This document shows positions 1 through 64,000 of a stretch of DNA of 64,000 bases, in pieces. The position numbers were made by a program, and so were the translations under genes. Every line of letters begins with the position of its first letter. Position 1 is the first letter of the stretch. The DNA comes from Paramylibacter ulvae (GTDB lineage Bacteria; Pseudomonadota; Alphaproteobacteria; Rhodobacterales; Rhodobacteraceae), in NCBI RefSeq assembly GCF_014652655.1, contig NZ_BMZF01000001.1, positions 62,001 through 126,000 of the forward strand, written 5' to 3'. The notes beneath the pieces were generated by a model. That model made no database searches and had not been told where the DNA came from. It saw only the letters and a list, made by a program, of their open reading frames with translations.

Positions 1-23
1 GAGCAGCCCAACGAGGAAAAAAC

Positions 24-365
24 ATGTCTAAACTATTTCGTACAGCCGTAATCAGCCTGATGGTTGCCACAGTGGCCATTCCTGCATCCGCCGCGAATTC
101 GGACAAGCGTCATCACAAGAATGTTGTGGTTCAAAAACAGGTCACTGTTGTGGAAAAAACCACGACCCATAAGAAAGTGGTCAAACAAAAACAGCATAAA
201 CACGCCGTTGGAAAACGCGTTCAAAAACAAAACGTGACTGTGATCAAGGATTGGCAACGCCGCGGGTTGCGTAGACCGGCCGCCAATGAGGTTTACGTTG
301 TTGATGGCAACGATATCTATCTGGCCGCGGCGGCAACAATGTTGATCAAGGCATTAATCGATTAG
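24..365 (+). CDS. RcnB-like small periplasmic protein
   Basis: A 113-aa protein. Residues 1-23 form a signal peptide (a Lys/Arg start, a hydrophobic core and an Ala-Ser-Ala-Ala cleavage site). The mature part is rich in Lys, His, Val and Gln up to about residue 75, then has a short folded C-terminus with the pattern of RcnB-family proteins (GLRRP, then EVYVVDGNDIYL and a final hydrophobic stretch). RcnB proteins are periplasmic and were first tied to nickel/cobalt homeostasis, but most relatives are uncharacterised, so a metal role here is only inferred from the family and the His/Lys-rich linker. GAGG lies 7 bases before the ATG. It converges with the marC unit, with 12 bases between stops. 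Confidence 0.65.
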   Translation: MSKLFRTAVISLMVATVAIPASAANSDKRHHKNVVVQKQVTVVEKTTTHKKVVKQKQHKHAVGKRVQKQNVTVIKDWQRRGLRRPAANEVYVVDGNDIYLAAAATMLIKALID

Positions 366-377
366 CAAAAAGTCGCG

Positions 378-554
378 CTAGCCAAAGAATTTATAAACGA
401 GCGCCACACCCAGAAATATCATCACCCAGATACCAGCCTGTTTAATGTGTTTGGACATATCACCGCGGTTTTCACGCATGAAATACCCGCCGAAAAACAG
501 CATCATCGCGAGATAGGCGAGCAGATAAATAATATTTGCACTTTCGCCTTCCAT
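378..554 (-). CDS. Two-helix small membrane protein (58 aa)
   Basis: A 58-aa protein beginning MEGESANIIYLLAYLAMMLF. It has two predicted membrane helices (about residues 8-24 and 41-56) with a short charged loop (RENRGDMSKHIKQ) between them. Its ATG overlaps the marC stop codon by one base (TAATG), so it is almost certainly cotranslated with marC. The pattern (IYLL, then FMRENRG, then QAGIWVMIFLGV) resembles the N-terminal membrane module of TIGR02281-type clan AA aspartic proteases, but no protease domain follows: the reading frame ends and the converging RcnB-like gene begins 12 bases further on. It may be a genuine small protein or the remnant of a longer gene. Confidence 0.7.
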   Translation of the reverse strand: MEGESANIIYLLAYLAMMLFFGGYFMRENRGDMSKHIKQAGIWVMIFLGVALVYKFFG

Positions 555-1168
555 TATCCAAACACTCCTAATCCGCGCATGCCGTCAATGATAAATTGAA
601 TGGCCAATGCAGCCAATAACATGCCGAGCAGACGGGTAATCACATTGATGCCTGTTTGACCTAACATTTTTTCAAATAGGTTGGAAAAGTAAAACAAAAC
701 ATAGGCGATGATGATCACGCTAAAGGTTGCGGCCAATACAATGGCTGTGGTTTGCCATGCGTTTACGCTATCGCCTGTCATCAAAATGATGGTGGTGATT
801 GCACCTGGACCCGCGATCAAGGGGGTTGCCAAAGGAAACACAGATGGATCATCGTGATCCTCTTGTTCGGCATCTTCTTCGCGCCGTTTGGAACGTTTGT
901 TAAACAACATTTCAACCGCGGTCAGAAACAATAACATCCCACCCGCAATGCGAAACGCAGGGAATCCGATGCCGATGAATGACAACAACGCATCCCCCGC
1001 AAAGGCAAATACCGTAAGCAACACCGCGCCAATCAAGCTGGCGTTAAGGGCGACTTTACGGCGATACGATAACCCTTGGCCTTGGGTAAGCGCGATAAAT
1101 ATCGGCAACAGGCCGATGGGATCGATCACCACAAACAGTGTTGCAAAGACAGAAATATATAATTCCAT
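554..1168 (-). CDS. MarC family integral membrane protein
   Basis: A 204-aa protein with about six hydrophobic segments. It carries the family's hallmark first segment with the VVIDPIGLLPIF motif, a central charged loop (RSKRREEDAEQEDHDD, near residues 92-108) and the segment PLATPLIAGPGAITTIIL. MarC proteins are inner-membrane proteins of unknown transport function; an early link to multiple antibiotic resistance has not held up. The gene lies just downstream of the ABC-F gene on the same strand and overlaps the next 58-aa gene by one base, so a three-gene unit is likely. A second MarC gene occurs at 40098-40766. Confidence 0.9.
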   Translation of the reverse strand: MELYISVFATLFVVIDPIGLLPIFIALTQGQGLSYRRKVALNASLIGAVLLTVFAFAGDALLSFIGIGFPAFRIAGGMLLFLTAVEMLFNKRSKRREEDAEQEDHDDPSVFPLATPLIAGPGAITTIILMTGDSVNAWQTTAIVLAATFSVIIIAYVLFYFSNLFEKMLGQTGINVITRLLGMLLAALAIQFIIDGMRGLGVFG

Positions 1169-3058
1169 TTAACTCTCTTTCGCCGCGTCCAACTTTACCG
1201 TGGCACGTTCCCATAAAATCTCTGCCTTTTTCAAGGCTTGTATGATTTCGGCGTGTTTTTTGGATAATTCTGCAATTTTGGCAGGATCATCGGATGCATA
1301 AAACGATGGATTGGCAAGGCGTCGTTCGATCTGCCCCTTCATTTCCTCTATTTTTGTCACACGCTCTTCGCATTTGGTGACATCCGCTTGCAACGGTTGC
1401 AGGTTCTTGCGTTTGACGATTGTCGCGGGCTTGGGGCCTTTGTCGGCCTTTTTCACCTTTTGCGTTTGGATTTTATCCTTGGCTTTTGCCGTGCCGCCGC
1501 GTTCGGCAAGTAACAGCTTTTTATAGGCTTCCATATCGTCATTAAACGGCAGAACCGTGCCATCCTTAACCAACCAGAGCTGATCGGCGATGGCGTTAAT
1601 CAGGTGTGGATCGTGGCTCACCAAAACAACCGCGCCTTCGTAACTGGCCAAGGCCAACGCCAATGCCTCGCGGCTTTCGATATCAAGGTGGTTTGTCGGT
1701 TCGTCCAAGATTACCAAATGCGGGGAATCAAGGGTGGCCAGTAACATCGACAATCGCGCCTTTTGCCCACCGGACAATTTACCGACCAATGTATCGGCCT
1801 GTTCGGGGCCAATTCCACCTGCGGCCAGTCGGGCGCGTTGTTTGGCCTGACCAGCGGTGGGGATTTCGCGTGCGATATGTTGCAACGGCGTTTCATCCAG
1901 ATGTAATTCATCCACCTGATGTTGCGCAAAATACCCAATTTTCAACTTGGATGAGCGGATCCAATCCCCACCCATTGGTTCAAGTTTGCTCGCTAACAGC
2001 TTGGAAAGTGTGGATTTTCCTTGCCCGTTTGCCCCCAAGAGCGCAATGCGATCATTGGCATCAATGCGCAGATTCAACTTGCGTAAAATCGGTGTGTCGT
2101 CATAGCCTACATTTACTTCGTCAAGGCGTACAATCGGCGATGACAGCTCATCTGGATTAGGAAAGCTGAACGATGCCACACCGTTTTCAACGGATGATGC
2201 AATCGGTTCCATGCGTTCCAACATTTTAAGACGCGATTGCGCCTGTTTCGCCTTGGATGCTTTGGCGCGGAAACGATCGACAAAGCTTTGTAAATGATCG
2301 CGCGCGGCTTCTTGTTTTTTTGCCATCGCGGCCTGTTCGGCCAGACGCGCACGGCGCACGCTATCAAACGTGTCGTAATTGCCCGTATAAAGTGTTAGGT
2401 TTTTATCATGCAGATGCAGGATGGAAGTCACGGATTTATTCAACAAAGTTCGGTCGTGCGAAATCACCAAAACCGTATGGGGATATTTCGCCAAATAGGT
2501 TTCAAGCCAAATCGTTCCTTCCAGGTCGAGATAGTTTGTGGGTTCGTCCAGCAGCAAAATATCAGGTTCTGAAAACAAAACGGCGGCCAAGGCCACGCGC
2601 ATACGCCAACCACCTGAAAATTCTGAACAGGCACGCGCCTGTGCTTCGGCATCAAATCCAAGGCCCGACAGGATGCTGGCTGCGCGTGCTTCGGCGCTAT
2701 AGGCATCGATATCGGCAAGGCGTTCGTGAATTTGCGAAATACGGGTGGGATCGGTTGCGGTTTCTGATTCCGCCAAAAGTTCGGCACGTTCTGTATCCGC
2801 GGCCAAAACCGTGTTTAGCAAGCTGACCTCGTTCGATGGTACTTCTTGGCTCACCCCACCAATGCGGGCCTTGCGTGGCAATTCCACAGCGCCGTCATCC
2901 AGAGCCAGTTTACCCGTAAGTAAATGAAATAGCGTGGTTTTACCCGTACCATTGCGCCCTACAATGCCCACCTTATGGCCATCAGGAATCACGACAGATG
3001 CACCGCTAATCAGCTGGCGCCCTGAAACAGAATAAGAAATGTCATCAATACGTATCAT
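1169..3058 (-). CDS. ABC-F family ATPase (YheS/ABCF3-like)
   Basis: A 629-aa soluble protein with two ATP-binding cassettes and no membrane domain. Cassette 1 has Walker A GRNGTGKTT (near residue 35), signature FSGGWRMR and Walker B LLLDEPTNYLD. Cassette 2 has GANGQGKST, LSGGQKARL and VILDEPTNHLD. A charged linker joins the cassettes and a Lys/Glu-rich coiled coil closes the C-terminus (about 540-629). ABC-F proteins act on ribosomes in translation or antibiotic protection. The start at MIRIDDISY is chosen because the frame remains open upstream but that extension overlaps the divergent ndk gene and does not resemble the family. The neighbouring marC starts directly after the stop. Confidence 0.92.
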   Translation of the reverse strand: MIRIDDISYSVSGRQLISGASVVIPDGHKVGIVGRNGTGKTTLFHLLTGKLALDDGAVELPRKARIGGVSQEVPSNEVSLLNTVLAADTERAELLAESETATDPTRISQIHERLADIDAYSAEARAASILSGLGFDAEAQARACSEFSGGWRMRVALAAVLFSEPDILLLDEPTNYLDLEGTIWLETYLAKYPHTVLVISHDRTLLNKSVTSILHLHDKNLTLYTGNYDTFDSVRRARLAEQAAMAKKQEAARDHLQSFVDRFRAKASKAKQAQSRLKMLERMEPIASSVENGVASFSFPNPDELSSPIVRLDEVNVGYDDTPILRKLNLRIDANDRIALLGANGQGKSTLSKLLASKLEPMGGDWIRSSKLKIGYFAQHQVDELHLDETPLQHIAREIPTAGQAKQRARLAAGGIGPEQADTLVGKLSGGQKARLSMLLATLDSPHLVILDEPTNHLDIESREALALALASYEGAVVLVSHDPHLINAIADQLWLVKDGTVLPFNDDMEAYKKLLLAERGGTAKAKDKIQTQKVKKADKGPKPATIVKRKNLQPLQADVTKCEERVTKIEEMKGQIERRLANPSFYASDDPAKIAELSKKHAEIIQALKKAEILWERATVKLDAAKES

Positions 3059-3186
3059 GGGACTGCTTTGCAGTAGTGGGCAGGGGGTGTCAACAGCAGG
3101 CTTTTCAAGCGCGAAAGCCTGTGCTAGTGGCTGCGCGAACCCGCGATTGCGGGGCAAGTTGAACCGTAAATCAAAGGATTTTCCCC

Positions 3187-3609
3187 ATGGCGCTAGAACG
3201 CACATTTTCAATCGTGAAACCAGACGCAACAAAACGTAACCTTGTTGGTCAAATCGTTGCTAAATTCGAAGAAGGCGGTTTGCGCGTTGTTGCACAAAAA
3301 CGCATCCAATTGACATTGGCACAGGCGCAAACATTTTACGGCGTTCACTCTGAGCGTCCATTTTTCGACGAATTATGTGAATTCATGATTTCAGAGCCAA
3401 TCGTTGTTCAGGTTCTGGAAGGCGAAAACGCAATCGCACGCAACCGCGAAATCATGGGTGCAACAAACCCAGCCGAAGCAGATGCAGGCACAATCCGCAA
3501 AGAATTCGCATTGTCTATCGGTGAAAATTCGGTTCACGGTTCAGATGCGCCAGAAACAGCAGCAGAAGAAATCGCATTCTTCTTCTCTGGTCTAGAACTT
3601 GTCGGCTAA
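3187..3609 (+). CDS. ndk: Nucleoside diphosphate kinase
   Basis: A 140-aa enzyme of the usual length for the family. It transfers the gamma phosphate from ATP to nucleoside diphosphates through a phosphohistidine. Visible signatures are the start [12 protein letters not shown], the Arg-containing nucleotide site ([10 protein letters not shown], near 86-95) and the active-site motif NSVHGSD with catalytic His117. It is divergent from the ABC-F gene and is followed by an intrinsic terminator-like hairpin at 3664-3685. Confidence 0.98.
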
Positions 3610-3663
3610 ACCAACAATTTGGTGAAAGGGTAATCAAAGCGATTGCCCGAAAGCTAGGAATTT

Positions 3664-3685
3664 AAGGGGCCTTTCGGGGCCCTTT
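3664..3685 (+). terminator. Intrinsic terminator-like hairpin after ndk
   Basis: AAGGGGCC and GGGGCCCTTT pair around a TTTC loop with one bulged base, followed by a short T-containing stretch. It lies 55 bases after the ndk stop. The 3' edge overlaps the stop codon of the minus-strand 57-aa gene, so it may serve both converging transcripts. Confidence 0.6.
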
Positions 3686-3857
3686 ATTGTTTCAGATATA
3701 ATAAAAAGCTATCCGCAATGGTTGGTGCAAACATTGTTAAACCGATGATTGCGATAACGAGTGCGGTAAACGAAAACCTGCGAATATTGCGCATGGTGAT
3801 ATTTAAACCTTCGCTGGCGTCTGGATTAGACCCACGATTAAAATCAACAACTGCCAC
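3684..3857 (-). CDS. Small single-helix membrane protein A (57 aa)
   Basis: A 57-aa protein with a GTG start read from a strong purine-rich site (GGGGGAA a few bases upstream). The first 27 residues are hydrophilic (MAVVDFNRGSNPDASEGLNI and on to RNIRR), followed by one hydrophobic helix (about 28-47) and the ending FAPTIADSFLLYLKQ. The C-terminal half resembles the 44-aa product of 4047-4181: both have a basic RR, then the helix, then an FxPxIA(D/E)SF motif and an aliphatic tail ending in Gln. An internal ATG at residue 22 would give a 36-aa form even closer in length to the paralogue. I do not recognise the family. It converges on ndk. Confidence 0.6.
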   Translation of the reverse strand: MAVVDFNRGSNPDASEGLNITMRNIRRFSFTALVIAIIGLTMFAPTIADSFLLYLKQ

Positions 3858-3911
3858 GACTTCCCCCTCATTTTGAGATGTTTTTCAAATTGTTAGGGCA
3901 GCGGGTGCACG

Positions 3912-3932
3912 ATTGGGGAAATTTTCCCCAAT
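3912..3932. promoter_or_regulatory. Perfect 10-bp inverted repeat upstream of small gene A
   Basis: The arms ATTGGGGAAA and TTTCCCCAAT are separated by a single T, making a 21-base near-perfect palindrome. It lies 55 bases upstream of the GTG of the 57-aa gene and 114 bases past the end of the 44-aa gene. No T-run follows on either strand, so it is more like a protein-binding operator than a terminator. The cognate factor is unknown. Confidence 0.4.
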
Positions 3933-4003
3933 GTTGCGCGATTTTATAGAATTATGAGTCTTATCTGCCACGCTTGCGTGTTGGATGTGGCGGATGGAAT
4001 ATC

Positions 4004-4028
4004 AAAAAAGGTCGCAGATGACCCTTTT
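4004..4028 (-). terminator. Intrinsic terminator for the 44-aa gene
   Basis: Read on the minus strand, AAAAGGGTC pairs with GACCTTTT around the loop ATCTGC with one bulged base and is followed by further T residues. It begins 18 bases past the stop of the 4047-4181 gene, which suggests that the two small membrane-protein genes are transcribed separately. Confidence 0.5.
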
Positions 4029-4046
4029 AATATTCAGGATCAAAAA

Positions 4047-4181
4047 TTATTGCTGGATCAGATAATCCGCAAAGCTTTCTGCAATAACGGGACCAAATAC
4101 GCCCACACCGATTACTGTTGCGATCAACGCGATAAATGACATGCGGCGGATTGTGTGTAAGATTTTGTTGTCCTGTGTCAT
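4047..4181 (-). CDS. Small single-helix membrane protein B (44 aa)
   Basis: A 44-aa protein starting MTQDNKILHTIRRMSFIALI. It has one hydrophobic helix (about 15-32), then GPVIAESFADYLIQQ. It resembles the C-terminal half of the 57-aa product at 3684-3857 (IRR, helix, F-x-P-x-I-A-acidic-S-F, ending in Gln), so the pair looks like a tandem duplication. The ribosome site (GGGGGTTATTACG before ATG) is plausible. Function unknown. A terminator follows at 4004-4028. Such short genes are easily missed, but matching residues at codon level between two neighbours support that both are real. Confidence 0.6.
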   Translation of the reverse strand: MTQDNKILHTIRRMSFIALIATVIGVGVFGPVIAESFADYLIQQ

Positions 4182-4672
4182 CGTAATAACCCCCTAGGTT
4201 GTTTGATTTAGTGGACATCGCTCAATGTCCGTACATCTCATAGTAGAGAAGTGTTGGGCGGAAATGTGGCAGCAATTGTGCAAATTATGACGTTTTATTT
4301 CTTCGTTAACCAAGATTAGGAAAATCGAGCGCTCAATTTCGACGTTACGTAACGACCGTGCAAAGAGATTTGCAAGCAACGGATAAAGTGGATGATGGAA
4401 ATTTTGCTTTGGGTGATTGGTCGAATATTATGCGTAACTAGTTGTTAAATAACAATTAATTCATGAGCCTAAATGGCAGTGATAATTAAAAAATTCCGTA
4501 GAAAGCTTTTTGGTACTGGCTAAAAGGACATGTTCTTTACACTAGGTTTGCGTCAAAATTGATGCCTTATACCTGCCAAATTTAGGCAAATTTTTATTAA
4601 ATTGGGGCTGATATTTTCGTAAATTACCGTCAAATCCGTCATTTATTCTGCGAATCTGGTGTGAAATTTGGC
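4182..4672. other. AT-rich intergenic region without a convincing gene
   Basis: About 490 bases between the 44-aa gene and purN. I see several short palindromes (GGACAT/ATGTCC around 4212, GTTACGTAAC around 4343, TTGTTAAATAACAA around 4441, TGCC/GGCA around 4575) but no open frame that looks coding, no tRNA and no clear terminator. It probably carries the promoter of the 44-aa gene and the 3' end of the purMN transcript. Confidence 0.5.
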
Positions 4673-5245
4673 CTAGGAATTTAAAAATTCTCTTAACACC
4701 TCAGGGTAGAGTCGGTGCTCTTGTACCAGTACACGCGCCGCCAGATCATCCGCAGTGTCATTTGGTAAAATTGGAACGCTGGCTTGTCCAAGTATCGGCC
4801 CATCATCCAGTGCAGCGGTTACAACATGCACCGATACACCACCCGCATTGTCGCCAGCATCAATCGCGCGCTGATGTGTGTGCAACCCTTTGTATTTGGG
4901 CAAAAGGGATGGATGAATGTTCAACATCCGACCTTCCCAGTGATCAATGAACCCAGCAGTCAGCACGCGCATGAAACCCGCCAGACATATAATGTCAGGG
5001 GAATGGTTGCTGATTATGCGGTGTAATTCCGCCTCGAACGCCGGGCGGTCGCCTTTGAATGGGCGATGATCCACGATGGCGGTAGGAATGCCCATGGCAT
5101 CGGCCTTGGCGATGCCGCCAGCATCAGGGTTGTTAGCAAGAACCAGAACAGGTGCCGCGCCAAATGCGGGGTCTTTCATGGCATCCACCAATGATAGCAT
5201 GTTAGAGCCACCACCAGAGATCAAAATTGCCACGCGTTTGGTCAT
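4673..5245 (-). CDS. purN: Phosphoribosylglycinamide formyltransferase
   Basis: A 190-aa protein of usual length. It transfers the formyl group of 10-formyltetrahydrofolate to GAR, the third step of purine synthesis. Visible motifs are the N-terminal nucleotide loop (ILISGGGSNM), then MLNIHPSLLPKYKGLHTH with the catalytic His of the NIHPSLLP motif, and the later catalytic-Asp region VTAALDDGPILGQA. The start at MTKRVAI is chosen because it lies one base after the purM stop; the longer upstream frame lies inside purM. It forms a two-gene unit with purM. Confidence 0.97.
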   Translation of the reverse strand: MTKRVAILISGGGSNMLSLVDAMKDPAFGAAPVLVLANNPDAGGIAKADAMGIPTAIVDHRPFKGDRPAFEAELHRIISNHSPDIICLAGFMRVLTAGFIDHWEGRMLNIHPSLLPKYKGLHTHQRAIDAGDNAGGVSVHVVTAALDDGPILGQASVPILPNDTADDLAARVLVQEHRLYPEVLREFLNS

Positions 5246-5246
5246 G

Positions 5247-6287
5247 TTAGAGAGCGCCAGTATAGGTGACGCCGCTTCCTGTTGTGATCTGACCGATGCG
5301 CACAGGTGCGATATCTTGGTTCGCAAGGGCGGCCATAATGTCATCTGCATCATCGGCCCCCGCAATCGCGATCATGCCAATACCACAGTTAAATGTTTTC
5401 AATGCTTCGCCCTGTTCCAGACCCGCTTGTGCAATCAGCCAATCAAAAATCGGCAGACGTTGCCATGCGTTCAAATCAATCTGTGCACCCAAACCATCGG
5501 GCAGGGCGCGGGGCAGGTTTTCTGTCAAACCGCCACCAGTAATATGTGCCAAGGCTTTCAATTTGCCTGTTTCAAGTGCGGCAACCGCGGGTTTGACATA
5601 GATTTTTGTGGGTTCCAGCAAGTGTTTTGCCAAAACGCCATCACCAAATGGGCAATCATCATTCCATGACAGGCCAGAGGATTCGACAATTTTGCGCACC
5701 AAGGAATATCCATTGGAATGTACACCTGTTGATGGCAGGCCAATTAACACATCGCCCTCGGCCACATCGCGTGGCAAGGTTGCGCCGCGTTCCATTGCAC
5801 CCACGGAAAAACCCGCCAGATCGAAATCTTCGCCTTCATACATGCCGGGCATTTCGGCGGTTTCACCACCAACCAGTGCTGTGTTTGCTTGGCGACAGCC
5901 CTCGGCAATGCCGTTGATCACATCTGTGGCTTTGTCGATGTCCAATTTGCCAGTGGCAAAATAATCGAGGAAAAACAGGGGTACGGCACCCTGACAGATC
6001 AAATCATTGACGCACATCGCCACCAGATCAATGCCAACCGTATCCAAATGACCCGTATCAATTGCAATGCGCAGCTTGGTACCCACGCCATCAGTGGCGG
6101 ACACCAGAACAGGATCGTTAAATCCAGCCGCCTTTAGATCGAACATCGCGCCAAACCCGCCAAGCCCGTCCATGACACCTGCGCGTTTGGTTGATTTCGC
6201 TGCTGGTTTGATGCGTTCGACAAGCTCGTTGCCCGCGTCAATATCCACACCAGCATCTGCATATGTTAGGCTGTTTTTCATGGTCAT
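5247..6287 (-). CDS. purM: Phosphoribosylformylglycinamidine cyclo-ligase
   Basis: About 346 aa, usual for AIR synthetase. It closes the imidazole ring of FGAM using ATP. Visible motifs are the opening [39 protein letters not shown] and the glycine-rich [14 protein letters not shown] second ATG two codons in (MKNSLTY) is an alternative start. purN follows after one base, so the two enzymes are coexpressed. Confidence 0.98.
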
Positions 6288-6373
6288 GGCGCAAACTTTC
6301 GGTTGTTAAACTTTAGCTGCGCATTACCAATTGTACCTGAAACTGTCCACTGTTTAACGACATCTTGGGTGCG

Positions 6374-6814
6374 CTATGCGTTATTTTTGCGCGCTTCGAC
6401 CTTGGCAAGGTTTTTTGCACCAAAACCGATAAAGAATCTCGTGGCCAAAAATGATATCAACAAGACGAACAATAAGATTACCAACAGACCTGGAATGCCC
6501 ATTGTTGCGAAAAATTGCGGTGATGTAATAAAGACGAACAACAACACCAATAGTGTAAATGCAAACACCACAATCATTGCCCAGCGTGCCATGCGCCAGC
6601 TTTCTGATTTTTCGGGGATGCGGTTATTTTGTTTATAAAATGTTTGCCCCATATCCATCGCGGCAACCATAACGGAAATCATTCCCGCACCCGAACCACC
6701 AGAAACGCCAAAAATTTTTTCAAGCAGATAGACAACGAGCGCAACACCGACAGACGCCAAGACATAGGCAATGGCAAAGCGTTTAATCAATGGTTTGATG
6801 TCGAAACTGGTCAT
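6374..6814 (-). CDS. ABZJ_00895-type small membrane protein
   Basis: A 146-aa protein with four hydrophobic segments (about 12-30, 37-52, 79-101 and 106-129) and a basic C-terminus (KNLAKVEARKNNA). The order of a first helix pair, a short conserved segment with YKQNNRIPEK and a final helix pair matches the ABZJ_00895 family of uncharacterised inner-membrane proteins. The start at MTSFDIK is taken because the upstream extension is basic and not family-like. It lies on the same strand upstream of purM, 86 bases away, and is probably separate in function. Confidence 0.65.
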   Translation of the reverse strand: MTSFDIKPLIKRFAIAYVLASVGVALVVYLLEKIFGVSGGSGAGMISVMVAAMDMGQTFYKQNNRIPEKSESWRMARWAMIVVFAFTLLVLLFVFITSPQFFATMGIPGLLVILLFVLLISFLATRFFIGFGAKNLAKVEARKNNA

Positions 6815-6918
6815 TGGGCATATCCTATGGTGATTAATTTCAAAATTGATAAAGCAAGGCCATCTGCACGTAAACCGTCTTGACCTTCGCAAACTTTATG
6901 GTACGACCAACACACGGC

Positions 6919-6995
6919 GGGCCTGTAGCTCAGTTGGTTAGAGCAGAGCGCTCATAACGCTTTGGTCGCAGGTTCGAGTCCTGCCGGGCCTACCA
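6919..6995 (+). tRNA. tRNA with CAU anticodon (probably tRNA-Ile2, possibly Met)
   Basis: A full 77-nt cloverleaf: acceptor GGGCCTG paired with CGGGCCT (two G-U pairs), a D arm with AGCTCAGTTGGTTAGAGC, an anticodon loop CTCATAA, variable loop TGGTC and a T arm GCAGGTTCGAGTCCTGC, then A and an encoded CCA. The anticodon arm and the TTTGGTCGC run after it resemble the minor isoleucine tRNA whose CAU is changed to lysidine-AU by TilS; elongator Met cannot be excluded from sequence alone. Confidence 0.95.
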
Positions 6996-7038
6996 TTTCA
7001 CCGCCGTGCTGTTATCGTGGGTGCGAAACGGGGTGGGC

Positions 7039-7953
7039 ATGTCATTTGATCTCAAATCATTGGAATTGTTTGTACGCGTTGCAACACTTGGTGCTATTGG
7101 GCGGGCAGGGGCGGAATTTGATTTATCGCCAACCAATGCGTCTCAGCGGATCAAAGCGTTGGAAACCGAATTGGGTATGAAATTGTTAAATCGGACCACG
7201 CGTTCGATATCTTTAACCCCCGATGGTGAATTGTTGTTGGAACATGCCAAACGCGTTTTGGAAAATGTTGATGATTTGCGCAGTGTGTTATCGCAGAACT
7301 CGGGCAAGATTTCGGGTAAATTGCGCGTGACCGCATCCGCATCGTTTGGGCGCACACATATTGTGCCATTCCTGCCAGAATTTTTGCGCGCGCATCCAGA
7401 AGTGCATTTGGATCTAAATCTGACAGATTCATATGTCGATATTGTTCAAGACGGATATGATTTGGCGTTTCGTATGGGCGAACTGGCCCCAAGTAGCCTT
7501 TTGGCGCAACGCATTGACGATAATCCGCAATGGCTTGTCGCAACACCACATTATTTGGCGACACATGGCATCCCCCGAACACCAGAAGATTTGTTGCATC
7601 ATTCGTGTTTGTTACTGGGATCAATGCGAAGCTGGCATCTGAGCGATGATCAGGACGTGGTGCATGATGTTGCTGTGCGTGGGCCGGTGGCGGTTAATCT
7701 GGGCGATGCGATCGCAAATTTGGTGCGTGCCGACATGGGGATTGCTCGCGCATCATTATGGCATGCGGGCGAAGATTTACGGGCAGGGCGGCTGGTGCGG
7801 GTTTTGCCCGATTATACGTTGCTGCCCCGATCCAATATTTGGGCGGTGCGCCCCCCTGGGCGGATGATGCCAGCGCGGGTGAAAACATTCCTTGTGTTTA
7901 TGCAAAAGCGTATCGTGGAAACCAATCAACAACGCTACGGCGGATTGCTATAG
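7039..7953 (+). CDS. LysR family transcriptional regulator
   Basis: A 304-aa protein with an N-terminal winged helix-turn-helix (about 1-60; FDLSPTNASQRIKALETELG is the recognition region) and a two-lobed effector-binding domain (about 90-295). Sequence pattern and length place it in the CrgA/DsdC-like part of the family. The start MSFDLKSLEL follows GGGGTGGGC. The next gene, a nitroreductase, lies 110 bases downstream on the same strand and may be a target, but LysR targets are usually divergent and the gene upstream is a tRNA, so the effector and target are unknown. Confidence 0.9.
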   Translation: MSFDLKSLELFVRVATLGAIGRAGAEFDLSPTNASQRIKALETELGMKLLNRTTRSISLTPDGELLLEHAKRVLENVDDLRSVLSQNSGKISGKLRVTASASFGRTHIVPFLPEFLRAHPEVHLDLNLTDSYVDIVQDGYDLAFRMGELAPSSLLAQRIDDNPQWLVATPHYLATHGIPRTPEDLLHHSCLLLGSMRSWHLSDDQDVVHDVAVRGPVAVNLGDAIANLVRADMGIARASLWHAGEDLRAGRLVRVLPDYTLLPRSNIWAVRPPGRMMPARVKTFLVFMQKRIVETNQQRYGGLL

Positions 7954-8063
7954 CTTTATTCTTTTGAAATTCGGGATAATCATTTTGCAATTGCATAGAT
8001 AGTATCCTTGCGCCCGATTGGCATAACAAGTGGCAACAGAAACAAAAACTTTTGGAATATAAA

Positions 8064-8732
8064 ATGACCCAAGACATCGTAGCAGTCGCCAAAAATCGCC
8101 ACACGACCAAGGCGTATGATCCAACAAAAAAAATTGCCCCCGCTGATATCGCAAAGATCAAAGACTTGTTGCGGTTCAGCCCATCAAGTGTAAATGGCCA
8201 GCCATGGCATTTCATTTTCGCGAGTACCGATGCTGGCAAAGAGCGGATCGCGAAATCAAGCGATGGTCGTTTTCCATTCAACAGCCCATCCATCCGCAAT
8301 GCATCCAACGTGGTGGTTTTCGCGAGCAAAATGAACATTGACGAAGACTATATGTTGAAACTGTTAAACCAAGAAGAATCCGATGGGCGCTTTGCAACTG
8401 ACCCAGAAACCCACAAGGCGCAGATGCACGGCGGGCGTTCCATGTTCGTGGACTATTTCAAAACCGAGAAAAATAATTTGCAAGGATGGACGGATAACCA
8501 GACATATTTGAATGTTGGACAATTCTTGTTGGGCGTTGCATCGCTTGGCATTGATGCAACCCCGATGGAGGGCATTGAAACCGATGTGCTAGACGCGGAA
8601 TTTGGTTTGACAGAAATGGGATATCGCAGCTTGGTCGTTGTCACGTTAGGCTATCATAAAATGCCAGAGGATTATAACAAAGCCTTGCCAAAATCGCGCC
8701 TGCCGATTTCTGAAATCCTGACAGACGTTTAA
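8064..8732 (+). CDS. nfsB: NfsB-type oxygen-insensitive NAD(P)H nitroreductase
   Basis: A 222-aa flavoprotein whose whole length follows the E. coli NfsB pattern: KNRHTTKAYDPTKKI at the start (FMN phosphate contacts), RFSPSSVNGQPWHFI, QEESDGRFAT, TYLNVGQFLLGVASLGIDA, AEFGLTEMGY and the ending LPKSRLP. It would catalyse two-electron reduction of nitroaromatics or quinones as a homodimer. The ATG after GGAATATAAA is preferred over a TTG four codons earlier. A strong hairpin follows at 8745-8779. Confidence 0.9.
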   Translation: MTQDIVAVAKNRHTTKAYDPTKKIAPADIAKIKDLLRFSPSSVNGQPWHFIFASTDAGKERIAKSSDGRFPFNSPSIRNASNVVVFASKMNIDEDYMLKLLNQEESDGRFATDPETHKAQMHGGRSMFVDYFKTEKNNLQGWTDNQTYLNVGQFLLGVASLGIDATPMEGIETDVLDAEFGLTEMGYRSLVVVTLGYHKMPEDYNKALPKSRLPISEILTDV

Positions 8733-8744
8733 ATGCACATGAAA

Positions 8745-8779
8745 ATGGGCCGCCCTGATGTTTCACAGGGGCGGCCCAT
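8745..8779. terminator. Strong bidirectional hairpin between nfsB and the RTX gene
   Basis: ATGGGCCGCC-CTG pairs with CAG-GGGCGGCCCAT around an 8-base loop. The stem is GC-rich and almost perfect. No long T-run follows, but its place between two converging genes supports a transcription-end role for both. Confidence 0.65.
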
Positions 8780-8797
8780 CGTTAATGATCGGTCAAA

Positions 8798-10705
8798 TCA
8801 GAACAGGAAATCGTTCTGATCTAGATCGTTAACATTAACACCTTGCAACATGATGCTGTCGGTTGCGCTGTATTCAACACGGGTGCTATTGCCAACTGCA
8901 ACGAAGTTTAAGTTGTTATAGCCAAGTCCAGTTGAGGCAAGATCGATCGTATCCACGTTGATTTCAAAATCGATAATGCGATCATCACCATCGCCGATTT
9001 CAAAGTTGAACGTATCCGATCCAGAGCTGCCGCGCATAACATCATTGCCGGTGTCGCCATCCATGTAATCGTCGCCGCTGCCGCCAAACATGCGGTCATT
9101 GTCCGCGCCGCCATACATGAAATCGCTACCGCTGCTGCCGTAAAAACGATCGTTACCGTTGCTGCCATACATGGTGTCATTGTCGTTACCACCATTCATG
9201 ACGTCATTGCCAACGCCACCGTTCACAATGTCATTGCCCGAACCACCGTAAAGGCGATCATTGTCACTCCCGCCATACATGCTATCGTTGCCATTGTTAC
9301 CGTCAAGACGGTCATTGTCGTTGCCACCGATCATGTAGTCATCACCGCCATTGCCGTTCAAACGGTCATCATCATCACCGCCATACAGATAATCGCGGTG
9401 CTGACCACCAGACATGGTATCGTCGCCATCGCCACCGTAAATCGTGTCGATATGCAGACCACCCAATGCAACGTCATCGCCACCGTTGAGTGTGATACGG
9501 TCGGAGTCATCACCACCATGGGCGTAATCATCGCCATTTGCACCGGTAATTGTATCATCTCCGTTACCACCATAAAGTGAATCACCAACCGCAGAACCGG
9601 ATGCAAAACCGCCATCTATCGTATCGTTACCATCATTCCCGCGGAGCAATTGATAGTTCAATCCGCCAATGATTGTATCGTTACCACCAGCGCCATTTGC
9701 GGTATAACCGCTCAAACCACCTAGATCGATCGTGTCGTCATTATGTGTTGCGAAAATGGTTTCCACAGATGAAATATCGGCGGTTTGTGAACTTGCAGTA
9801 TAGGTTCCCGCCGACAGGTCGATATCGGCATTCCCTGTGGTCCGATTGCGTAAATCCAGCGTGTCTGAACCAGATCCACCGTAAACGTTATCAATAAATG
9901 CGCCACCGTAGTTTTCGAAAATATCGTTGCCATTACCACCATAAAGATCACCGGTGAATGGCCCGCCTGCCATGGTGTCATGACCAGTGCCGCCATACAT
10001 TGTATCGGTGCCTTGGCCGCCAAACATGGTGTCATCACCACCGCCACCCATCATCAAATCATTGCCAGAACCGCCATACATAACATCGTCACCAGCCACA
10101 TCTGCACCGCTTGTTGCATGGTGTGTTGATGTGATGTTCAACAGAAAATGTTCGTCGCCTTGGAAATCCAATCCATTGTTATTGACCAAAATGTAATATG
10201 TCCCAGCAGAAGGTGCGGTAAAGCTGAGGTAAGGATCAGAAGTATCGACAGAACCCAGCCCCCCATTTGAGATGGGCGATGTGAAATTTGACGCAATTTG
10301 TGTTTCTGCGCTGTTGAATATGCGTAACGATATGTCACTGTCATCGTTCGATCCAAGTGAGCCGCCAGCCCCGTCGATATCAAGCGTGATGGTTTCACCA
10401 GCAGCCAAGGTTATTTCAAAATATTCTTGCTGATTTGCCTGTGGAATAATTGAAAGTGTGGTGTGGGCTAAACTGTCATTACCAAACAGATCGTTTTCAT
10501 CCGTAGACCAAGCAGTAGAAGAATCCAAATTGAACGCGTTAGCAAAGCTGTTGTTGGTTCCGTAGACGCTTCGGAAACTACCAATATCGCCCAACATAAT
10601 ATCGGCGCCAGAACCGCCATAAACTGTGTTGTTAGCGCCTTGTGCTAAAATAATGTCGGCGTCACCCGACCCTGTAATGGTTGTACCTGAATAATAGAGA
10701 GGCAT
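8798..10705 (-). CDS. Secreted RTX (GGxGxDxxx) calcium-binding protein with PPC-like domain
   Basis: A 635-aa acidic, Asp/Gly-rich protein. It opens with a short RTX block (about 11-43), followed by a beta domain (about 55-192) with the features of a bacterial pre-peptidase C-terminal (PPC) domain (QQEYFEITLAAGETITLDI, then APSAGTYYILV). Two long runs of GGxGxDxxx nonapeptides follow (about 205-265 and 335-580) that would fold as a calcium-filled beta roll. The last 45 residues (DRIIDFEINVDTIDL to DQNDFLF) look like a type I secretion signal. There is no N-terminal signal peptide and no catalytic domain, so it is likely a surface or released binding protein. No type I secretion genes lie nearby. 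AAAGGG lies 7 bases before the ATG. Confidence 0.88.
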   Translation of the reverse strand: MPLYYSGTTITGSGDADIILAQGANNTVYGGSGADIMLGDIGSFRSVYGTNNSFANAFNLDSSTAWSTDENDLFGNDSLAHTTLSIIPQANQQEYFEITLAAGETITLDIDGAGGSLGSNDDSDISLRIFNSAETQIASNFTSPISNGGLGSVDTSDPYLSFTAPSAGTYYILVNNNGLDFQGDEHFLLNITSTHHATSGADVAGDDVMYGGSGNDLMMGGGGDDTMFGGQGTDTMYGGTGHDTMAGGPFTGDLYGGNGNDIFENYGGAFIDNVYGGSGSDTLDLRNRTTGNADIDLSAGTYTASSQTADISSVETIFATHNDDTIDLGGLSGYTANGAGGNDTIIGGLNYQLLRGNDGNDTIDGGFASGSAVGDSLYGGNGDDTITGANGDDYAHGGDDSDRITLNGGDDVALGGLHIDTIYGGDGDDTMSGGQHRDYLYGGDDDDRLNGNGGDDYMIGGNDNDRLDGNNGNDSMYGGSDNDRLYGGSGNDIVNGGVGNDVMNGGNDNDTMYGSNGNDRFYGSSGSDFMYGGADNDRMFGGSGDDYMDGDTGNDVMRGSSGSDTFNFEIGDGDDRIIDFEINVDTIDLASTGLGYNNLNFVAVGNSTRVEYSATDSIMLQGVNVNDLDQNDFLF

Positions 10706-10856
10706 AATATAACCCTTTCTGAAAAACCCAAATTGGGGTGAAAAATGAAATTGAAATTGTGGGATCAGAACATATCAACATGCGCGCACATTCAGTGATG
10801 TCGCTCACTCTTAATCGCTAACAAAAATTTTTAATTTGTTGATTTGGTGATGTTAA

Positions 10857-12143
10857 TCACTTTGGGATGGTGATCGTGGCGGACAAGCCGTGCAAAGCTT
10901 CGCTATCACTCAACGCAAGGTTGCCACCGTGGCTGCGGGCGATATCGGCAACGATGGCTAATCCCAGTCCGCTTCCGTTTGCTTGGTTTTGATTGCGCGC
11001 AGAATCCAATCGCTCGAACGGGCGCATTGCGGTTTCGCGATCTTGGGGGTTAATGCCAGGGCCATTATCCTCGATCATGAATACCACGTCTTTTTCATTG
11101 TCTTGAATTGTCAGCGACACCTGATCGCCATGTTGGGCGGCGTTGGATAGCAAATTGTCCAACGCTCGCGTTATCGCCAGTTTGCGACAGGTCAGATAAA
11201 TCGGCGCATCGCTGGCGTTCAAAACAATGGTTTTCCCAGCGCGTTTATTGTTTTCAACCAATGTGCGGGCAAGCGCAATTGCGTCCACTTGTTGGCGGCG
11301 CTCGGCGCTGTCTCCGCGCGCGAATGCCAAAAACTCTTCCATGATGCCCTCCATCTGGATCACATCCTTGCGCAGATGCTCGATTTCTTCGTTATCTTCG
11401 AGCATTGAAAGTGACAATTTCATGCGGGTAAGGGGGGTACGTAAATCATGGCTTACCCCCGATAACATCAAGGTGCGCTGTTGGATTTGTTGTTCTATGC
11501 GTTCTTTCATCGCGCGAAATGCGTGGGCTGCTAAACGTACCTCGGCGGCGCCGCGGGCGCGAAACGGGATATTGCGCCCTTTGCCAAATGCCTCTGCCGA
11601 TTTTGCCAACAGGCGAATGGGTTTCACCTGATTGCGCAAAAACAACACGGCCAGAATCGACATAAGCAATGATGCGATGGTCATCGCGACCAGCAATTGG
11701 TGCGGATTGCGTGCGGATGCGCGGGCACGATCAAAGCTGACTTGGATAAACTGCCCATCAAAATTCATGCCAAATTGCACCAAATGATCATCTGTTGTTA
11801 GATCCACAAAGGCGACATTGGAAAATTGCGTGCGCAGTTTTTCAATGACATTTTTGCCGGTGAAATCCAATGGCGCGATGGAATCACCACGACCAGTGAA
11901 ATTTGCAACTTTTTCCACTTCAAATCCCAACTTGATCAGCGCATCAGGATCGCTTGATTGCAGCGCAAATTCCAATTGCCTTGCCACTTCGCCTGTTTTT
12001 AACAATGTCACATCGCGAAACAGGCGGTCAAAAAAGATAAAACCGACCACCAACTGAATCACCACAATCGGAATCATCAGAATCAGAATCGAACGCCCCA
12101 TTAGGGTTTTGGGCATATATCGGCGAAGGTGAAAGCGGCTCAT
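10857..12143 (-). CDS. EnvZ-type sensor histidine kinase without adjacent regulator
   Basis: A 428-aa inner-membrane kinase with a first helix (about 12-36), a periplasmic domain (about 37-150), a second helix (about 151-172), a HAMP linker, a HisKA domain with the H-box LSGVSHDLRTPLTRM, and an HATPase domain with N box DNLLSNAAQHG, G1 DNGPGIN and G2 GSGLGLAI. Length and layout match EnvZ/RstB kinases of Rhodobacterales. The ATG at MSRFHLRRYMP is chosen over an upstream GTG because relatives start there. The usual OmpR-type partner is not in the neighbourhood: tRNA-Asn lies upstream and the RTX gene downstream, so the signal and target are unknown. Confidence 0.9.
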   Translation of the reverse strand: MSRFHLRRYMPKTLMGRSILILMIPIVVIQLVVGFIFFDRLFRDVTLLKTGEVARQLEFALQSSDPDALIKLGFEVEKVANFTGRGDSIAPLDFTGKNVIEKLRTQFSNVAFVDLTTDDHLVQFGMNFDGQFIQVSFDRARASARNPHQLLVAMTIASLLMSILAVLFLRNQVKPIRLLAKSAEAFGKGRNIPFRARGAAEVRLAAHAFRAMKERIEQQIQQRTLMLSGVSHDLRTPLTRMKLSLSMLEDNEEIEHLRKDVIQMEGIMEEFLAFARGDSAERRQQVDAIALARTLVENNKRAGKTIVLNASDAPIYLTCRKLAITRALDNLLSNAAQHGDQVSLTIQDNEKDVVFMIEDNGPGINPQDRETAMRPFERLDSARNQNQANGSGLGLAIVADIARSHGGNLALSDSEALHGLSATITIPK

Positions 12144-12299
12144 AATGCCAGAGCCTAGCTTTGGAACGGGGTTAAGGACAAGAGGCGAGCGCACAATGGC
12201 GCTATTTTCTTGGGAATTTCACAGAATATGCAAAAAACTGTAAAAAACGCTATGGACGCCCCAAAAAGGCTTCGTTATATCACCCCTACATTTGGACAT

Positions 12300-12374
12300 T
12301 CCGACGTAGCTCAGCGGTAGAGCAGTTGACTGTTAATCAATTGGTCGTAGGTTCGATCCCTACCGTCGGAGCCA
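12300..12374 (+). tRNA. tRNA-Asn (anticodon GTT)
   Basis: A 75-nt cloverleaf. TCCGACG pairs with CGTCGGA, the D arm is AGCTCAGCGGTAGAGC, the anticodon loop is CTGTTAA, the T arm is GTAGGTTCGATCCCTAC, the discriminator is G and CCA is encoded. Confidence 0.98.
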
Positions 12375-12442
12375 AATGTAAATACCAAAAATCGTCTAAA
12401 CCGTCTTGAACCCAGCAGGTGAAACGCCTAAAGCTGGTTTTC

Positions 12443-13600
12443 ATGAAAATGATAAAAACAACGGCTGAATTGGCCGCATTCTGCGAAATTTGTTCTGGCT
12501 TTGATTATGTGACAATCGACACGGAATTTTTACGTGAGCGCACCTATTATTCCAAACTTTGTTTGATCCAAATGGCCCATCCGGGCGACGATGATTCATC
12601 TGCGGTGTTGATTGATGTTTTGGCGGATACGTTGAACCTTGATCCGCTGTATGAGCTGTTTCAAAACGAATCTGTGGTCAAGGTTTTCCACGCCGCCCGC
12701 CAAGATTTGGAAATTTTCTATGTTGATCGCCAGATCCTGCCAAAACCGTTTTTCGATACGCAAGTGGCGGCCATGGTTTGTGGGTACGGCGAACAGGTGG
12801 GGTATGAAACCCTTGTGCGCAAAATTGCCAAACAGGGGTTGGATAAATCATCACGTTTCACCGATTGGTCGGCGCGTCCTTTGTCGGCAAAACAGATGAC
12901 CTATGCCATTGGTGATGTGACGCATCTGCGCGAAATTTATGAAACCTTGGCGGCGGAGTTGAAAAAATCCAAACGTCAAAGTTGGGTCGAAGAGGAATTG
13001 GCGGTTCTGTTGGACCCCCAAACCTATATCAGTGAACCTAAGCAAGCATATATGCGTGTGAAAACCCGTACCAATTCGTGGAAAATTCTGGCCGCCGTGC
13101 GCGAGTTGGCCGAATTTCGCGAAGATTTTGCGCAAAAACGTAATATTCCACGCAATCGCGTGATGAAAGACGATGCGATCATGGAATTGGCCGCAACCCG
13201 TCCGCAAAACATAGGTGAATTGAACAAATCACGTCTGTTGTTGCGCGATGCACGCAAAGGCGACATTGCCGATGGTATTTTGGCCGCGATAAAGCGGGCT
13301 AGTGCATACGAAGCATCCGATATTCCAAAACCCGCCGATGATCGGATTAAACCCCAAGGTGCCGAGGGTTTGGCCGAATTGCTCCGGGTAATGCTCAAGG
13401 CCAAGGCCGAGGGTTACGGCGTTGCGCAAAAACTGATCGCGAACGCGGCAGAGTTGGATGCAATCGCCGCAGGGGAACGCGACGGTAAAATGTTCAAAGG
13501 GTGGCGAGCAGAGGTTTTTGGCGATGATGCCTTGCGCCTGTGCGAGGGTAAGGTTGCACTTGCATCAAACGGTAAATCCGTAAAAATCGTTAATATTTAA
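12443..13600 (+). CDS. rnd: Ribonuclease D
   Basis: A 385-aa 3'-5' exoribonuclease of the DEDD family, used in tRNA 3' maturation. Exo I (IDTEFLRERTYYSKL, with Asp26 and Glu28), Exo II (VFHAARQDLEIF) and Exo III (YAIGDVTHL) are visible in the first 165 residues. HRDC-type helical domains follow (about 210-290 and 300-370). The ATG at MKMIKTTAEL is preferred over an upstream GTG. The gene begins 68 bases after tRNA-Asn, a suggestive but not decisive link. Confidence 0.95.
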   Translation: MKMIKTTAELAAFCEICSGFDYVTIDTEFLRERTYYSKLCLIQMAHPGDDDSSAVLIDVLADTLNLDPLYELFQNESVVKVFHAARQDLEIFYVDRQILPKPFFDTQVAAMVCGYGEQVGYETLVRKIAKQGLDKSSRFTDWSARPLSAKQMTYAIGDVTHLREIYETLAAELKKSKRQSWVEEELAVLLDPQTYISEPKQAYMRVKTRTNSWKILAAVRELAEFREDFAQKRNIPRNRVMKDDAIMELAATRPQNIGELNKSRLLLRDARKGDIADGILAAIKRASAYEASDIPKPADDRIKPQGAEGLAELLRVMLKAKAEGYGVAQKLIANAAELDAIAAGERDGKMFKGWRAEVFGDDALRLCEGKVALASNGKSVKIVNI

Positions 13601-13604
13601 AACC

Positions 13605-14141
13605 TTAGCGTGTGACGCGAAGGTTGTTTTGTAAGGCTTGCACGCTGATCGTGCTGGCCACGAGATAGATATCAATCGGGATAAATACGCCAGCGTAAAT
13701 TTCCTTGGACCGTTCGGTTGGAACATCAATACCAGGGTTTGGAACATTTGCGCGAAAATCGTAAATCAACGCGCCATCGGCGTTCACTTCGCCAAAATTA
13801 CGTGCCACCAATTCCACATCATAATATCCGGTGCGATCAACACCACCGATCACACGCAGGATATATCCATCCTTGGTGCGATCCAATTTCGCCGATTTGA
13901 TCACAGGCACCAAACCACGGTTATCGACCACTGCGGTTTTTGCCGCGCCGATTTCTTCTTCGCTGCGTTTATTGCCAAATGATCCAGACCCGATCGAACC
14001 ACTACCAACGCTGCCGCCACTGCCTGCGGAACTGCCCGCACTGCCACCTGATGAATTGCGGGCACCATCAAAAACAGAACAGGATGCAAGCATTGCGCCA
14101 ATTATTGCAGTGCTGAAAAGTTTTTGCGTCATATTTTGCAT
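13605..14141 (-). CDS. Lipoprotein with Gly/Ser linker, conserved hypothetical
   Basis: A 178-aa protein with a lipoprotein signal peptide ending in the lipobox L-A-S-C, so the mature N-terminus is a lipid-anchored Cys. It is followed by a flexible Gly/Ser repeat linker (SSGGSAGSSAGSGGSVGSGS region, about residues 30-53) and a folded C-terminal domain of about 115 residues rich in beta-strand patterns (GYILRVIGGVDRTGYYDVEL). I do not recognise a domain with known function; similar proteins exist in Rhodobacteraceae. GAGG lies 6 bases before the chosen ATG. It converges with rnd, five bases apart, and is divergent from sufE. Confidence 0.75.
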   Translation of the reverse strand: MQNMTQKLFSTAIIGAMLASCSVFDGARNSSGGSAGSSAGSGGSVGSGSIGSGSFGNKRSEEEIGAAKTAVVDNRGLVPVIKSAKLDRTKDGYILRVIGGVDRTGYYDVELVARNFGEVNADGALIYDFRANVPNPGIDVPTERSKEIYAGVFIPIDIYLVASTISVQALQNNLRVTR

Positions 14142-14279
14142 GGGTAGCCTCTTTTTCGTTTCACCATCGATAGCCAATCGCGCAACCAAATTAAAGCCCT
14201 TTGACGCATCTCACACCAAATTCACTGGACAGATGCATAGCGGAGTCATAAATCAACGCCAAACAAGAAAGAGACCGCA

Positions 14280-14705
14280 ATGAGCGCTGAATTTGAAGAA
14301 ATCGTCGAAACCTTTGAATTTTTGGACGATTGGGAAGACCGCTATCGTCATGTGATCGATATGGGCAAAGCATTGCCCGTATTGGATGATGCATTGCGCG
14401 TGCCTGCGGTCAAGGTTGATGGCTGTGCGTCACAGGTCTGGCTGGTGCCCCATATTGATGGGACAGGGGGTAATGCGGTTTTGACATTCCAAGGCGCATC
14501 TGATGCAATGATTGTGCAGGGGTTGATCGCGATTTTACATGCGCTGTTCAACGGGCAGAGCGTGAAAACCATTTTGGACACTGACGCGCTCGCCGCATTT
14601 GGACGCTTGGGGTTGGACCAACATTTATCGGCACAACGTTCAAACGGTTTGCGCGCAATGATAGCGCGCATCAACGAGGTTGCCGCCAAGGCCGCGCAAT
14701 CCTAA
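14280..14705 (+). CDS. sufE: Cysteine desulfuration protein SufE
   Basis: A 141-aa protein of the usual size. SufE accepts persulfide sulfur from a cysteine desulfurase (SufS) for Fe-S cluster assembly. The active-site loop is visible as VKVDGCASQVWL with catalytic Cys49, and the opening EIVETFEFLDDWEDRY is typical. No suf operon is nearby, so it is a stand-alone copy here. Confidence 0.95.
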   Translation: MSAEFEEIVETFEFLDDWEDRYRHVIDMGKALPVLDDALRVPAVKVDGCASQVWLVPHIDGTGGNAVLTFQGASDAMIVQGLIAILHALFNGQSVKTILDTDALAAFGRLGLDQHLSAQRSNGLRAMIARINEVAAKAAQS

Positions 14706-14817
14706 AGGAATGTTCATAATCTTTATGTCCAATATGAATTGGATTGATGTGTTTTGCTGTGGCATGGGCTATCTTGAAACAATAAAACATTCCGACGCAT
14801 CATAATTTCACCGCAAC

Positions 14818-15840
14818 ATGGATACGCAAGTGACTGATAAACTTACAAAACTGATCGAAACGCAAGGCTGGGTTCTGGCCGATGGTGCCACGGGAACAAA
14901 CCTGTTTAACGCAGGATTGCAAGCAGGCGAACCACCTGAATTTTGGAACGAAGAGCATCCCGATCGCATCACAGCGCTTTATCAAGGGGCGGTTGATGCA
15001 GGATCTGATCTGTTTTTAACCAATAGCTTTGGTGGCAACGCATCACGTCTTAAACTGCATAACGCAGAAAAACGCGCACATGAATTGTCCAAAATCGCAG
15101 CGGAAATTGGCCGCGAAGTGGCGGATAAATCATCGCGCGATATTATTGTGGCGGGTTCAATGGGGCCAACGGGTGAAATCATGGGGGCGGCGGGCACGCT
15201 TTCGCACGATGATGCCGTTGAAATGTTCCATGAACAAGCCGAAGGTTTGATCGCGGGTGGTGCGGATGTGTTGTGGCTGGAAACGATTTCAGCGCCCGAA
15301 GAATACGCCGCCGCCGCCGATGCAATCGCGCGTACAGGCCATCCATGGGCCGGCACCATGAGCTTTGACACCGCAGGACGCACCATGATGGGTACGACCA
15401 GTGCGGGCATGGTGAAAATGGTGGATGATCTGGATTACGCCCCAATGGCGTTTGGCGCGAATTGCGGTGTGGGCGCATCTGATTTGTTACGCACGGTTCT
15501 GGGTTTTGTTGAGGGCGGCGCAAGCAAGCCGATTATTTCCAAGGGTAACGCAGGCATTCCAAAATATGTTGATGGCCACATTCATTATGATGGCACGCCA
15601 GAATTGATGGCTGAATATGCGGTGATGGCGCGCAATTCCGGTGCAAAAATCATCGGTGGATGTTGTGGAACCATGCCCGACCATTTACGCGCCATGCGCA
15701 AAGCGTTGGAGGAAACACCCGTTGGGAAGGCCCCCACATTGGACGAAATCGCCGCCGCATTAGGTGGGTTTTCATCCGAAAGCGATGGCACAGACGGCGC
15801 TGGCCCAAAACGGCGTGAACGGCGTCGTGGGCGTGGCTAA
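14818..15840 (+). CDS. Homocysteine S-methyltransferase domain protein (split methionine synthase, part 1)
   Basis: A 340-aa protein consisting of the zinc-dependent homocysteine-binding domain only. Family hallmarks are ADGATGTNLF near the N-terminus, GSMGPTGE, and the zinc ligands Cys216 (FGANCGVG) plus Cys282 and Cys283 (IGGCCGT). Annotation pipelines call it betaine-homocysteine methyltransferase, but the next gene is a free-standing B12 protein, and in related Roseobacters such a set acts as a split MetH. The last residues form a basic tail (PKRRERRRGRG) absent from most members. The ATG has no clear Shine-Dalgarno; a GTG four codons later is possible. It would transfer the methyl from methylcobalamin to homocysteine. 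Confidence 0.85.
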   Translation: MDTQVTDKLTKLIETQGWVLADGATGTNLFNAGLQAGEPPEFWNEEHPDRITALYQGAVDAGSDLFLTNSFGGNASRLKLHNAEKRAHELSKIAAEIGREVADKSSRDIIVAGSMGPTGEIMGAAGTLSHDDAVEMFHEQAEGLIAGGADVLWLETISAPEEYAAAADAIARTGHPWAGTMSFDTAGRTMMGTTSAGMVKMVDDLDYAPMAFGANCGVGASDLLRTVLGFVEGGASKPIISKGNAGIPKYVDGHIHYDGTPELMAEYAVMARNSGAKIIGGCCGTMPDHLRAMRKALEETPVGKAPTLDEIAAALGGFSSESDGTDGAGPKRRERRRGRG

Positions 15841-15963
15841 TACGTTAAAAACGTTATGAAAGTCGGTGATTTAGTCGTTTTCGTCGTAAAACGATCAGAA
15901 AATTCACTGATTTTCGAGAATTTGGTACCATAAGCCAGCGGTTGGCGTTGCAAGGATAAGAAC

Positions 15964-16665
15964 ATGTCAGACGAAGAAGAAATCATCCTGTCGGAACTCA
16001 GCGACGAAGAATTGACGTTGCAAATGCACGACGATCTGTATGACGGCATGAAAGAGGAAATCGAAGAGGCGGTTAACATTCTGCTTGAACGCGGTTGGCA
16101 GCCCTATGATGTGCTGACCAAAGCATTGGTCGAAGGAATGCGCATCGTTGGTATCGATTTTCGCGACGGTATTTTGTTTGTGCCAGAGGTGTTATTGGCC
16201 GCGGGTGCCATGAAGGGTGGCATGGCGATCCTGAAACCATTGCTGGCCGAAACGGGTGCGCCGCGTTTGGGTTCGATGGTGATTGGCACGGTGAAAGGTG
16301 ATATTCACGACATCGGCAAAAACCTTGTAACAATGATGATGGAAGGTGCGGGTTTCGAGGTAAAAGACCTTGGCATCAACAACCCCGTTGAAAATTATCT
16401 TGAAGCGCTGGAAACAGGCGAATTCGATATTTTGGGCATGTCCGCATTGTTGACCACAACCATGCCATACATGAAGGTCGTGATTGATACGATGGTCGAA
16501 AAAGGCATGCGCGATGATTTCACCGTGCTTGTCGGTGGGGCGCCATTGAACGAAGAATTTGGCAAGGCGATTGGCGCCGATGCGTATTGCCGTGACGCCG
16601 CTGTTGCCGTGGAAACCGCCAAAGAATTCATGGCAAAAAAACACAACCAGATGGCTGCGGGATAA
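15964..16665 (+). CDS. Free-standing corrinoid (B12-binding) protein (split methionine synthase, part 2)
   Basis: A 233-aa protein with a helical cap domain (about 10-98) and a Rossmann-type B12-binding domain (about 104-225) carrying the DxHxxG signature, Asp113-His115-Gly118, in GTVKGDIHDIGKNL, and the downstream VGGAPLNEEF. The cobalamin would be bound base-off with His115 as the lower ligand. It is placed to shuttle methyl groups between the pterin-domain protein at 45713-46792 and the homocysteine protein upstream. It begins 123 bases after the previous gene and ends one base before DUF1638. The closest relatives by pattern are methyltransferase corrinoid proteins of the MtbC/MttC type. 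Confidence 0.93.
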   Translation: MSDEEEIILSELSDEELTLQMHDDLYDGMKEEIEEAVNILLERGWQPYDVLTKALVEGMRIVGIDFRDGILFVPEVLLAAGAMKGGMAILKPLLAETGAPRLGSMVIGTVKGDIHDIGKNLVTMMMEGAGFEVKDLGINNPVENYLEALETGEFDILGMSALLTTTMPYMKVVIDTMVEKGMRDDFTVLVGGAPLNEEFGKAIGADAYCRDAAVAVETAKEFMAKKHNQMAAG

Positions 16666-16666
16666 C

Positions 16667-17314
16667 ATGGCACAGATCAGCGACAGCGATCTGACGGAAA
16701 CAGGATTAGACGCGCCCAGTGATCCTGCTGGGCGCGTTTTGATTCTGGCCTGTGGTGCGCTTGCGCGTGAAATCCTTGCGCTGATCAAGCTTAATGATTG
16801 GGGGCATATGGATTTAACCTGTTTGCCTGCGAAATTGCACCTATACCCCGATAAAATCACCGATGCAGTTGCGAATGCGGTGGAAAAGCACCGTGCAGAT
16901 TACGATCAGATTTTTGTGGCTTATGCCGATTGTGGAACGGGTGGGATGCTGGCCGCAAAATGCGAACAGCTTGGTGTTGAAATGATCGCAGGCCCCCATT
17001 GTTATTCGTTTTTCGAGGGCAACGAAGCATTTGGCAAATTGGAGGATGAAATCACCGCGTTTTACCTAACCGATTTTTTGGTGAAACAATTTGATGCGTT
17101 TGTGTGGAAACCCATGGGATTGGATCGCCATCCGCAACTGCGCGACGTGTATTTTGGCAATTACACCAAACTGGTTTACCAAGCACAGGTGAATGATCCC
17201 GCATTGGATGCCAAGGCCGCATTGATTGCCGAAAAAATGGGATTGCCGTTGGAACGCCGTTTCACGGGATACGGTGATTTGTCCGTGGCACTTGGCGGAA
17301 TTTTGCGCGGATAG
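16667..17314 (+). CDS. DUF1638 protein coupled to the corrinoid gene
   Basis: A 215-aa protein of the DUF1638 family. A Rossmann-like start (VLILACGALAREILALI) is followed by a conserved Cys/Gly segment (VAYADCGTGGML) and GPHCYSFFEGN with a further conserved Cys-Tyr pair. The ATG comes one base after the corrinoid stop, which implies translational coupling. DUF1638 genes often sit next to corrinoid methyltransferase genes; a role in corrinoid handling, reactivation or methionine synthase function is inferred from this, not shown by the sequence. Downstream lies a 37-bp repeat at 17323-17359. Confidence 0.85.
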   Translation: MAQISDSDLTETGLDAPSDPAGRVLILACGALAREILALIKLNDWGHMDLTCLPAKLHLYPDKITDAVANAVEKHRADYDQIFVAYADCGTGGMLAAKCEQLGVEMIAGPHCYSFFEGNEAFGKLEDEITAFYLTDFLVKQFDAFVWKPMGLDRHPQLRDVYFGNYTKLVYQAQVNDPALDAKAALIAEKMGLPLERRFTGYGDLSVALGGILRG

Positions 17315-17322
17315 ACAAGGGA

Positions 17323-17359
17323 TTATGCCTTCGGCGAGGATATTTTGAACATTTGGAGC
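17323..17359 (+). repeat. 37-bp dispersed intergenic repeat, copy 1
   Basis: Begins TTATGCCTTCGGCGAGG and ends ACATTTGGAGC. It lies 9 bases after the DUF1638 stop. A second copy at 34151-34187 differs at two adjacent positions only (GA versus AG). The GCC-TTC-GGC core can form a tiny hairpin followed by ATATTTT, so it may be a transcript-end element. Both copies begin within 10 bases of a stop codon. Confidence 0.7.
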
Positions 17360-17471
17360 AATGAACGTGGTGAATTTTTGCCAAGTTGATGTGTTCGCGC
17401 AACTGTGATTTTGACCATCGCGAACTGCGCGGTAGGTATTGCCGATGTTATTTAAATCGAAGGGACATCGC

Positions 17472-17924
17472 ATGAAGAACATATTTTTTACATCTGCAAT
17501 AGCTGCATTAGCATTCTCAGGAGCCGCAATGGCCGACACCATGATCACCAAAAATTCGCCTCATTCTGTAAGCGAAACAATTGATCGCATGGCCGCCGCA
17601 GTGGAGGGCGCAGGTGCCAAAGTATTTGCGCGTGTTGATCATGCTGCGGGTGCCAAAAGCGTTGATATGGACTTGCGCCCAACAGAGATGCTGTTGTTTG
17701 GCAATCCAAAGCTTGGCACGCCTGCGATGAATGCGAGCCAGACAATCGGGCTTGATTTGCCGCTGCGCGTATTGGCGTATCAAGTCGAAGATGGCAGCGT
17801 GAAAATCACCTATCGCGCACCAATGGATATGGCACAGGCACATGATGCCGATGCAGATTTAGAAGTGTTTAAAATGATGACAGGTGCTTTGGATAATCTG
17901 ACAAACAAAGCGATTGCAGAATAA
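17472..17924 (+). CDS. DUF302 domain periplasmic protein
   Basis: A 150-aa protein with a signal peptide (MKNIFFTSAIAALAFSGAAM, cut after Ala) and a DUF302 domain over the rest: SVSETIDRMAAAVEGAGAKV, RPTEMLLFGNPKLGTPAM and LPLRVLAYQVEDGSV are typical. DUF302 proteins bind no known ligand with certainty and are uncharacterised. The start follows AAGGGACATCGC. A strong terminator follows at 17945-17982. Confidence 0.88.
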   Translation: MKNIFFTSAIAALAFSGAAMADTMITKNSPHSVSETIDRMAAAVEGAGAKVFARVDHAAGAKSVDMDLRPTEMLLFGNPKLGTPAMNASQTIGLDLPLRVLAYQVEDGSVKITYRAPMDMAQAHDADADLEVFKMMTGALDNLTNKAIAE

Positions 17925-17944
17925 TTTAATCACGCCATGAATTG

Positions 17945-17982
17945 AAAAGAGCGTGCCAATGAATGGCACGCTCTTTTTTTTT
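17945..17982. terminator. Intrinsic terminator between DUF302 and dctD
   Basis: AAAAGAGCGTGCCA pairs perfectly with TGGCACGCTCTTTT around the loop ATGAA, followed by more T. With an A-run on the other side it can stop transcription in both directions, and its end touches the dctD stop codon. Confidence 0.92.
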
Positions 17983-19321
17983 ATCCGACGTAATTTGAAC
18001 GGGTTAACCCGTATTTCGCCATTTTTTCGTTCAATGTTCGCCGTGGCAGGGATAATTCCTCCATCACGGATTGAATAGACCCTTTGTGGCGGCGCATTGT
18101 GTTGTCGATCAACATGCGTTCGAACGCTTCGACATGTTCTTTCAATGGTTTGCCATCGGTCACAACATCGGGTACTTCTTCGCCGACATCGGCCATCAGG
18201 ATATTGGATATGGAATAGCTGCCGCGGCGGCTTTGTAATACGGTGCGTTCGGCCAGATTGATCAACTGGCGGATATTGCCAGGCCAGGGGGCTTGCAACA
18301 ATTTGGCCGCGTCTTCGGCGGAAATTTCGGGTTGTTCGCAACCGTATTCTTCGGAAAAGGTTTCGGCATATCGATTAAACAGGCTCAAAATATCTTCGCC
18401 GCGTTGACGCAAAGGGGGGGGAGTGATGTGCATCGCCGCAAGACGGTAATACAAATCTTGGCGCAAAGCGGATTCAAGGTTTTCGTCGTTATCGCTGGTG
18501 TCATTCGAAATTGCGATAATGCGCAGTGCCGATCCATCTTCGCCACGATCATGTTCGGTAATTTCCGACAACAATCGCGCCTGAATGGATGCGGGCAGGC
18601 TTTCGATATCTTCAAGGCACAACGTACCGCCAAGCGCGTTTTCGACCAGGGGGGTGGAATCATCCAGCGGGCCAAACAGGCGCGTTGTAAGATCATCTTC
18701 GGTATAGGCGGCGCAATTGACCGAAATGAATTTTTTACCTTGGCGTGGGCCACAGGCGTGCAGCGCGTGCGCGATCAGGCTTTTGCCCGTACCGGTTTCG
18801 CCCTTGATCAACAAATGTCCATCGGCCTGTGCCAGATCTAGAATGTCTTCGCGCAGGCGTTCCATCACGGGGCTGGTACCGATCAATTTGCGCAACAATA
18901 CGGTGCCATCGGACAATTCGCGGCGCAGCGTGCGGTTTTCCAACGTGAGGCGGCGCGTATGCACCGCGCGTTTGGTCAATTCCGCCATGCGTTCAGGATC
19001 AAACGGTTTTTCCAAGAAATCATAGGCACCAATGCGCATCGCTTCGACGGCCATCGCAACATCGCCGTGACCCGTGATCAAGATTACGGGCAGTTGGCTG
19101 TCGATGGATTGCAGTTTTTTCAAAAACGTAATGCCATCAATTTTGGGCATTTTGATATCGGAAATGATGATCCCAGAATAATCGCCATCAATCACCTTGA
19201 GCGCATCTTCGGCGCTGGCGAATGTTTTTGTGCGATACCCAGACAGGGTGAGCCATTGCGAAATGCTTTCGCGCATGTCTTGTTCATCATCAACAATAGT
19301 AATTGTAATTTGTTCTGGCAT
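17981..19321 (-). CDS. dctD: DctD-like response regulator lacking the GAFTGA loop
   Basis: A 446-aa NtrC-family regulator with a receiver domain (1-120, phosphoacceptor Asp55 in SDIKMPKIDG), an AAA+ domain (about 145-370) with Walker A GETGTGKS (174-181), and a Fis-type helix-turn-helix (about 395-440, HKGSIQSVMEELSLPRRTLN). Together with dctB it would control C4-dicarboxylate uptake. Unusually, the segment between RLFG (214-217) and GGTL (231-234) is only 13 residues and has no GAFTGA motif, the loop that contacts sigma-54. Walker B reads LCLEDIE rather than the usual hydrophobic-D-E. It follows dctB by 25 bases. No dctPQM transporter is in the window. Confidence 0.85.
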   Translation of the reverse strand: MPEQITITIVDDEQDMRESISQWLTLSGYRTKTFASAEDALKVIDGDYSGIIISDIKMPKIDGITFLKKLQSIDSQLPVILITGHGDVAMAVEAMRIGAYDFLEKPFDPERMAELTKRAVHTRRLTLENRTLRRELSDGTVLLRKLIGTSPVMERLREDILDLAQADGHLLIKGETGTGKSLIAHALHACGPRQGKKFISVNCAAYTEDDLTTRLFGPLDDSTPLVENALGGTLCLEDIESLPASIQARLLSEITEHDRGEDGSALRIIAISNDTSDNDENLESALRQDLYYRLAAMHITPPPLRQRGEDILSLFNRYAETFSEEYGCEQPEISAEDAAKLLQAPWPGNIRQLINLAERTVLQSRRGSYSISNILMADVGEEVPDVVTDGKPLKEHVEAFERMLIDNTMRRHKGSIQSVMEELSLPRRTLNEKMAKYGLTRSNYVG

Positions 19322-19346
19322 ATTTGCTCCGCCAATAATGTGGCTG

Positions 19347-21104
19347 TTATTCAGCCGCGAGTTTTTCCACATTTTCTACTTGTGGCAACTGGAATTCAAA
19401 CACCGCACCCTTGGGCGATACGTTTCTGGCAATTAACCGCCCACCCAAATCCTTGGCAATTCCCGATGAAATGGCAAGGCCAAGGCCAACACCGTCGCCT
19501 GGGTTTTTTGTGGTGAAAAATGGTTCAAATAAATTATTCAAATCGGCAATGCCCGGGCCGTTATCTTGAACGGATAGGGTGGCCATTTCGCCGCTGATCA
19601 GGCTGATCTGAATTTCCTGTTCTTCTTGGCCTTTCATGGCGTCCAGCGCGTTTCGCAACAGGTTCACGATCACCTGTTCCACGCGCACCTGATCACCCAT
19701 GATGATCACGGGCTCGTTTGGTAGTAACGTGTCCACCTGAACCTGACTTTGTCCCAATTGGGGAGACATCATCGACAGGCTGTCGTTCAACGCATCGCGC
19801 AGATCAATGGCGAGCAATTCATCACCACCCTTGCGGGCATAAGATTTAAGCTGTTTGGTGATCGCACCCATACGCCCGATCAAATCATCAATGCGTTGGA
19901 AACTGCTAGCGGCCTCATCTGGGCGATTGCGTTGTAACAACACCTTGGCGCCCGCAAGGTATGTGCGCATGGCGGCCAACGGTTGGTTCAATTCATGGCT
20001 GACAGCGGCGGACATTTCACCAAGTGCGGCCAATTTCGAGCTTTGGGCCAAGCTTTGTTCGGCCACTTCCAATTCACGTTCAGCGCGTTTACGTTGGGTG
20101 ATTTCGCTTGAAAGTTGATCATTCAATGCGCGCAATTCTTCGGATTCCGCCTTGAAAATAAAGGACTGGCGAATGGCGCGGCGTGACAGAGTATAAAACG
20201 CCAAGGATAGCAAGATCGCCAACCCCATGATTTCCAATGCAATCACGCCATTCACGCGTGCACGTACAGGTTCGGATGACGCAAGATAGGTTAATTTCCA
20301 GCCCTGAAACGGAATTTTTGTTTCCAATTGAAACAGGGGTTGCCCCGACAGATACGCATCCGCCACCGCATTTGACCATTCCCCAGTGGCACGAATGGCG
20401 CGTTCAACGGCGGTTAAAACTGGTTTTGCCTCTAAGGCTTGTTGCAAGGATTGATTTCGAAATTGGCGTTCGGTGGACAGGATTACGATGTCTTCCGAAT
20501 TGGTTACCATGATGGTGGATTCCGATCCCGACCATGTATTGAACAGATTGTCCAAATCAACCTCGACCACGATCACGCCAACCAATTCGCCCGCAGAAAT
20601 TAATTTGCGTGAATAGAAAAAGCCAAGCGGACCTTCGCCAACGCCGCGTGCGGTGAATACCGTTTCCGCAGAGCGAAGCGCCTTGGTCATAAATGGTTCA
20701 TCGCGCAACACCGTGCCAAGCTCGCGCCGATCACTGGCGGCCACGGTACGCCCCAATGAATCAAGCAAGAATATCGCTTTGGCCCCGATTTCCTGTCTGG
20801 TTTTGATCAGGCTTTGCGATGAACGTACGTAATCATCGTCATTTAATGCACGCAACAATGTGGTGTCTTGGGATAACAACAGGGGCACAACCGAGCTACG
20901 CTGTAATTCTGCAATCAACCGGCCAGAATACAGGGTGAGCTGTTTTTCAGCATCTGCACGGGTTTGCGCCGAATATTTTTCGGTGAAATACAGATTTGAT
21001 AACCAAATCACCAACCCCGTGGCAATCACAAACAAAAGCACCCCCATGCGCAATGCACTGGGCGTTAGGTTTCGTGAATTTTCAGTAGTGGCAGAGTCTG
21101 TCAT
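19347..21104 (-). CDS. dctB: DctB-like sensor histidine kinase
   Basis: A 585-aa membrane kinase with helix 1 (about 18-38), a periplasmic double-Cache-type sensor domain (about 42-280) containing GPLGFFYSRKL, helix 2 (about 288-308), a coiled coil (about 315-355), HisKA with AAVSHELNQPLAAMRTY and HATPase with LLRNALDAMKGQ and DNGPGIADL. This layout is that of DctB, which senses C4-dicarboxylates. It is the first gene of the dctBD pair. Its ATG is 63 bases from the purQ stop on the same strand, so read-through from the pur genes is possible. Confidence 0.9.
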   Translation of the reverse strand: MTDSATTENSRNLTPSALRMGVLLFVIATGLVIWLSNLYFTEKYSAQTRADAEKQLTLYSGRLIAELQRSSVVPLLLSQDTTLLRALNDDDYVRSSQSLIKTRQEIGAKAIFLLDSLGRTVAASDRRELGTVLRDEPFMTKALRSAETVFTARGVGEGPLGFFYSRKLISAGELVGVIVVEVDLDNLFNTWSGSESTIMVTNSEDIVILSTERQFRNQSLQQALEAKPVLTAVERAIRATGEWSNAVADAYLSGQPLFQLETKIPFQGWKLTYLASSEPVRARVNGVIALEIMGLAILLSLAFYTLSRRAIRQSFIFKAESEELRALNDQLSSEITQRKRAERELEVAEQSLAQSSKLAALGEMSAAVSHELNQPLAAMRTYLAGAKVLLQRNRPDEAASSFQRIDDLIGRMGAITKQLKSYARKGGDELLAIDLRDALNDSLSMMSPQLGQSQVQVDTLLPNEPVIIMGDQVRVEQVIVNLLRNALDAMKGQEEQEIQISLISGEMATLSVQDNGPGIADLNNLFEPFFTTKNPGDGVGLGLAISSGIAKDLGGRLIARNVSPKGAVFEFQLPQVENVEKLAAE

Positions 21105-21167
21105 TATCGTGACAGTCTATAATAACACTGGGGCAGGCGACAAGCGCTGCCCACAGTGTGAATTTTA

Positions 21168-21845
21168 TCAGGCGGAAACAAGCGCAGATGCGATGCTTTC
21201 AAACAGTTTTGAACCATCTGTGCCACCCAATTGGGGATCGTTCAGGCGTTCTGGATGGGGCATCATGCCCAACACACGGCGATTATCCGACAGAATTCCC
21301 GCAATATCATCCATCGAACCGTTTGGATTTTCCGCATAGCGAAACGCAATGCGATCATCGCCAACCAATTTTTTTAACGTTTCAGGATCGGCATTGTAAT
21401 TACCATCATGATGGGCCACTGGAACATTCACAACAGCGCCTTTTTTATAGGCTGATGTGAAAACGCTATCGGTTGTTTCAACACGAAGCCCTGCATCCTT
21501 GCAGATGAATTTCAGGTTTGCGTTGCGCATCAAGGCACCGGGCAATAGGCCAGATTCAGTTAGGACCTGAAAACCATTACACACACCCAAAACAAAACCG
21601 CCCTTGTTGGCGAAATCAACCACCGAACGCATGATTGGGCTGCGTGCGGCGATTGCACCACAGCGCAGGTAATCACCAAATGAAAACCCACCGGGAATTG
21701 CGATGATATCCAAACCATCGGGCAGGGTGCTTTCTTTGTGCCAAATCAACTGTGTTGGTTTGTTGTGGCCAGATACACGATCCATTGCCACCGCCATATC
21801 GCGATCACAGTTAGACCCGGGAAATTGAATGACGGCTGCGCGCAT
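21168..21845 (-). CDS. purQ: Phosphoribosylformylglycinamidine synthase, glutaminase subunit
   Basis: A 225-aa class I glutamine amidotransferase that supplies ammonia to PurL for FGAM synthesis. Visible are [13 protein letters not shown] at the start, the nucleophile Cys89 in LGVCNGFQ, and the His197/Glu199 pair in MMPHPE. It directly abuts purS (the start codon follows the purS stop without a gap). The large subunit purL is not in the window. Confidence 0.98.
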
Positions 21846-22085
21846 TTATAAAATCTCCACCGTGTAATTTTCGATCACAGTGTTTGAAAGAAGTTTTTCA
21901 CACATATCTTTGACGGATGCTTCGGCCTTTGCCGCATCTGTTTCGGCCAGTTCCAATTCGATCACTTTGCCTTGGCGAACGCGTTCCACGCCTTCGAAAC
22001 CAAGTGCGCCCAGTGAATGACGAACGGCGGCACCTTGGGGATCTAAAACGCCAGCTTTCAGGGTTACATGTACACGTGCTTTCAT
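21846..22085 (-). CDS. purS: Phosphoribosylformylglycinamidine synthase, PurS subunit
   Basis: A 79-aa subunit that bridges PurQ and the small form of PurL. The sequence pattern (MKARVHVTLKAGVLDPQGAA, then SLGALGFEGVERVRQGK) is typical. Its presence shows that the organism uses the three-part PurSQL enzyme. It lies between purC (9 bases upstream) and purQ (adjacent). Confidence 0.97.
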   Translation of the reverse strand: MKARVHVTLKAGVLDPQGAAVRHSLGALGFEGVERVRQGKVIELELAETDAAKAEASVKDMCEKLLSNTVIENYTVEIL

Positions 22086-22094
22086 GGGATTATC

Positions 22095-22856
22095 TCACTT
22101 TACCAATTTGGGGCCGGTTTTGCTGCCACCTTTGGGCAGGATGTTCAGGCGGCGGGCGACTTCGGAATAGGCATCGGTCAGATTGCCCAGATCACGGCGG
22201 AATACGTCTTTGTCAAGCTTGCGCCCCGTTTCAATATCCCACAAACGACAGCTATCTGGGCTGATCTCATCGGCCAGCAGCAATGTCATATTGCCGTCTT
22301 CATCGAATTGACGGCCAAATTCGATTTTGAAATCAACCAGTTTGATACCGATGCCGTGCATCATGCCAGACAGATAGTCATTCACGCGAAATGCCATGTC
22401 GATCATCGCGTCCAATTCGTGGCGCGTGGCCCATTGCATGACTTCGATATGTTCTTCGGCAACCAATGGATCGCCAAGCGAGTCTTCTTTGAATGAAAAT
22501 TCAACCAAAGGGCGCGACAATTGATAGCCTTCTTCCAGACCCAAGCGTTTTGCCATGGAACCGGCGGCGACATTGCGAATGATGACCTCGAGCGGGACAA
22601 TTTCAACCTTGTGGCACAACTGTTCACGCGCATTCAGGCGGCGGATGAAATGGGTTGGCAAACCCAGCGCGTTAAGGCCCGTCATGATATGTTCACAAAA
22701 ACGGTTGTTCAAAACGCCCTTGCCATCGATCACGTCTTTTTTTTCGGCGTTGAACGCAGTGGCGTCATCTTTGAAGAATTGGATAATTGTCCCCGGCTCT
22801 GGGCCTTCGTATAAAATCTTGGCTTTGCCTTCGTAAATTTTAGCGCCGCGTGCCAT
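22095..22856 (-). CDS. purC: SAICAR synthetase
   Basis: A 253-aa enzyme that joins CAIR and aspartate. Visible are [13 protein letters not shown] at the start, [13 protein letters not shown], a central [11 protein letters not shown] and [12 protein letters not shown]. Two ATGs lie two codons apart; the second ([10 protein letters not shown]) is preferred because GGAG is 6 bases before it but directly abuts the first. It heads the purC-purS-purQ unit and has a good promoter at 22901-22929. Confidence 0.98.
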
Positions 22857-22900
22857 TCGCATCTCCGTAGCGTAGCTGAGTCTTTCGACATTTACGCCAC

Positions 22901-22929
22901 TCTATAGGCAATGACGCCCATTTGAACAA
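22901..22929 (-). promoter_or_regulatory. Predicted sigma-70-type promoter of purCSQ
   Basis: Read on the minus strand: -35 TTGTTC, a 17-base spacer and -10 TATAGA, about 45 bases upstream of the purC ATG. It lies back to back with the promoter candidate of the zeta gene. Confidence 0.45.
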
Positions 22930-22947
22930 GAACAACACGCGCCCACC

Positions 22948-22976
22948 TTGAGACCTGCGCGGTTTCGTATCATATA
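22948..22976 (+). promoter_or_regulatory. Predicted sigma-70-type promoter of the zeta-subunit gene
   Basis: -35 TTGAGA, a 17-base spacer and -10 CATATA (in CATATATAG), leaving a leader of about 25-30 bases before the ATG at 23008. Confidence 0.4.
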
Positions 22977-23007
22977 TAGTGGGAAACTAACCTTACGGAG
23001 AAAACAA

Positions 23008-23322
23008 ATGTCCACTTTTGATGATCGCGAACGCGCATATGAAAACAAATTCGCGCATGACGAGGAAATGCGTTTCAAAGCATTTGCACGTCGCAACAAA
23101 CTGGTTGGCCTTTGGGCCGCAGAATTATTGGGAAAAACCCAAGGTGAAGCGGACGCTTACGCCAAAGAAGTGGTAAAGGCCGATTTCGAAGAAGCAGGCG
23201 ACGAAGACGTATATCGCAAATTGTCCGGTGATTTGGGTGACAAGGCATCAGAAGCAGACATTCGCGCGAAAATGGCCGAATTGTTGCTGGTTGCCAAAGA
23301 TCAGATGGTGAAAGAAGCCTGA
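23008..23322 (+). CDS. F1-ATPase inhibitor zeta subunit (DUF1476)
   Basis: A 104-aa helical protein that closely follows the alphaproteobacterial zeta subunit described in Paracoccus denitrificans: STFDDRERAYENKFAHDEEM, ARRNKLVGLWAAELLG, VVKADFEEAGDEDV and IRAKMAELL. Zeta inserts its N-terminus into F1 and blocks ATP hydrolysis. GGAG lies 7 bases before the ATG. No ATP synthase genes are in the window. A structured RNA candidate lies in its 3' region at 23337-23411. Confidence 0.92.
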   Translation: MSTFDDRERAYENKFAHDEEMRFKAFARRNKLVGLWAAELLGKTQGEADAYAKEVVKADFEEAGDEDVYRKLSGDLGDKASEADIRAKMAELLLVAKDQMVKEA

Positions 23323-23336
23323 ATATTAAGGTAAAG

Positions 23337-23411
23337 ATCGGCGCGAGCAGAAACACGCAAATGCTGCAGGACAAAATAATCCTTAAGGGCTAGGACCCCT
23401 ATCGCGCCGAT
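23337..23411 (+). ncRNA. Candidate cloverleaf-shaped structured RNA in the zeta 3' region
   Basis: A 75-nt element closed by a perfect 10-bp GC-rich helix, ATCGGCGCGA (23337-23346) with TCGCGCCGAT (23402-23411). Inside, three short hairpins follow almost without gaps: GCAG/CTGC (23347-23367), AGGA/TCCT (23368-23383) and AGGG/CCCT (23386-23400). The shape is tRNA-like, but there is no T-loop, no anticodon arm of normal size and no CCA. It starts 15 bases after the zeta stop codon and lies before the terminator at 23466-23495, so it would be part of the zeta mRNA or a 3'-derived small RNA. It cannot be matched to a known family by eye. The orientation is assumed from the neighbouring gene. Confidence 0.45.
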
Positions 23412-23465
23412 AATCTAAAAAAGCATACTAAAAAGGTGCCCCTTACATATGGTTCCTTTTCACAA

Positions 23466-23495
23466 AAAAAAGAGTGACAATAATCACTCTTTTTC
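23466..23495. terminator. Bidirectional intrinsic terminator between the zeta gene and purB
   Basis: AAAAAGAGTGA pairs with TCACTCTTTTT around CAATAA, with extra A residues on the left and T residues on the right, so it can act on both strands. A second AT-rich hairpin (GTTAAAA, TAG, TTTTAAC at 23513-23529) lies closer to the purB stop. Confidence 0.9.
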
Positions 23496-23555
23496 CCGTT
23501 TAGGTGGTATTAGTTAAAATAGTTTTAACCGACCTATCCTTTTAGACATATACCT

Positions 23556-24857
23556 TTAGCCAAACACGCGTTTGAAAATCGTATCAACGTGTTTTGTGTG
23601 GTACCCAAGGTCGAATTTATCCTCCAATTCAGAATCACTCAGGTACGCCGTAACCTCTGAGTCGCCTTTAAGTTCAGTGAGAAAATCTTTGCCTTCTTCC
23701 CAAACTTTCATCGCGTTTCGCTGTACCAATTTATAGCTGTCTTCGCGCGATGCACCTTTTTGGGTGAGGGCAAGCAAGACACGCTGTGAATGCACAAGGC
23801 CGCGAAATTTATTCATGTTCGCAATCATGTTGTCGGGATAGATGACCAATTTGTCGATCACCATGGTCAAACGCGCCAATGCGAAATCCAATGTGATGGT
23901 GGTATCTGGCCCGATGTTGCGTTCCACAGATGAATGCGAAATATCGCGTTCGTGCCACAACGCCACGTTTTCCATTGCAGGAACCACAGCCATGCGTACC
24001 AGACGCGCCAAGCCGGTCAGGTTCTCTGTCAAAACAGGGTTGCGTTTGTGCGGCATCGCGGATGACCCTTTTTGCCCCTTAGAGAAAAATTCCTCTGCTT
24101 CCAGCACTTCGGTGCGTTGCATGTGGCGAATTTCGGTGGCGATGTTTTCAATGCTGGAACCCACAACACCAAGGGCGGCGAAAAAGGCAGCGTGACGATC
24201 GCGTGGGATCACTTGGGTTGAAATTGGTTCTGCTTCCAGCCCCAATTGTGCACATACATGTTCTTCGACGGAAGGGTCGATATTGGCAAATGTACCAACC
24301 GCACCAGATACCGCACCTGTTGCGATTTCTTTGCGGGCCTTTTTCAAACGGTTCAGGTTGCGATCCATTTCCGCATAAAACCGCGCCAATGTCAGACCCA
24401 TTGTTGTGGGCTCGGCGTGGATACCGTGGGAACGACCAATACGAATGGTGTCTTTGTGTTCAATCGCGCGGCGTTTCAATGCGGCCAGCAATTGTTTTGT
24501 ATCCTCGATCAAAATATCGGCGGCACGTACCAATTGTACATTAAAACAGGTGTCCAATACATCGGATGATGTCATGCCTTGGTGAACGAAACGTGCCTCA
24601 TCTGGGCCGATGATTTCACCCAGATGTGTCAGAAACGCAATCACATCATGTTTTGTGACGGCTTCGATTTCATCAATGCGCGCGACGTCAAATTCAACAT
24701 CTTTAGCTTTCCAAACTGCCTTGGCGTTGGCCTCTGGGATCACGCCCAGTTTGGCCTGTGCATCACATGCGTGTGCTTCAATTTCAAACCAGATTTTGAA
24801 TTTGCTTTCTGGCGACCAGATTGAAACCATTTCGGGGCGGGAATAGCGGGGGATCAT
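23556..24857 (-). CDS. purB: Adenylosuccinate lyase
   Basis: A 433-aa enzyme that acts twice in purine synthesis (SAICAR to AICAR, and adenylosuccinate to AMP). Visible are MIPRYSRPEMVSIWSPESKF, THLGEIIG, the catalytic-His region HQGMTSSDV, RSHGIHAEPTT, and the mobile signature loop GSSAMPHKRNP containing the catalytic Ser. The start is placed at MIPRYSR; the upstream extension is not family-like. It is transcribed away from the small secreted protein gene at 24942. Confidence 0.98.
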   Translation of the reverse strand: MIPRYSRPEMVSIWSPESKFKIWFEIEAHACDAQAKLGVIPEANAKAVWKAKDVEFDVARIDEIEAVTKHDVIAFLTHLGEIIGPDEARFVHQGMTSSDVLDTCFNVQLVRAADILIEDTKQLLAALKRRAIEHKDTIRIGRSHGIHAEPTTMGLTLARFYAEMDRNLNRLKKARKEIATGAVSGAVGTFANIDPSVEEHVCAQLGLEAEPISTQVIPRDRHAAFFAALGVVGSSIENIATEIRHMQRTEVLEAEEFFSKGQKGSSAMPHKRNPVLTENLTGLARLVRMAVVPAMENVALWHERDISHSSVERNIGPDTTITLDFALARLTMVIDKLVIYPDNMIANMNKFRGLVHSQRVLLALTQKGASREDSYKLVQRNAMKVWEEGKDFLTELKGDSEVTAYLSDSELEDKFDLGYHTKHVDTIFKRVFG

Positions 24858-24941
24858 GGATGACGACCTTTTGTGTTGGAATGTTACGAGGCGTCTCTTA
24901 AACTGGTCTTGCAATCAAAACAAGGTAAGGGGTGTCGCATA

Positions 24942-25286
24942 ATGTTCAGGCTCGTTCTATTCCTCGCGTTTTTCGCCAATCCGGCGCTGGCCGAGGGCTG
25001 GCATTTGTTGGACGGTAAACAAATCAAATCCGCACTCACGTCGCGCACGATCAGCTATGGCACAGAGCAACAGGATTTTAAGGCAACAGGTAAAACACTG
25101 TATCAAACCAAAACCGATGGGCATTGGGGGCGTTGGCGGGTGCGTGCGAATAAATATTGTTCGCAATGGCCACCAGCAAAAGCATGGACATGTTATAAAA
25201 TTCACGCCAGCACCGATGGGCGTAAATTGCGGTTTGAGGATAAGGCGGGAAAAATTCTTGAGGGGCGATATATCGACCTGAATTAA
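24942..25286 (+). CDS. Small secreted protein of unknown function
   Basis: A 114-aa protein with a signal peptide (MFRLVLFLAFFANPALA, cut before Glu18). The mature 97 residues contain TGKTLYQTKTDGHWGRWRV, a two-cysteine block (YCSQWPPAKAWTCYKI) suggesting a disulfide, and an ending rich in beta strands. Similar short periplasmic proteins with a conserved YCSxWPP..W.CY pattern occur in Rhodobacteraceae, but I know no function. It is divergent from purB. Confidence 0.75.
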   Translation: MFRLVLFLAFFANPALAEGWHLLDGKQIKSALTSRTISYGTEQQDFKATGKTLYQTKTDGHWGRWRVRANKYCSQWPPAKAWTCYKIHASTDGRKLRFEDKAGKILEGRYIDLN

Positions 25287-25292
25287 GGGTGG

Positions 25293-25628
25293 CTATCGAC
25301 CTTGTGGTCCAGCATAGGCACGTTCAACCTTGGCCACGCGCAATGTATAATATTCATACCATTTTTCGCGCCCCATTTTTTGCGCATATAAATGATCGCT
25401 CACCGCTTTCCAGTTTTTAAGCGCGGCTTCATCCGTCCAATAGCTGACCGTAATGCCAAGCCCATCTGCGTCGCGTGTGGATTCAATGCCAAGATAACCA
25501 GGCTGGTTCGACGCCAGTTCACCCATTTTGTCCGCCATCGCGGCGTAGCCTTGGGTATCCTTACTTAATTGTGCAGTAAAAATTACGGCGTAATAGGGTG
25601 GTTCGGGTAGGGGTGCGAAGCGTGACAT
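25293..25628 (-). CDS. Antibiotic biosynthesis monooxygenase (ABM) domain protein
   Basis: A 111-aa single-domain protein with the ferredoxin-like ABM fold: YYAVIFTAQLSKDTQGY at the start, QPGYLGIESTRDADGLGITV, then SYWTDEAALKNWK and a C-terminal basic stretch. Family members act as small cofactor-free monooxygenases, haem-degrading enzymes or quinol-related proteins; most, like this one, have no known substrate. The start at MSRFAPLPEPP is preferred to an upstream in-frame ATG. It converges with the small secreted protein gene. Confidence 0.85.
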   Translation of the reverse strand: MSRFAPLPEPPYYAVIFTAQLSKDTQGYAAMADKMGELASNQPGYLGIESTRDADGLGITVSYWTDEAALKNWKAVSDHLYAQKMGREKWYEYYTLRVAKVERAYAGPQGR

Positions 25629-25972
25629 GACAAATCCTTTTGTTTGTGGCAGTAAGCCGTGAAATGCCATTGTTGTAAATTACCCAAATGTAATTTTCGG
25701 ATAATCCGAATGTCGTTTTTAGACCATTTCTCAAACTGCGTCGTATTTACCAAAAATGTCGCCTGTCGCTGAGTTTTTGTAATTTTATTATAAAATTGTT
25801 ACCTAATTTGAATTTTACCAAAAAGTAAAACTTTCAACAAAAGAAAAAGTGACCGCTTTGAACCTTGACCTTATGCGGGGGATGTCGCTTTATGCCCACA
25901 TTGCTTCGTAAAGCAGTGACGGCGAAGGAAAGAGTTGCGTAACGTGTACTGCACAAAGACAGGGAGAAAACA
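25629..25972. promoter_or_regulatory. Upstream region of the quaternary-amine importer with two inverted repeats
   Basis: A 344-base AT-rich gap between the ABM gene and the importer. At 25781-25797 the arms AATTTTAT and ATAAAATT flank a single T. At 25813-25830, TTTTAC and GTAAAA flank a 6-base centre. They are 15 bases apart and about 145-190 bases upstream of the binding-protein ATG, so they are candidate operators. GGGAG lies just before the ATG. Confidence 0.35.
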
Positions 25973-26980
25973 ATGAAATTTAAGATGGCAAAAATGGGTG
26001 CAACAGTGGCGGGGGCTATGATGTTGTCTGGTGCCGCTTACGCTGAATGTGGTTCTGTGCAGATCGCCGAAATGAACTGGGCGTCTGCTGAATTTATGGC
26101 GAACGTGGATGCGTTTATTTTGGAAAATGGATACGGCTGTGATGTTGAATTGATCCCCGGTGCGACAACAACAACATTCGCATCTATGGATGAAAAGGGC
26201 GAGCCAGACGTTGCCAGCGAATTGTGGGTAAACGCGGTGCGTGAACCACTTGCCGTTGCAATGGAAGAAGGCCGCTTGCATTCACTGCTACAAGGTCCGA
26301 TTACCGATCTTGGCGAAGGCTGGTGGGTGACACCTGCGTTCAAAGAAAAGCATCCAGAATTGGATACGGTTCTGAAAATTCTGGAACATCCAGAATTGTT
26401 TCCAGATTCCGAAGATCCATCCAAAGGCGCATTGGTTGGCTGTCCAGCGGGCTGGGGTTGCCAATTGGCAAACGCAAATATGTTTCGTGCATTCGACATG
26501 GAAGCAAAGGGTTGGAAACTGGTTGATCCAGGTTCAGGCGCTGGTCTTGACGGTTCTATGGCCAAGGCAGCGGAGCGTGGCGAAAACTGGTTTGGTTATT
26601 ACTGGTCGCCAACTGCGTTGGTTGGCAAATACGACATGCAGCCAGTTGATTTTGGCGTACCGTTCGCGGGTGCTGAAAACTGGGACGGTTGTATCGTAAA
26701 GGCCGAGCAAGACTGTGCCGATCCAAAACCATCATCATGGACACATTCAGAAGTGCACACTGTTGTAACAGATGAATTCAAACAAAAGGGCGGCATCGCT
26801 GTTGATTACCTTTCAACACGTATTTTCCCGGGTGCCACGATGAATGGCATGTTGGTTTATATGGCCGATGAACAAGCCACTGGCGAAGATGCAGCAATCG
26901 AATTTTTGCTAACACAGGGTGATCTGTGGAAAGCATGGGTATCAGAAGATGCCGCAGCAAAAATCGAAGCAGCACTTTAA
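25973..26980 (+). CDS. Quaternary-amine (glycine betaine/TMAO-type) ABC importer, binding protein
   Basis: A 335-aa periplasmic protein of the OpuAC family with a signal peptide cut at AYA-E (residue 24). Many Trp residues are suitably placed to form the aromatic cage typical of quaternary-amine binders (Trp36, Trp85, Trp117, Trp118, Trp161, Trp206, Trp211). Cysteines in CPAGWGCQ could form a disulfide. The gene order (binding protein, permease, ATPase) and sizes match the TMAO transporter TmoXVW of Roseobacters, but choline, glycine betaine or another amine is possible; no tmm or tdm gene is nearby. A terminator-like hairpin separates it from the permease gene. Confidence 0.88.
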   Translation: MKFKMAKMGATVAGAMMLSGAAYAECGSVQIAEMNWASAEFMANVDAFILENGYGCDVELIPGATTTTFASMDEKGEPDVASELWVNAVREPLAVAMEEGRLHSLLQGPITDLGEGWWVTPAFKEKHPELDTVLKILEHPELFPDSEDPSKGALVGCPAGWGCQLANANMFRAFDMEAKGWKLVDPGSGAGLDGSMAKAAERGENWFGYYWSPTALVGKYDMQPVDFGVPFAGAENWDGCIVKAEQDCADPKPSSWTHSEVHTVVTDEFKQKGGIAVDYLSTRIFPGATMNGMLVYMADEQATGEDAAIEFLLTQGDLWKAWVSEDAAAKIEAAL

Positions 26981-26994
26981 TTCTGTTGCTTACG

Positions 26995-27024
26995 GCCCGC
27001 CAAGACAACTTGGCGGGCTTTTTT
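26995..27024 (+). terminator. Intrinsic terminator inside the importer operon
   Basis: GCCCGCCAAG pairs perfectly with CTTGGCGGGC around ACAA and is followed by TTTTTT. It lies 14 bases after the binding-protein stop and 27 bases before the permease ATG. It probably gives partial termination, so more binding protein is made than membrane components. Confidence 0.9.
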
Positions 27025-27051
27025 CTATCCAAAAATACGGGGGAATATTGA

Positions 27052-27972
27052 ATGGCAAGCGATAGCATTATCGACTGGTCTAAATTGACGTGGATTGATC
27101 CGCCTACCATGGGGCGCACCGAACTTCGCGATGTGAAAAAGGCGATTGATGGAACCTTTCGCGATTTTACCCGCGCCAATGGCGAATGGATAGAGGCGAT
27201 ATTTGATCCGCTTCAATCCTTTCTTGTGTGGTTCGAAAAGCTAATGATTGCAACGCCTTGGCCGTTGTTCTTGATTGTGGCTGCTGGCTTGGCCTATTAC
27301 GGTTCACGCAGTTGGAAATTGGCGTTGATCACCGTTGCGTCATTTCTGTTTATTGGCTGGCTTGATATGTGGGAGGACACGATGGCAACCGTTGCGATGG
27401 TGTCGGTATCCACCATGTTATGTATCGCTTTTGGCATACCGCTTGGCATTTGGATGTCGCGATCGGATCGGGTGCAGGCGATTGTCGTGCCGATCTTGGA
27501 TGTGATGCAGACCATCCCCAGTTTCGTTTATTTGATCCCTGTTGTGATGTTGCTGGGCATTGGCAAGGCACCCGCATTGATTGCGGTGATGATTTACGCC
27601 ATTCCACCAATTGTGCGCCTCACCAACCTTGGTATTCGCCTTGTCGATAAGGACACGTTAGAGGCCGCAGATGCATTCGGTGCATCCAAACGCGAACGCT
27701 TGTGGGGAGTGCAAATCCCGCTCGCGCTTCCTAATATTTTCGCTGGTGTGAACCAAACAATCATGATGGCGTTGGCCATGGTGGTGATTGCCGCGATGAT
27801 CGGGGCAGGTGGGCTTGGTACGCCCGTGTTGCGTGCGGTGAATAACCAATATTTGGCACTTGGTGTGTTCAATGGTCTGGCAATTGTTGCCATCGCGATC
27901 ATCTTTGATCGTGTGTCACAGGCATTCGGCAAGCGTTTGCAAAAACATCGCGAAGGAGGCCACGGTGTCTGA
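27052..27972 (+). CDS. Quaternary-amine ABC importer, permease
   Basis: A 306-aa inner-membrane protein with a hydrophilic N-terminus (about 60 residues), then six or seven helices. The BPD_transp_1 domain (about 110-300) carries the EAA loop TLEAADAFGASKRERLWGVQ that docks the ATPase, and IPSFVYLIPVVMLLGIG typical of ProW/OpuAB permeases. GGGGGAATATTGA precedes the ATG. The ATPase gene overlaps its end by 8 bases. Confidence 0.95.
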   Translation: MASDSIIDWSKLTWIDPPTMGRTELRDVKKAIDGTFRDFTRANGEWIEAIFDPLQSFLVWFEKLMIATPWPLFLIVAAGLAYYGSRSWKLALITVASFLFIGWLDMWEDTMATVAMVSVSTMLCIAFGIPLGIWMSRSDRVQAIVVPILDVMQTIPSFVYLIPVVMLLGIGKAPALIAVMIYAIPPIVRLTNLGIRLVDKDTLEAADAFGASKRERLWGVQIPLALPNIFAGVNQTIMMALAMVVIAAMIGAGGLGTPVLRAVNNQYLALGVFNGLAIVAIAIIFDRVSQAFGKRLQKHREGGHGV

Positions 27973-29014
27973 ACCAAAGGTACAAATCAAAAATCTCTAC
28001 AAAATCTTTGGGCGTAAACCTGCATCCATGGTTCAGCACGTCGAAAATGGTATGTCCAAACCTGAATTGTTGGATGTGCACGGGCATGTGTTGGGGTTGA
28101 ATAATATCAACCTTGATATTCCGGCACGTGGCATTCAGGTGATTATGGGCCTGTCTGGATCAGGTAAATCGACGCTTATTCGTCATATCAACCGATTGAT
28201 TGAACCCACCGCGGGTGAAATGATCGTGGATGGCGAAGACGTGTTGCAAATGTCCGATACGGCGTTGCGCGATTTTCGCCGTTTCAAGGCATCAATGGTG
28301 TTTCAAAAATTCGCCCTGATGCCCCACCACACGGTGATTGAAAACGTCCGTTATGGCGTTGATATCCAAGGCGTGGCGGAAAAAGAAGCGGCAGAGCGCG
28401 CACAGCGTTGGTTGGAACGTGTGGGGCTAAAGGGGTTTGAGCAACATTATCCCGCACAGCTCTCTGGTGGCATGCAGCAACGTGTCGGTTTGGCGCGTGC
28501 ATTGGCAACGGATGCGGAAATTTTGTTGATGGACGAGGCATTTTCTGCCCTTGATCCATTGATCCGCACTGATATGCAAAACGTGCTGCTTGATCTGCAA
28601 GAAGAGCTTCATAAAACCATCATCTTTATCACCCATGATCTGGATGAAGCATTACGTATCGGCGATAATATCGCGATTTTGCGCGATGGTAAAATGGTGC
28701 AATCGGGCAATCCACAAGATATCGTTCTGCGCCCTGCGGATGATTATGTCACTGATTTTATTCAGGATATTAACCGTGCGCGCGTGTTGCAAGTAGGGAC
28801 GGCAATGTCACCTGCGACCAAAAAATGTGACGGGCCACAAATCCCACATAACACGATTATCGAAGAAGCATTGCAAACCTGTGTTGATAGCCACAGCGAA
28901 ACCGCAACGGTGACCAAGGCGGGTAAAGCGGTGGGCAGTATTACGTTGGATCAAATGGTGCGCGCCATCGCAAGGCCAGAGGCCGTATCAGCCGATGATG
29001 CAAATTACAGATAA
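27965..29014 (+). CDS. Quaternary-amine ABC importer, ATPase
   Basis: A 349-aa ATPase of the ProV/OpuAA type with Walker A GLSGSGKST, a Q loop VFQKFALMPHHTV, signature LSGGMQQRV, Walker B ILLMDEAFSALDPL and the switch His in FITHDLDEA. A C-terminal extension (about 290-349) is a degenerate CBS-like regulatory region. The start is a GTG preceded by a strong Shine-Dalgarno AAGGAGG (27953-27959, 5-base spacing), overlapping the permease stop by 8 bases; no in-frame ATG fits better. A hairpin terminator follows. Confidence 0.95.
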   Translation: MSEPKVQIKNLYKIFGRKPASMVQHVENGMSKPELLDVHGHVLGLNNINLDIPARGIQVIMGLSGSGKSTLIRHINRLIEPTAGEMIVDGEDVLQMSDTALRDFRRFKASMVFQKFALMPHHTVIENVRYGVDIQGVAEKEAAERAQRWLERVGLKGFEQHYPAQLSGGMQQRVGLARALATDAEILLMDEAFSALDPLIRTDMQNVLLDLQEELHKTIIFITHDLDEALRIGDNIAILRDGKMVQSGNPQDIVLRPADDYVTDFIQDINRARVLQVGTAMSPATKKCDGPQIPHNTIIEEALQTCVDSHSETATVTKAGKAVGSITLDQMVRAIARPEAVSADDANYR

Positions 29015-29017
29015 TTC

Positions 29018-29043
29018 ATACGGGCGCAGAGATGCGCCCGTAT
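29018..29043. terminator. Hairpin at the end of the importer operon
   Basis: ATACGGGCGC pairs perfectly with GCGCCCGTAT around AGAGAT. It starts 4 bases after the ATPase stop and lies between converging genes, so it probably serves both. Confidence 0.8.
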
Positions 29044-29058
29044 TCATTTAATCCCAAA

Positions 29059-30378
29059 TTAACTTAAGGGGCGCACTTTCATCAGTGTCACGCGGTTTTG
29101 CTCGCGTTCCACGACTTCGAACCGCATTCCATGAAAGCTGAACACTTGGCCAGGCATTGGGATCATGCGTGCCTCGTGAATCACCAAACCCGCAATGGTA
29201 TTGGCCTCATCATCGGGCAGGTTCCAATCATGCGCACGGTTGATGTCGCGAATGGTGGCACCACCATCAACCAGATAATCACCCATTTCATCTTTTTGCG
29301 CCCAGACATCCTCTATTTCGTCATGCTCATCGGTGATTTCACCCACGATCTCTTCCAGAATGTCTTCTAGCGTGATCAAACCTTGCAGCGCGCCATATTC
29401 ATCAACAACCAATGCGAAATGGGTTTTACGGCGTAAAAATTCGCGCATCTGATCATCGAGCGTCGTGGTTTCAGGCACGAAATAAGGTTCCATGGCGATG
29501 CTTTGAATATCCAATGTCGCAAGCGCATCATTGCGGTTTTTACCATCACGCAACAAACGTTCAACAGATCGCAACAAATCCTTTGCATGCACAACACCAA
29601 CAATGTTTTCAGGGTCATTCTCAAACAGCGGCAACCGTGTGTATGCAGATTCCAAACAAATCCGAATGATATCTTGTGCAGGCAAACCAACATCAATCAT
29701 TTCAATGTTGGAACGATGCAACATGATTTCTTCGACTTCGCGGTCTTTCAGATCCAGCGCACCCAACAGGCGATCTTTGGCGTCTTTTTCGAAATTACCT
29801 TCGCGATGGCCAAGCGCGATCGCACCGGCAATCTCTTCCTGTGCGGCTTCGGACAGGTCGTCATCGCCCGATTTCCCGCCGAACAAATGCAACAAGCTGC
29901 CCACAAACCACTGCACGGCCTTAACGACGGGTGACAATACCATCACCAAAATCTGAATGGGTGCTGATACCTTTGTCGCGGCGGTTTCTGTGTGATTAAT
30001 CGCATATGTTTTTGGCAGAACTTCGGCGAAAACCAACACCAACAGGGTCATCACTAGCGTCGCAATGGCAACGCCACTGTCGCCCAGTAATCGCGTGAAC
30101 AGGCTGGTTGCCAACGATGCCGCTAGGATATTCACCAGATTATTACCCAGCAAAATCGCGCCGATCAGTTTTTCCGTATCCTCGGTCAGGTTCAGCGCGC
30201 GCGCTGCCCCCGATGAACCTTTGTCCGCCATCCCATGCAATTTCCCACGGCTAGCCGCCGTTAACGCCGTTTCGGAGCCTGAGAAAAACGCAGACATCAC
30301 CAACAGCGCAATAATTGCACCAATGGTTGCCCAAGACGCAGTGTCTAGGTTCACAATCGCGCCAATAATCATTTCCAT
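29059..30378 (-). CDS. CNNM/CorC-type (HlyC/CorC family) membrane protein with CBS pair
   Basis: A 439-aa protein with a CNNM transmembrane domain (about 15-195; FFSGSETALTAASRGKL and GNNLVNILAASLATS motifs), two CBS domains (about 215-340, with TTLDDQMREFLRRKTHFALV and GALQGLITLEDILEEIVG), and a C-terminal CorC_HlyC domain (about 350-439, DGGATIRDINRAHDW). Such proteins are implicated in magnesium or cobalt efflux. It converges with the importer operon and is divergent from the phosphoesterase gene. Confidence 0.93.
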   Translation of the reverse strand: MEMIIGAIVNLDTASWATIGAIIALLVMSAFFSGSETALTAASRGKLHGMADKGSSGAARALNLTEDTEKLIGAILLGNNLVNILAASLATSLFTRLLGDSGVAIATLVMTLLVLVFAEVLPKTYAINHTETAATKVSAPIQILVMVLSPVVKAVQWFVGSLLHLFGGKSGDDDLSEAAQEEIAGAIALGHREGNFEKDAKDRLLGALDLKDREVEEIMLHRSNIEMIDVGLPAQDIIRICLESAYTRLPLFENDPENIVGVVHAKDLLRSVERLLRDGKNRNDALATLDIQSIAMEPYFVPETTTLDDQMREFLRRKTHFALVVDEYGALQGLITLEDILEEIVGEITDEHDEIEDVWAQKDEMGDYLVDGGATIRDINRAHDWNLPDDEANTIAGLVIHEARMIPMPGQVFSFHGMRFEVVEREQNRVTLMKVRPLS

Positions 30379-30469
30379 TCGGTCTTGTTCCTTGCATAAA
30401 ATCGCATAGCTTCTTTTATGGGGGTTCTAAGGCCACGCTTCAAGTGGCGCAATGACACAAGGGTGGGAA

Positions 30470-31303
30470 ATGATCGTTCGAGATTTGGGTGAATTACACG
30501 GTGATTTGCTGATATATGGCGGGGTTTATTCCAATTTACACGCCTTGCGCGCCTTTATGGATATCGCACAGGGTGCGAAAATTCCCGCGTGTAACATCAT
30601 ATGCACGGGTGATATCGTTGCCTATTGCGCCGACCCAGAGGCCTGTGCGCAACGCGTTCGCGCTATTGGCGGTCCTGTGTTGGCGGGCAATTGCGAACGT
30701 AATCTGGCCAATGGAGATGATGATTGTGGTTGTGGTTTTGATGAAGATTCCGCGTGCAATTTATTGTCGCGTGCGTGGTATGCCCATGCAGATGCACAAA
30801 CATCTGTTGAATCCAAAAAATGGATGGCAACGCTGCCCGATCGCATTGTGTTTTCGCATCATGGCAAACGCTATGCCGTGTTACATGGCGCGGCCTCCGA
30901 TATCAGCCGCTTTATCTGGCCAACCACACCTGACACCGTGATTGCCGCTGAAATCGAAATCCTTACCCAACAAGTTGGCGCTGTTGATATCGTGCTTGCG
31001 GGGCACACGGGGTTACTCATGACACGCAAAATTGGATCAACGATATGGCATAATAGCGGTGCAATCGGGATGCCTGCACATAATGGAAAACCAAGCACGC
31101 ATTATTCGGTGATTTCGCAAAAAGGCATCATAAACAATACGCTAAGCTATGATCATCACGCAGCCCACCGCGCAATGCGGGGCGTTGGTTTAACCCAAGG
31201 CTATGATAAAACGCTGCTTTCAGGTGTATGGCCATCAGAGGATAATTTGCCCGTAGATATGCGTGTGTCAAACCCTGATTGTGAACAAAAAACCGCGCCA
31301 TAG
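30470..31303 (+). CDS. Calcineurin-like phosphoesterase family protein with degenerate first motif
   Basis: About 277 aa. The fold motifs are visible in order, but the first one, normally D-x-H-G-N, reads GGVYSNLHAL, so both metal ligands Asp and His are replaced (Gly and Tyr). The second (CTGDIVAYC), third (GNCE), fourth (VLHGA) and fifth (AGHTG, where GHxH is usual) are partly kept. A cysteine cluster (DDCGCGFDEDSAC, about 84-97 in this numbering) follows the third motif. It may have altered metal use or be inactive. The ATG at MIVRDLGELHG is preferred because AAGGGTGGGAA precedes it; an ATG six codons earlier lacks such a site. Confidence 0.75.
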   Translation: MIVRDLGELHGDLLIYGGVYSNLHALRAFMDIAQGAKIPACNIICTGDIVAYCADPEACAQRVRAIGGPVLAGNCERNLANGDDDCGCGFDEDSACNLLSRAWYAHADAQTSVESKKWMATLPDRIVFSHHGKRYAVLHGAASDISRFIWPTTPDTVIAAEIEILTQQVGAVDIVLAGHTGLLMTRKIGSTIWHNSGAIGMPAHNGKPSTHYSVISQKGIINNTLSYDHHAAHRAMRGVGLTQGYDKTLLSGVWPSEDNLPVDMRVSNPDCEQKTAP

Positions 31304-31320
31304 GCTTGGATCTTTTACAC

Positions 31321-32235
31321 TCAATCTGCCAATGGGTGATGTTCAAACACCAATTCGCGCAGCTTTTCATCCAAAACATGGGTATAGATTTCGGTGGTTG
31401 CCACATCTGCGTGGCCCAGCAACATCTGAATCACACGCAAATCGGCGCCATTGGCCAATAAATGGGTCGCAAATGCGTGGCGTAATGTGTGGGGTGTGAC
31501 CTTGGCGGGATCGATATTTGCCTTCAGCGCGATTTCTTTGATCAGCGTGTAAAACCGAATACGTGTCAAATGGCCAAGCTTGCCCCCCGAGGGGAATAAA
31601 AAACGCGACTCTGGCGCGCCTTTCTTGGCGTCTTGGCGCAAATCGCGTTCGCGCAGATATACCGCCAACGCCAATTTCGCAGGGGTGGATAGGGGAACAA
31701 GACGTTCTTTGCCACCTTTGCCTTTGATTAACAGCATTTCTGGATCACCGCGCACGGCGTTGACGGGCAGTGATACCAATTCGGTCACACGCATCCCCGT
31801 GGCATATAACATCTGCATCAAACAGGTGTTGCGCAATTTATCAAAATCATTGCGCCCCGTGATTGTTGCGGCCTCTAGCATGGCATTCACATCTGCCTCG
31901 CTCATCGTGTCGGGCAGATGTTTTTTCTTTTTTGGTCCCTTGATTTGCATTGCGGGATTGTCGGTGATCCAATCTTCCTCGAATGCAAAACGATACAGTT
32001 GTTTAATCGATGACAAATGCCGCGCGCGGGTGGTTTCGGCCATCCCGCGCGTGTCCAGTTCAACGATATAGCTTTCGACATCGCTGCGCGATGCATCCGT
32101 AAAATCGCGATTTTTATCTGCAAGGAATTCTTGGAAATCCACCAAGTCGCGATAATACGCCTGAATGGTATTATCCGCCGCATCTCGCTCAGCGCGGATG
32201 GCTTCTAAAAATGGATGTATCCATTGATGCGCCAT
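31321..32235 (-). CDS. xerD: Tyrosine recombinase XerD
   Basis: A 304-aa site-specific recombinase of the usual size for XerD, which with XerC resolves chromosome dimers at dif under FtsK control. An N-terminal SAM-like core-binding domain (about 1-95) is followed by the catalytic domain with Arg in ATGMRVTELVSL, HTLRHAFATHLL (His-x-x-Arg) and the nucleophile Tyr in ADVATTEIYTHV. The ATG at MAHQWIHPF is chosen over a TTG seven codons earlier. It lies between housekeeping genes with no att-like repeats, so a cellular Xer protein is more likely than a phage integrase. An adjacent 44-aa membrane protein gene precedes it. Confidence 0.92.
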   Translation of the reverse strand: MAHQWIHPFLEAIRAERDAADNTIQAYYRDLVDFQEFLADKNRDFTDASRSDVESYIVELDTRGMAETTRARHLSSIKQLYRFAFEEDWITDNPAMQIKGPKKKKHLPDTMSEADVNAMLEAATITGRNDFDKLRNTCLMQMLYATGMRVTELVSLPVNAVRGDPEMLLIKGKGGKERLVPLSTPAKLALAVYLRERDLRQDAKKGAPESRFLFPSGGKLGHLTRIRFYTLIKEIALKANIDPAKVTPHTLRHAFATHLLANGADLRVIQMLLGHADVATTEIYTHVLDEKLRELVFEHHPLAD

Positions 32236-32242
32236 TTTTGGC

Positions 32243-32377
32243 CTATTGGGTTTCAAGTTCGATGGTTTCGGTATGGTTCACCGATGGTGCGGACAGGTCC
32301 CCGAAAAAGGAATATCCGACCAAACATAAGGCCACCAAAATGGCCAGATAGAACAGATACTTGATTAAGCGCCCCAT
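32243..32377 (-). CDS. Single-helix small membrane protein upstream of xerD (44 aa)
   Basis: A 44-aa protein: MGRLIKYLFYLAILVALCLV followed by GYSFFGDLSAP and a polar acidic tail. It has one N-in membrane helix (about 6-24). It ends 7 bases before the xerD ATG and is probably cotranscribed with it. Short proteins of this type next to xerD and the shikimate kinase gene occur in other Rhodobacterales, to my recollection; the function is unknown. A GGAGGC purine-rich site precedes the ATG. Confidence 0.7.
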   Translation of the reverse strand: MGRLIKYLFYLAILVALCLVGYSFFGDLSAPSVNHTETIELETQ

Positions 32378-32479
32378 ATTTATTGTGCCTCCGTCTTTTT
32401 TCACGGCTTTGCTCTTGCCTGTTTATGGCTTAATGCTATCAGAAAGGGGCGTAATTGAATACGCTAAAATGAGGGTCGC

Positions 32480-33031
32480 GTGGCGTATCGATTATCAAAA
32501 ACAATTGTTCTGGTTGGGCTGATGGGCGCGGGTAAAACCGCGATTGGCACGATTGTTGCGCAAAAGCTGGGTTGTCGGTTTATCGATTCGGATGATGAAA
32601 TTGAAACAGCAGCACAGATGACGATTGCTGAAATATTTGCACGTGATGGTGAGCCGTTTTTCCGTCTAAAAGAAAGCCAAGTTTTACAACGCTTACTGGA
32701 TGGGCCACCGTGTTTGTTATCAACTGGCGGTGGGGCGTTTATGTCAGAAGATAATCGCGCCGTCATCGCGGATAAGGGTGTTTCTGTTTGGCTCGATGCT
32801 GATCTTGATCTGTTATGGGCGCGGGTAAAGGCGAAATCAACGCGCCCGTTGTTACGCGGGCCTGATCCATATGGTACGCTTGAAAACTTGTTCATTGCGC
32901 GCAAACCAAAATACGCGCTTGCGCAAATTTCTGTGAAGGCTTCACCAGATTTAAGCAAAGAACAAATGGCGGATAAGGTTATTGCCGAATTATTAAACAA
33001 CCCCAAAAGCGGGCTGGTAAAGGTTGGATAA
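32480..33031 (+). CDS. aroK: Shikimate kinase
   Basis: A 183-aa P-loop kinase that phosphorylates shikimate. Walker A is GLMGAGKTAIG, the shikimate-binding Asp is in FIDSDDEIE, the GG motif reads LSTGGGAFM, and the lid region with Arg is KSTRPLLRGPDP. The start is GTG. One base separates its stop from the aroB ATG. Confidence 0.96.
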   Translation: MAYRLSKTIVLVGLMGAGKTAIGTIVAQKLGCRFIDSDDEIETAAQMTIAEIFARDGEPFFRLKESQVLQRLLDGPPCLLSTGGGAFMSEDNRAVIADKGVSVWLDADLDLLWARVKAKSTRPLLRGPDPYGTLENLFIARKPKYALAQISVKASPDLSKEQMADKVIAELLNNPKSGLVKVG

Positions 33032-33032
33032 A

Positions 33033-34148
33033 ATGCGCGAAACGGTTTATGTAAACTTGGCAGATCGGTCATATAACATTGAAATTGGCACGGGGTTATT
33101 GGCGCAATCGGGTGCATTTATCGCACCATTGTTAAAACGCCCGCGCGTGGCCATCATTACGGATGAAAATGTTGCTGCATTACATTTGGATGCGTTGAAA
33201 TCTGGGTTGTCTGCGAATGGACTTGATGGGGATACATTGGTTTTGCCCGCGGGTGAATCCACCAAATCATGGGCGCATTTACAAGAATGCGTTGAATGGT
33301 TGTTGGAGCAAAAAATCGAGCGCGACGATGTGATCATCGCCTTTGGCGGTGGGGTGATCGGCGATTTGGTTGGCTTTGCCGCCAGCATTTTGCGCCGCGG
33401 CGTGCGATTTGTGCAAATCCCAACCAGTTTGCTAGCACAGGTAGATAGCTCTGTCGGGGGGAAAACCGCGATCAATTCACCGCGCGGTAAAAACTTGATT
33501 GGAGCGTTTTATCAGCCTCAGCTGGTTTTGGCCGATGTGGAATTGTTGGGTACGTTAACACCGCGCGATTTTTTGGCCGGTTACGGCGAGGTCTCAAAAT
33601 ATGGTCTGTTGGGGGACGCTAAATTTTTTGAATGGCTGGAAGTGAATGGCCCTGATTTGGCGGCGGGGAATGTTGAAAAACGTATCTACGCGGTGAAACG
33701 CAGTTGCGAAATGAAGGCCGCGATTGTTGGCGAAGATGAAACCGAACAGGGTATTCGCGCGCTCTTAAACCTTGGTCACACATTTTGTCACGCACTTGAG
33801 GCCGCAACAGGGTATTCGGATCGGTTGTTGCACGGTGAAGGTGTGGCGATCGGCTGTGCGCTCGCGTTTGAAACATCGATGCGATTGGGATTATGTAGCC
33901 AAGAAGCGCCAAGCCGTGTGCGTGAACATCTGCGTGCAATGGGTCAAAAGGTTGATTTGGCCGATATTGACGGTGAATTGCCAGATGCCGATACGCTCGT
34001 TGCGTTGATGGGGCAGGATAAAAAGGTCAAAGACGGCACAATCGCATTCATCATGGCGCGCGACATTGGCGAAGCCTTTGTCACACGTGATGTGGATATG
34101 GATGTTGTGCGTGGTGTTTTGTCCGATGCCTTGGCCGCGCGGCGCTGA
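33033..34148 (+). CDS. aroB: 3-dehydroquinate synthase
   Basis: A 371-aa NAD-dependent enzyme that makes dehydroquinate from DAHP, the second step of the shikimate pathway. Visible are AFGGGVIGDLVGFAAS, QIPTSLLAQVDSSVGGKTAIN, GYGEVSKYGLL and the zinc-ligand segment LNLGHTFCHALEA with HGEGVAIG. The start MRETVYVNL follows the aroK stop after one base. The 37-bp repeat copy 2 begins two bases after the stop. Confidence 0.98.
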   Translation: MRETVYVNLADRSYNIEIGTGLLAQSGAFIAPLLKRPRVAIITDENVAALHLDALKSGLSANGLDGDTLVLPAGESTKSWAHLQECVEWLLEQKIERDDVIIAFGGGVIGDLVGFAASILRRGVRFVQIPTSLLAQVDSSVGGKTAINSPRGKNLIGAFYQPQLVLADVELLGTLTPRDFLAGYGEVSKYGLLGDAKFFEWLEVNGPDLAAGNVEKRIYAVKRSCEMKAAIVGEDETEQGIRALLNLGHTFCHALEAATGYSDRLLHGEGVAIGCALAFETSMRLGLCSQEAPSRVREHLRAMGQKVDLADIDGELPDADTLVALMGQDKKVKDGTIAFIMARDIGEAFVTRDVDMDVVRGVLSDALAARR

Positions 34149-34150
34149 TT

Positions 34151-34187
34151 TTATGCCTTCGGCGAGGATATTTTAGACATTTGGAGC
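34151..34187 (+). repeat. 37-bp dispersed intergenic repeat, copy 2
   Basis: Begins TTATGCCTTCGGCGAGG and ends ACATTTGGAGC, 35 of 37 positions identical to 17323-17359. It fills the gap between the aroB stop and the converging radical SAM gene. Confidence 0.7.
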
Positions 34188-34188
34188 G

Positions 34189-35151
34189 TTACGCGCTGCA
34201 ACTTGCCCCGCCAAGGACACAGAATTTTGCGCAATGAGGATGGTTGAGTTTCACGGGGCGTTCGGCTTGTTCCAGGGTTTCGCCAAGCTCAAATTCAGGC
34301 GTATTTGGCAGGAGCGTGCAGGCAAGCACGGCTGGCTTTTTGGCACCTTTGCGTTTGACCACCATACGCGAGCTAGAACACATCACATCATTTGGAGATT
34401 TGTCCAAAATGGTCCAACAGGCATTCGTAATTTCGGGAACATCCACAGTTTCGTCCATTTCAGGAAAAAGAACTGTTGTGGCAGGGTTGTTTGCGTCAAT
34501 TTTGAAATCATGTTGGGAGAAAAGTTCGGCGTAGCCTGCACGGCTCGTTGCATCGCTATCACCAAATGCGGAACGCCCTGCGACATGCATTTGAAAATCG
34601 TTATCGCGCAGCCATTTCATACCTGCGAGGGTCACATCATAGCTGCCTTTGCCGCGTTCTGCGTCGTGCAGATCAGCGTTGAAATGATCAAGAGAAATGC
34701 GCAGGGTAAGTTTGTCGCCAAATGCATCGCGCAATGCCAACAATCCCGATTGAACCGATTTGCGCATCATCGGGCGCATCGCGTTGGTTAAGATCAAAAC
34801 ATCATAGCCACGTTCAAGGCAAAGCCGTGTAATATCAATCATTTGCGGGTTCATAAACGGTTCACCACCGGTAAATGCTATTTCTGTCGTTGGCCATTTG
34901 CGATCAACAATTTGATCCAGATATCCGCCGACCTCGGACGTGGTGATATAAACCAAACTGTCGTTTTTGGGTGAGCTTTCGATATAACAATTCAAACATT
35001 CGATATTGCACAATGTACCCGTATTAAACCAAAGCGTTGTGGGGTTATTCAACGGAACCGATGCTCGCATATCACCCTTGGCGGTGACATTCGGGTTTTC
35101 AAATTTACCCACAGGTGTTGCACCCAATTTATCGAAATTTTGGTCGTTCAT
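34189..35151 (-). CDS. Orphan radical SAM protein with Cys-rich C-terminus
   Basis: A 320-aa radical SAM enzyme. The Fe-S cluster motif is CNIECLNC (C-x3-C-x2-C, about residues 48-55), followed by TEIAFTGGEPFMNPQ (the SAM-binding GGE). The C-terminal third contains several Cys residues (DVMCSSSRM, VLACTLLP, HPHCAKFCVLGGASCSA) that could bind an auxiliary cluster, as in SPASM or Twitch proteins. No peptide substrate, partner or transporter gene lies beside it: aroB converges on one side and zwf diverges on the other. The substrate is unknown. Cobalamin-binding and methylthiotransferase domains are absent. Confidence 0.85.
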   Translation of the reverse strand: MNDQNFDKLGATPVGKFENPNVTAKGDMRASVPLNNPTTLWFNTGTLCNIECLNCYIESSPKNDSLVYITTSEVGGYLDQIVDRKWPTTEIAFTGGEPFMNPQMIDITRLCLERGYDVLILTNAMRPMMRKSVQSGLLALRDAFGDKLTLRISLDHFNADLHDAERGKGSYDVTLAGMKWLRDNDFQMHVAGRSAFGDSDATSRAGYAELFSQHDFKIDANNPATTVLFPEMDETVDVPEITNACWTILDKSPNDVMCSSSRMVVKRKGAKKPAVLACTLLPNTPEFELGETLEQAERPVKLNHPHCAKFCVLGGASCSA

Positions 35152-35310
35152 TGTTCAAATTACCCCTTGCTTTCACCATCGCTAGCTTGAAACCCAAGAA
35201 AAAGAAAGTACCGCAAGGCGCATCTTACATAAATGTGAGGATGCGTGTGTCAGACCTTGCGCAAATGCGGTGGATTGATAACGTGCACATAAATAACGAC
35301 AGAGGTTTCG

Positions 35311-36768
35311 ATGGTTGCACAGGTCATACCCGTAGAAGATTTCGATTTGGTGATATTTGGTGGCACTGGAGATCTGGCCACACGCAAAATTTTGCCAGGG
35401 CTTTACCGGCGAATGTTATCGGGACAAATGCCCAAAACATCGCGAATTATTGCTGCGGCGCGATCCGATTATGATGCAGAGGCATTTCGCAAACATGTTC
35501 ATGACGGTTTGATCGAACATGTTGATAAGGCGCTGTTGAAAAAGGGTGATGTTGATACGTTTTTAGGGCAGCTTGATTATTTGCAACTGGATATTTTCAC
35601 CGAAGACGGTTGGAAAGCATTGGGCAAAATGTTGCGCGCCGACGTGATCCGCGCGTTTTATTTTTCCGTGGGGCCGTCACTGTTTGGCGAAATCGCGCGT
35701 CGATTGGTGCAATTTAAACTGGCTGATAGAGATGCACGCATTGTGGTGGAAAAACCGTTTGGGCGCGATTTGGAAACGGCCAAAGCGTTGAACGCGGAAT
35801 TGGCGGAATGTTTTGCCGAACATCAGGTTTATCGGATTGATCATTATTTGGGTAAAGAAACCGTGCAAAACCTGATGGCGATCCGTTTTGGCAATGCGTT
35901 GTTTGAACCGCTGTGGAACGCGCAACATGTGGATCATGTGCAAATCACTGCGTCTGAAAGTTTGGGCGTGGGTGGGCGTGGATCATATTATGACAAATCG
36001 GGCGCGATGCGCGATATGGTGCAAAACCATATGATGCAGTTACTGTGTTTAACCGCAATGGAGCCACCCAGCAAGTTTGAGGCCAACGCCGTTCGCGATG
36101 AAAAGCTAAAAATTATCAAAGCGTTATCACCCGTCGCGCCCAATGATGTGGTGCGCGGACAATATAGCGCGACCGGGGATAAGGGCAGTTATTTACAAGA
36201 TAGCGAAAACCCAGAGAGTAATACCGAATGTTTCGTAGCGATGAAGGTTGAAATCGCCAATTGGCGTTGGGCGGGCACACCATTTTATTTGCGCACAGGA
36301 AAACGATTGCGCAATCGGTTGACCGAAATCGCCGTGGTGTTCAAGGATCCGCCCCATTCGATTTTCGATGACACGGGCACACATCTGCGCGGCAATGCGT
36401 TGATCATCCGTTTGCAACCAGATGAGGGGATCACCATGCGTATGACGATCAAGGACCCAGGGCCAGGGGGCATGCGGCTGCGCGAAGTACCACTTGATAT
36501 GACATTTGCGGAGGCGTTGGAGGGCGAGGACATTGATCTGCCCGATGCATATGAGCGGTTGATCATGGATGTGATCCGCGGCAACCAAACACTGTTTATG
36601 CGCGGAGACGAGGTCGAGGCCGCTTGGGATTGGATTGATCCGATTATCAATCAATGGGTGGAAAAGGGTCAAAAGCCAATTCAATATGATTCAGGCGGGT
36701 CCGGGCCAGATGACGCGTTAATGATTATGCACCGCGACGGGCGTCGCTGGCGGGAGATAGCACAATGA
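35311..36768 (+). CDS. zwf: Glucose-6-phosphate 1-dehydrogenase
   Basis: A 485-aa NADP enzyme, the first step of the oxidative pentose phosphate and Entner-Doudoroff pathways. Visible are the dinucleotide motif FGGTGDLATRK, the EKPFG motif and the active-site segment RIDHYLGKE with the catalytic His region. It forms an operon with pgl (stop and start overlap as ATGA) and pgi. edd and eda are not in the window. Confidence 0.98.
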   Translation: MVAQVIPVEDFDLVIFGGTGDLATRKILPGLYRRMLSGQMPKTSRIIAAARSDYDAEAFRKHVHDGLIEHVDKALLKKGDVDTFLGQLDYLQLDIFTEDGWKALGKMLRADVIRAFYFSVGPSLFGEIARRLVQFKLADRDARIVVEKPFGRDLETAKALNAELAECFAEHQVYRIDHYLGKETVQNLMAIRFGNALFEPLWNAQHVDHVQITASESLGVGGRGSYYDKSGAMRDMVQNHMMQLLCLTAMEPPSKFEANAVRDEKLKIIKALSPVAPNDVVRGQYSATGDKGSYLQDSENPESNTECFVAMKVEIANWRWAGTPFYLRTGKRLRNRLTEIAVVFKDPPHSIFDDTGTHLRGNALIIRLQPDEGITMRMTIKDPGPGGMRLREVPLDMTFAEALEGEDIDLPDAYERLIMDVIRGNQTLFMRGDEVEAAWDWIDPIINQWVEKGQKPIQYDSGGSGPDDALMIMHRDGRRWREIAQ

Positions 36769-37454
36769 CAAAACCATTTCACATATTTGAAAATCGCGAG
36801 GCGCTTATGTCTGGGCTTGCGGATCGCGTCGCGACTGAGTTGGGCGAGGCCTTATCCGCCAATGGTCGCGCCGTTTTGGCCGTGCCGGGTGGCACTACAC
36901 CCGCACCATTTTTCGACGCATTGAATGTGGCGGATTTGGACTGGGCCAATGTGACGGTGATGTTGACCGACGAGCGTTTCGTACCCGAAACATCGGATCG
37001 TTCAAACACCACATTGATTAAACAGCGATTGTTACAAAATAATGCCTCGGCGGCGCGTTTTGTGCCGTTTTATCAACCTGCGGATCGACCAGAGGATGTT
37101 TTGGGCGATATTATTGGTGATGTGGCGGCGGCAATGCCATTGGATGTCTGTGTATTGGGAATGGGGGCGGATATGCACACCGCATCGATTTTCCCAGAGG
37201 CGGATTTGTTGGACGAAGCATTGGCGGACGATGCGCCGATCCTGTTGGCCATGCGTGCACCAGGCGCGCCAGAGCCGCGGATCACATTAACCGCACCAGC
37301 ATTAAAAAGCGCAAAAAATATTCATGTTTTGATCGCAGGCGCGGAGAAAAAAGATGCATATAATGCTGCACTACGCGAACAGCCGTTAGCGCTATCGCCA
37401 ATTCGTGTTATATTGGGTAAAGATGCCAATACGGATATTTTCTACGCTGATTAA
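36765..37454 (+). CDS. pgl: 6-phosphogluconolactonase
   Basis: A 229-aa lactonase of the NagB-like fold, which hydrolyses the product of Zwf. Visible are [39 protein letters not shown] and the RITLTAPAL segment. Its ATG overlaps the zwf stop. Confidence 0.97.
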
Positions 37455-37464
37455 CGGAGCTATC

Positions 37465-39081
37465 ATGCGCGACATTTGGAACGACCTTCAAAACCATCAC
37501 AGCCATATCAAAGACCGCCCAATTGTTGATCTGTTCGATGTTGATGGCACACGGTTTTCACATTTCTCAACGAATGCCGTCGATATGGTTTTGGATTATT
37601 CCAAGACCAATATGGATGGCACCGCGCGCGGTTTGTTGTTTGATCTGATGCGCCAAACGGGTGTCGAAGCCAAGCGTGATGCGATGTTCGCGGGCGAGAA
37701 AATCAACGATACCGAAGGGCGCGCGGTTTTGCACACCGCATTGCGCAATCTGGCGGGTGTTCCGATTGTTTTGGACGGCGCAGATGTGATGCCATCGGTT
37801 TTGCAAACCCTTGAAGATATGAAATTATTTTCGTCCGCCGTTCGTGATGGTACGTTGACCGGTGTTGCGGGCAAGCCGTTCACCGATGTGGTCAACATTG
37901 GTATTGGCGGTTCTGATCTGGGCCCCGTGATGGCAACAGCGGCAATGTCGCCATATCATGATGGGCCGCGTACGCATTTTGTGTCCAACGTGGATGGTGC
38001 AGATATTCACGACACGTTGAAGGGGTTAAACCCCGAAACGACGTTGTTGATCATCGCCTCTAAAACCTTCACCACGATTGAAACCATGGCCAATGCGCAA
38101 ACTGCAACCGATTGGATGAAATCGGCGCTGTCTGTTGATGATATTTCTGATCATCTGGTGGCGCTGTCAACAGCCGCTGACAAAACCGCGGCCTTTGGTG
38201 TGAAACCCGAACGCGTGTTTGGGTTTGAGGATTGGGTTGGTGGGCGGTATTCCGTTTGGGGGCCAATTGGGTTGTCATTGATGCTCGCCATTGGTGGCGA
38301 TGATTTTGTGCAATTCTTGCAAGGTGCGCATGAAATGGACACACATTTCAAAACAGCACCGATGGAACAAAATATGCCAATGGCGCTGGCGATGGTTGGG
38401 GTCTGGCATTCCAATATCTGTGGCTATGCCACACGTGCGGTGCTGCCTTACGAACAACGCCTGACACGCTTGCCTGCGTACTTGCAACAGCTTGATATGG
38501 AAAGCAACGGCAAGGGCGTGGCGATGAACGGCGTGGATTTGCCACGCGATAGTGGCCCCATTGTTTGGGGCGAGCCGGGCACCAACGGGCAGCACGCGTT
38601 TTATCAGCTGATCCATCAGGGAACGCGGGTGATCCCATGTGAGTTTATGGTGGCACAATCAGGGCATGAACCCGATTTGGCACATCAACATGAATTGTTA
38701 CAAGCCAACTGTTTGGCACAATCAGAGGCATTGATGTTAGGGCGCAGCGTCAACGAAGCACGTGCATTAATGGCCGCCACAGATTTAACCGGTGATGAAT
38801 TGGAACGCCAAGCCCGCCACCGTGTGTTTAAAGGCAGCCGCCCAAGCACCACGTTGATTTACCCAAAACTCACGCCATATACGCTGGGTGCGATTATCGC
38901 ATTGTATGAACATCGCGTGTTTGTCGAAGGCGTGATCTGGGGATTGAATAGTTTTGATCAATGGGGCGTGGAATTGGGCAAGGTTCTGGCCACAGAAATG
39001 CAAGGCTATGTCAGCGGGGCAGATGCCCCAGATGGCAAAGATGGATCAACGCTTGGCTTGTTAGCCGCTCTAAAACCCTAA
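37465..39081 (+). CDS. pgi: Glucose-6-phosphate isomerase
   Basis: A 538-aa isomerase interconverting glucose- and fructose-6-phosphate. Visible signatures are [50 protein letters not shown] and [13 protein letters not shown]-like [14 protein letters not shown] near the end. The ATG follows ACGGAG and lies 10 bases after the pgl stop. Its stop overlaps the stop of the converging membrane-protein gene by three bases. Confidence 0.98.
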
Positions 39082-39833
39082 TTCTCTGGCAGCTTTAAAA
39101 TCGCCTTCATCGGTGCGCCAATGATTTTTGTATTATCGGCGCGCCCTTTGACCAGCCACGCAATAGCAAAGGCCCAGATACAGATCGATTCAAGGATCAA
39201 AACAAGCGACACGCGATAGGCAAAATCGAGTACACCGCCAAACAGCCGATCCAAAACATAAAGCGATAGTAGTGCAATCAACGCGCCCAAAATCGTGCGC
39301 CCGGCCAGAAAATAAATCCGATCGCGCCCAGATTTACTATTGGTTTTTACGCCATGATTGACCATGCGAAAATTCACCAGACACAAGCGCGCAAGGATGG
39401 CAAAAAAACCAACCGCAGCGCCGTAATGGATATATTGGCTGACATCAAATTGAAACCATTGCTGGGGCAGGGTGCATATCGTGTTCCCCGCACAGGCGCG
39501 AAACGGAAAAAACGCCACACAAATCGCCAATAATCCGGCCATGAATGTCAGGTTCTTATCCGACCCAAACCCGTATGGTTCTTCGTATCCCTTATAGGTG
39601 ATTAGAAAGAAGCCAATGGCGATTAACCCACCCGTAAAAACGTCACGCATGGGGGTGAAAAAATAATCTGATAATGTCGGCAAGACTCGATCATCCATCG
39701 CCAACATCAACCCGCCGATCACCAATACAAACGGAAATGCTAACCCCAGATAACCTACAGCACGACGGATGCGCAGAAACGATTGCGCCTCTGGTGTCGC
39801 GGCCTTTGGGGTATCTGGCGGGCTGTCTTGCAT
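39078..39833 (-). CDS. Multi-helix membrane protein of unknown function
   Basis: A 251-aa protein with a polar N-terminus (about 25 residues), then about six hydrophobic segments (near 28-46, 64-80, 95-110, 135-155, 178-198 and 210-228). Two cysteines ([11 protein letters not shown], about 113-121) lie in a predicted external loop and could form a disulfide. I recognise no family with confidence. It converges with pgi and is followed upstream by tRNA-Gly. Confidence 0.7.
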
Positions 39834-39874
39834 GCGATCAGCTTAAGGTAGAATTGCCGTTTGAGCAAGATTTC

Positions 39875-39948
39875 TGGAGCGGGTAACGAGAATTGAACTC
39901 GTAACTGAAGCTTGGGAAGCTTTCGTGATACCTTTTCACCATACCCGC
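39875..39948 (-). tRNA. tRNA-Gly (anticodon CCC)
   Basis: Read on the minus strand: acceptor GCGGGTA paired with TACCCGC, a short D arm (GTG/CAC), anticodon loop TTCCCAA inside AAGC/GCTT, T arm ACGAGTTCAATTCTCGT, then T and an encoded CCA. 74 nt in all. Confidence 0.95.
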
Positions 39949-40097
39949 GCCGCGCTTTCATAGTCGGAGTTTTTACGCTGTGCAATGGGGATTGGTAAAA
40001 ATCTGTTTTGCCACGATGTGCCGCATTGGCTTGGCTTATGCGCTGTGCTAATGCAGCCACTGTTGTAAACATCGGTGTTTGCATTAATGGAATTTCA

Positions 40098-40766
40098 ATG
40101 ATGGACTGGTCAAATATATTACGTGAATTTATCACCCTGCTGGTGGTGATAGATCCCATTGGTTCGATACCGGTGTTTTTGTTTGCCACGGTGGGTGTGC
40201 CTGCTGCGTTGCATCGGCGTTTTGCCATTCGCGCAATTTTGGTCGCCACGGGTGTGTTGCTGTTATTCTTGGTTGGTGGACAGTTTGTATTGGAATCCTT
40301 GGGGTTGCGGCTTGGCTCGTTTCAAATCGCGGGTGGCATTGTGTTGTTCATGTTTGCCATGACGATGATTTTTGGTGAATCCAAACCCATGCGCGAAATC
40401 GAAGAGGCCGAGCGTGATCATCTGGCCGGTGCTGTATTCCCATTGGCGATGCCATCTATTGCATCACCTGGGGCCATGTTGGCGGTGGTTATTCTAACGG
40501 ACAATCACCAAAATCCGATCGCAGATCAGGTGGTTACGGCGGGCTTGTTAGTGCTGGTTTTGGCAATCACGCTGATTGTTTTACTCTTTGCCACGCGTAG
40601 CCAGAAATTTCTGGGCGCAACAGGGGCCAGCGTGATTAGCCGCGTTATGGGGCTGGTACTGGCGACGGTTGCGGTTGATGCGGTACTGGGCGGGTTTGAA
40701 TCGCTGGGTGTTCTGGATATCGTTGAGACCACGCCAGAAGTGTTGGAACCAGAGGTTACCCAATAA
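40098..40766 (+). CDS. MarC family integral membrane protein (second copy)
   Basis: A 222-aa protein with about six hydrophobic segments and the MarC hallmarks VVIDPIGSIPVFLF at the start, GGIVLFMFAMTMIFGE, and a later AGAVFPLAMPSIASPGAML. It is a distant paralogue of the protein at 554-1168. The start follows GGAATTTCA. It converges with the corrinoid reactivator gene, two bases apart. Transport substrate unknown. Confidence 0.88.
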   Translation: MMDWSNILREFITLLVVIDPIGSIPVFLFATVGVPAALHRRFAIRAILVATGVLLLFLVGGQFVLESLGLRLGSFQIAGGIVLFMFAMTMIFGESKPMREIEEAERDHLAGAVFPLAMPSIASPGAMLAVVILTDNHQNPIADQVVTAGLLVLVLAITLIVLLFATRSQKFLGATGASVISRVMGLVLATVAVDAVLGGFESLGVLDIVETTPEVLEPEVTQ

Positions 40767-40768
40767 CC

Positions 40769-42811
40769 CTAGCCCCGCCGACGGCGACGCCGACCACCAT
40801 TGTCACCACCGCCAGTATTGAAATTAACATTTGGCAATGTCACGATGCTGTCCAATATCGGGAATGGTTCCACGCTATTAGGGATCGCGGATGCATTGAC
40901 AAAATGTTCCTGAAAACGAGGCTCGATCGCCGTTTCGATCTTGTGAATATCACGAACCACTGTTTCAATATCGCGCCGCGCATCGGTGTTTAGCAACGCA
41001 ATCCGCGCACCTGTACCCGCGGCATTGCCCGCCGACGTTACCTTAGCGATTTCGCAATCGGGGATCATGCCCAAAACCATCGCGTGTTTGGGGCTAATGT
41101 GGGCGCCAAACGCGCCTGCCAATACGATGCGGTCAACCTGATCGACCTCGAATTTATCCATCAACAGGCGCGCACCTGAATAGAGTGCTGCCTTGGCCAT
41201 TTGGATTTCGCGAATGTCGCGGTTCGTCACGGTAATCAGTGGGCCGCCATCCGCCGTGCCATCAAAGACGCGATATGAATATGTGCGCCCATCTTGGAAA
41301 CAGCGGTCTGTGCCTGTTTGTTCGGGGGAACCGATCAATCCTGCCTGATCGACAATCCCTGCGATGCGCATTTCGGCAACCATTTCAATGATGCCCGATC
41401 CACAAATCCCCGTAATGCCAGATGACAATATTTCGCGGTCAAACCCATCCTGATCAGACCAAACATCCGATCCAATCACACGAAAACGCGGTTCTTTGGT
41501 GACGGGGTCAATTTCGACGCGTTCAATCGCTCCAGGTGCGGCGCGTTGGCCGCTGGAAATTTGCGCGCCTTCAAATGCCGGGCCCGTGGGTGATGAACAG
41601 GCCAGAACGCGGGTTTTATTGCCAAGCAATATTTCCGCATTCGTGCCCACATCCACCACCAATACTAAATCATCCGATGTGTTTGGCGATTCCGATAATG
41701 CAACGGCGGCGGCATCCGCCCCGACGTGCCCCGCAATACACGGCAGAATATAAATTCGCGCCGCGGGATGGATTTTCAGATCAAGGTTTTTCGCACGTGT
41801 CGATACCGCATCTGATGTTGCCAGTGCGAATGGAGCCTGACCAAGCTCAAACGGATCAATGCCCAAGAACAGATGATGCATCACAGGGTTACATACAAAT
41901 ACCGCATCCAAAATCAGGGCAGGGTCAATTTCGGCCTCTGCCGCGATTTGGGTGAAAAGGGCATTCATGCCTTCGCGCACCGCACGGGTCATTTCAACCG
42001 CGCCGCCTTCGTTCATCATGGAATATGAAACGCGGCTCATCAAATCTTCGCCAAAACGGATTTGGGGATTCATGATACCGTTGCTGGCAACCACTTCGCC
42101 CGTTTGTAAATCACACAGATGCGCGGCGATGGTGGTGGAACCCAGATCAACCGCCATGCCATAAACGGAACCGTCGTAATATCCCGACCAAACCTGAACG
42201 ATGCGCGGGCTGACGTAATCATCGCCCAGATGAACGGCACATGTGACCTTCCAGTCGCCCTTGCGCAGCGCGGATTGTAGGCCGGCGAAAATGGAAAAAT
42301 CGGCTTCTAGCTCTGGTAAATCCCAATCCTTGCGCAATGCCGCGACCAGACGTTCCAGATCACCCGATGGTTCGTGCATGTCGGGTTGTTCAACCTCGAC
42401 ATAAAACAGCTTGGTCGACGGATTGACGATGATATCGCGTGCCTCTGCGCGTTTGCGCACGACTTGTTTGTGCACTTGGCTCTCGGGGGGGACATCGACC
42501 ACGATATTGCCCTGAACCGTCGCCTGACAGCCCAAGCGCCGCCCATCAATCATGCCGCGTTTGGATTTGTATCGCTCCTCGACACTGTTCCATTGTGACA
42601 ATGCGTCGGGCGCAACCGTAAGCCCATGTTTGGAAAATTCACCGTATGAGGGTGTGATTTGGCATTTGGAACAAATCCCACGTCCACCACAGACAGAATC
42701 CAGATCAACCCCCAATTGGCGCGCCGCTGTCAGGATTGGGGTGCCAACGGGAAAATTGCCGCGTTTGCCTGATGGGGTGAAAATAACCAGTGGGTTTTTG
42801 TCTTCGCTCAT
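40769..42811 (-). CDS. Corrinoid reductive activator (RACo/RamA-like, 2Fe-2S plus ASKHA, DUF4445)
   Basis: A 680-aa protein with an N-terminal 2Fe-2S ferredoxin domain (Cys41, Cys47, Cys50 and Cys95), a linker (about 105-205) and a long ASKHA ATPase-like region (about 210-650) with YGMAVDLGSTTIAAHL, VFVCNPVMHHLFLG and VLVVDVGTNAEILLG. This architecture is that of RACo/RamA proteins, which use ATP to drive one-electron reduction of inactive Co(II) corrinoid. In Phaeobacter, mutant data link such a gene to a split methionine synthase. The protein ends in a Gly/Arg tail (GGGDNGGRRRRRRG). It would service the B12 protein at 15964-16665. Confidence 0.9.
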   Translation of the reverse strand: MSEDKNPLVIFTPSGKRGNFPVGTPILTAARQLGVDLDSVCGGRGICSKCQITPSYGEFSKHGLTVAPDALSQWNSVEERYKSKRGMIDGRRLGCQATVQGNIVVDVPPESQVHKQVVRKRAEARDIIVNPSTKLFYVEVEQPDMHEPSGDLERLVAALRKDWDLPELEADFSIFAGLQSALRKGDWKVTCAVHLGDDYVSPRIVQVWSGYYDGSVYGMAVDLGSTTIAAHLCDLQTGEVVASNGIMNPQIRFGEDLMSRVSYSMMNEGGAVEMTRAVREGMNALFTQIAAEAEIDPALILDAVFVCNPVMHHLFLGIDPFELGQAPFALATSDAVSTRAKNLDLKIHPAARIYILPCIAGHVGADAAAVALSESPNTSDDLVLVVDVGTNAEILLGNKTRVLACSSPTGPAFEGAQISSGQRAAPGAIERVEIDPVTKEPRFRVIGSDVWSDQDGFDREILSSGITGICGSGIIEMVAEMRIAGIVDQAGLIGSPEQTGTDRCFQDGRTYSYRVFDGTADGGPLITVTNRDIREIQMAKAALYSGARLLMDKFEVDQVDRIVLAGAFGAHISPKHAMVLGMIPDCEIAKVTSAGNAAGTGARIALLNTDARRDIETVVRDIHKIETAIEPRFQEHFVNASAIPNSVEPFPILDSIVTLPNVNFNTGGGDNGGRRRRRRG

Positions 42812-42930
42812 GGGGCTGCCTTTGTGTTCATTGCAAACCTTCTAGGCTGCTATTTGACCACAGGCAAGACGGCGCAGTGCATCACTTGCGCCGCTTTGGT
42901 GTTCATATTCGCCATGGTGTTGGATTTCGC

Positions 42931-43419
42931 CTAGGCCAATGCCAAAAGCGCATTCAGATCAAGCCGTTCTGTTGTCATTTGCAATTTGCCATTGCCATCG
43001 CGCGGCCATTCATTGCGTGGGCAATCCCAATACAATTCTACGCCGTTTTTATCAGGGTCGCGTAGGTACAACGCCTGTGAAACCCCGTGATCGGATGCAC
43101 CGTCGATTTTATACCCATGATCCAGCAGTCGTTTCAAAATCTGTGCCAAATCTTTGCGGGTGGGATACAAGATCGCCAAATGAAATAACCCAGCCGCACG
43201 CACAGGTGCAGCTGGCATATCGCGGCTATACCAAGTGTTCAGCCCGATATGGTGGTGATAACCACCCGCCGATAAAAATACCGCGTCATCACCCATTTGT
43301 TCGGTAACCTCGAACCCCAACAGATCGCGATAAAATGTCAGTGCGCGTTCGATATTCGCGACCTTTAAATGCACATGTCCAATCGCGGTTTGTGCTGGTA
43401 TTTGATATGTCTCCGTCAT
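42931..43419 (-). CDS. VOC (glyoxalase/extradiol dioxygenase) family protein, CatE-like
   Basis: A 162-aa protein with a vicinal-oxygen-chelate domain: IGHVHLKVANIERALTFYRD at the start (first metal His), GYHHHIGLNTW, LFHLAILYPTRKDL (second His) and the final ligand in DPDKNGVELYWDCP (Glu). The pattern is that of the N-terminal half of CatE-type catechol 2,3-dioxygenases, but at 162 aa it is a single module that would have to dimerise. The substrate is unknown. The ATG at MTETYQIPAQ is chosen; the upstream extension overlaps the neighbouring gene. It lies 119 bases upstream of the reactivator gene. Confidence 0.82.
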   Translation of the reverse strand: MTETYQIPAQTAIGHVHLKVANIERALTFYRDLLGFEVTEQMGDDAVFLSAGGYHHHIGLNTWYSRDMPAAPVRAAGLFHLAILYPTRKDLAQILKRLLDHGYKIDGASDHGVSQALYLRDPDKNGVELYWDCPRNEWPRDGNGKLQMTTERLDLNALLALA

Positions 43420-43501
43420 GATGAAAACTCCTTTGTTCGCCTGAAACATACGCTTAGGATTGCACCATTCAACAAAAAGCAGATAAACAGATTGTTTCCA
43501 A

Positions 43502-44185
43502 TCAGCCGCGCAAAAACGCCATTGGGTCAATATCAAACACCAATATCGCCACGGGAATTGGGGCAACAGCAATCAACAGCATGATCATGATTAATGGCGT
43601 TGTGAACAAGCGGCTGAGCCCTGCGATCAACATGATTCCGCCACCGCCACCCAATAACGCATTGCCTGGAATGGACAGTGCCAAACCTACCAAAACATAG
43701 CGCCCATCAATCACAAAACGGCGTATCGGTTTTGGCAACTGGTCGCGCAACAATCCCACACGTTCTGACGGGGACAGGGGTGCGATACGCTGCAATAAAT
43801 CGCAAGCACGGCGCATGTGCAGATCGCGAAACACCTTGTGCAAAAACCGATAGGGCGTGAATTGCCCAAGCAGAAATGCCAGCAATAACCCCAAAACCGT
43901 GGCGGCGTAAACCAACAGCACAATTTCAGGCCCATGCAACAACATCAAAGACAACGCAATTTCGATTCCGGGGACAAAAGGAATTGAAATCAGTATGATA
44001 TAGGCAATAATTAATCCTGCGATCAACCCGAACATCACATGATCACTCTGTGTTTGTTTGGCCATTTCCATCGACCATGACATCAACCAAAAAATACCTG
44101 CAATGATCAGTGCCAACATTAACAGACGAAAAATCGTGCGCAAAATCGCGTAAAATGTTCTGGGCGGTGAAAAGTGATCCATCAT
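43502..44185 (-). CDS. TVP38/DedA-like (SNARE-associated) membrane protein
   Basis: A 227-aa protein with about five hydrophobic segments (near 15-35, 50-72, 88-108, 165-185 and 195-218). It includes SIPFVPGIEIALSLMLLHGPE, which resembles the re-entrant proline-glycine motif of VTT (TVP38/DedA) proteins, and a later LALSIPGNALLGGGGGIMLI. VTT proteins are thought to move phospholipids across membranes. The family match is by motif only. Two ATGs start the frame. Confidence 0.6.
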   Translation of the reverse strand: MMDHFSPPRTFYAILRTIFRLLMLALIIAGIFWLMSWSMEMAKQTQSDHVMFGLIAGLIIAYIILISIPFVPGIEIALSLMLLHGPEIVLLVYAATVLGLLLAFLLGQFTPYRFLHKVFRDLHMRRACDLLQRIAPLSPSERVGLLRDQLPKPIRRFVIDGRYVLVGLALSIPGNALLGGGGGIMLIAGLSRLFTTPLIMIMLLIAVAPIPVAILVFDIDPMAFLRG

Positions 44186-44459
44186 GCCATGTTGTGCATG
44201 AATTTTGGTGAAAATAACAGGAGAAGTTTAAAAATTACAGCAGATGTCGGAGCCTGTTTCGTGAAAAGATGACATAGCGGAACAAACAAAAAAATGTGAG
44301 CCAACATACCTCGTCTGGGCTTTTTCGTATGTGCATTAGTTTTGCGCAATCGAAAGGGAACCGCTTGACTTTAAGAAAGAGTTAAATAACCTAAAGTTGA
44401 GCTATAGTAATCAAATCAATTTTTACGAGTGAAATTATTTTAATTGACTGGGTGGGGAA

Positions 44460-45428
44460 ATGCCAGACAGTACGATTACACTTTTTGATCCGTTTCTTGG
44501 ATTGGTCAGCGGAAGTGGTGACGCCACGATGTTGTTGACCGATTCTGACGATGATATGTTCGATCTACCTGATCAAACAGGGGATAATCAGGCGGCCTAT
44601 TTGGATGGGTTGTCGGTTACCGTTAACGATATCGAACAGGCGATTGGCCCACAGTTGGTTGTAGCAATGGTTGATGGTTTACAGGTTGAACTGTCATTAA
44701 CCCCAATACGTATCACGGTCGAAGACGGTTTTTTTGACAAAAGCTATGTGTATTTTCCAGGGCTCCCAGAGGGCGCTGAAATTTTGATCGGCCTATCGCT
44801 TCCTCTGTTATTCCCACTGGATGGACAAATTCCGCTGTGTCTTTGTTCAAAAACGCTATTAAAAACTGATCGCGGTTTGAAACCGATTGGGGAAATCTGT
44901 GTTGGCGATATGGTCGCGACGCTTGATAACGGGCATCAAGCAGTGCGTTGGGTGGGCAAGCAATGCGTTGATTTTATGAATAACCCAGAAATGCAAAATC
45001 ACACACCGATTTTGATTCAAAAAAACGCGTTTGGAGAAAATAGACCATTTCAAGAATTGATTCTATCGCCACAACACGCCGTCATGCTTGATGGATGGGA
45101 ACCGCTGGTGTTCACAGGCCAAGACGAAGTGTTTGCGAGTGCAAAGTCGTTGGTGAATGAAACCAGTGTTTGTAACTTGCCAGATTGCACGGAAATTGAA
45201 TATTGTCACATTCTGTTCGATCAGCACCACGTGATATGGGCGCAGGGTCTAACGGTCGAAAGCCTGTTTTTGGGTGACTTAGCAAAAGATCATATTTTGC
45301 ATCAAAAAAGAGCGGAACTGTTGTCAGTATTTCCCGATCTTGACGCATTGCGCAAAAATTTCAAACAGCGTGCCCGCAGCAAAGTAAAACCGTATGAAGT
45401 TGCTGCGATGTATGAAATTTGTGTTTGA
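44460..45428 (+). CDS. Hint (Hedgehog/intein) domain protein
   Basis: A 322-aa protein. Residues 1-120 are acidic with no recognised fold. A Hint domain starts at Cys127: the CLCSKTLLKTDRGLKPIGEI segment matches the block-A pattern C-x4-T, followed by VGDMVATLDNGHQAVRWVG, then LSPQHAVMLDGWEPLVF (the S-x-x-H block), and a tail rich in Lys/Arg. This is the Hint_2-type module common in alphaproteobacterial secreted proteins, expected to self-process at the Cys. No signal peptide is visible and the N-terminus lacks RTX repeats, so how it is exported, if at all, is unclear. It lies alone between the VOC/reactivator unit and the pterin methyltransferase unit. Confidence 0.8.
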   Translation: MPDSTITLFDPFLGLVSGSGDATMLLTDSDDDMFDLPDQTGDNQAAYLDGLSVTVNDIEQAIGPQLVVAMVDGLQVELSLTPIRITVEDGFFDKSYVYFPGLPEGAEILIGLSLPLLFPLDGQIPLCLCSKTLLKTDRGLKPIGEICVGDMVATLDNGHQAVRWVGKQCVDFMNNPEMQNHTPILIQKNAFGENRPFQELILSPQHAVMLDGWEPLVFTGQDEVFASAKSLVNETSVCNLPDCTEIEYCHILFDQHHVIWAQGLTVESLFLGDLAKDHILHQKRAELLSVFPDLDALRKNFKQRARSKVKPYEVAAMYEICV

Positions 45429-45712
45429 TTTGAGGTTGTTTTGAGACTTCGCAAATACGATGTGGAAAACTTAATTCCAGCTGTACGATTATTTGCGAAG
45501 GCGCGGAATAAGGCATTGAAAATTGGTTTTATAGACTACGGGGTGCAATACGTTCTGTAAAACGAATTTTGGATACCCTTGGCCAACGGATTGCATATCC
45601 ATATTTGAGGCACTTAAACTCTTTGAAAGACGCTATAATTAAACTATATCAGGTCTAACATGTTAGTTAAGCCAGCATCCAAACCGAATGCTAGCCATAA
45701 TTTCAAACGTTG

Positions 45713-46792
45713 TTAACCGCGACGACGGCCGCGGCCACCGCGACGGCCGCGTGCGCCTGCTTCTACACCACCATCGTCGACCTTGTTAAACTTGATCCAT
45801 TCCGATCCGTTTGCGTCTTGGTCGATCAGGAAATTGGCGGCGCGGATTGCTTCCATTTCTTTGCCTGGGGTGTATTTGGTGGAACCCATGCCGGTAAGTT
45901 TCGCGAGCATCTCTGGATCAATATCATCGGGTACGATAATGCCAGCGGCGGCGAGTTCGTCCAATTTGGCTTGGATTTTTTTCGGGCCAACAGGGATTTG
46001 AACAGGGTTCATAATCGCAGATGTCATCCCAGCAGTCATCGCCATTGGCAAAAACGCATTGTTCACACCGTGGCGGTTAGGCAGGCCGAATGAAATGTTG
46101 GATGCACCACAGGTCGTGTTCACGCCCAATTCTTCGCGCAGTTTACGCACCAAGGCGAACACTTGGTTGCCCGCAGAACCCATTGCACCAATCGGCATCA
46201 CCAGTGGATCGACCACAATGTCATGCGCAGGAATGCCATAATCGGCGGCATGTGCCACGATTTTTTTGGCCACGGCAAAACGAACCTCTGGGTCCTCTGA
46301 AATGCCAGTTTCATCATTTGAAATCGCCACAACTGGGACGTTGTATTTTTTAACCAGTGGCAGAACCTTTTCCAGGTTTTCCACTTCGCCCGTCACGGAA
46401 TTGACCAAGGGGCGTCCGTTACAGGCCTGTAATCCAGCCTCAAGTGCGGCGGGAACCGAGCTATCGATGCACAACGGCGTTTCGACGGTGTTTTGCACCA
46501 GTTCGATCAATTGGCGCATCAAGGGTGGCTCGACAAAGTTATTGTCGGCATATCGTACGTCTTCGGCCATTTTGTTGCTGAAAACAGCGCCTGAGTTGAT
46601 ATCCAATACGCCAGCACCCGCCAAGGTTTGCGCAATCGCATCGCGTTCCACAGATGAAAAATCACCTGCTTCGAGTTCGGCGTTCAAAATTTTGCGCCCC
46701 GTGGGGTTGATCCGTTCCCCGATCACGCAAAAGGGTTGGTCAAAACCGATGATCGCTGTTTTGGTTTTGCTCTCGATAATGGTGCGTGTCAT
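45713..46792 (-). CDS. Methyltetrahydrofolate:corrinoid methyltransferase (split methionine synthase, part 3)
   Basis: A 359-aa protein with a pterin-binding TIM barrel: VIGERINPTGRKILNAEL, LDINSGAV, PLCIDSSVPAALEAGL, LVNSVTGE, VVDPLVMPIGAM and the NISFGLPNRH segment. It corresponds to the folate domain of MetH as a separate protein. The C-terminus (about 290-359) is an extension ending in a Gly/Arg tail (GARGRRGGRGRRRG). It lies directly downstream of metF (10 bases) in a unit with the 'virulence factor' gene. It would transfer the methyl of methyltetrahydrofolate to the free B12 protein. Confidence 0.93.
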   Translation of the reverse strand: MTRTIIESKTKTAIIGFDQPFCVIGERINPTGRKILNAELEAGDFSSVERDAIAQTLAGAGVLDINSGAVFSNKMAEDVRYADNNFVEPPLMRQLIELVQNTVETPLCIDSSVPAALEAGLQACNGRPLVNSVTGEVENLEKVLPLVKKYNVPVVAISNDETGISEDPEVRFAVAKKIVAHAADYGIPAHDIVVDPLVMPIGAMGSAGNQVFALVRKLREELGVNTTCGASNISFGLPNRHGVNNAFLPMAMTAGMTSAIMNPVQIPVGPKKIQAKLDELAAAGIIVPDDIDPEMLAKLTGMGSTKYTPGKEMEAIRAANFLIDQDANGSEWIKFNKVDDGGVEAGARGRRGGRGRRRG

Positions 46793-46802
46793 TTGTATTC
46801 CT

Positions 46803-47726
46803 TTAGGATTGAACGGCGGGAACGCCTGATGCGCCGCCGTGGGTCATTGCCCAAGTTGCATTTGTTTTGATCCCGCCGAGCGGGAAAAAATGAACCTGTG
46901 CAATGTTGAAATCTGGGTTTGCGGCCTTGTGCTCGGCCAATTCTGTGATGATGTCATTTGGTTCAAACGGTAACATCAATTTTGTTACATCCTTTGCGCG
47001 GCGTTGCAATACGCGCAGGCTTGGCCCCACACCACAGGCAATGGCGAATTTCACCATTGTTTGCAATTTTGCAGGACCCGCGATGCCGATATGAACCGGA
47101 ATATCAATGCCTTGGGCCACAAGGTTATTGGCCCATTCAATCACGGGTTCGCTTTCGAAACAAAACTGTGTGGCGATGGCCATGTGCGCATCGGTGCGTT
47201 TGGAAAATTCCTGTTTCCAAGACAATGCCGCATCAACATTTTTGCGCGTTCCATCGGGATCAATATCGCGATTTCCCTCTGGGTGACCCGCGACATGCAA
47301 ATTGGTGAAACCCGCACGATCAAACAAACCTGTTTCCAGCAACTGCATAGATGTTTCAAAATCACCTTGTGGTGCATCTAAACCACCCGCGAGCAACAAA
47401 GCCTGTTTTACACCTGCCTCGTTGGCATAACGTGAAATCCATGTTTCCAAGGTTGCGCGATCCTTGATGATACGCGCAGGAAAATGGGGCATCACATCGT
47501 AACCCTCATCGGTGATACGTTTGGCGGTTGCCACCATATCATCAATCGGGGTGCCATCAATATGGGCGATGTAAACGCGCGTACCAGATGGGAGCAGGGC
47601 GCGAAAATCTTCTACCTTGGCGGCGGTGCGCGGCATCACCTCGATCGAGTAACCCTGCAGAAATGATTCCACATTTGGATTGACTGAATCCGTCACCATT
47701 TTTGGTTTAAGATTGAACAATGACAT
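46803..47726 (-). CDS. metF: Methylenetetrahydrofolate reductase
   Basis: A 307-aa flavoenzyme that makes 5-methyltetrahydrofolate. The barrel motifs are visible: SIEVMPRTAAKV (in place of the usual SFEFFPP), YIAHIDGTPIDD, ALLLAGGLDAPQGD, LHVAGHPEGNRD and ATQFCFESEPV. It is a divergent form of the family, as is common in Roseobacters. The start at MSLFNLKPKM is chosen because the upstream frame overlaps the preceding gene. It lies between the 'virulence factor' gene (28 bases upstream) and the pterin methyltransferase. Confidence 0.88.
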   Translation of the reverse strand: MSLFNLKPKMVTDSVNPNVESFLQGYSIEVMPRTAAKVEDFRALLPSGTRVYIAHIDGTPIDDMVATAKRITDEGYDVMPHFPARIIKDRATLETWISRYANEAGVKQALLLAGGLDAPQGDFETSMQLLETGLFDRAGFTNLHVAGHPEGNRDIDPDGTRKNVDAALSWKQEFSKRTDAHMAIATQFCFESEPVIEWANNLVAQGIDIPVHIGIAGPAKLQTMVKFAIACGVGPSLRVLQRRAKDVTKLMLPFEPNDIITELAEHKAANPDFNIAQVHFFPLGGIKTNATWAMTHGGASGVPAVQS

Positions 47727-47754
47727 GGCCTGACCCACCCTTGCTAGAAAAGAT

Positions 47755-48051
47755 TTACGCCCAGCCGTCATTGGCAATCAGCGTTTTTAATTTTTCCTGA
47801 TCAAACTCTTTATCCAGCAGTTCAGCTTGGTCTTTTGCGACTTGATCTTGATCGCCTTCGACGTCGAACGGTTCTGCCTTGCGCCATTCGGCAAGATAGG
47901 CATCCGTATCCTGCGCGCCAATTTTCATCGCGCAACGATCGATCGCCTGTTCAAAGCGTTCGGGCAATTGCACCTTTGCGCCACGTCGGCCTTTGCCAAC
48001 AATGACCTGTGCGGGAATATCGCGCCAATATACGATTGTGACTGCTGGCAT
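47755..48051 (-). CDS. 'Virulence factor' family small protein (PF13769 type)
   Basis: A 98-aa soluble protein: VTIVYWRDIPAQVIVGKGRR at the start, then PERFEQAIDRCAMKIGAQDT and DAYLAEWRK, and a long acidic C-terminal part. The pattern is that of the small 'virulence factor' domain family, whose name comes from an old annotation, with no known biochemical role. In Rhodobacterales it recurs beside metF and the pterin methyltransferase, as here. It heads the metF unit, so a role in methionine or folate/corrinoid metabolism is inferred from context only. Confidence 0.85.
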   Translation of the reverse strand: MPAVTIVYWRDIPAQVIVGKGRRGAKVQLPERFEQAIDRCAMKIGAQDTDAYLAEWRKAEPFDVEGDQDQVAKDQAELLDKEFDQEKLKTLIANDGWA

Positions 48052-48240
48052 GTTTCACCTCATTAACATTTTATTTTCTGTAACGCTTGCAGCGTACATA
48101 ACAGGTGCGGTTTTCGACTTCACTGGCAAAAGAAGCGACCAAATTGGTAATCTTGCATAAAGGATATTTGATTCATTCATCATGATCGCTTGATATGGGG
48201 CGGATTGGGGCGTAACATTTACGTAACCTAGGAATATAAA

Positions 48241-49353
48241 ATGTCACAAAATGCCTCTGATAAGGTCATCGCGTTCCCAAATGTCGGGAATCAGACCGCG
48301 GGGGTGGCGCAAGAAACCGAATTATTTGGTGCCCTTGATTTGGGTACAAACAGTTGCCGCATGTTAATTGCACACCCACGTGGTGAACATTTCGAAGTTG
48401 TCGATGCATTTTCCAAACCCGTCTATTTGGGGGCGGGATTGGAAAAAACCGGCAAACTTTCGGCGAAAGCGATCCACCGCACGATGGACGCATTGCATGT
48501 CTGCGCCAAAAAATTACGCCACCATAATGTGCAAAACGCTCGCCTGATTGCGACCGCTTCGTGTCGTCAGGCCAGCAATGGGCGTGATTTCGTGAAACGC
48601 GTGTTTCGCCAAACGGGTCTGCGACTTGAAATTATCAAACCCGAAGAAGAAGCCCGCCTTGCCGCAATCGGGTGTGCTGCGCATTTGCGCCGCAGCACCG
48701 AACAGGTGTTGGTGATTGATATCGGCGGTGGGTCGACCGAATTGGTCTGGCTTGATCTGGCCGATGTGGAACCCAAAATGCGTCGCGCGGCGATGATGGG
48801 GTTGCGCACCAATTTGAAAAAACCACGAACAGGCACACCGTTTGATGGGGTCAAGGTTGTTGATTGGATTTCGGTGCCCTTTGGCGTGACCACGCTGCGT
48901 GATCAATTTTCCGATGTGGACGGCGACAAGGATCGTTATGCGATGATGTCGTGGTATTTCGAAGAATACATCGCCCAATTTGGCCCCGTGATGGAAAGCA
49001 ATGAACAAGATTTCTTGCAAAATTTTCAAATCATTGGCACATCGGGCACGGTAACCACCATTGCTTCCACCCATTTGCGATTGCCTCGGTATGATCGCGA
49101 TCTGGTCGACGGCCAAGCGATGAGCGCGATGCAGGTCGATGCCGAGGTTGATCGATATTTGCATATGGGGCCAAAGGGGCGTGAGAGCGAGCCGTGTATC
49201 GGGCGTAACCGTAAAGATTTAATCATGTCGGGTGCTGCCATCCTGCAAGCAATATTGCGTGTGTGGTCCACCGATACACTAACAATCGCCGATCGCGGTT
49301 TGCGCGAAGGTTTATTGTATTCACAGATGGTCAAAGCAGGCCATTTGAAGTAA
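48241..49353 (+). CDS. ppx: Ppx/GppA family exopolyphosphatase
   Basis: A 370-aa ASKHA-fold phosphatase. Phosphate-1 motif LDLGTNSCRMLIA, then the ATASCRQASNG segment, phosphate-2 motif VIDIGGGSTELVW, and the IGTSGTVTT segment are visible. It is shorter than E. coli Ppx, lacking the C-terminal HD-like part, so it may act on pppGpp or short polyphosphate. AGGA lies 8 bases before the ATG. rlmE starts 10 bases after the stop. Confidence 0.9.
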   Translation: MSQNASDKVIAFPNVGNQTAGVAQETELFGALDLGTNSCRMLIAHPRGEHFEVVDAFSKPVYLGAGLEKTGKLSAKAIHRTMDALHVCAKKLRHHNVQNARLIATASCRQASNGRDFVKRVFRQTGLRLEIIKPEEEARLAAIGCAAHLRRSTEQVLVIDIGGGSTELVWLDLADVEPKMRRAAMMGLRTNLKKPRTGTPFDGVKVVDWISVPFGVTTLRDQFSDVDGDKDRYAMMSWYFEEYIAQFGPVMESNEQDFLQNFQIIGTSGTVTTIASTHLRLPRYDRDLVDGQAMSAMQVDAEVDRYLHMGPKGRESEPCIGRNRKDLIMSGAAILQAILRVWSTDTLTIADRGLREGLLYSQMVKAGHLK

Positions 49354-49363
49354 AGCGTGAAAC

Positions 49364-50071
49364 ATGTCGAATGAAAAAAATACATCTGGGCGCGGTCAGC
49401 GCGATTTACGAGTGCGCGTTAAAACCGCCAAAGGACGGCGTTTGTCGTCCAAACTCTGGCTGGAACGTCAACTGAACGACCCCTACGTGCAACGTTCACA
49501 AAAGGACGGGTATCGTGGCCGTGCAGCCTATAAGATATTGGAATTGGACGAAAAATTCCGTTTCTTGGTGCCTGGCGCGCGCGTGGTTGATTTGGGCTGT
49601 GCACCTGGTGGTTGGTGTCAGATTGCCGTGCCGCGTGTGAATGCGCTTGGTGATAAAAAAGGTAAAAAGATTGGCACGATTTTGGGTGTCGATTTACAAG
49701 AGGTTGATCCGATTCCCGGTTGCGAATTGCACGTTCTTGATTTTCTGGACGAGTGCGCGGACGACAAGGTAAAAGAGTGGCTTGGCGGAAAGGCCGATGT
49801 TGTGATGTCTGATATGGCCGCGTCAAGTTCGGGGCACAAACAGACCGATCACTTGCGCATTATGCACTTGTGCGAGGCTGCGGCCTATTTTGCATTTGAC
49901 GTATTGGAAGAGGGCGGCACATTTGTTGCCAAGGTTTTGGCGGGCGGTGCCGAGGGCGATTTGCAAAAATTGCTCAAACAAAAATTCACTAAGGTTGCGA
50001 ATGTAAAACCCCCCGCAAGCCGTTCAGACAGTTCCGAAAAATTCGTGGTGGCAACGGGGTTTCGGGGCTAA
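49364..50071 (+). CDS. rlmE: 23S rRNA 2'-O-ribose U2552 methyltransferase
   Basis: A 235-aa RrmJ/FtsJ-type SAM enzyme. The N-terminus is basic and extended by about 25 residues compared with E. coli. Visible are [16 protein letters not shown] (catalytic Lys), [13 protein letters not shown] (SAM motif I), [18 protein letters not shown] (catalytic Asp) and FVAKVLAGG (Lys). It forms a unit with ppx. Its stop overlaps that of the converging TauE gene. Confidence 0.96.
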
Positions 50072-50814
50072 AATAGCCGCGCAAAAAACACCGCACTCAT
50101 GCTAAACCCAATGATAGCGATAATCGCGCGGATGGCCGATTTTGTTAACAACCGCGCCAGCGGTGCGCCCAAATAACCACCAATTGTGGATGCAATCATC
50201 ATCACAATTGCTGATTGCCATGCGATCAAACCAGACAGCGCAAATACCCCCACGGATATTGCCGATAGCGCAAATGAAAGCCCGTTTTTCAACCCGTTCA
50301 TTTGGTGAATATTCTGCATCCCCCACATGGCGAACAGCGCCAATAGCACAATACCCAATCCGCCGTTGAAATAACCGCCGTAAACGCTGACCAAAAACAG
50401 GCCAACCGCCCCTTGTGGGGTGACGGATTTTGATCGTTTGGCAAGGGCGGCGCGAATACGTTCACCAAACAAAAATACTAATGTCGCGGCCAATAACAAA
50501 AAGGGCACGATCACGCTAAACGCGCGGTTGGATGACACCAACAATAACAACGCGCCAACCACGCCCCCCGCAAGGGTAATCAGGGTTAGGCGAATTAATT
50601 GCGCGCGATCAAAGCTGCGCAGCTCTGTGCGAAATCCAAAGGCGCTGCTTAGGTATCCAGGGAAAACCGCAACCGCACTTGTCGCATTTGCCATCACGGG
50701 TGGAATGCCGATCATTACAAGTGCAGGAAAGGTTAAAAACGTACCCCCCCCCGCAATTGCATTTAAAACGCCAGCGCCAAATCCCGCCAGAATTACAAGA
50801 ATAATATCAGCCAT
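50068..50814 (-). CDS. TauE/SafE family sulfite or organic anion exporter
   Basis: A 248-aa membrane protein with about eight helices and the paired TauE motif: [20 protein letters not shown] at the start and [18 protein letters not shown] in the second half. Family members export sulfite, sulfoacetate or similar anions across the inner membrane; the substrate here is unknown. It is convergent with rlmE. Confidence 0.9.
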
Positions 50815-50906
50815 TTACACACCATTTCATTGTGCACACGCTAGCCGAATGGCGCAGGTATTTCCAGCGTCATTTCAGAGTGCTAACGGCAAAAAAAGCG
50901 AATGTG

Positions 50907-52850
50907 TTACTGGGGCGGATTTACAAGATGCGATTGCAATTTTTTGATCAAAACACCCTTGTTAATGGGTTTAGATAAAAATCCGTCCATACCCGCCGCC
51001 AAACAATTTTCGCGATCAGATTGCATAGCATTTGCAGTCAACGCAATGATCGGACAGGCAGATAGCGCGTTTTTTGTCTCATATGCACGAATTTCACGCG
51101 CAGCAGACAGCCCACCCATTACGGGCATTGATAAATCCATCAATATCAATTCTGGCCGGCGTTGTTTAAATGTATCCACTGCGCATTGTCCGTTTTGGCA
51201 GATTTTGATTTCAAGCCCCAATTTTTGCAACATTTTGCGGATCACAAGCTGGTTGGTTTTATTGTCTTCGGCGATCAAGATATAACCATCAATGTCAAAT
51301 CGCGTCGGATTATCGTAGTCACGCAATACAAGATGTTTCGCGGTGGTTATCTTGTCGGTCACGGTCGTAACTGGCATCGAAATCGTGAACGTCGAACCCA
51401 TGCCTTCTTGGGACGTAACGTTTATTGTTCCCCCCATCAATTCAATCATTCTCGCCGAAATGGCCAAGCCCAGACCCGTTCCATCAAATTCGCGCGTTGC
51501 TTCGTTGTCAACTTGTTCAAAGGCAGCAAAAATCTTGTTAATGTTTTTCTGGGGAATGCCAACGCCCGTGTCGGTGACCCGCAAATTCAACACCTGTTGT
51601 TCTTCATCGTTATCGATCTGTAATTTTGTGGTCACCTGACCCGTATTGGTGAATTTCACTGCATTGCCAATAAGGTTTAAAAACACTTGGCGCAATCGCC
51701 CCGCATCACCCATGATCAACGGTATGTGAGTATCCGTTTGATCAATCATCGCGATCTGTTTTTCGCGCGCCTTTGGCGCGAGCAGATTGTTAACCTCTTG
51801 CAAAGTGCGTGCGACGTCAAATGGTTCATGGATCAGTAACATTTTGCCCGCCTCGATTTTCGAAAAATCAAGAATGTCATTGATGATCGTCAACAGCGCC
51901 TGACTAGAATTTGTGATTGTTGTACAAAATTCGCGTTGCTCTGGCGTCAGCGTTGTTTCGTTTAACAAATCACTCATGCCAATAATCCCATTCATCGGAG
52001 TGCGGATTTCATGGCTCATATTCGCCAAAAATGCCGATTTGGCGCGGGTGGATTCTGTGGCGGCGATGACCGCGTCGTTCAATTTTTGCGAAATTTTTTC
52101 CTTTTCAATCAGTGATTTTCGCAAATCTGACAATGCCATTGTTGTGCTTTCGACCTCGTCCAGTTTGTCAAAGTTTTTGTGTTTATCGCTGCCTGACATT
52201 ACGAACAGCTCGTTTGCGAAATCCAATATGGTTTGCGATAATTTGTTTGCAAATCGTGCGGAAAACAATGCAGCCGTAAACATTAACACGATCATCGAAA
52301 TTGCAACCAATCCTGTTGCGTTTAGCTGGCTTTTGGTGATGCCTTCGCTAATACCAACGGTTGATTTTAATGTCGTGTATTCAATTTGTTTTGACAGTTG
52401 GATCAAATGCGTTGCACGCCGATCCATCAATTCCAATGTGGGGATATACTCGGTGGTTCTTAACCCGAGCAAAACCCGTGCATCCGCGTCGGTTTCGTTA
52501 ATCGCGTTTTGCAACTGTGTTAATAATTTTTGGTTTTCCCCGCTCAACATATTTTGACGCATCATTAAAATTGTCTGTGATAATATATTGGACGCGGTGT
52601 TGTAACTGTTCTCGATCGTTTGTTTCTCGATCAGATGTGTCATCGCACTGACATCTTGAACAAGAGTTACAATGCGGTTGATTTGGGTGCGCATTAATCG
52701 CGTTTGGTTCACCACATCCAAAGATTGGCGAAGCACCATTTCGTTTTTATAGCTGACGCGCAATGATAAAGTGGTGTTAACCCCGATTGCAACGATTCCA
52801 ACAAGAAACACACAGATGAGCGGGAGGATGATGCGTTGTTTTAGCTTCAT
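50907..52850 (-). CDS. Hybrid sensor histidine kinase
   Basis: A 647-aa protein with a helix (about 7-28), a helical periplasmic sensor (about 30-180), a second helix (about 182-204), HisKA with [20 protein letters not shown], HATPase ([24 protein letters not shown]) and a C-terminal receiver with phosphoacceptor Asp in [12 protein letters not shown]. It has no output domain, so it would signal through a phosphotransfer protein. The gene begins 8 bases after the peroxidase stop and is very probably cotranscribed with it. Confidence 0.93.
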
Positions 52851-52858
52851 ACCGTCCC

Positions 52859-53875
52859 CTAATTCGCTGGTAGGACGGGGGTTGGAACATCGATTTTAGT
52901 CTCCGATAAAGTTTTCATAAATGCAATCAACTGATTGATTTCATGTTCATTAATTTCAAAGGGTGATATTGCGGAACCTAGAAACCTGTCGGAAAATCCA
53001 CCCTGTGCATAATGTGTGATCACTGCATTCAAATCCATCATTTCGCCACTGTGCATATATGGCGCGCGCAGCATGATGTTGCGCAAGCCAGGTGTTTTGA
53101 AAGCGTGATTATCATCAGCGAAATTTTGAGTGATTGCCGCGCGACCGATATCATCATCTGGCAGACCGATATTGTGGAACTGGTTATCGGTAAAATTCCA
53201 CCCCGTGTGGCATGTGGCACATCCAGCCTTACCGTTGAACAACACAAAACCAGCGATTGCGTCATCAGAGATCGCATCATCATCGCCGTCAATCCAACGA
53301 TCAAAATCTGACCATCCAGCGACAATGGTTCGTTCATATACGCCAAGAGCATCTTGGATGGACTGTGCGGTGATACCTTGGTCAGGATAGAGCGTATTGA
53401 ACCATTTTCGATATTCGCTCACCTTTTCAAGCCGCGCGACGACCTGATCAAATTTTGCATTCATTTCCATGGGTGAGGTGATCGGACCGATTACCTGATC
53501 TTCGAGTGTTGCGGCGCGCCCGTCCCAGAAAAGCGGGGTAACCCATGCCATATTCAGCAATGTTGGCGCATGGCGATCAAGTGGCACATTGGCGCCACCA
53601 ATTGCGGTTTTGACGGGCGTTTCCCAACCAAATGATGGATTGTGACATGACACACAGCTGATATTTTGGCCGCCAGACAAACGCGGATCGAAAAACAACA
53701 TTTTGCCCAGTGTCGCGATTTGTGGGCTGAACTGTTTGTCGCGTGGAAATGGAATGTAAAACGGACGGTGATACTGTTTCTTAAGTTGCACCAATTGGTC
53801 TGAGGTATCCGCAAACAAAACCAGTCCAAATGTGACCAAACCCAAGATAAGCAATAATATTTTCACGACTGACAC
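52859..53875 (-). CDS. Dihaem cytochrome c peroxidase (CcpA/MauG family)
   Basis: A 338-aa exported protein with an N-terminal hydrophobic segment (about 4-22) acting as a signal or anchor. It has two c-type haem sites, CVSCH (about 78-82) and CATCH (about 219-223), and typical family segments ([46 protein letters not shown]). It would reduce hydrogen peroxide in the periplasm or, as in MauG relatives, oxidise a protein partner. It heads a two-gene unit with the hybrid kinase. Confidence 0.92.
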
Positions 53876-54012
53876 TCCTGTGCCAACTACTATCGTGTGG
53901 TTATTAACAATGTCTTTCGCGGCGCAAAAACAAGATTACCTGTCCAGCAAATGGTAAAATTGGGACAAGGCGTGGAATTTACCCTTTCCTTTTGCACCAT
54001 GTCGTGAGATAG

Positions 54013-55502
<1,490 letters not shown>

Positions 55503-55503
<1 letters not shown>

Positions 55504-56696
55504 TGACACCTGCTGCGCGATACGCATCCGCGATTGATATTCTGGATCAGATTTTTGATGGCGCGAGCGCGGAAAAAACGCTGACCAATTGGGCGCGCAA
55601 AAATCGATTTGCGGGATCCAAAGATCGCGCTGCATTACGCGACATCGTGTTTGATTGTTTGCGCTGCAAACGATCATATCAATACCACGCGGGGCAATCG
55701 GGCGGGCGCGGTGCGGTGCTGGGCCATGTGTTGGGCAATGGTTTGAAACCAAATGATATTTTTAGTGGTGAGGGCTACGCTCCCACCACGTTATCTGATG
55801 CGGAAACGCGCGCAATTCAAACCAACGACAGCGATGATATCGCCACAATCTATGACGTGCCCGATTGGGTGTTGCCCATGTTGCAAGAAAGCCTTGGAAA
55901 TGGGTTGATTGATAACCTGAAAGCGATTCAATCGCGCGCGCCAATAGATTTGCGCGTGAACATGGCAAAGACTAATATTAAACAGGCGCAAGCCATGCTT
56001 GCACGAGATGATCTGTCAACGGAACTGGTTGATGGTGTCAAAACCGCGCTGCGCTTGTCCAAACAGACGCGCAAAATTCCGCAAACGGATGCATATAAAG
56101 ACGGTCAGATCGAATTGCAGGATGCGGGATCACAACAGGTGGTTTTGGATTTGCCATTGCAAGATGCGAAAACTGTGTTGGATTATTGCGCGGGTGGCGG
56201 TGGTAAATCGCTGGCCATGGCGGCGCTGGCACCTGACGCGAGCATAGATGCCTATGACAAACATAACGATCGTTTGGGGGATTTGTCCACGCGCGCAATG
56301 CGTGCGGGCGTTGACGTGAATATCTTGTCGCAAGACCCTGTTTTAGAATATAAAAAATACGATATTGTCGTGCTGGATGTACCGTGTTCGGGCACGGGGG
56401 CATGGCGGCGTAATCCGGATGGGAAATGGAAGCTAACCCTCGACGACTTGGATGCAGTCACCCAAACACAATCTGAAATTTTGCAAAATGCGCCAAGCCT
56501 TGTCACCAACGGTGGTCGCATCGCATATATCACCTGTTCGTTGTTAAATGTTGAAAACACCGCACAGGTATCTGCGTTTCTGGCGAAAAACACGCGTTTT
56601 GCATTGGAATTTGAACGAAAATATCACCTGACAGGCGCTGGCGATGGATTTTATCTGGCAATCCTCAAAAACGAGTCAATTTTAGACGAAATTTAG
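55503..56696 (+). CDS. RsmB/NOP-type RNA m5C methyltransferase
   Basis: A 397-aa SAM enzyme with an N-terminal helical domain and a C-terminal Rossmann domain (about 150-390). Visible are DAGSQQVVLDL, TVLDYCAGGGGKSLAMAAL (SAM loop), VLDVPCSGTGAWRRNPDGKW (Cys of motif IV) and ITCSLLNVENT (catalytic Cys of motif VI). The target may be 16S rRNA, as for RsmB, but is not proven by sequence. The GTG start overlaps the guaB stop. Confidence 0.9.
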
Positions 56697-56725
56697 GGGT
56701 TGTTAACCTTTGGTTTACCTTTTGG

Positions 56726-58537
56726 ATGTCTGGTCTCTTGATGAAATCAAACCTGCTTTCCGATAACCTGAACCGTCGCAACAGTATAAACAGTTGGTTT
56801 ATCTTCAATACATCAATTATTCTCATTCTGTGTTTGTGCTCGGTCGGGCTACAATTGATGTTGCCAAGCTCGCTATCGTTTTTGATCGCAATGGCAAGTG
56901 TCACCACATTTGGATTGGTGTTTTTCCTCACTGGGCAAAAGGGATCCGATGCGATTGATGTGCTCAAAAAAAAACGGGCGCGATCGCGCAATGTGATATC
57001 AGCATTGTTTCAACGAAAACGCGAAGCGGTGCCTTCGCATTTAATTCCCAAACAAATTCACAATTTCAACCTTTTGGATGATTTGCCGATTGCGCTTGTC
57101 ACCATTGATATTCACGGACAAACGACACGTTGTAATACGGCGGCAAGAGAGCTGCTGGGGTGTTCAGGTAATGAATCACCATTGTTTTCCGAATTAACCC
57201 AAGGTTTGGGGCGATCAGTGTCACAATGGATAACATCAGAACAGCGAAATCAAAGCGTCAGTAAACCTCAGATTTTGAAAGTTAAACGCGCAAACAAAGA
57301 TGTGTTCGTTCAGGTTTCATTGTCCAAAACCCGTGGTAATGGGCTGCTCGCCGTGCTGAGCGATGCAACAGAGTTAAAAACGCTCGAAGCACAATTTGTT
57401 CAAAGTCAGAAAATGCAAGCCATCGGACAGCTGGCAGGTGGCGTTGCACATGACTTTAACAACCTGCTGACTGCAATATCGGGATATTGCGATTTGTTGA
57501 AGTTACGCCATGACAAAGGTGACGCGAGCTACAGCGATCTGGAACAAATTGGGCATAACGCCAACCGTGCGGCGGCGCTGGTTGGTCAATTGCTCGCGTT
57601 TTCACGCAAACAGACATTGCAACCCAAAAGGGTTCAGGTGAATGATATCCTTTCTGATTTGACCCATCTGTTGAATCGTCTCGTCGGGGCAACGATTAAG
57701 CTTCATCTGGAACAGGATAAATTCTTGCCGCTGGCGTTTGTTGACGGGCGACAAATGGAACAGGTGATTTTGAATTTGGTGGTGAATGCGCGTGATGCCA
57801 TGCCCGATGGTGGTAATGTCTGGGTGCGTAGCAAATCCATAAAATACTCACAAAACCAAAAACGCGACAAAGTTGATATCGTACAAGGTGAATATGTTTG
57901 TATCGAGGTGGAAGACGAAGGTGTTGGTATTTCCAAAGAAAACCAATCCAAAATTTTCGAACCTTTCTTTAGCACCAAAAATGTGGGCGAGGGGACGGGG
58001 CTTGGACTGTCCACAGCGTATGGAATTGTGAAACAAACGGGTGGGTACATCTTCGTCGAAAATGGCGAACATGAGGGCGCGAAATTCACCGTATTGTTGC
58101 CAGTCGCACAATCCACGGCCGTTGTTGATGAAACTTCAGAAGAAAAAAACGTTGTCCGAGCCAATGGTTTGTCAGGTGCGCTGGCTCTGTTGGTCGAGGA
58201 TGAAGATCCCGTGCGTGCCTTTGCTACCCGTGCGTTGGAATTACAGGGTGTAAACGTTGTTGCCGCACGGTCTGGCGAAGAAGCGGTGGATTTGGTCAAA
58301 AAACATTGTGATCGGATCGATGTGATTGTGTCCGATGTCATTATGCCTGGTATGAACGGCCCTGAATGGGTGCGAAAGGCGCGCAAAGATTGCCCAAATG
58401 CCAAAGTGATATTCATGTCAGGTTACGCAGAAGAAGTGTTCGAAGACAAAAATAATACCATTGAAGATTACGAATTTCTGGCCAAACCGTTTTCGCTTCA
58501 AGCTTTGGTGGAAATGGTATCGAAAACCGTCGCCTAA
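56726..58537 (+). CDS. cckA: CckA-like hybrid histidine kinase
   Basis: A 603-aa membrane kinase with two helices near the N-terminus (about 22-44 and 50-70), a PAS domain (about 115-225), HisKA with IGQLAGGVAHDFNNLLTAI (catalytic His), HATPase (NLVVNARDAMPDGG, GTGLGLSTAYGIV) and a C-terminal receiver with the phosphoacceptor in VIVSDVIMPGMNG. The H-box context AGGVAHDFNNLL is characteristic of CckA, which phosphorylates ChpT and thereby CtrA; in Rhodobacterales this pathway controls motility and gene-transfer agents. recA and alaS follow nearby, a common arrangement. Confidence 0.9.
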   Translation: MSGLLMKSNLLSDNLNRRNSINSWFIFNTSIILILCLCSVGLQLMLPSSLSFLIAMASVTTFGLVFFLTGQKGSDAIDVLKKKRARSRNVISALFQRKREAVPSHLIPKQIHNFNLLDDLPIALVTIDIHGQTTRCNTAARELLGCSGNESPLFSELTQGLGRSVSQWITSEQRNQSVSKPQILKVKRANKDVFVQVSLSKTRGNGLLAVLSDATELKTLEAQFVQSQKMQAIGQLAGGVAHDFNNLLTAISGYCDLLKLRHDKGDASYSDLEQIGHNANRAAALVGQLLAFSRKQTLQPKRVQVNDILSDLTHLLNRLVGATIKLHLEQDKFLPLAFVDGRQMEQVILNLVVNARDAMPDGGNVWVRSKSIKYSQNQKRDKVDIVQGEYVCIEVEDEGVGISKENQSKIFEPFFSTKNVGEGTGLGLSTAYGIVKQTGGYIFVENGEHEGAKFTVLLPVAQSTAVVDETSEEKNVVRANGLSGALALLVEDEDPVRAFATRALELQGVNVVAARSGEEAVDLVKKHCDRIDVIVSDVIMPGMNGPEWVRKARKDCPNAKVIFMSGYAEEVFEDKNNTIEDYEFLAKPFSLQALVEMVSKTVA

Positions 58538-58538
58538 G

Positions 58539-59135
58539 TTAGCGCGAGATCGTTTCGTACAAATCAAAATCTGCTTTGCGCTTTACTTGTAATTCTTTCA
58601 ACAGGGTTGGACTAACCTTGATATCCATTTTTGGGGAAACGTTGTTTTGTTCAAGAATGATTTCTTGGTCCAATACAGTTTCCAAAAATGAAACCGCGCG
58701 TGGCATATCCTCGTATCGGAATAAATCGGTCACACCCAAATTACCGTTTTGTAGGGTTAAAAACCGATGCTGCGATCCCAGATTGGCATAATCGGGGCGA
58801 TCATCGCCAAGGTATTCTTGGACGAACTGATTGAAATCAATCAATGCTGTGCTGGTGGAGCGTCCCAAATTTTCGGGGCGCTGACGATATCGATACCAGC
58901 TTTTCAACCAATCAAGCGGTTCGCGCATCAGTGCCATTTTTATTAATGGTTTTGATGCGTGTTTTAAAACATATGGCTCCAGAAATCGGTTAAACCGTTG
59001 TGGGCGAATATGTTTAATCGCGGGATTGTGTCGCAATGATATATCGGCGCGGGGTTCGATTTGGCGTTCAATCGCGGTGGTGCCCGTTTTTGGCACGGCA
59101 AAAAATACCAGTGATTTGTTTATAAAAATCTGCAT
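58539..59135 (-). CDS. Sulfotransferase-like P-loop protein
   Basis: A 198-aa protein with the 5'-phosphosulfate-binding loop motif FFAVPKTGTTAIE near the N-terminus, MALMREPLDWLKSWYRYRQ (the second PAPS-contact region, Arg and Ser) and a helical C-terminus. The family transfers sulfate from PAPS to carbohydrates or other acceptors; the acceptor here is unknown. The ATG at MQIFINKSLV is preferred over one 13 codons upstream because AAGG lies 7-8 bases before it. It is divergent from recA and converges with cckA. Confidence 0.75.
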   Translation of the reverse strand: MQIFINKSLVFFAVPKTGTTAIERQIEPRADISLRHNPAIKHIRPQRFNRFLEPYVLKHASKPLIKMALMREPLDWLKSWYRYRQRPENLGRSTSTALIDFNQFVQEYLGDDRPDYANLGSQHRFLTLQNGNLGVTDLFRYEDMPRAVSFLETVLDQEIILEQNNVSPKMDIKVSPTLLKELQVKRKADFDLYETISR

Positions 59136-59216
59136 TTTGAATGCCTTACCCGTAAATTTGAACCTCTTTACCATTTATAAACATTCATTGCGCACAGTCG
59201 ATAGATAAAGTTTTAC

Positions 59217-59245
59217 TTGAAATGTTCACTTTTTGGTCTCATAGA
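59217..59245 (+). promoter_or_regulatory. Predicted recA promoter with LexA-like half sites in the spacer
   Basis: -35 TTGAAA, a 17-base spacer and -10 CATAGA. The spacer contains GTTC-N7-GGTC (59224-59238), one base off the alphaproteobacterial GTTC-N7-GTTC LexA box. Confidence 0.45.
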
Positions 59246-59254
59246 TAGACAAAA

Positions 59255-59269
59255 GAACAAGAAGCGAAC
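59255..59269 (-). promoter_or_regulatory. LexA (SOS) box of recA, GTTC-N7-GTTC
   Basis: On the plus strand GAAC-AAGAAGC-GAAC, which read on the minus strand is a perfect GTTC-N7-GTTC direct repeat, the consensus of alphaproteobacterial LexA. It lies 50 bases upstream of the recA ATG and just past the predicted -10, well placed for repression. Confidence 0.75.
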
Positions 59270-59318
59270 ACAGGTGCAGATTGCGCATTGCAATTTGCTC
59301 GTAAAAAAGGGAATAGTT

Positions 59319-60410
59319 ATGGGAACACCACTTTTAGATCTGGGCGAAAGACGAGCAATGGATAAACAAAAAGCGTTAGAATCTGCACTGGGCCAAATCG
59401 AACGACAGTTCGGCAAAGGTTCAATTATGAAATTGGGCGATGACGACGCGCGTATGGATATCGAGGCGACATCAACCGGTTCAATTGGTCTGGATATCGC
59501 GCTTGGCATCGGAGGTTTGCCCAAAGGGCGGATTGTCGAAATTTATGGCCCAGAAAGCTCTGGTAAAACCACGCTGACTTTGCACGCCATTGCTGAGGAA
59601 CAGAAAAAAGGTGGGATTTGCGCATTTGTCGATGCGGAACACGCGCTTGATCCATCCTATGCTAAAAAGCTGGGCGTGGATATTGACGAGTTATTGATTT
59701 CACAGCCCGACGCGGGTGAACAGGCCTTGGAAATTGCCGATACGCTGGTGCGTTCTGGTGCGGTTTCGATGGTTGTTGTGGATTCGGTCGCTGCATTGAC
59801 ACCAAAAGCAGAGCTAGAAGGTGACATGGGTGATCATCAGGTCGGCGCACAAGCGCGTTTGATGTCACAAGCCATGCGCAAACTAACCGGTTCGATTTCC
59901 AAATCTGGCTGTATGGTGATCTTTATTAATCAAATTAGGATGAAAATCGGCGTGATGTTTGGTTCACCAGAAACAACATCTGGCGGTAATGCGCTGAAAT
60001 TTTATTCATCAGTGCGTCTTGATATCCGCCGCATTGGCGCGATCAAGGATCGTGACGAAATCGTGGGTAACCAGACCCGTGTGAAAGTTGTGAAAAACAA
60101 AACCGCGCCACCGTTCAAACAGGTTGAATTTGACATCATGTATGGCGAAGGCATTTCTAAACGCGGCGAATTGATTGATTTAGGCGTTAAGCTTGGCTTT
60201 ATCGAAAAATCAGGAAGCTGGTTTTCATACGGTGATCAACGCATCGGGCAGGGGCGCGAAAACGCGAAGACATTCATGAAAGACAACCCACAAGTGGCAT
60301 GGGAAATCGAAGATAAAATCCGTGCGGCCAACGGTTTGGATTTTGACATGCCCAAACCCGAAATCGAAGCGGTGAAAAAAGCCGATGCCGACGAAGTGTT
60401 AGAAGGTTAA
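59319..60410 (+). CDS. recA: Recombinase RecA
   Basis: A 363-aa strand-exchange protein and LexA co-protease. Visible are [19 protein letters not shown], Walker [45 protein letters not shown], the L1 loop region and [15 protein letters not shown]. An acidic C-terminus ends the protein. The start [12 protein letters not shown] is chosen after GGGAATAGTT; an internal ATG 13 codons later is less likely. A LexA box precedes the gene and a terminator follows it. Confidence 0.98.
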
Positions 60411-60432
60411 TTCAATCTTTTTAAATCGAACG

Positions 60433-60461
60433 AAAGGGCTGTGTTGCGCACGGCCCTTTTT
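60433..60461 (+). terminator. Intrinsic terminator of recA
   Basis: AAAGGGCTGTG pairs with CACGGCCCTTT (one T-G pair) around TTGCG, followed by TT. It lies 23 bases after the recA stop. Confidence 0.9.
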
Positions 60462-60478
60462 CATGTCTAATTGCGTTT

Positions 60479-61027
60479 ATGGAACATATTACACATGATG
60501 AATTGATGGCGCATCTGCCCGATATGCTGGATGCCCCAAAGGATAATGTAAAAATCGACACGCTGTGTCTGCGCCCAGATTATGGTGCGCGTGATTTTGT
60601 TGACGAAATTACGCTCACTGTTGATCGCGGAATCCCTGGTGAACGTTGGGAAAACGCGCCGTGGATGAAATTGGATGATGGTTCACCCGATCCTCGTATT
60701 CAGGTTTCAATCCTTGGCAAACGCGTGATGGATGCCGTGTGGCGTGATCGTGAAAACACCCCACATCCAGGGGATACAATCATTGCGGATTTGGATTGTT
60801 CCCATGAAAACCTGCCCGTGGGGCAGCGTTTGAAAATTGGCGGGGCCATTGTGGAAGTCAGCGATGTGTTCAACGATGCTTGTGTCAAATGGAAGGTGCG
60901 ATATGGGAAAGACGCAAAAAATTTCATCACCATTCCCGAACATGTACCCTATCGTTTACGCGGCGTTTTATGCCGCGTGGTGCAAAACGGTGTGATCCGC
61001 AAAACAGATACAATCATCAAGGTTTAA
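60479..61027 (+). CDS. MOSC-domain-like protein
   Basis: A 182-aa protein with a beta-rich fold resembling a MOSC domain: DRGIPGERWENA, IQVSILGKRVMDAVW, GDTIIADLDCSHENL, RLKIGGAIVEVSDVFNDACVKW with the candidate conserved Cys, and RYGKDAKNF. MOSC proteins bind sulfur-carrying or molybdenum-cofactor-related ligands; the reaction here is unknown. It lies alone between recA and alaS. The ATG has no strong ribosome site. Confidence 0.7.
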   Translation: MEHITHDELMAHLPDMLDAPKDNVKIDTLCLRPDYGARDFVDEITLTVDRGIPGERWENAPWMKLDDGSPDPRIQVSILGKRVMDAVWRDRENTPHPGDTIIADLDCSHENLPVGQRLKIGGAIVEVSDVFNDACVKWKVRYGKDAKNFITIPEHVPYRLRGVLCRVVQNGVIRKTDTIIKV

Positions 61028-61107
61028 TGCCATCCAAACGCATGTCCTGTGGACAGCCCGCAATGCCTGCGCTAAACCGCATGAAACAACATCTACATGG
61101 GTAAATT

Positions 61108-63762
61108 ATGGCCAGCCTGAACGACATTCGAAGCACATTTCTGGACTTTTTCCAATCTAACGATCACCGCATCGTGCCAAGCTCGCCATTGATCCCGCGA
61201 AATGATCCTACATTGATGTTCGTCAATTCAGGCATGGTACAGTTTAAAAATCTGTTCACGGGCCAAGAAACGCGTGATTACCAACGTGCAACCACCGCGC
61301 AAAAATGTGTGCGTGCGGGGGGTAAGCATAACGATTTGGATAACGTCGGATACACCGCGCGCCATCACACATTTTTCGAAATGATGGGAAATTTTTCGTT
61401 TGGTGACTATTTCAAGGAACAGGCCATTCCCATGGCTTGGGATTTGATCACCAAAGAATTTGGTATTCCAAAAGACAAGCTTTACGTTACCGTATATCAC
61501 ACGGATGATGAGGCCGCGAATATTTGGAAAAAATACGCAGGCTTGCCCGATGATCGCATCATTCGTATTGCAACGGACGATAATTTTTGGCGCATGGGGC
61601 CAACTGGTCCGTGTGGGCCGTGTACCGAAATTTTCTATGATCACGGCGATCATATCTGGGGTGGACCACCCGGATCACCAGAGGAAGACGGCGATCGTTT
61701 CATCGAAATTTGGAACGTCGTTTTCATGCAAAATGAACAGTTTGCAGATGGATCGCTGAAACCGCTGGACATGCAATCAATTGATACCGGCATGGGATTG
61801 GAACGTATGGCGGCCCTGTTGCAAGGCAGCCATGACAATTACGATACCGATTTGATGCGCGATTTGATCGAAGCATCGGCGCATGCAACGCATGTTGATC
61901 CTTATGGTGATCAAAATGTGCATCACCGCGTGATTGCCGATCATTTGCGTTCCACATCATTTTTAATCGCGGACGGTGTTTTGCCATCAAACGAGGGGCG
62001 CGGATATGTTTTGCGCCGCATTATGCGCCGCGCCATGCGCCATGCACATCTGTTGGGCGCAAAAGACCCCGTTATGCATCAATTGGTGCCCGCATTGGTG
62101 AAACAAATGGGACAGGCGTATCCTGAATTGTCCCAGGGCCAATCATTGATCGAAGAAACTTTATTGCTTGAAGAAACCCGTTTTAAAACCACTTTGGATC
62201 GTGGTTTGAAATTGCTGGATGATGAAACGGCTGGCATGGACAAGGGCGCGTCATTGGCGGGTGAAACGGCGTTCAAATTGTATGACACATATGGTTTCCC
62301 GCTCGATTTAACCCAAGACGCATTGCGCGAAAAGGGGATTGAGGTTGATACCGCTGGTTTTGACGCCGCGATGGATGAACAAAAGGCCAAAGCACGCGCA
62401 GCATGGGTAGGGTCGGGTGATGCAGCCGATGAAACCGTGTGGTTTGATATCGCGCAGGACAAAGGCACAACCGAATTTCTGGGCTATGACACCGAAATCG
62501 CAGAGGGTGAGATTGTTGCGATTGTGAATGCCGGTGCGGTGGTTGCCACGGCCAAATCGGGCGACGCAGTTGAAATCGTGTTAAACCAAACCCCGTTTTA
62601 TGCGGAATCTGGTGGTCAAGTTGGCGATCAGGGTATCTTGAAAACAGACAGTGGCACAATTGAAATCACCGATACGCGCAAAAAGGCAGGCGTATTTGTG
62701 CATGTGGGGCAGGTGACAGAGGGTAACGTGAAAACAGGCGATGCGGCGGAATTGATCGTAGATCACGTTCGTCGTAGCGCCATCCGGGCCAACCATTCGG
62801 TGACACATCTGTTGCACGAAGCCTTGCGCGAAGCGTTGGGTGATCACGTGGCACAACGTGGTTCGTTGAACGCCTCCGATCGGATGCGTTTTGATTTTTC
62901 CCACACCAAGGCCATGACCGCCGATCAATTGACGCAGGTCGAGGACGAGGTAAACACCTATATCCGTCAAAATACGCCCGTGGAAACTCGGATTATGACA
63001 CCCGATGATGCACGTGAATTGGGTGCGCAGGCATTGTTTGGCGAAAAATACGGCGACGAAGTGCGCGTGGTGTCGATGGGCACACAGGATGGTTCGGGCA
63101 AAGGCATGGACAAAAACACCTATAGCCTTGAACTATGTGGAGGTACGCATGTGGCGCGCACGGGGCAAATCGGCCTGTTTGTTCTGACTGCAGAGGCGGC
63201 ATCGGCATCTGGTGTGCGTCGGATTGAGGGGTTAACAGGCCAGGCCGCATTGGATTATGTGCGTGGTCAGTCACAGTCATTGAGCCAAATCGCGACAACC
63301 TTGAAAGCACAGCCAAACGATATTGCTCCGCGTGTGGCGGCATTGTTGGACGAGCGTAAAGTGATGCAAAACGAAATTGCAGAGCTGCGCAAAGCGGTGG
63401 CAATGGGTGGATCAGGTGATGCGCAAAACGCCAAGGATATCAATGGTGTGCCGTTCTTTGCTCAGGTTCTAAACGATGTCCCGGGTAAAGATTTGCGCGG
63501 GTTGATTGACGAACATAAAAACCGTCTAGGTTCCGCTGCAATTTTGTTGATTTCAGATGCAGGTGGCAAGGCGGCGGTGGCCGCAGGTGTGACCGATGAC
63601 TTAACCGCCAAAATTTCCGCCGTTGATATGGTCAAGGCCGCAGCGGGTGAATTAGGCGGCAAAGGTGGCGGTGGCCGCCCCGATATGGCACAGGCCGGTG
63701 GTGCAAGTGCCGCAAATGCAGACCAAGCGGTAGAGGCCGTTGAAAAATTATTGGAGAATTAA
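61108..63762 (+). CDS. alaS: Alanine-tRNA ligase
   Basis: An 884-aa enzyme of the usual size. The class II catalytic domain (about 1-250) includes [17 protein letters not shown] and [17 protein letters not shown], then a tRNA-recognition domain, an editing domain with [14 protein letters not shown] and [13 protein letters not shown] (zinc/editing residues His-x3-His and Cys-x3-His), and a C-Ala domain with a glycine-rich [16 protein letters not shown] segment. All motifs appear intact. Confidence 0.98.
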
Positions 63763-63763
63763 A

Positions 63764-64000
63764 ATGCCAGCAGCTTATTGTATGGTGCAAATCAATGTGC
63801 ACAACGCCGAAGAATACGCAAAATACGCCGAATTGGCTGGGCCAGCGGTGGCAAAATTTGGCGGCGAATTTTTGGCACGCGGTGGACGTTGTTTGACCAA
63901 AGAGGGGCCAGAACAATTGCGCAATGTGATTGTAAAATTCCCAGATTACGACACGGCTGTGGAATTTTACGAAAGCCCTGAATACAAAGAGGCGTTGGAT
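63764..64000 (+). CDS. DUF1330 protein (3' part outside the window)
   Basis: The first 79 codons are visible: MPAAYCMVQINVHNAEEYA, then AKYAELAGPAVAKFGGEFL, RGGRCLTKEGPEQLRNVIVK and FPDYDTAVEFYESPEYKEAL. This is the small ferredoxin-like DUF1330 domain, about 95 aa in full, so most of the gene is present. The ATG lies one base after the alaS stop, so the two are cotranscribed. The family is uncharacterised. Confidence 0.85.
   Translation, partial: MPAAYCMVQINVHNAEEYAKYAELAGPAVAKFGGEFLARGGRCLTKEGPEQLRNVIVKFPDYDTAVEFYESPEYKEALD

What the first reader, a model, noticed from the sequence alone, without database searches (positions are those of the whole stretch)
14818..48051. Methionine synthase split into separate proteins at three loci, with its own reactivator
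MetH normally joins the homocysteine, folate, B12 and reactivation domains in one chain. Here they are separate: homocysteine domain (14818-15840), B12 domain (15964-16665), folate domain (45713-46792), plus metF (46803-47726) and a RACo/RamA-like ATP-dependent reactivator (40769-42811). No MetE and no intact MetH is visible. The sequence shows the domains and their conserved residues; that they act together is inferred from established knowledge of a similar split system in Phaeobacter.
Basis: partly seen in the sequence, partly recalled or inferred. Interest (0 to 1): 0.75.

Follow-up and report, generated by a model that had tools for sequence, protein, structure and literature searches.

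The report
Split methionine synthase with arginine tails
This bacterium probably makes methionine with a vitamin-B12 enzyme that is cut into separate proteins, a known arrangement; what looks new is that the proteins expected to work on the shared B12 carrier have arginine-rich tails while the carrier begins with a strongly acidic stretch, which may be how the loose parts find each other.

Summary
Homocysteine (MtgE), cobalamin (MtgC) and pterin (MtgD) modules, a RACo/RamA-like reactivator and a metF paralogue are separate genes at the stated places. Family searches of the 25-contig genome (rated 100% complete) find no MetE or MetH activation domain, and one homocysteine and one cobalamin-cap domain. 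The system is published (Price 2018; Mausz 2025) and also demethylates glycine betaine.

Apparently unreported: MtgE, MtgD and RamA end, and the three MtgB begin, with Arg-rich tails; MtgC begins with an acidic, leucine-patterned extension. In loci fetched from a 142-genome class sample, tails occur in 22/25 MtgE, 26/27 MtgD, 24/27 RamA and 83/92 MtgB, against 0/23 DUF1638, 0/12 MetF2 and 6/171 background C-termini. The extension is in 118/118 scored MtgC orthologues and 0/10 other corrinoid proteins. The few homologues next to other corrinoid proteins mostly lack tails. Low-GC loci keep arginine.

Best reading: an ordinary split methionine synthase whose partners probably dock on the acidic end of one shared B12 carrier. 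Docking is inferred, not shown.

The parts
14818..15840 (+). mtgE/bmt: homocysteine S-methyltransferase module (340 aa)
   Evidence: PF02574 2.1e-59; NF005718 'betaine--homocysteine S-methyltransferase' 3.5e-168; only PF02574 hit in the genome
15808..15837 (+). Arg-rich C-terminal tail of MtgE (KRRERRRGRG)
   Evidence: five Arg in 14 residues in 22 of 25 class-sample and 55 of 57 named orthologues
15964..16665 (+). mtgC: cobalamin-binding hub (233 aa)
   Evidence: PF02310 and PF02607; only PF02607 hit in the genome
15964..16032 (+). acidic N-terminal extension of MtgC (MSDEEEIILSELSDEELTLQMHD)
   Evidence: sequence matches to solved corrinoid proteins start at MtgC residue 14 or later; pattern in 118 of 118 scored orthologues, 0 of 10 other corrinoid proteins
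16667..17314 (+). DUF1638 protein, directly behind mtgC; a methionine gene in Phaeobacter
   Evidence: PF07796 1.5e-31; a DUF1638 gene is present in 78 of 80 named mtgC loci
40769..42811 (-). RamA/RACo-like ATP-dependent corrinoid reactivator (680 aa)
   Evidence: RACo_C_ter 2.3e-85, Raco_middle, RACo_linker, Fer2
40772..40798 (-). Arg-rich C-terminal tail of RamA (GGRRRRRRG)
   Evidence: 24 of 27 class-sample and 15 of 15 named orthologues
45713..46792 (-). mtgD: pterin-binding (methyl-H4folate:corrinoid methyltransferase) module (359 aa)
   Evidence: PF00809 8.8e-24; NF005719 5.9e-114
45716..45757 (-). Arg-rich C-terminal tail of MtgD (GARGRRGGRGRRRG)
   Evidence: 26 of 27 class-sample orthologues; 7 of 16 named at the same cut-off and 16 of 16 at four Arg
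46803..47726 (-). metF2-like gene behind mtgD; no arginine tail
   Evidence: no Pfam hit, weak TIGR00676 hit; same place as SPO1862 behind mtgD in Ruegeria (PMC12478193)

Best explanation
The genes encode the known MtgCDE methionine synthase of Rhodobacteraceae, which also serves glycine betaine demethylation. MtgD moves a methyl group from methyl-H4folate to cob(I)alamin on MtgC, MtgE moves it on to homocysteine, and RamA (with DUF1638, role unknown) reduces cobalamin that has fallen to the Co(II) state. In the reverse direction MtgB-type enzymes elsewhere in the genome load MtgC from betaines, and MtgD plus MetF2 drain the methyl into folate metabolism. MtgC is a single shared hub. The proteins predicted to touch it (MtgE, MtgD, RamA, three MtgB) carry Arg-rich tails, and MtgC carries a conserved acidic extension. 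The likeliest role of these is mutual docking that replaces the covalent linkers of MetH. Shown here: gene content, absence of the other synthase families searched, conservation and distribution of tails and extension. Known from related species: phenotypes and proposed reactions. Inferred: function in this organism (about 0.9) and docking (about 0.5).
For: Domain content; no MetE or MetH activation domain in the genome and single PF02574 and PF02607 hits; genetics of the Phaeobacter and Ruegeria systems. Co-occurrence in 142 class genomes: MtgC at 70% identity or more in 26, MtgD in 26, both in 24 (counted by eye, tested). Tail counts without duplicates against 6 of 171 C-termini and 5 of 171 N-termini of annotated background genes. 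In a screen of 48 conserved gene clusters around mtgC in the 80 named loci, not told which genes belong, only RamA (15 of 15) and MtgE (98% of 56) had five-Arg C-tails in most members. MtgC extension 118 of 118 against 0 of 10, net charge about -13. Extension and MtgD tail persist outside the class, in Azoarcus and G218.
Against: MtgC and its partners nearly always occur together, so tails could follow lineage rather than binding. Purified Phaeobacter Bmt (MtgE) makes methionine from betaine or DMSP without B12 in vitro (PMC12366255, passages). Tails are missing in some members (MtgE L051, L053; MtgD L029, broken frame; RamA L083; MtgB L165) or moved inward (RamA L065, L084). L151, an MttB paralogue with its own corrinoid gene, counts as tailed although its start is unclear. 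The tail-less haloarchaeal cluster L320 has a corrinoid protein with an acidic start too (-11), though without the pattern.
Confidence: 0.85

Rival explanations
1. MtgE works alone as a betaine/DMSP:homocysteine methyltransferase, and MtgC, MtgD, RamA and MtgB form only a catabolic betaine demethylase.
For: Purified P. inhibens Bmt makes methionine from betaine and DMSP in vitro without B12 or folate (PMC12366255, passages); MtgE is named betaine--homocysteine S-methyltransferase by NCBIfam.
Against: mtgC and mtgD mutants are methionine auxotrophs in Ruegeria, and mutants of the three modules, the RamA-like and the DUF1638 gene in Phaeobacter are rescued by methionine; Mausz et al. state that marine Bmt homologues of this type lack the betaine-binding residues of human Bhmt.
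Confidence: 0.08
2. The tails are real but bind something other than MtgC, for example RNA, acidic lipid or folate polyglutamate, and place the pathway in the cell.
For: Arg/Gly-rich stretches are common nucleic-acid or condensate motifs (recalled); tails are conserved by composition rather than order.
Against: By their proposed reactions, what MtgE, MtgD, RamA and MtgB have in common is the corrinoid protein (inference); MetF2, which also uses folate, has no tail (0 of 12 and 0 of 3); RACo relatives L088, L089, L320, L321 and the MttB paralogue L150, all beside corrinoid proteins without the MtgC pattern, have no tail.
Confidence: 0.3
3. The tails are a composition artefact of high-GC genomes or of read-through gene ends.
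For: Arg codons are GC-rich, and 179 of 311 tail regions come from loci above 62% GC.
Against: In loci below 48% GC, tails keep R/(R+K) 0.88 while the protein bodies have 0.48 (15 of 311 tail regions); background genes 6 of 171; operon neighbours DUF1638 (0 of 23; 1 of 78) and MetF2 (0 of 12; 0 of 3) lack tails.
Confidence: 0.03

Closest known systems
Three-part methionine synthase of Phaeobacter inhibens (PGA1_c13370, c16040, c13350) with RamA-like c15200 and DUF1638 c13340 (PMC5764234)
   Same: Same five kinds of protein; by locus numbers MtgE, MtgC and DUF1638 close together, RamA-like and pterin genes apart; no PF02965
   Different: In the window 123 bases separate mtgE and mtgC, without the radical-SAM gene (c13360) that the locus numbers place there in Phaeobacter. 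The main text has no mention of 'tail' or 'arginine-rich'
MtgBCDE of Ruegeria pomeroyi DSS-3 (PMC12478193)
   Same: MtgC, MtgD with metF2 next to it, MtgE, RamA, DUF1638, several MtgB-type genes
   Different: Three PF06253 genes found here; the dual use is inferred, not tested. The main text has no mention of 'tail' or 'arginine'
Classical MetH
   Same: Same order of chemistry (recalled); homologous modules
   Different: One chain with covalent linkers and its own PF02965 activation domain, which this genome lacks
MtaBC and MttBC complexes of methanogens (PMC9842639, passages)
   Same: An additional N-terminal domain of MtaC fits a groove between MtaB subunits: precedent for an extension of the corrinoid protein that helps recruit its partner
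   Different: A domain for one partner, not a short acidic stretch facing arginine tails on several partners; MttC lacks it
Glycine betaine methyltransferase MtgB (2qne, 9yce) and RACo (3zyy) of anaerobes
   Same: Homologous cores
   Different: The aligned cores start at residue 18 (2qne) and 3 (9yce) of the chain, and the RACo match ends 3 residues before its chain end, leaving little room for a tail; crystallised constructs may be trimmed, and I did not read those terminal residues

Membership tests
Split methionine synthase (Price 2018) | Separate PF02574, PF00809 and PF02607+PF02310 proteins | tested here: met
Split methionine synthase (Price 2018) | No PF02965, and DUF4445/RACo-type reactivator present | tested here: met
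Split methionine synthase (Price 2018) | DUF1638 protein next to the cobalamin protein | tested here: met
   16667-17314
Split methionine synthase (Price 2018) | Genes needed for growth without methionine | not testable with these tools
   needs mutants
MtgBCDE (Mausz 2025) | PF06253 MtgB-type genes in the same genome | tested here: met
   three
MtgBCDE (Mausz 2025) | metF2 next to mtgD | tested here: met
   46803-47726 next to 45713-46792; separate MTHFR on C10
MtgBCDE (Mausz 2025) | MtgC and MtgD needed for growth on glycine betaine | not testable with these tools
   needs mutants
Classical MetH | Modules in one chain with PF02965 | tested here: not met
MetE | PF01717 domain somewhere in the genome | tested here: not met
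   PF08267 was not searched

The most novel reading that the evidence does not exclude
The Arg-rich tails of MtgE, MtgD, RamA and the MtgB paralogues are a common client tag that docks on the acidic N-terminal extension of MtgC. One corrinoid hub thereby serves many unrelated enzymes, and a short electrostatic tag replaces the covalent linkers of MetH. New betaine methyltransferases can join the hub by acquiring the tag.
Probability: 0.5. Interest if true: 0.75.

Novelty: new member of a known kind. Interest (0 to 1): 0.5.

Why it matters
The split synthase itself is published. The tails would answer a point left open in the texts I read: how separate enzymes (in some genomes at least nine MtgB copies besides MtgE, MtgD and RamA) reach one B12 protein without being fused to it. 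They would also give a sequence mark for telling which of many uncharacterised MttB-type proteins use MtgC, and a simple, testable rule for building multi-enzyme hubs, seen in abundant marine bacteria.

Tried and rejected
Looked for a riboswitch near mtgE: only three tRNAs in the window at gathering scores, and one chance-level match at lax scores in 14500-16000. Tested whether the window's radical-SAM-like gene (34189-35151) is the one expected between mtgE and mtgC: no homologue among the ORFs of the fetched loci. A first background from naive gene calls (63 of 1148 C-termini, a net-charge rule) was dropped because spurious ORFs in GC-rich loci displaced real genes (34 MtgC found in 80 loci); annotated genes replaced it. 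The screen could not judge N-terminal tails because starts were miscalled, so it did not pick out MtgB. A net-charge rule gives slightly different counts (for example RamA 23 of 30, which includes L088 and L089; MetF2 1 of 16). The MtgC pattern was written after seeing alignment A1, so 118 of 118 describes more than it tests; of the 10 other proteins, L119 and L060 are MetH chains and L120 is a longer chain. P values treat related sequences as independent and are not literal. MtgB counts use up to 55 residues before the core and may include untranslated residues. My first MtgB counts (88 of 97; 28 of 28) held duplicates of the same genes; removes them (83 of 92; 25 of 25). For MtgB I fetched loci for about 92 of the 125 match rows, a list itself capped at nine per genome, and 28 best-scoring new loci. 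Sequences below the identity limit, open at a locus end or not reaching the core were left out before counting, as listed (class sample: 1 MtgE, 3 RamA and no MtgD by identity; 1, 22 and 1 open; 4 MtgB; 3 DUF1638 open). L029 (broken frame) is counted as lacking a tail.

Literature searches for such tails showed nothing relevant in the rows listed, which were 15 of 42, 15 of 27, 10 of 207, 1 of 1, 2 of 2 and 10 of 215 papers. The main texts of PMC12478193 and PMC5764234 do not contain 'tail' or 'docking', nor 'arginine' and 'arginine-rich' respectively. Supplements were not open to me, and most subscription papers are not held.
Full report
WHAT IS THERE. The window is G000:C1:62001-126000 of a 3.17 Mb, 25-contig genome rated 100% complete. 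The nearest named mtgC loci are two Amylibacter MAGs (90 and 89%) and other Rhodobacteraceae, so the organism is probably a Rhodobacteraceae bacterium (inference). A DUF1638 gene follows mtgC directly (16667-17314).

NO OTHER SYNTHASE FOUND. Whole-genome searches find no PF01717 (MetE), no PF02965 (MetH activation), a single PF02574 and a single PF02607. The same searches ring in 9, 10, 7 and 9 of 14 control genomes (PF02574, PF01717, PF02965, PF02607), so they work. The assembly is not closed and PF08267 was not searched. Three PF06253 (MttB/MtgB family) genes lie outside the window.

WHAT IS KNOWN. Price et al. 2018 (PMC5764234; passages and section 11) showed with mutant fitness data that the same three modules, a RamA-like DUF4445 protein and a DUF1638 protein give P. 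inhibens its methionine synthesis. Mausz et al. 2025 (PMC12478193; abstract, first part of Results, section 7 and Discussion) showed that mtgC and mtgD of R. pomeroyi are needed both for methionine synthesis and for growth on glycine betaine, with metF2 next to mtgD, and argued that the system did not derive from MetH. A 2025 paper (PMC12366255; passages) reports that purified Bmt (MtgE) can use betaine or DMSP directly in vitro. The finding itself is therefore an ordinary new member of a known system.

WHAT SEEMS NEW. In this genome MtgE ends in KRRERRRGRG, MtgD in GARGRRGGRGRRRG and RamA in GGRRRRRRG, and the three MtgB proteins begin with Arg/Gly-rich stretches (the start of the one in L003 is uncertain). 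MtgC begins with MSDEEEIILSELSDEELTLQ; sequence matches to solved corrinoid homologues begin at MtgC residue 14 or later.

CONSERVATION. In a class-wide sample of 142 genomes, MtgD occurs in 26, MtgC at 70% identity or more in 26, RamA at 48% or more in 26 (28 with two distant ones) and PF06253 in 30. With the rule 'five Arg in 14 residues' (within the last 25 residues, or within 55 before the MtgB core), counted without duplicates in the loci I fetched, tails are found in MtgE 22 of 25, MtgD 26 of 27, RamA 24 of 27 and MtgB 83 of 92 (89 of 92 with four Arg), against DUF1638 0 of 23 and MetF2 0 of 12. RamA rises to 26 of 27 if four Arg anywhere in the last 60 residues behind the core count. 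In 80 named loci: MtgE 55 of 57, MtgD 7 of 16 (16 of 16 with four Arg), RamA 15 of 15, MtgB 18 of 18, DUF1638 1 of 78, MetF2 0 of 3. Another 25 of 25 distinct MtgB genes from the loci of a phylum-wide search have tails. Background: 6 of 171 annotated C-termini and 5 of 171 N-termini; with four Arg these become 16 and 30 of 171, so the four-Arg figures mean less, above all for N-termini.

SPECIFICITY. A screen of 48 conserved gene clusters around mtgC in the named loci, not told which genes belong, found five-Arg C-tails in most members only for RamA (15 of 15) and MtgE (98% of 56); MtgD followed (44% of 16) and no other cluster exceeded 31%. It could not judge N-termini. Homologues that sit with other corrinoid proteins are few and mostly lack tails: RACo relatives L088 and L089, L320 and L321, and the MttB paralogue L150, with its own corrinoid gene next door, in genome G079, whose other fetched MtgB copies have tails. 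L152, with no corrinoid gene in the fetched stretch, also lacks one. L151 has its own corrinoid gene and counts as tailed, but its start is unclear; it may count against. A protein beside L089's reactivator ends in a moderately basic stretch, slightly against. The MtgC pattern is in 118 of 118 scored orthologues (one cut fragment not scored) and 0 of 10 other corrinoid proteins, among them MetH chains. The net charge of its first 34 or so residues averages -13 (range -15 to -9, n = 117); 10 other sequences range from -11 to 0, the most acidic being haloarchaeal.

ARGININE, NOT GC. In loci below 48% GC the tails have R/(R+K) 0.88 against 0.48 in the protein bodies (15 of 311 tail regions, no filter on tail content). 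Length and order of the tails vary, which fits selection on composition. Azoarcus sp. KH32C (Betaproteobacteria) and G218 (outside the class) keep the acidic extension and the tail on MtgD; Azoarcus also on RamA, and G218 on its MtgB. The RamA gene of G218 runs off the stretch that I fetched and could not be judged.

MECHANISM. The simplest account is that the tails let many enzymes reach one corrinoid carrier. The cap-domain carrier is single in this genome, up to nine listed MtgB copies occur in other genomes, and in methanogens an N-terminal extension of MtaC helps dock its methyltransferase (PMC9842639, passages). Direct binding is not shown. Structure prediction was tried and was not available.

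Noticed in passing
L320 5860-10566 (Halomicrococcus gelatinilyticus plasmid): A haloarchaeal cluster annotated as corrinoid protein, ASKHA protein, DUF1638 and MtrH, without an arginine tail on the ASKHA protein; DUF1638 seems tied to corrinoid/reactivator pairs more widely than to the tailed system.
   Followed up: partly
L151 1075-3425 (genome G087): MttB-type gene next to its own corrinoid gene that lacks the acidic pattern; a possible Arg-rich start depends on an uncertain start codon and could be a counterexample.
   Followed up: partly
L089 410-1462 (genome G125): Protein beside a tail-less ASKHA reactivator and a corrinoid protein without the pattern; it ends in a moderately basic stretch.
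   Followed up: no
L319 21951-22289 (S. meliloti pSymB): Small hypothetical protein between mtgD and the reactivator with a basic C-terminus; possible further part.
   Followed up: no
window 34189-35151 -: Radical-SAM-like protein (by eye) with no homologue among ORFs of the fetched loci; not the gene expected between mtgE and mtgC.
   Followed up: partly
window 44460-45428 +: Protein with a Hint/intein-like stretch (CSKTLLKTDRGLKPIGEICVGD), by eye only.
   Followed up: no
window 8798-10705 -: Protein rich in glycine/aspartate repeats of the calcium-binding RTX type, by eye only.
   Followed up: no
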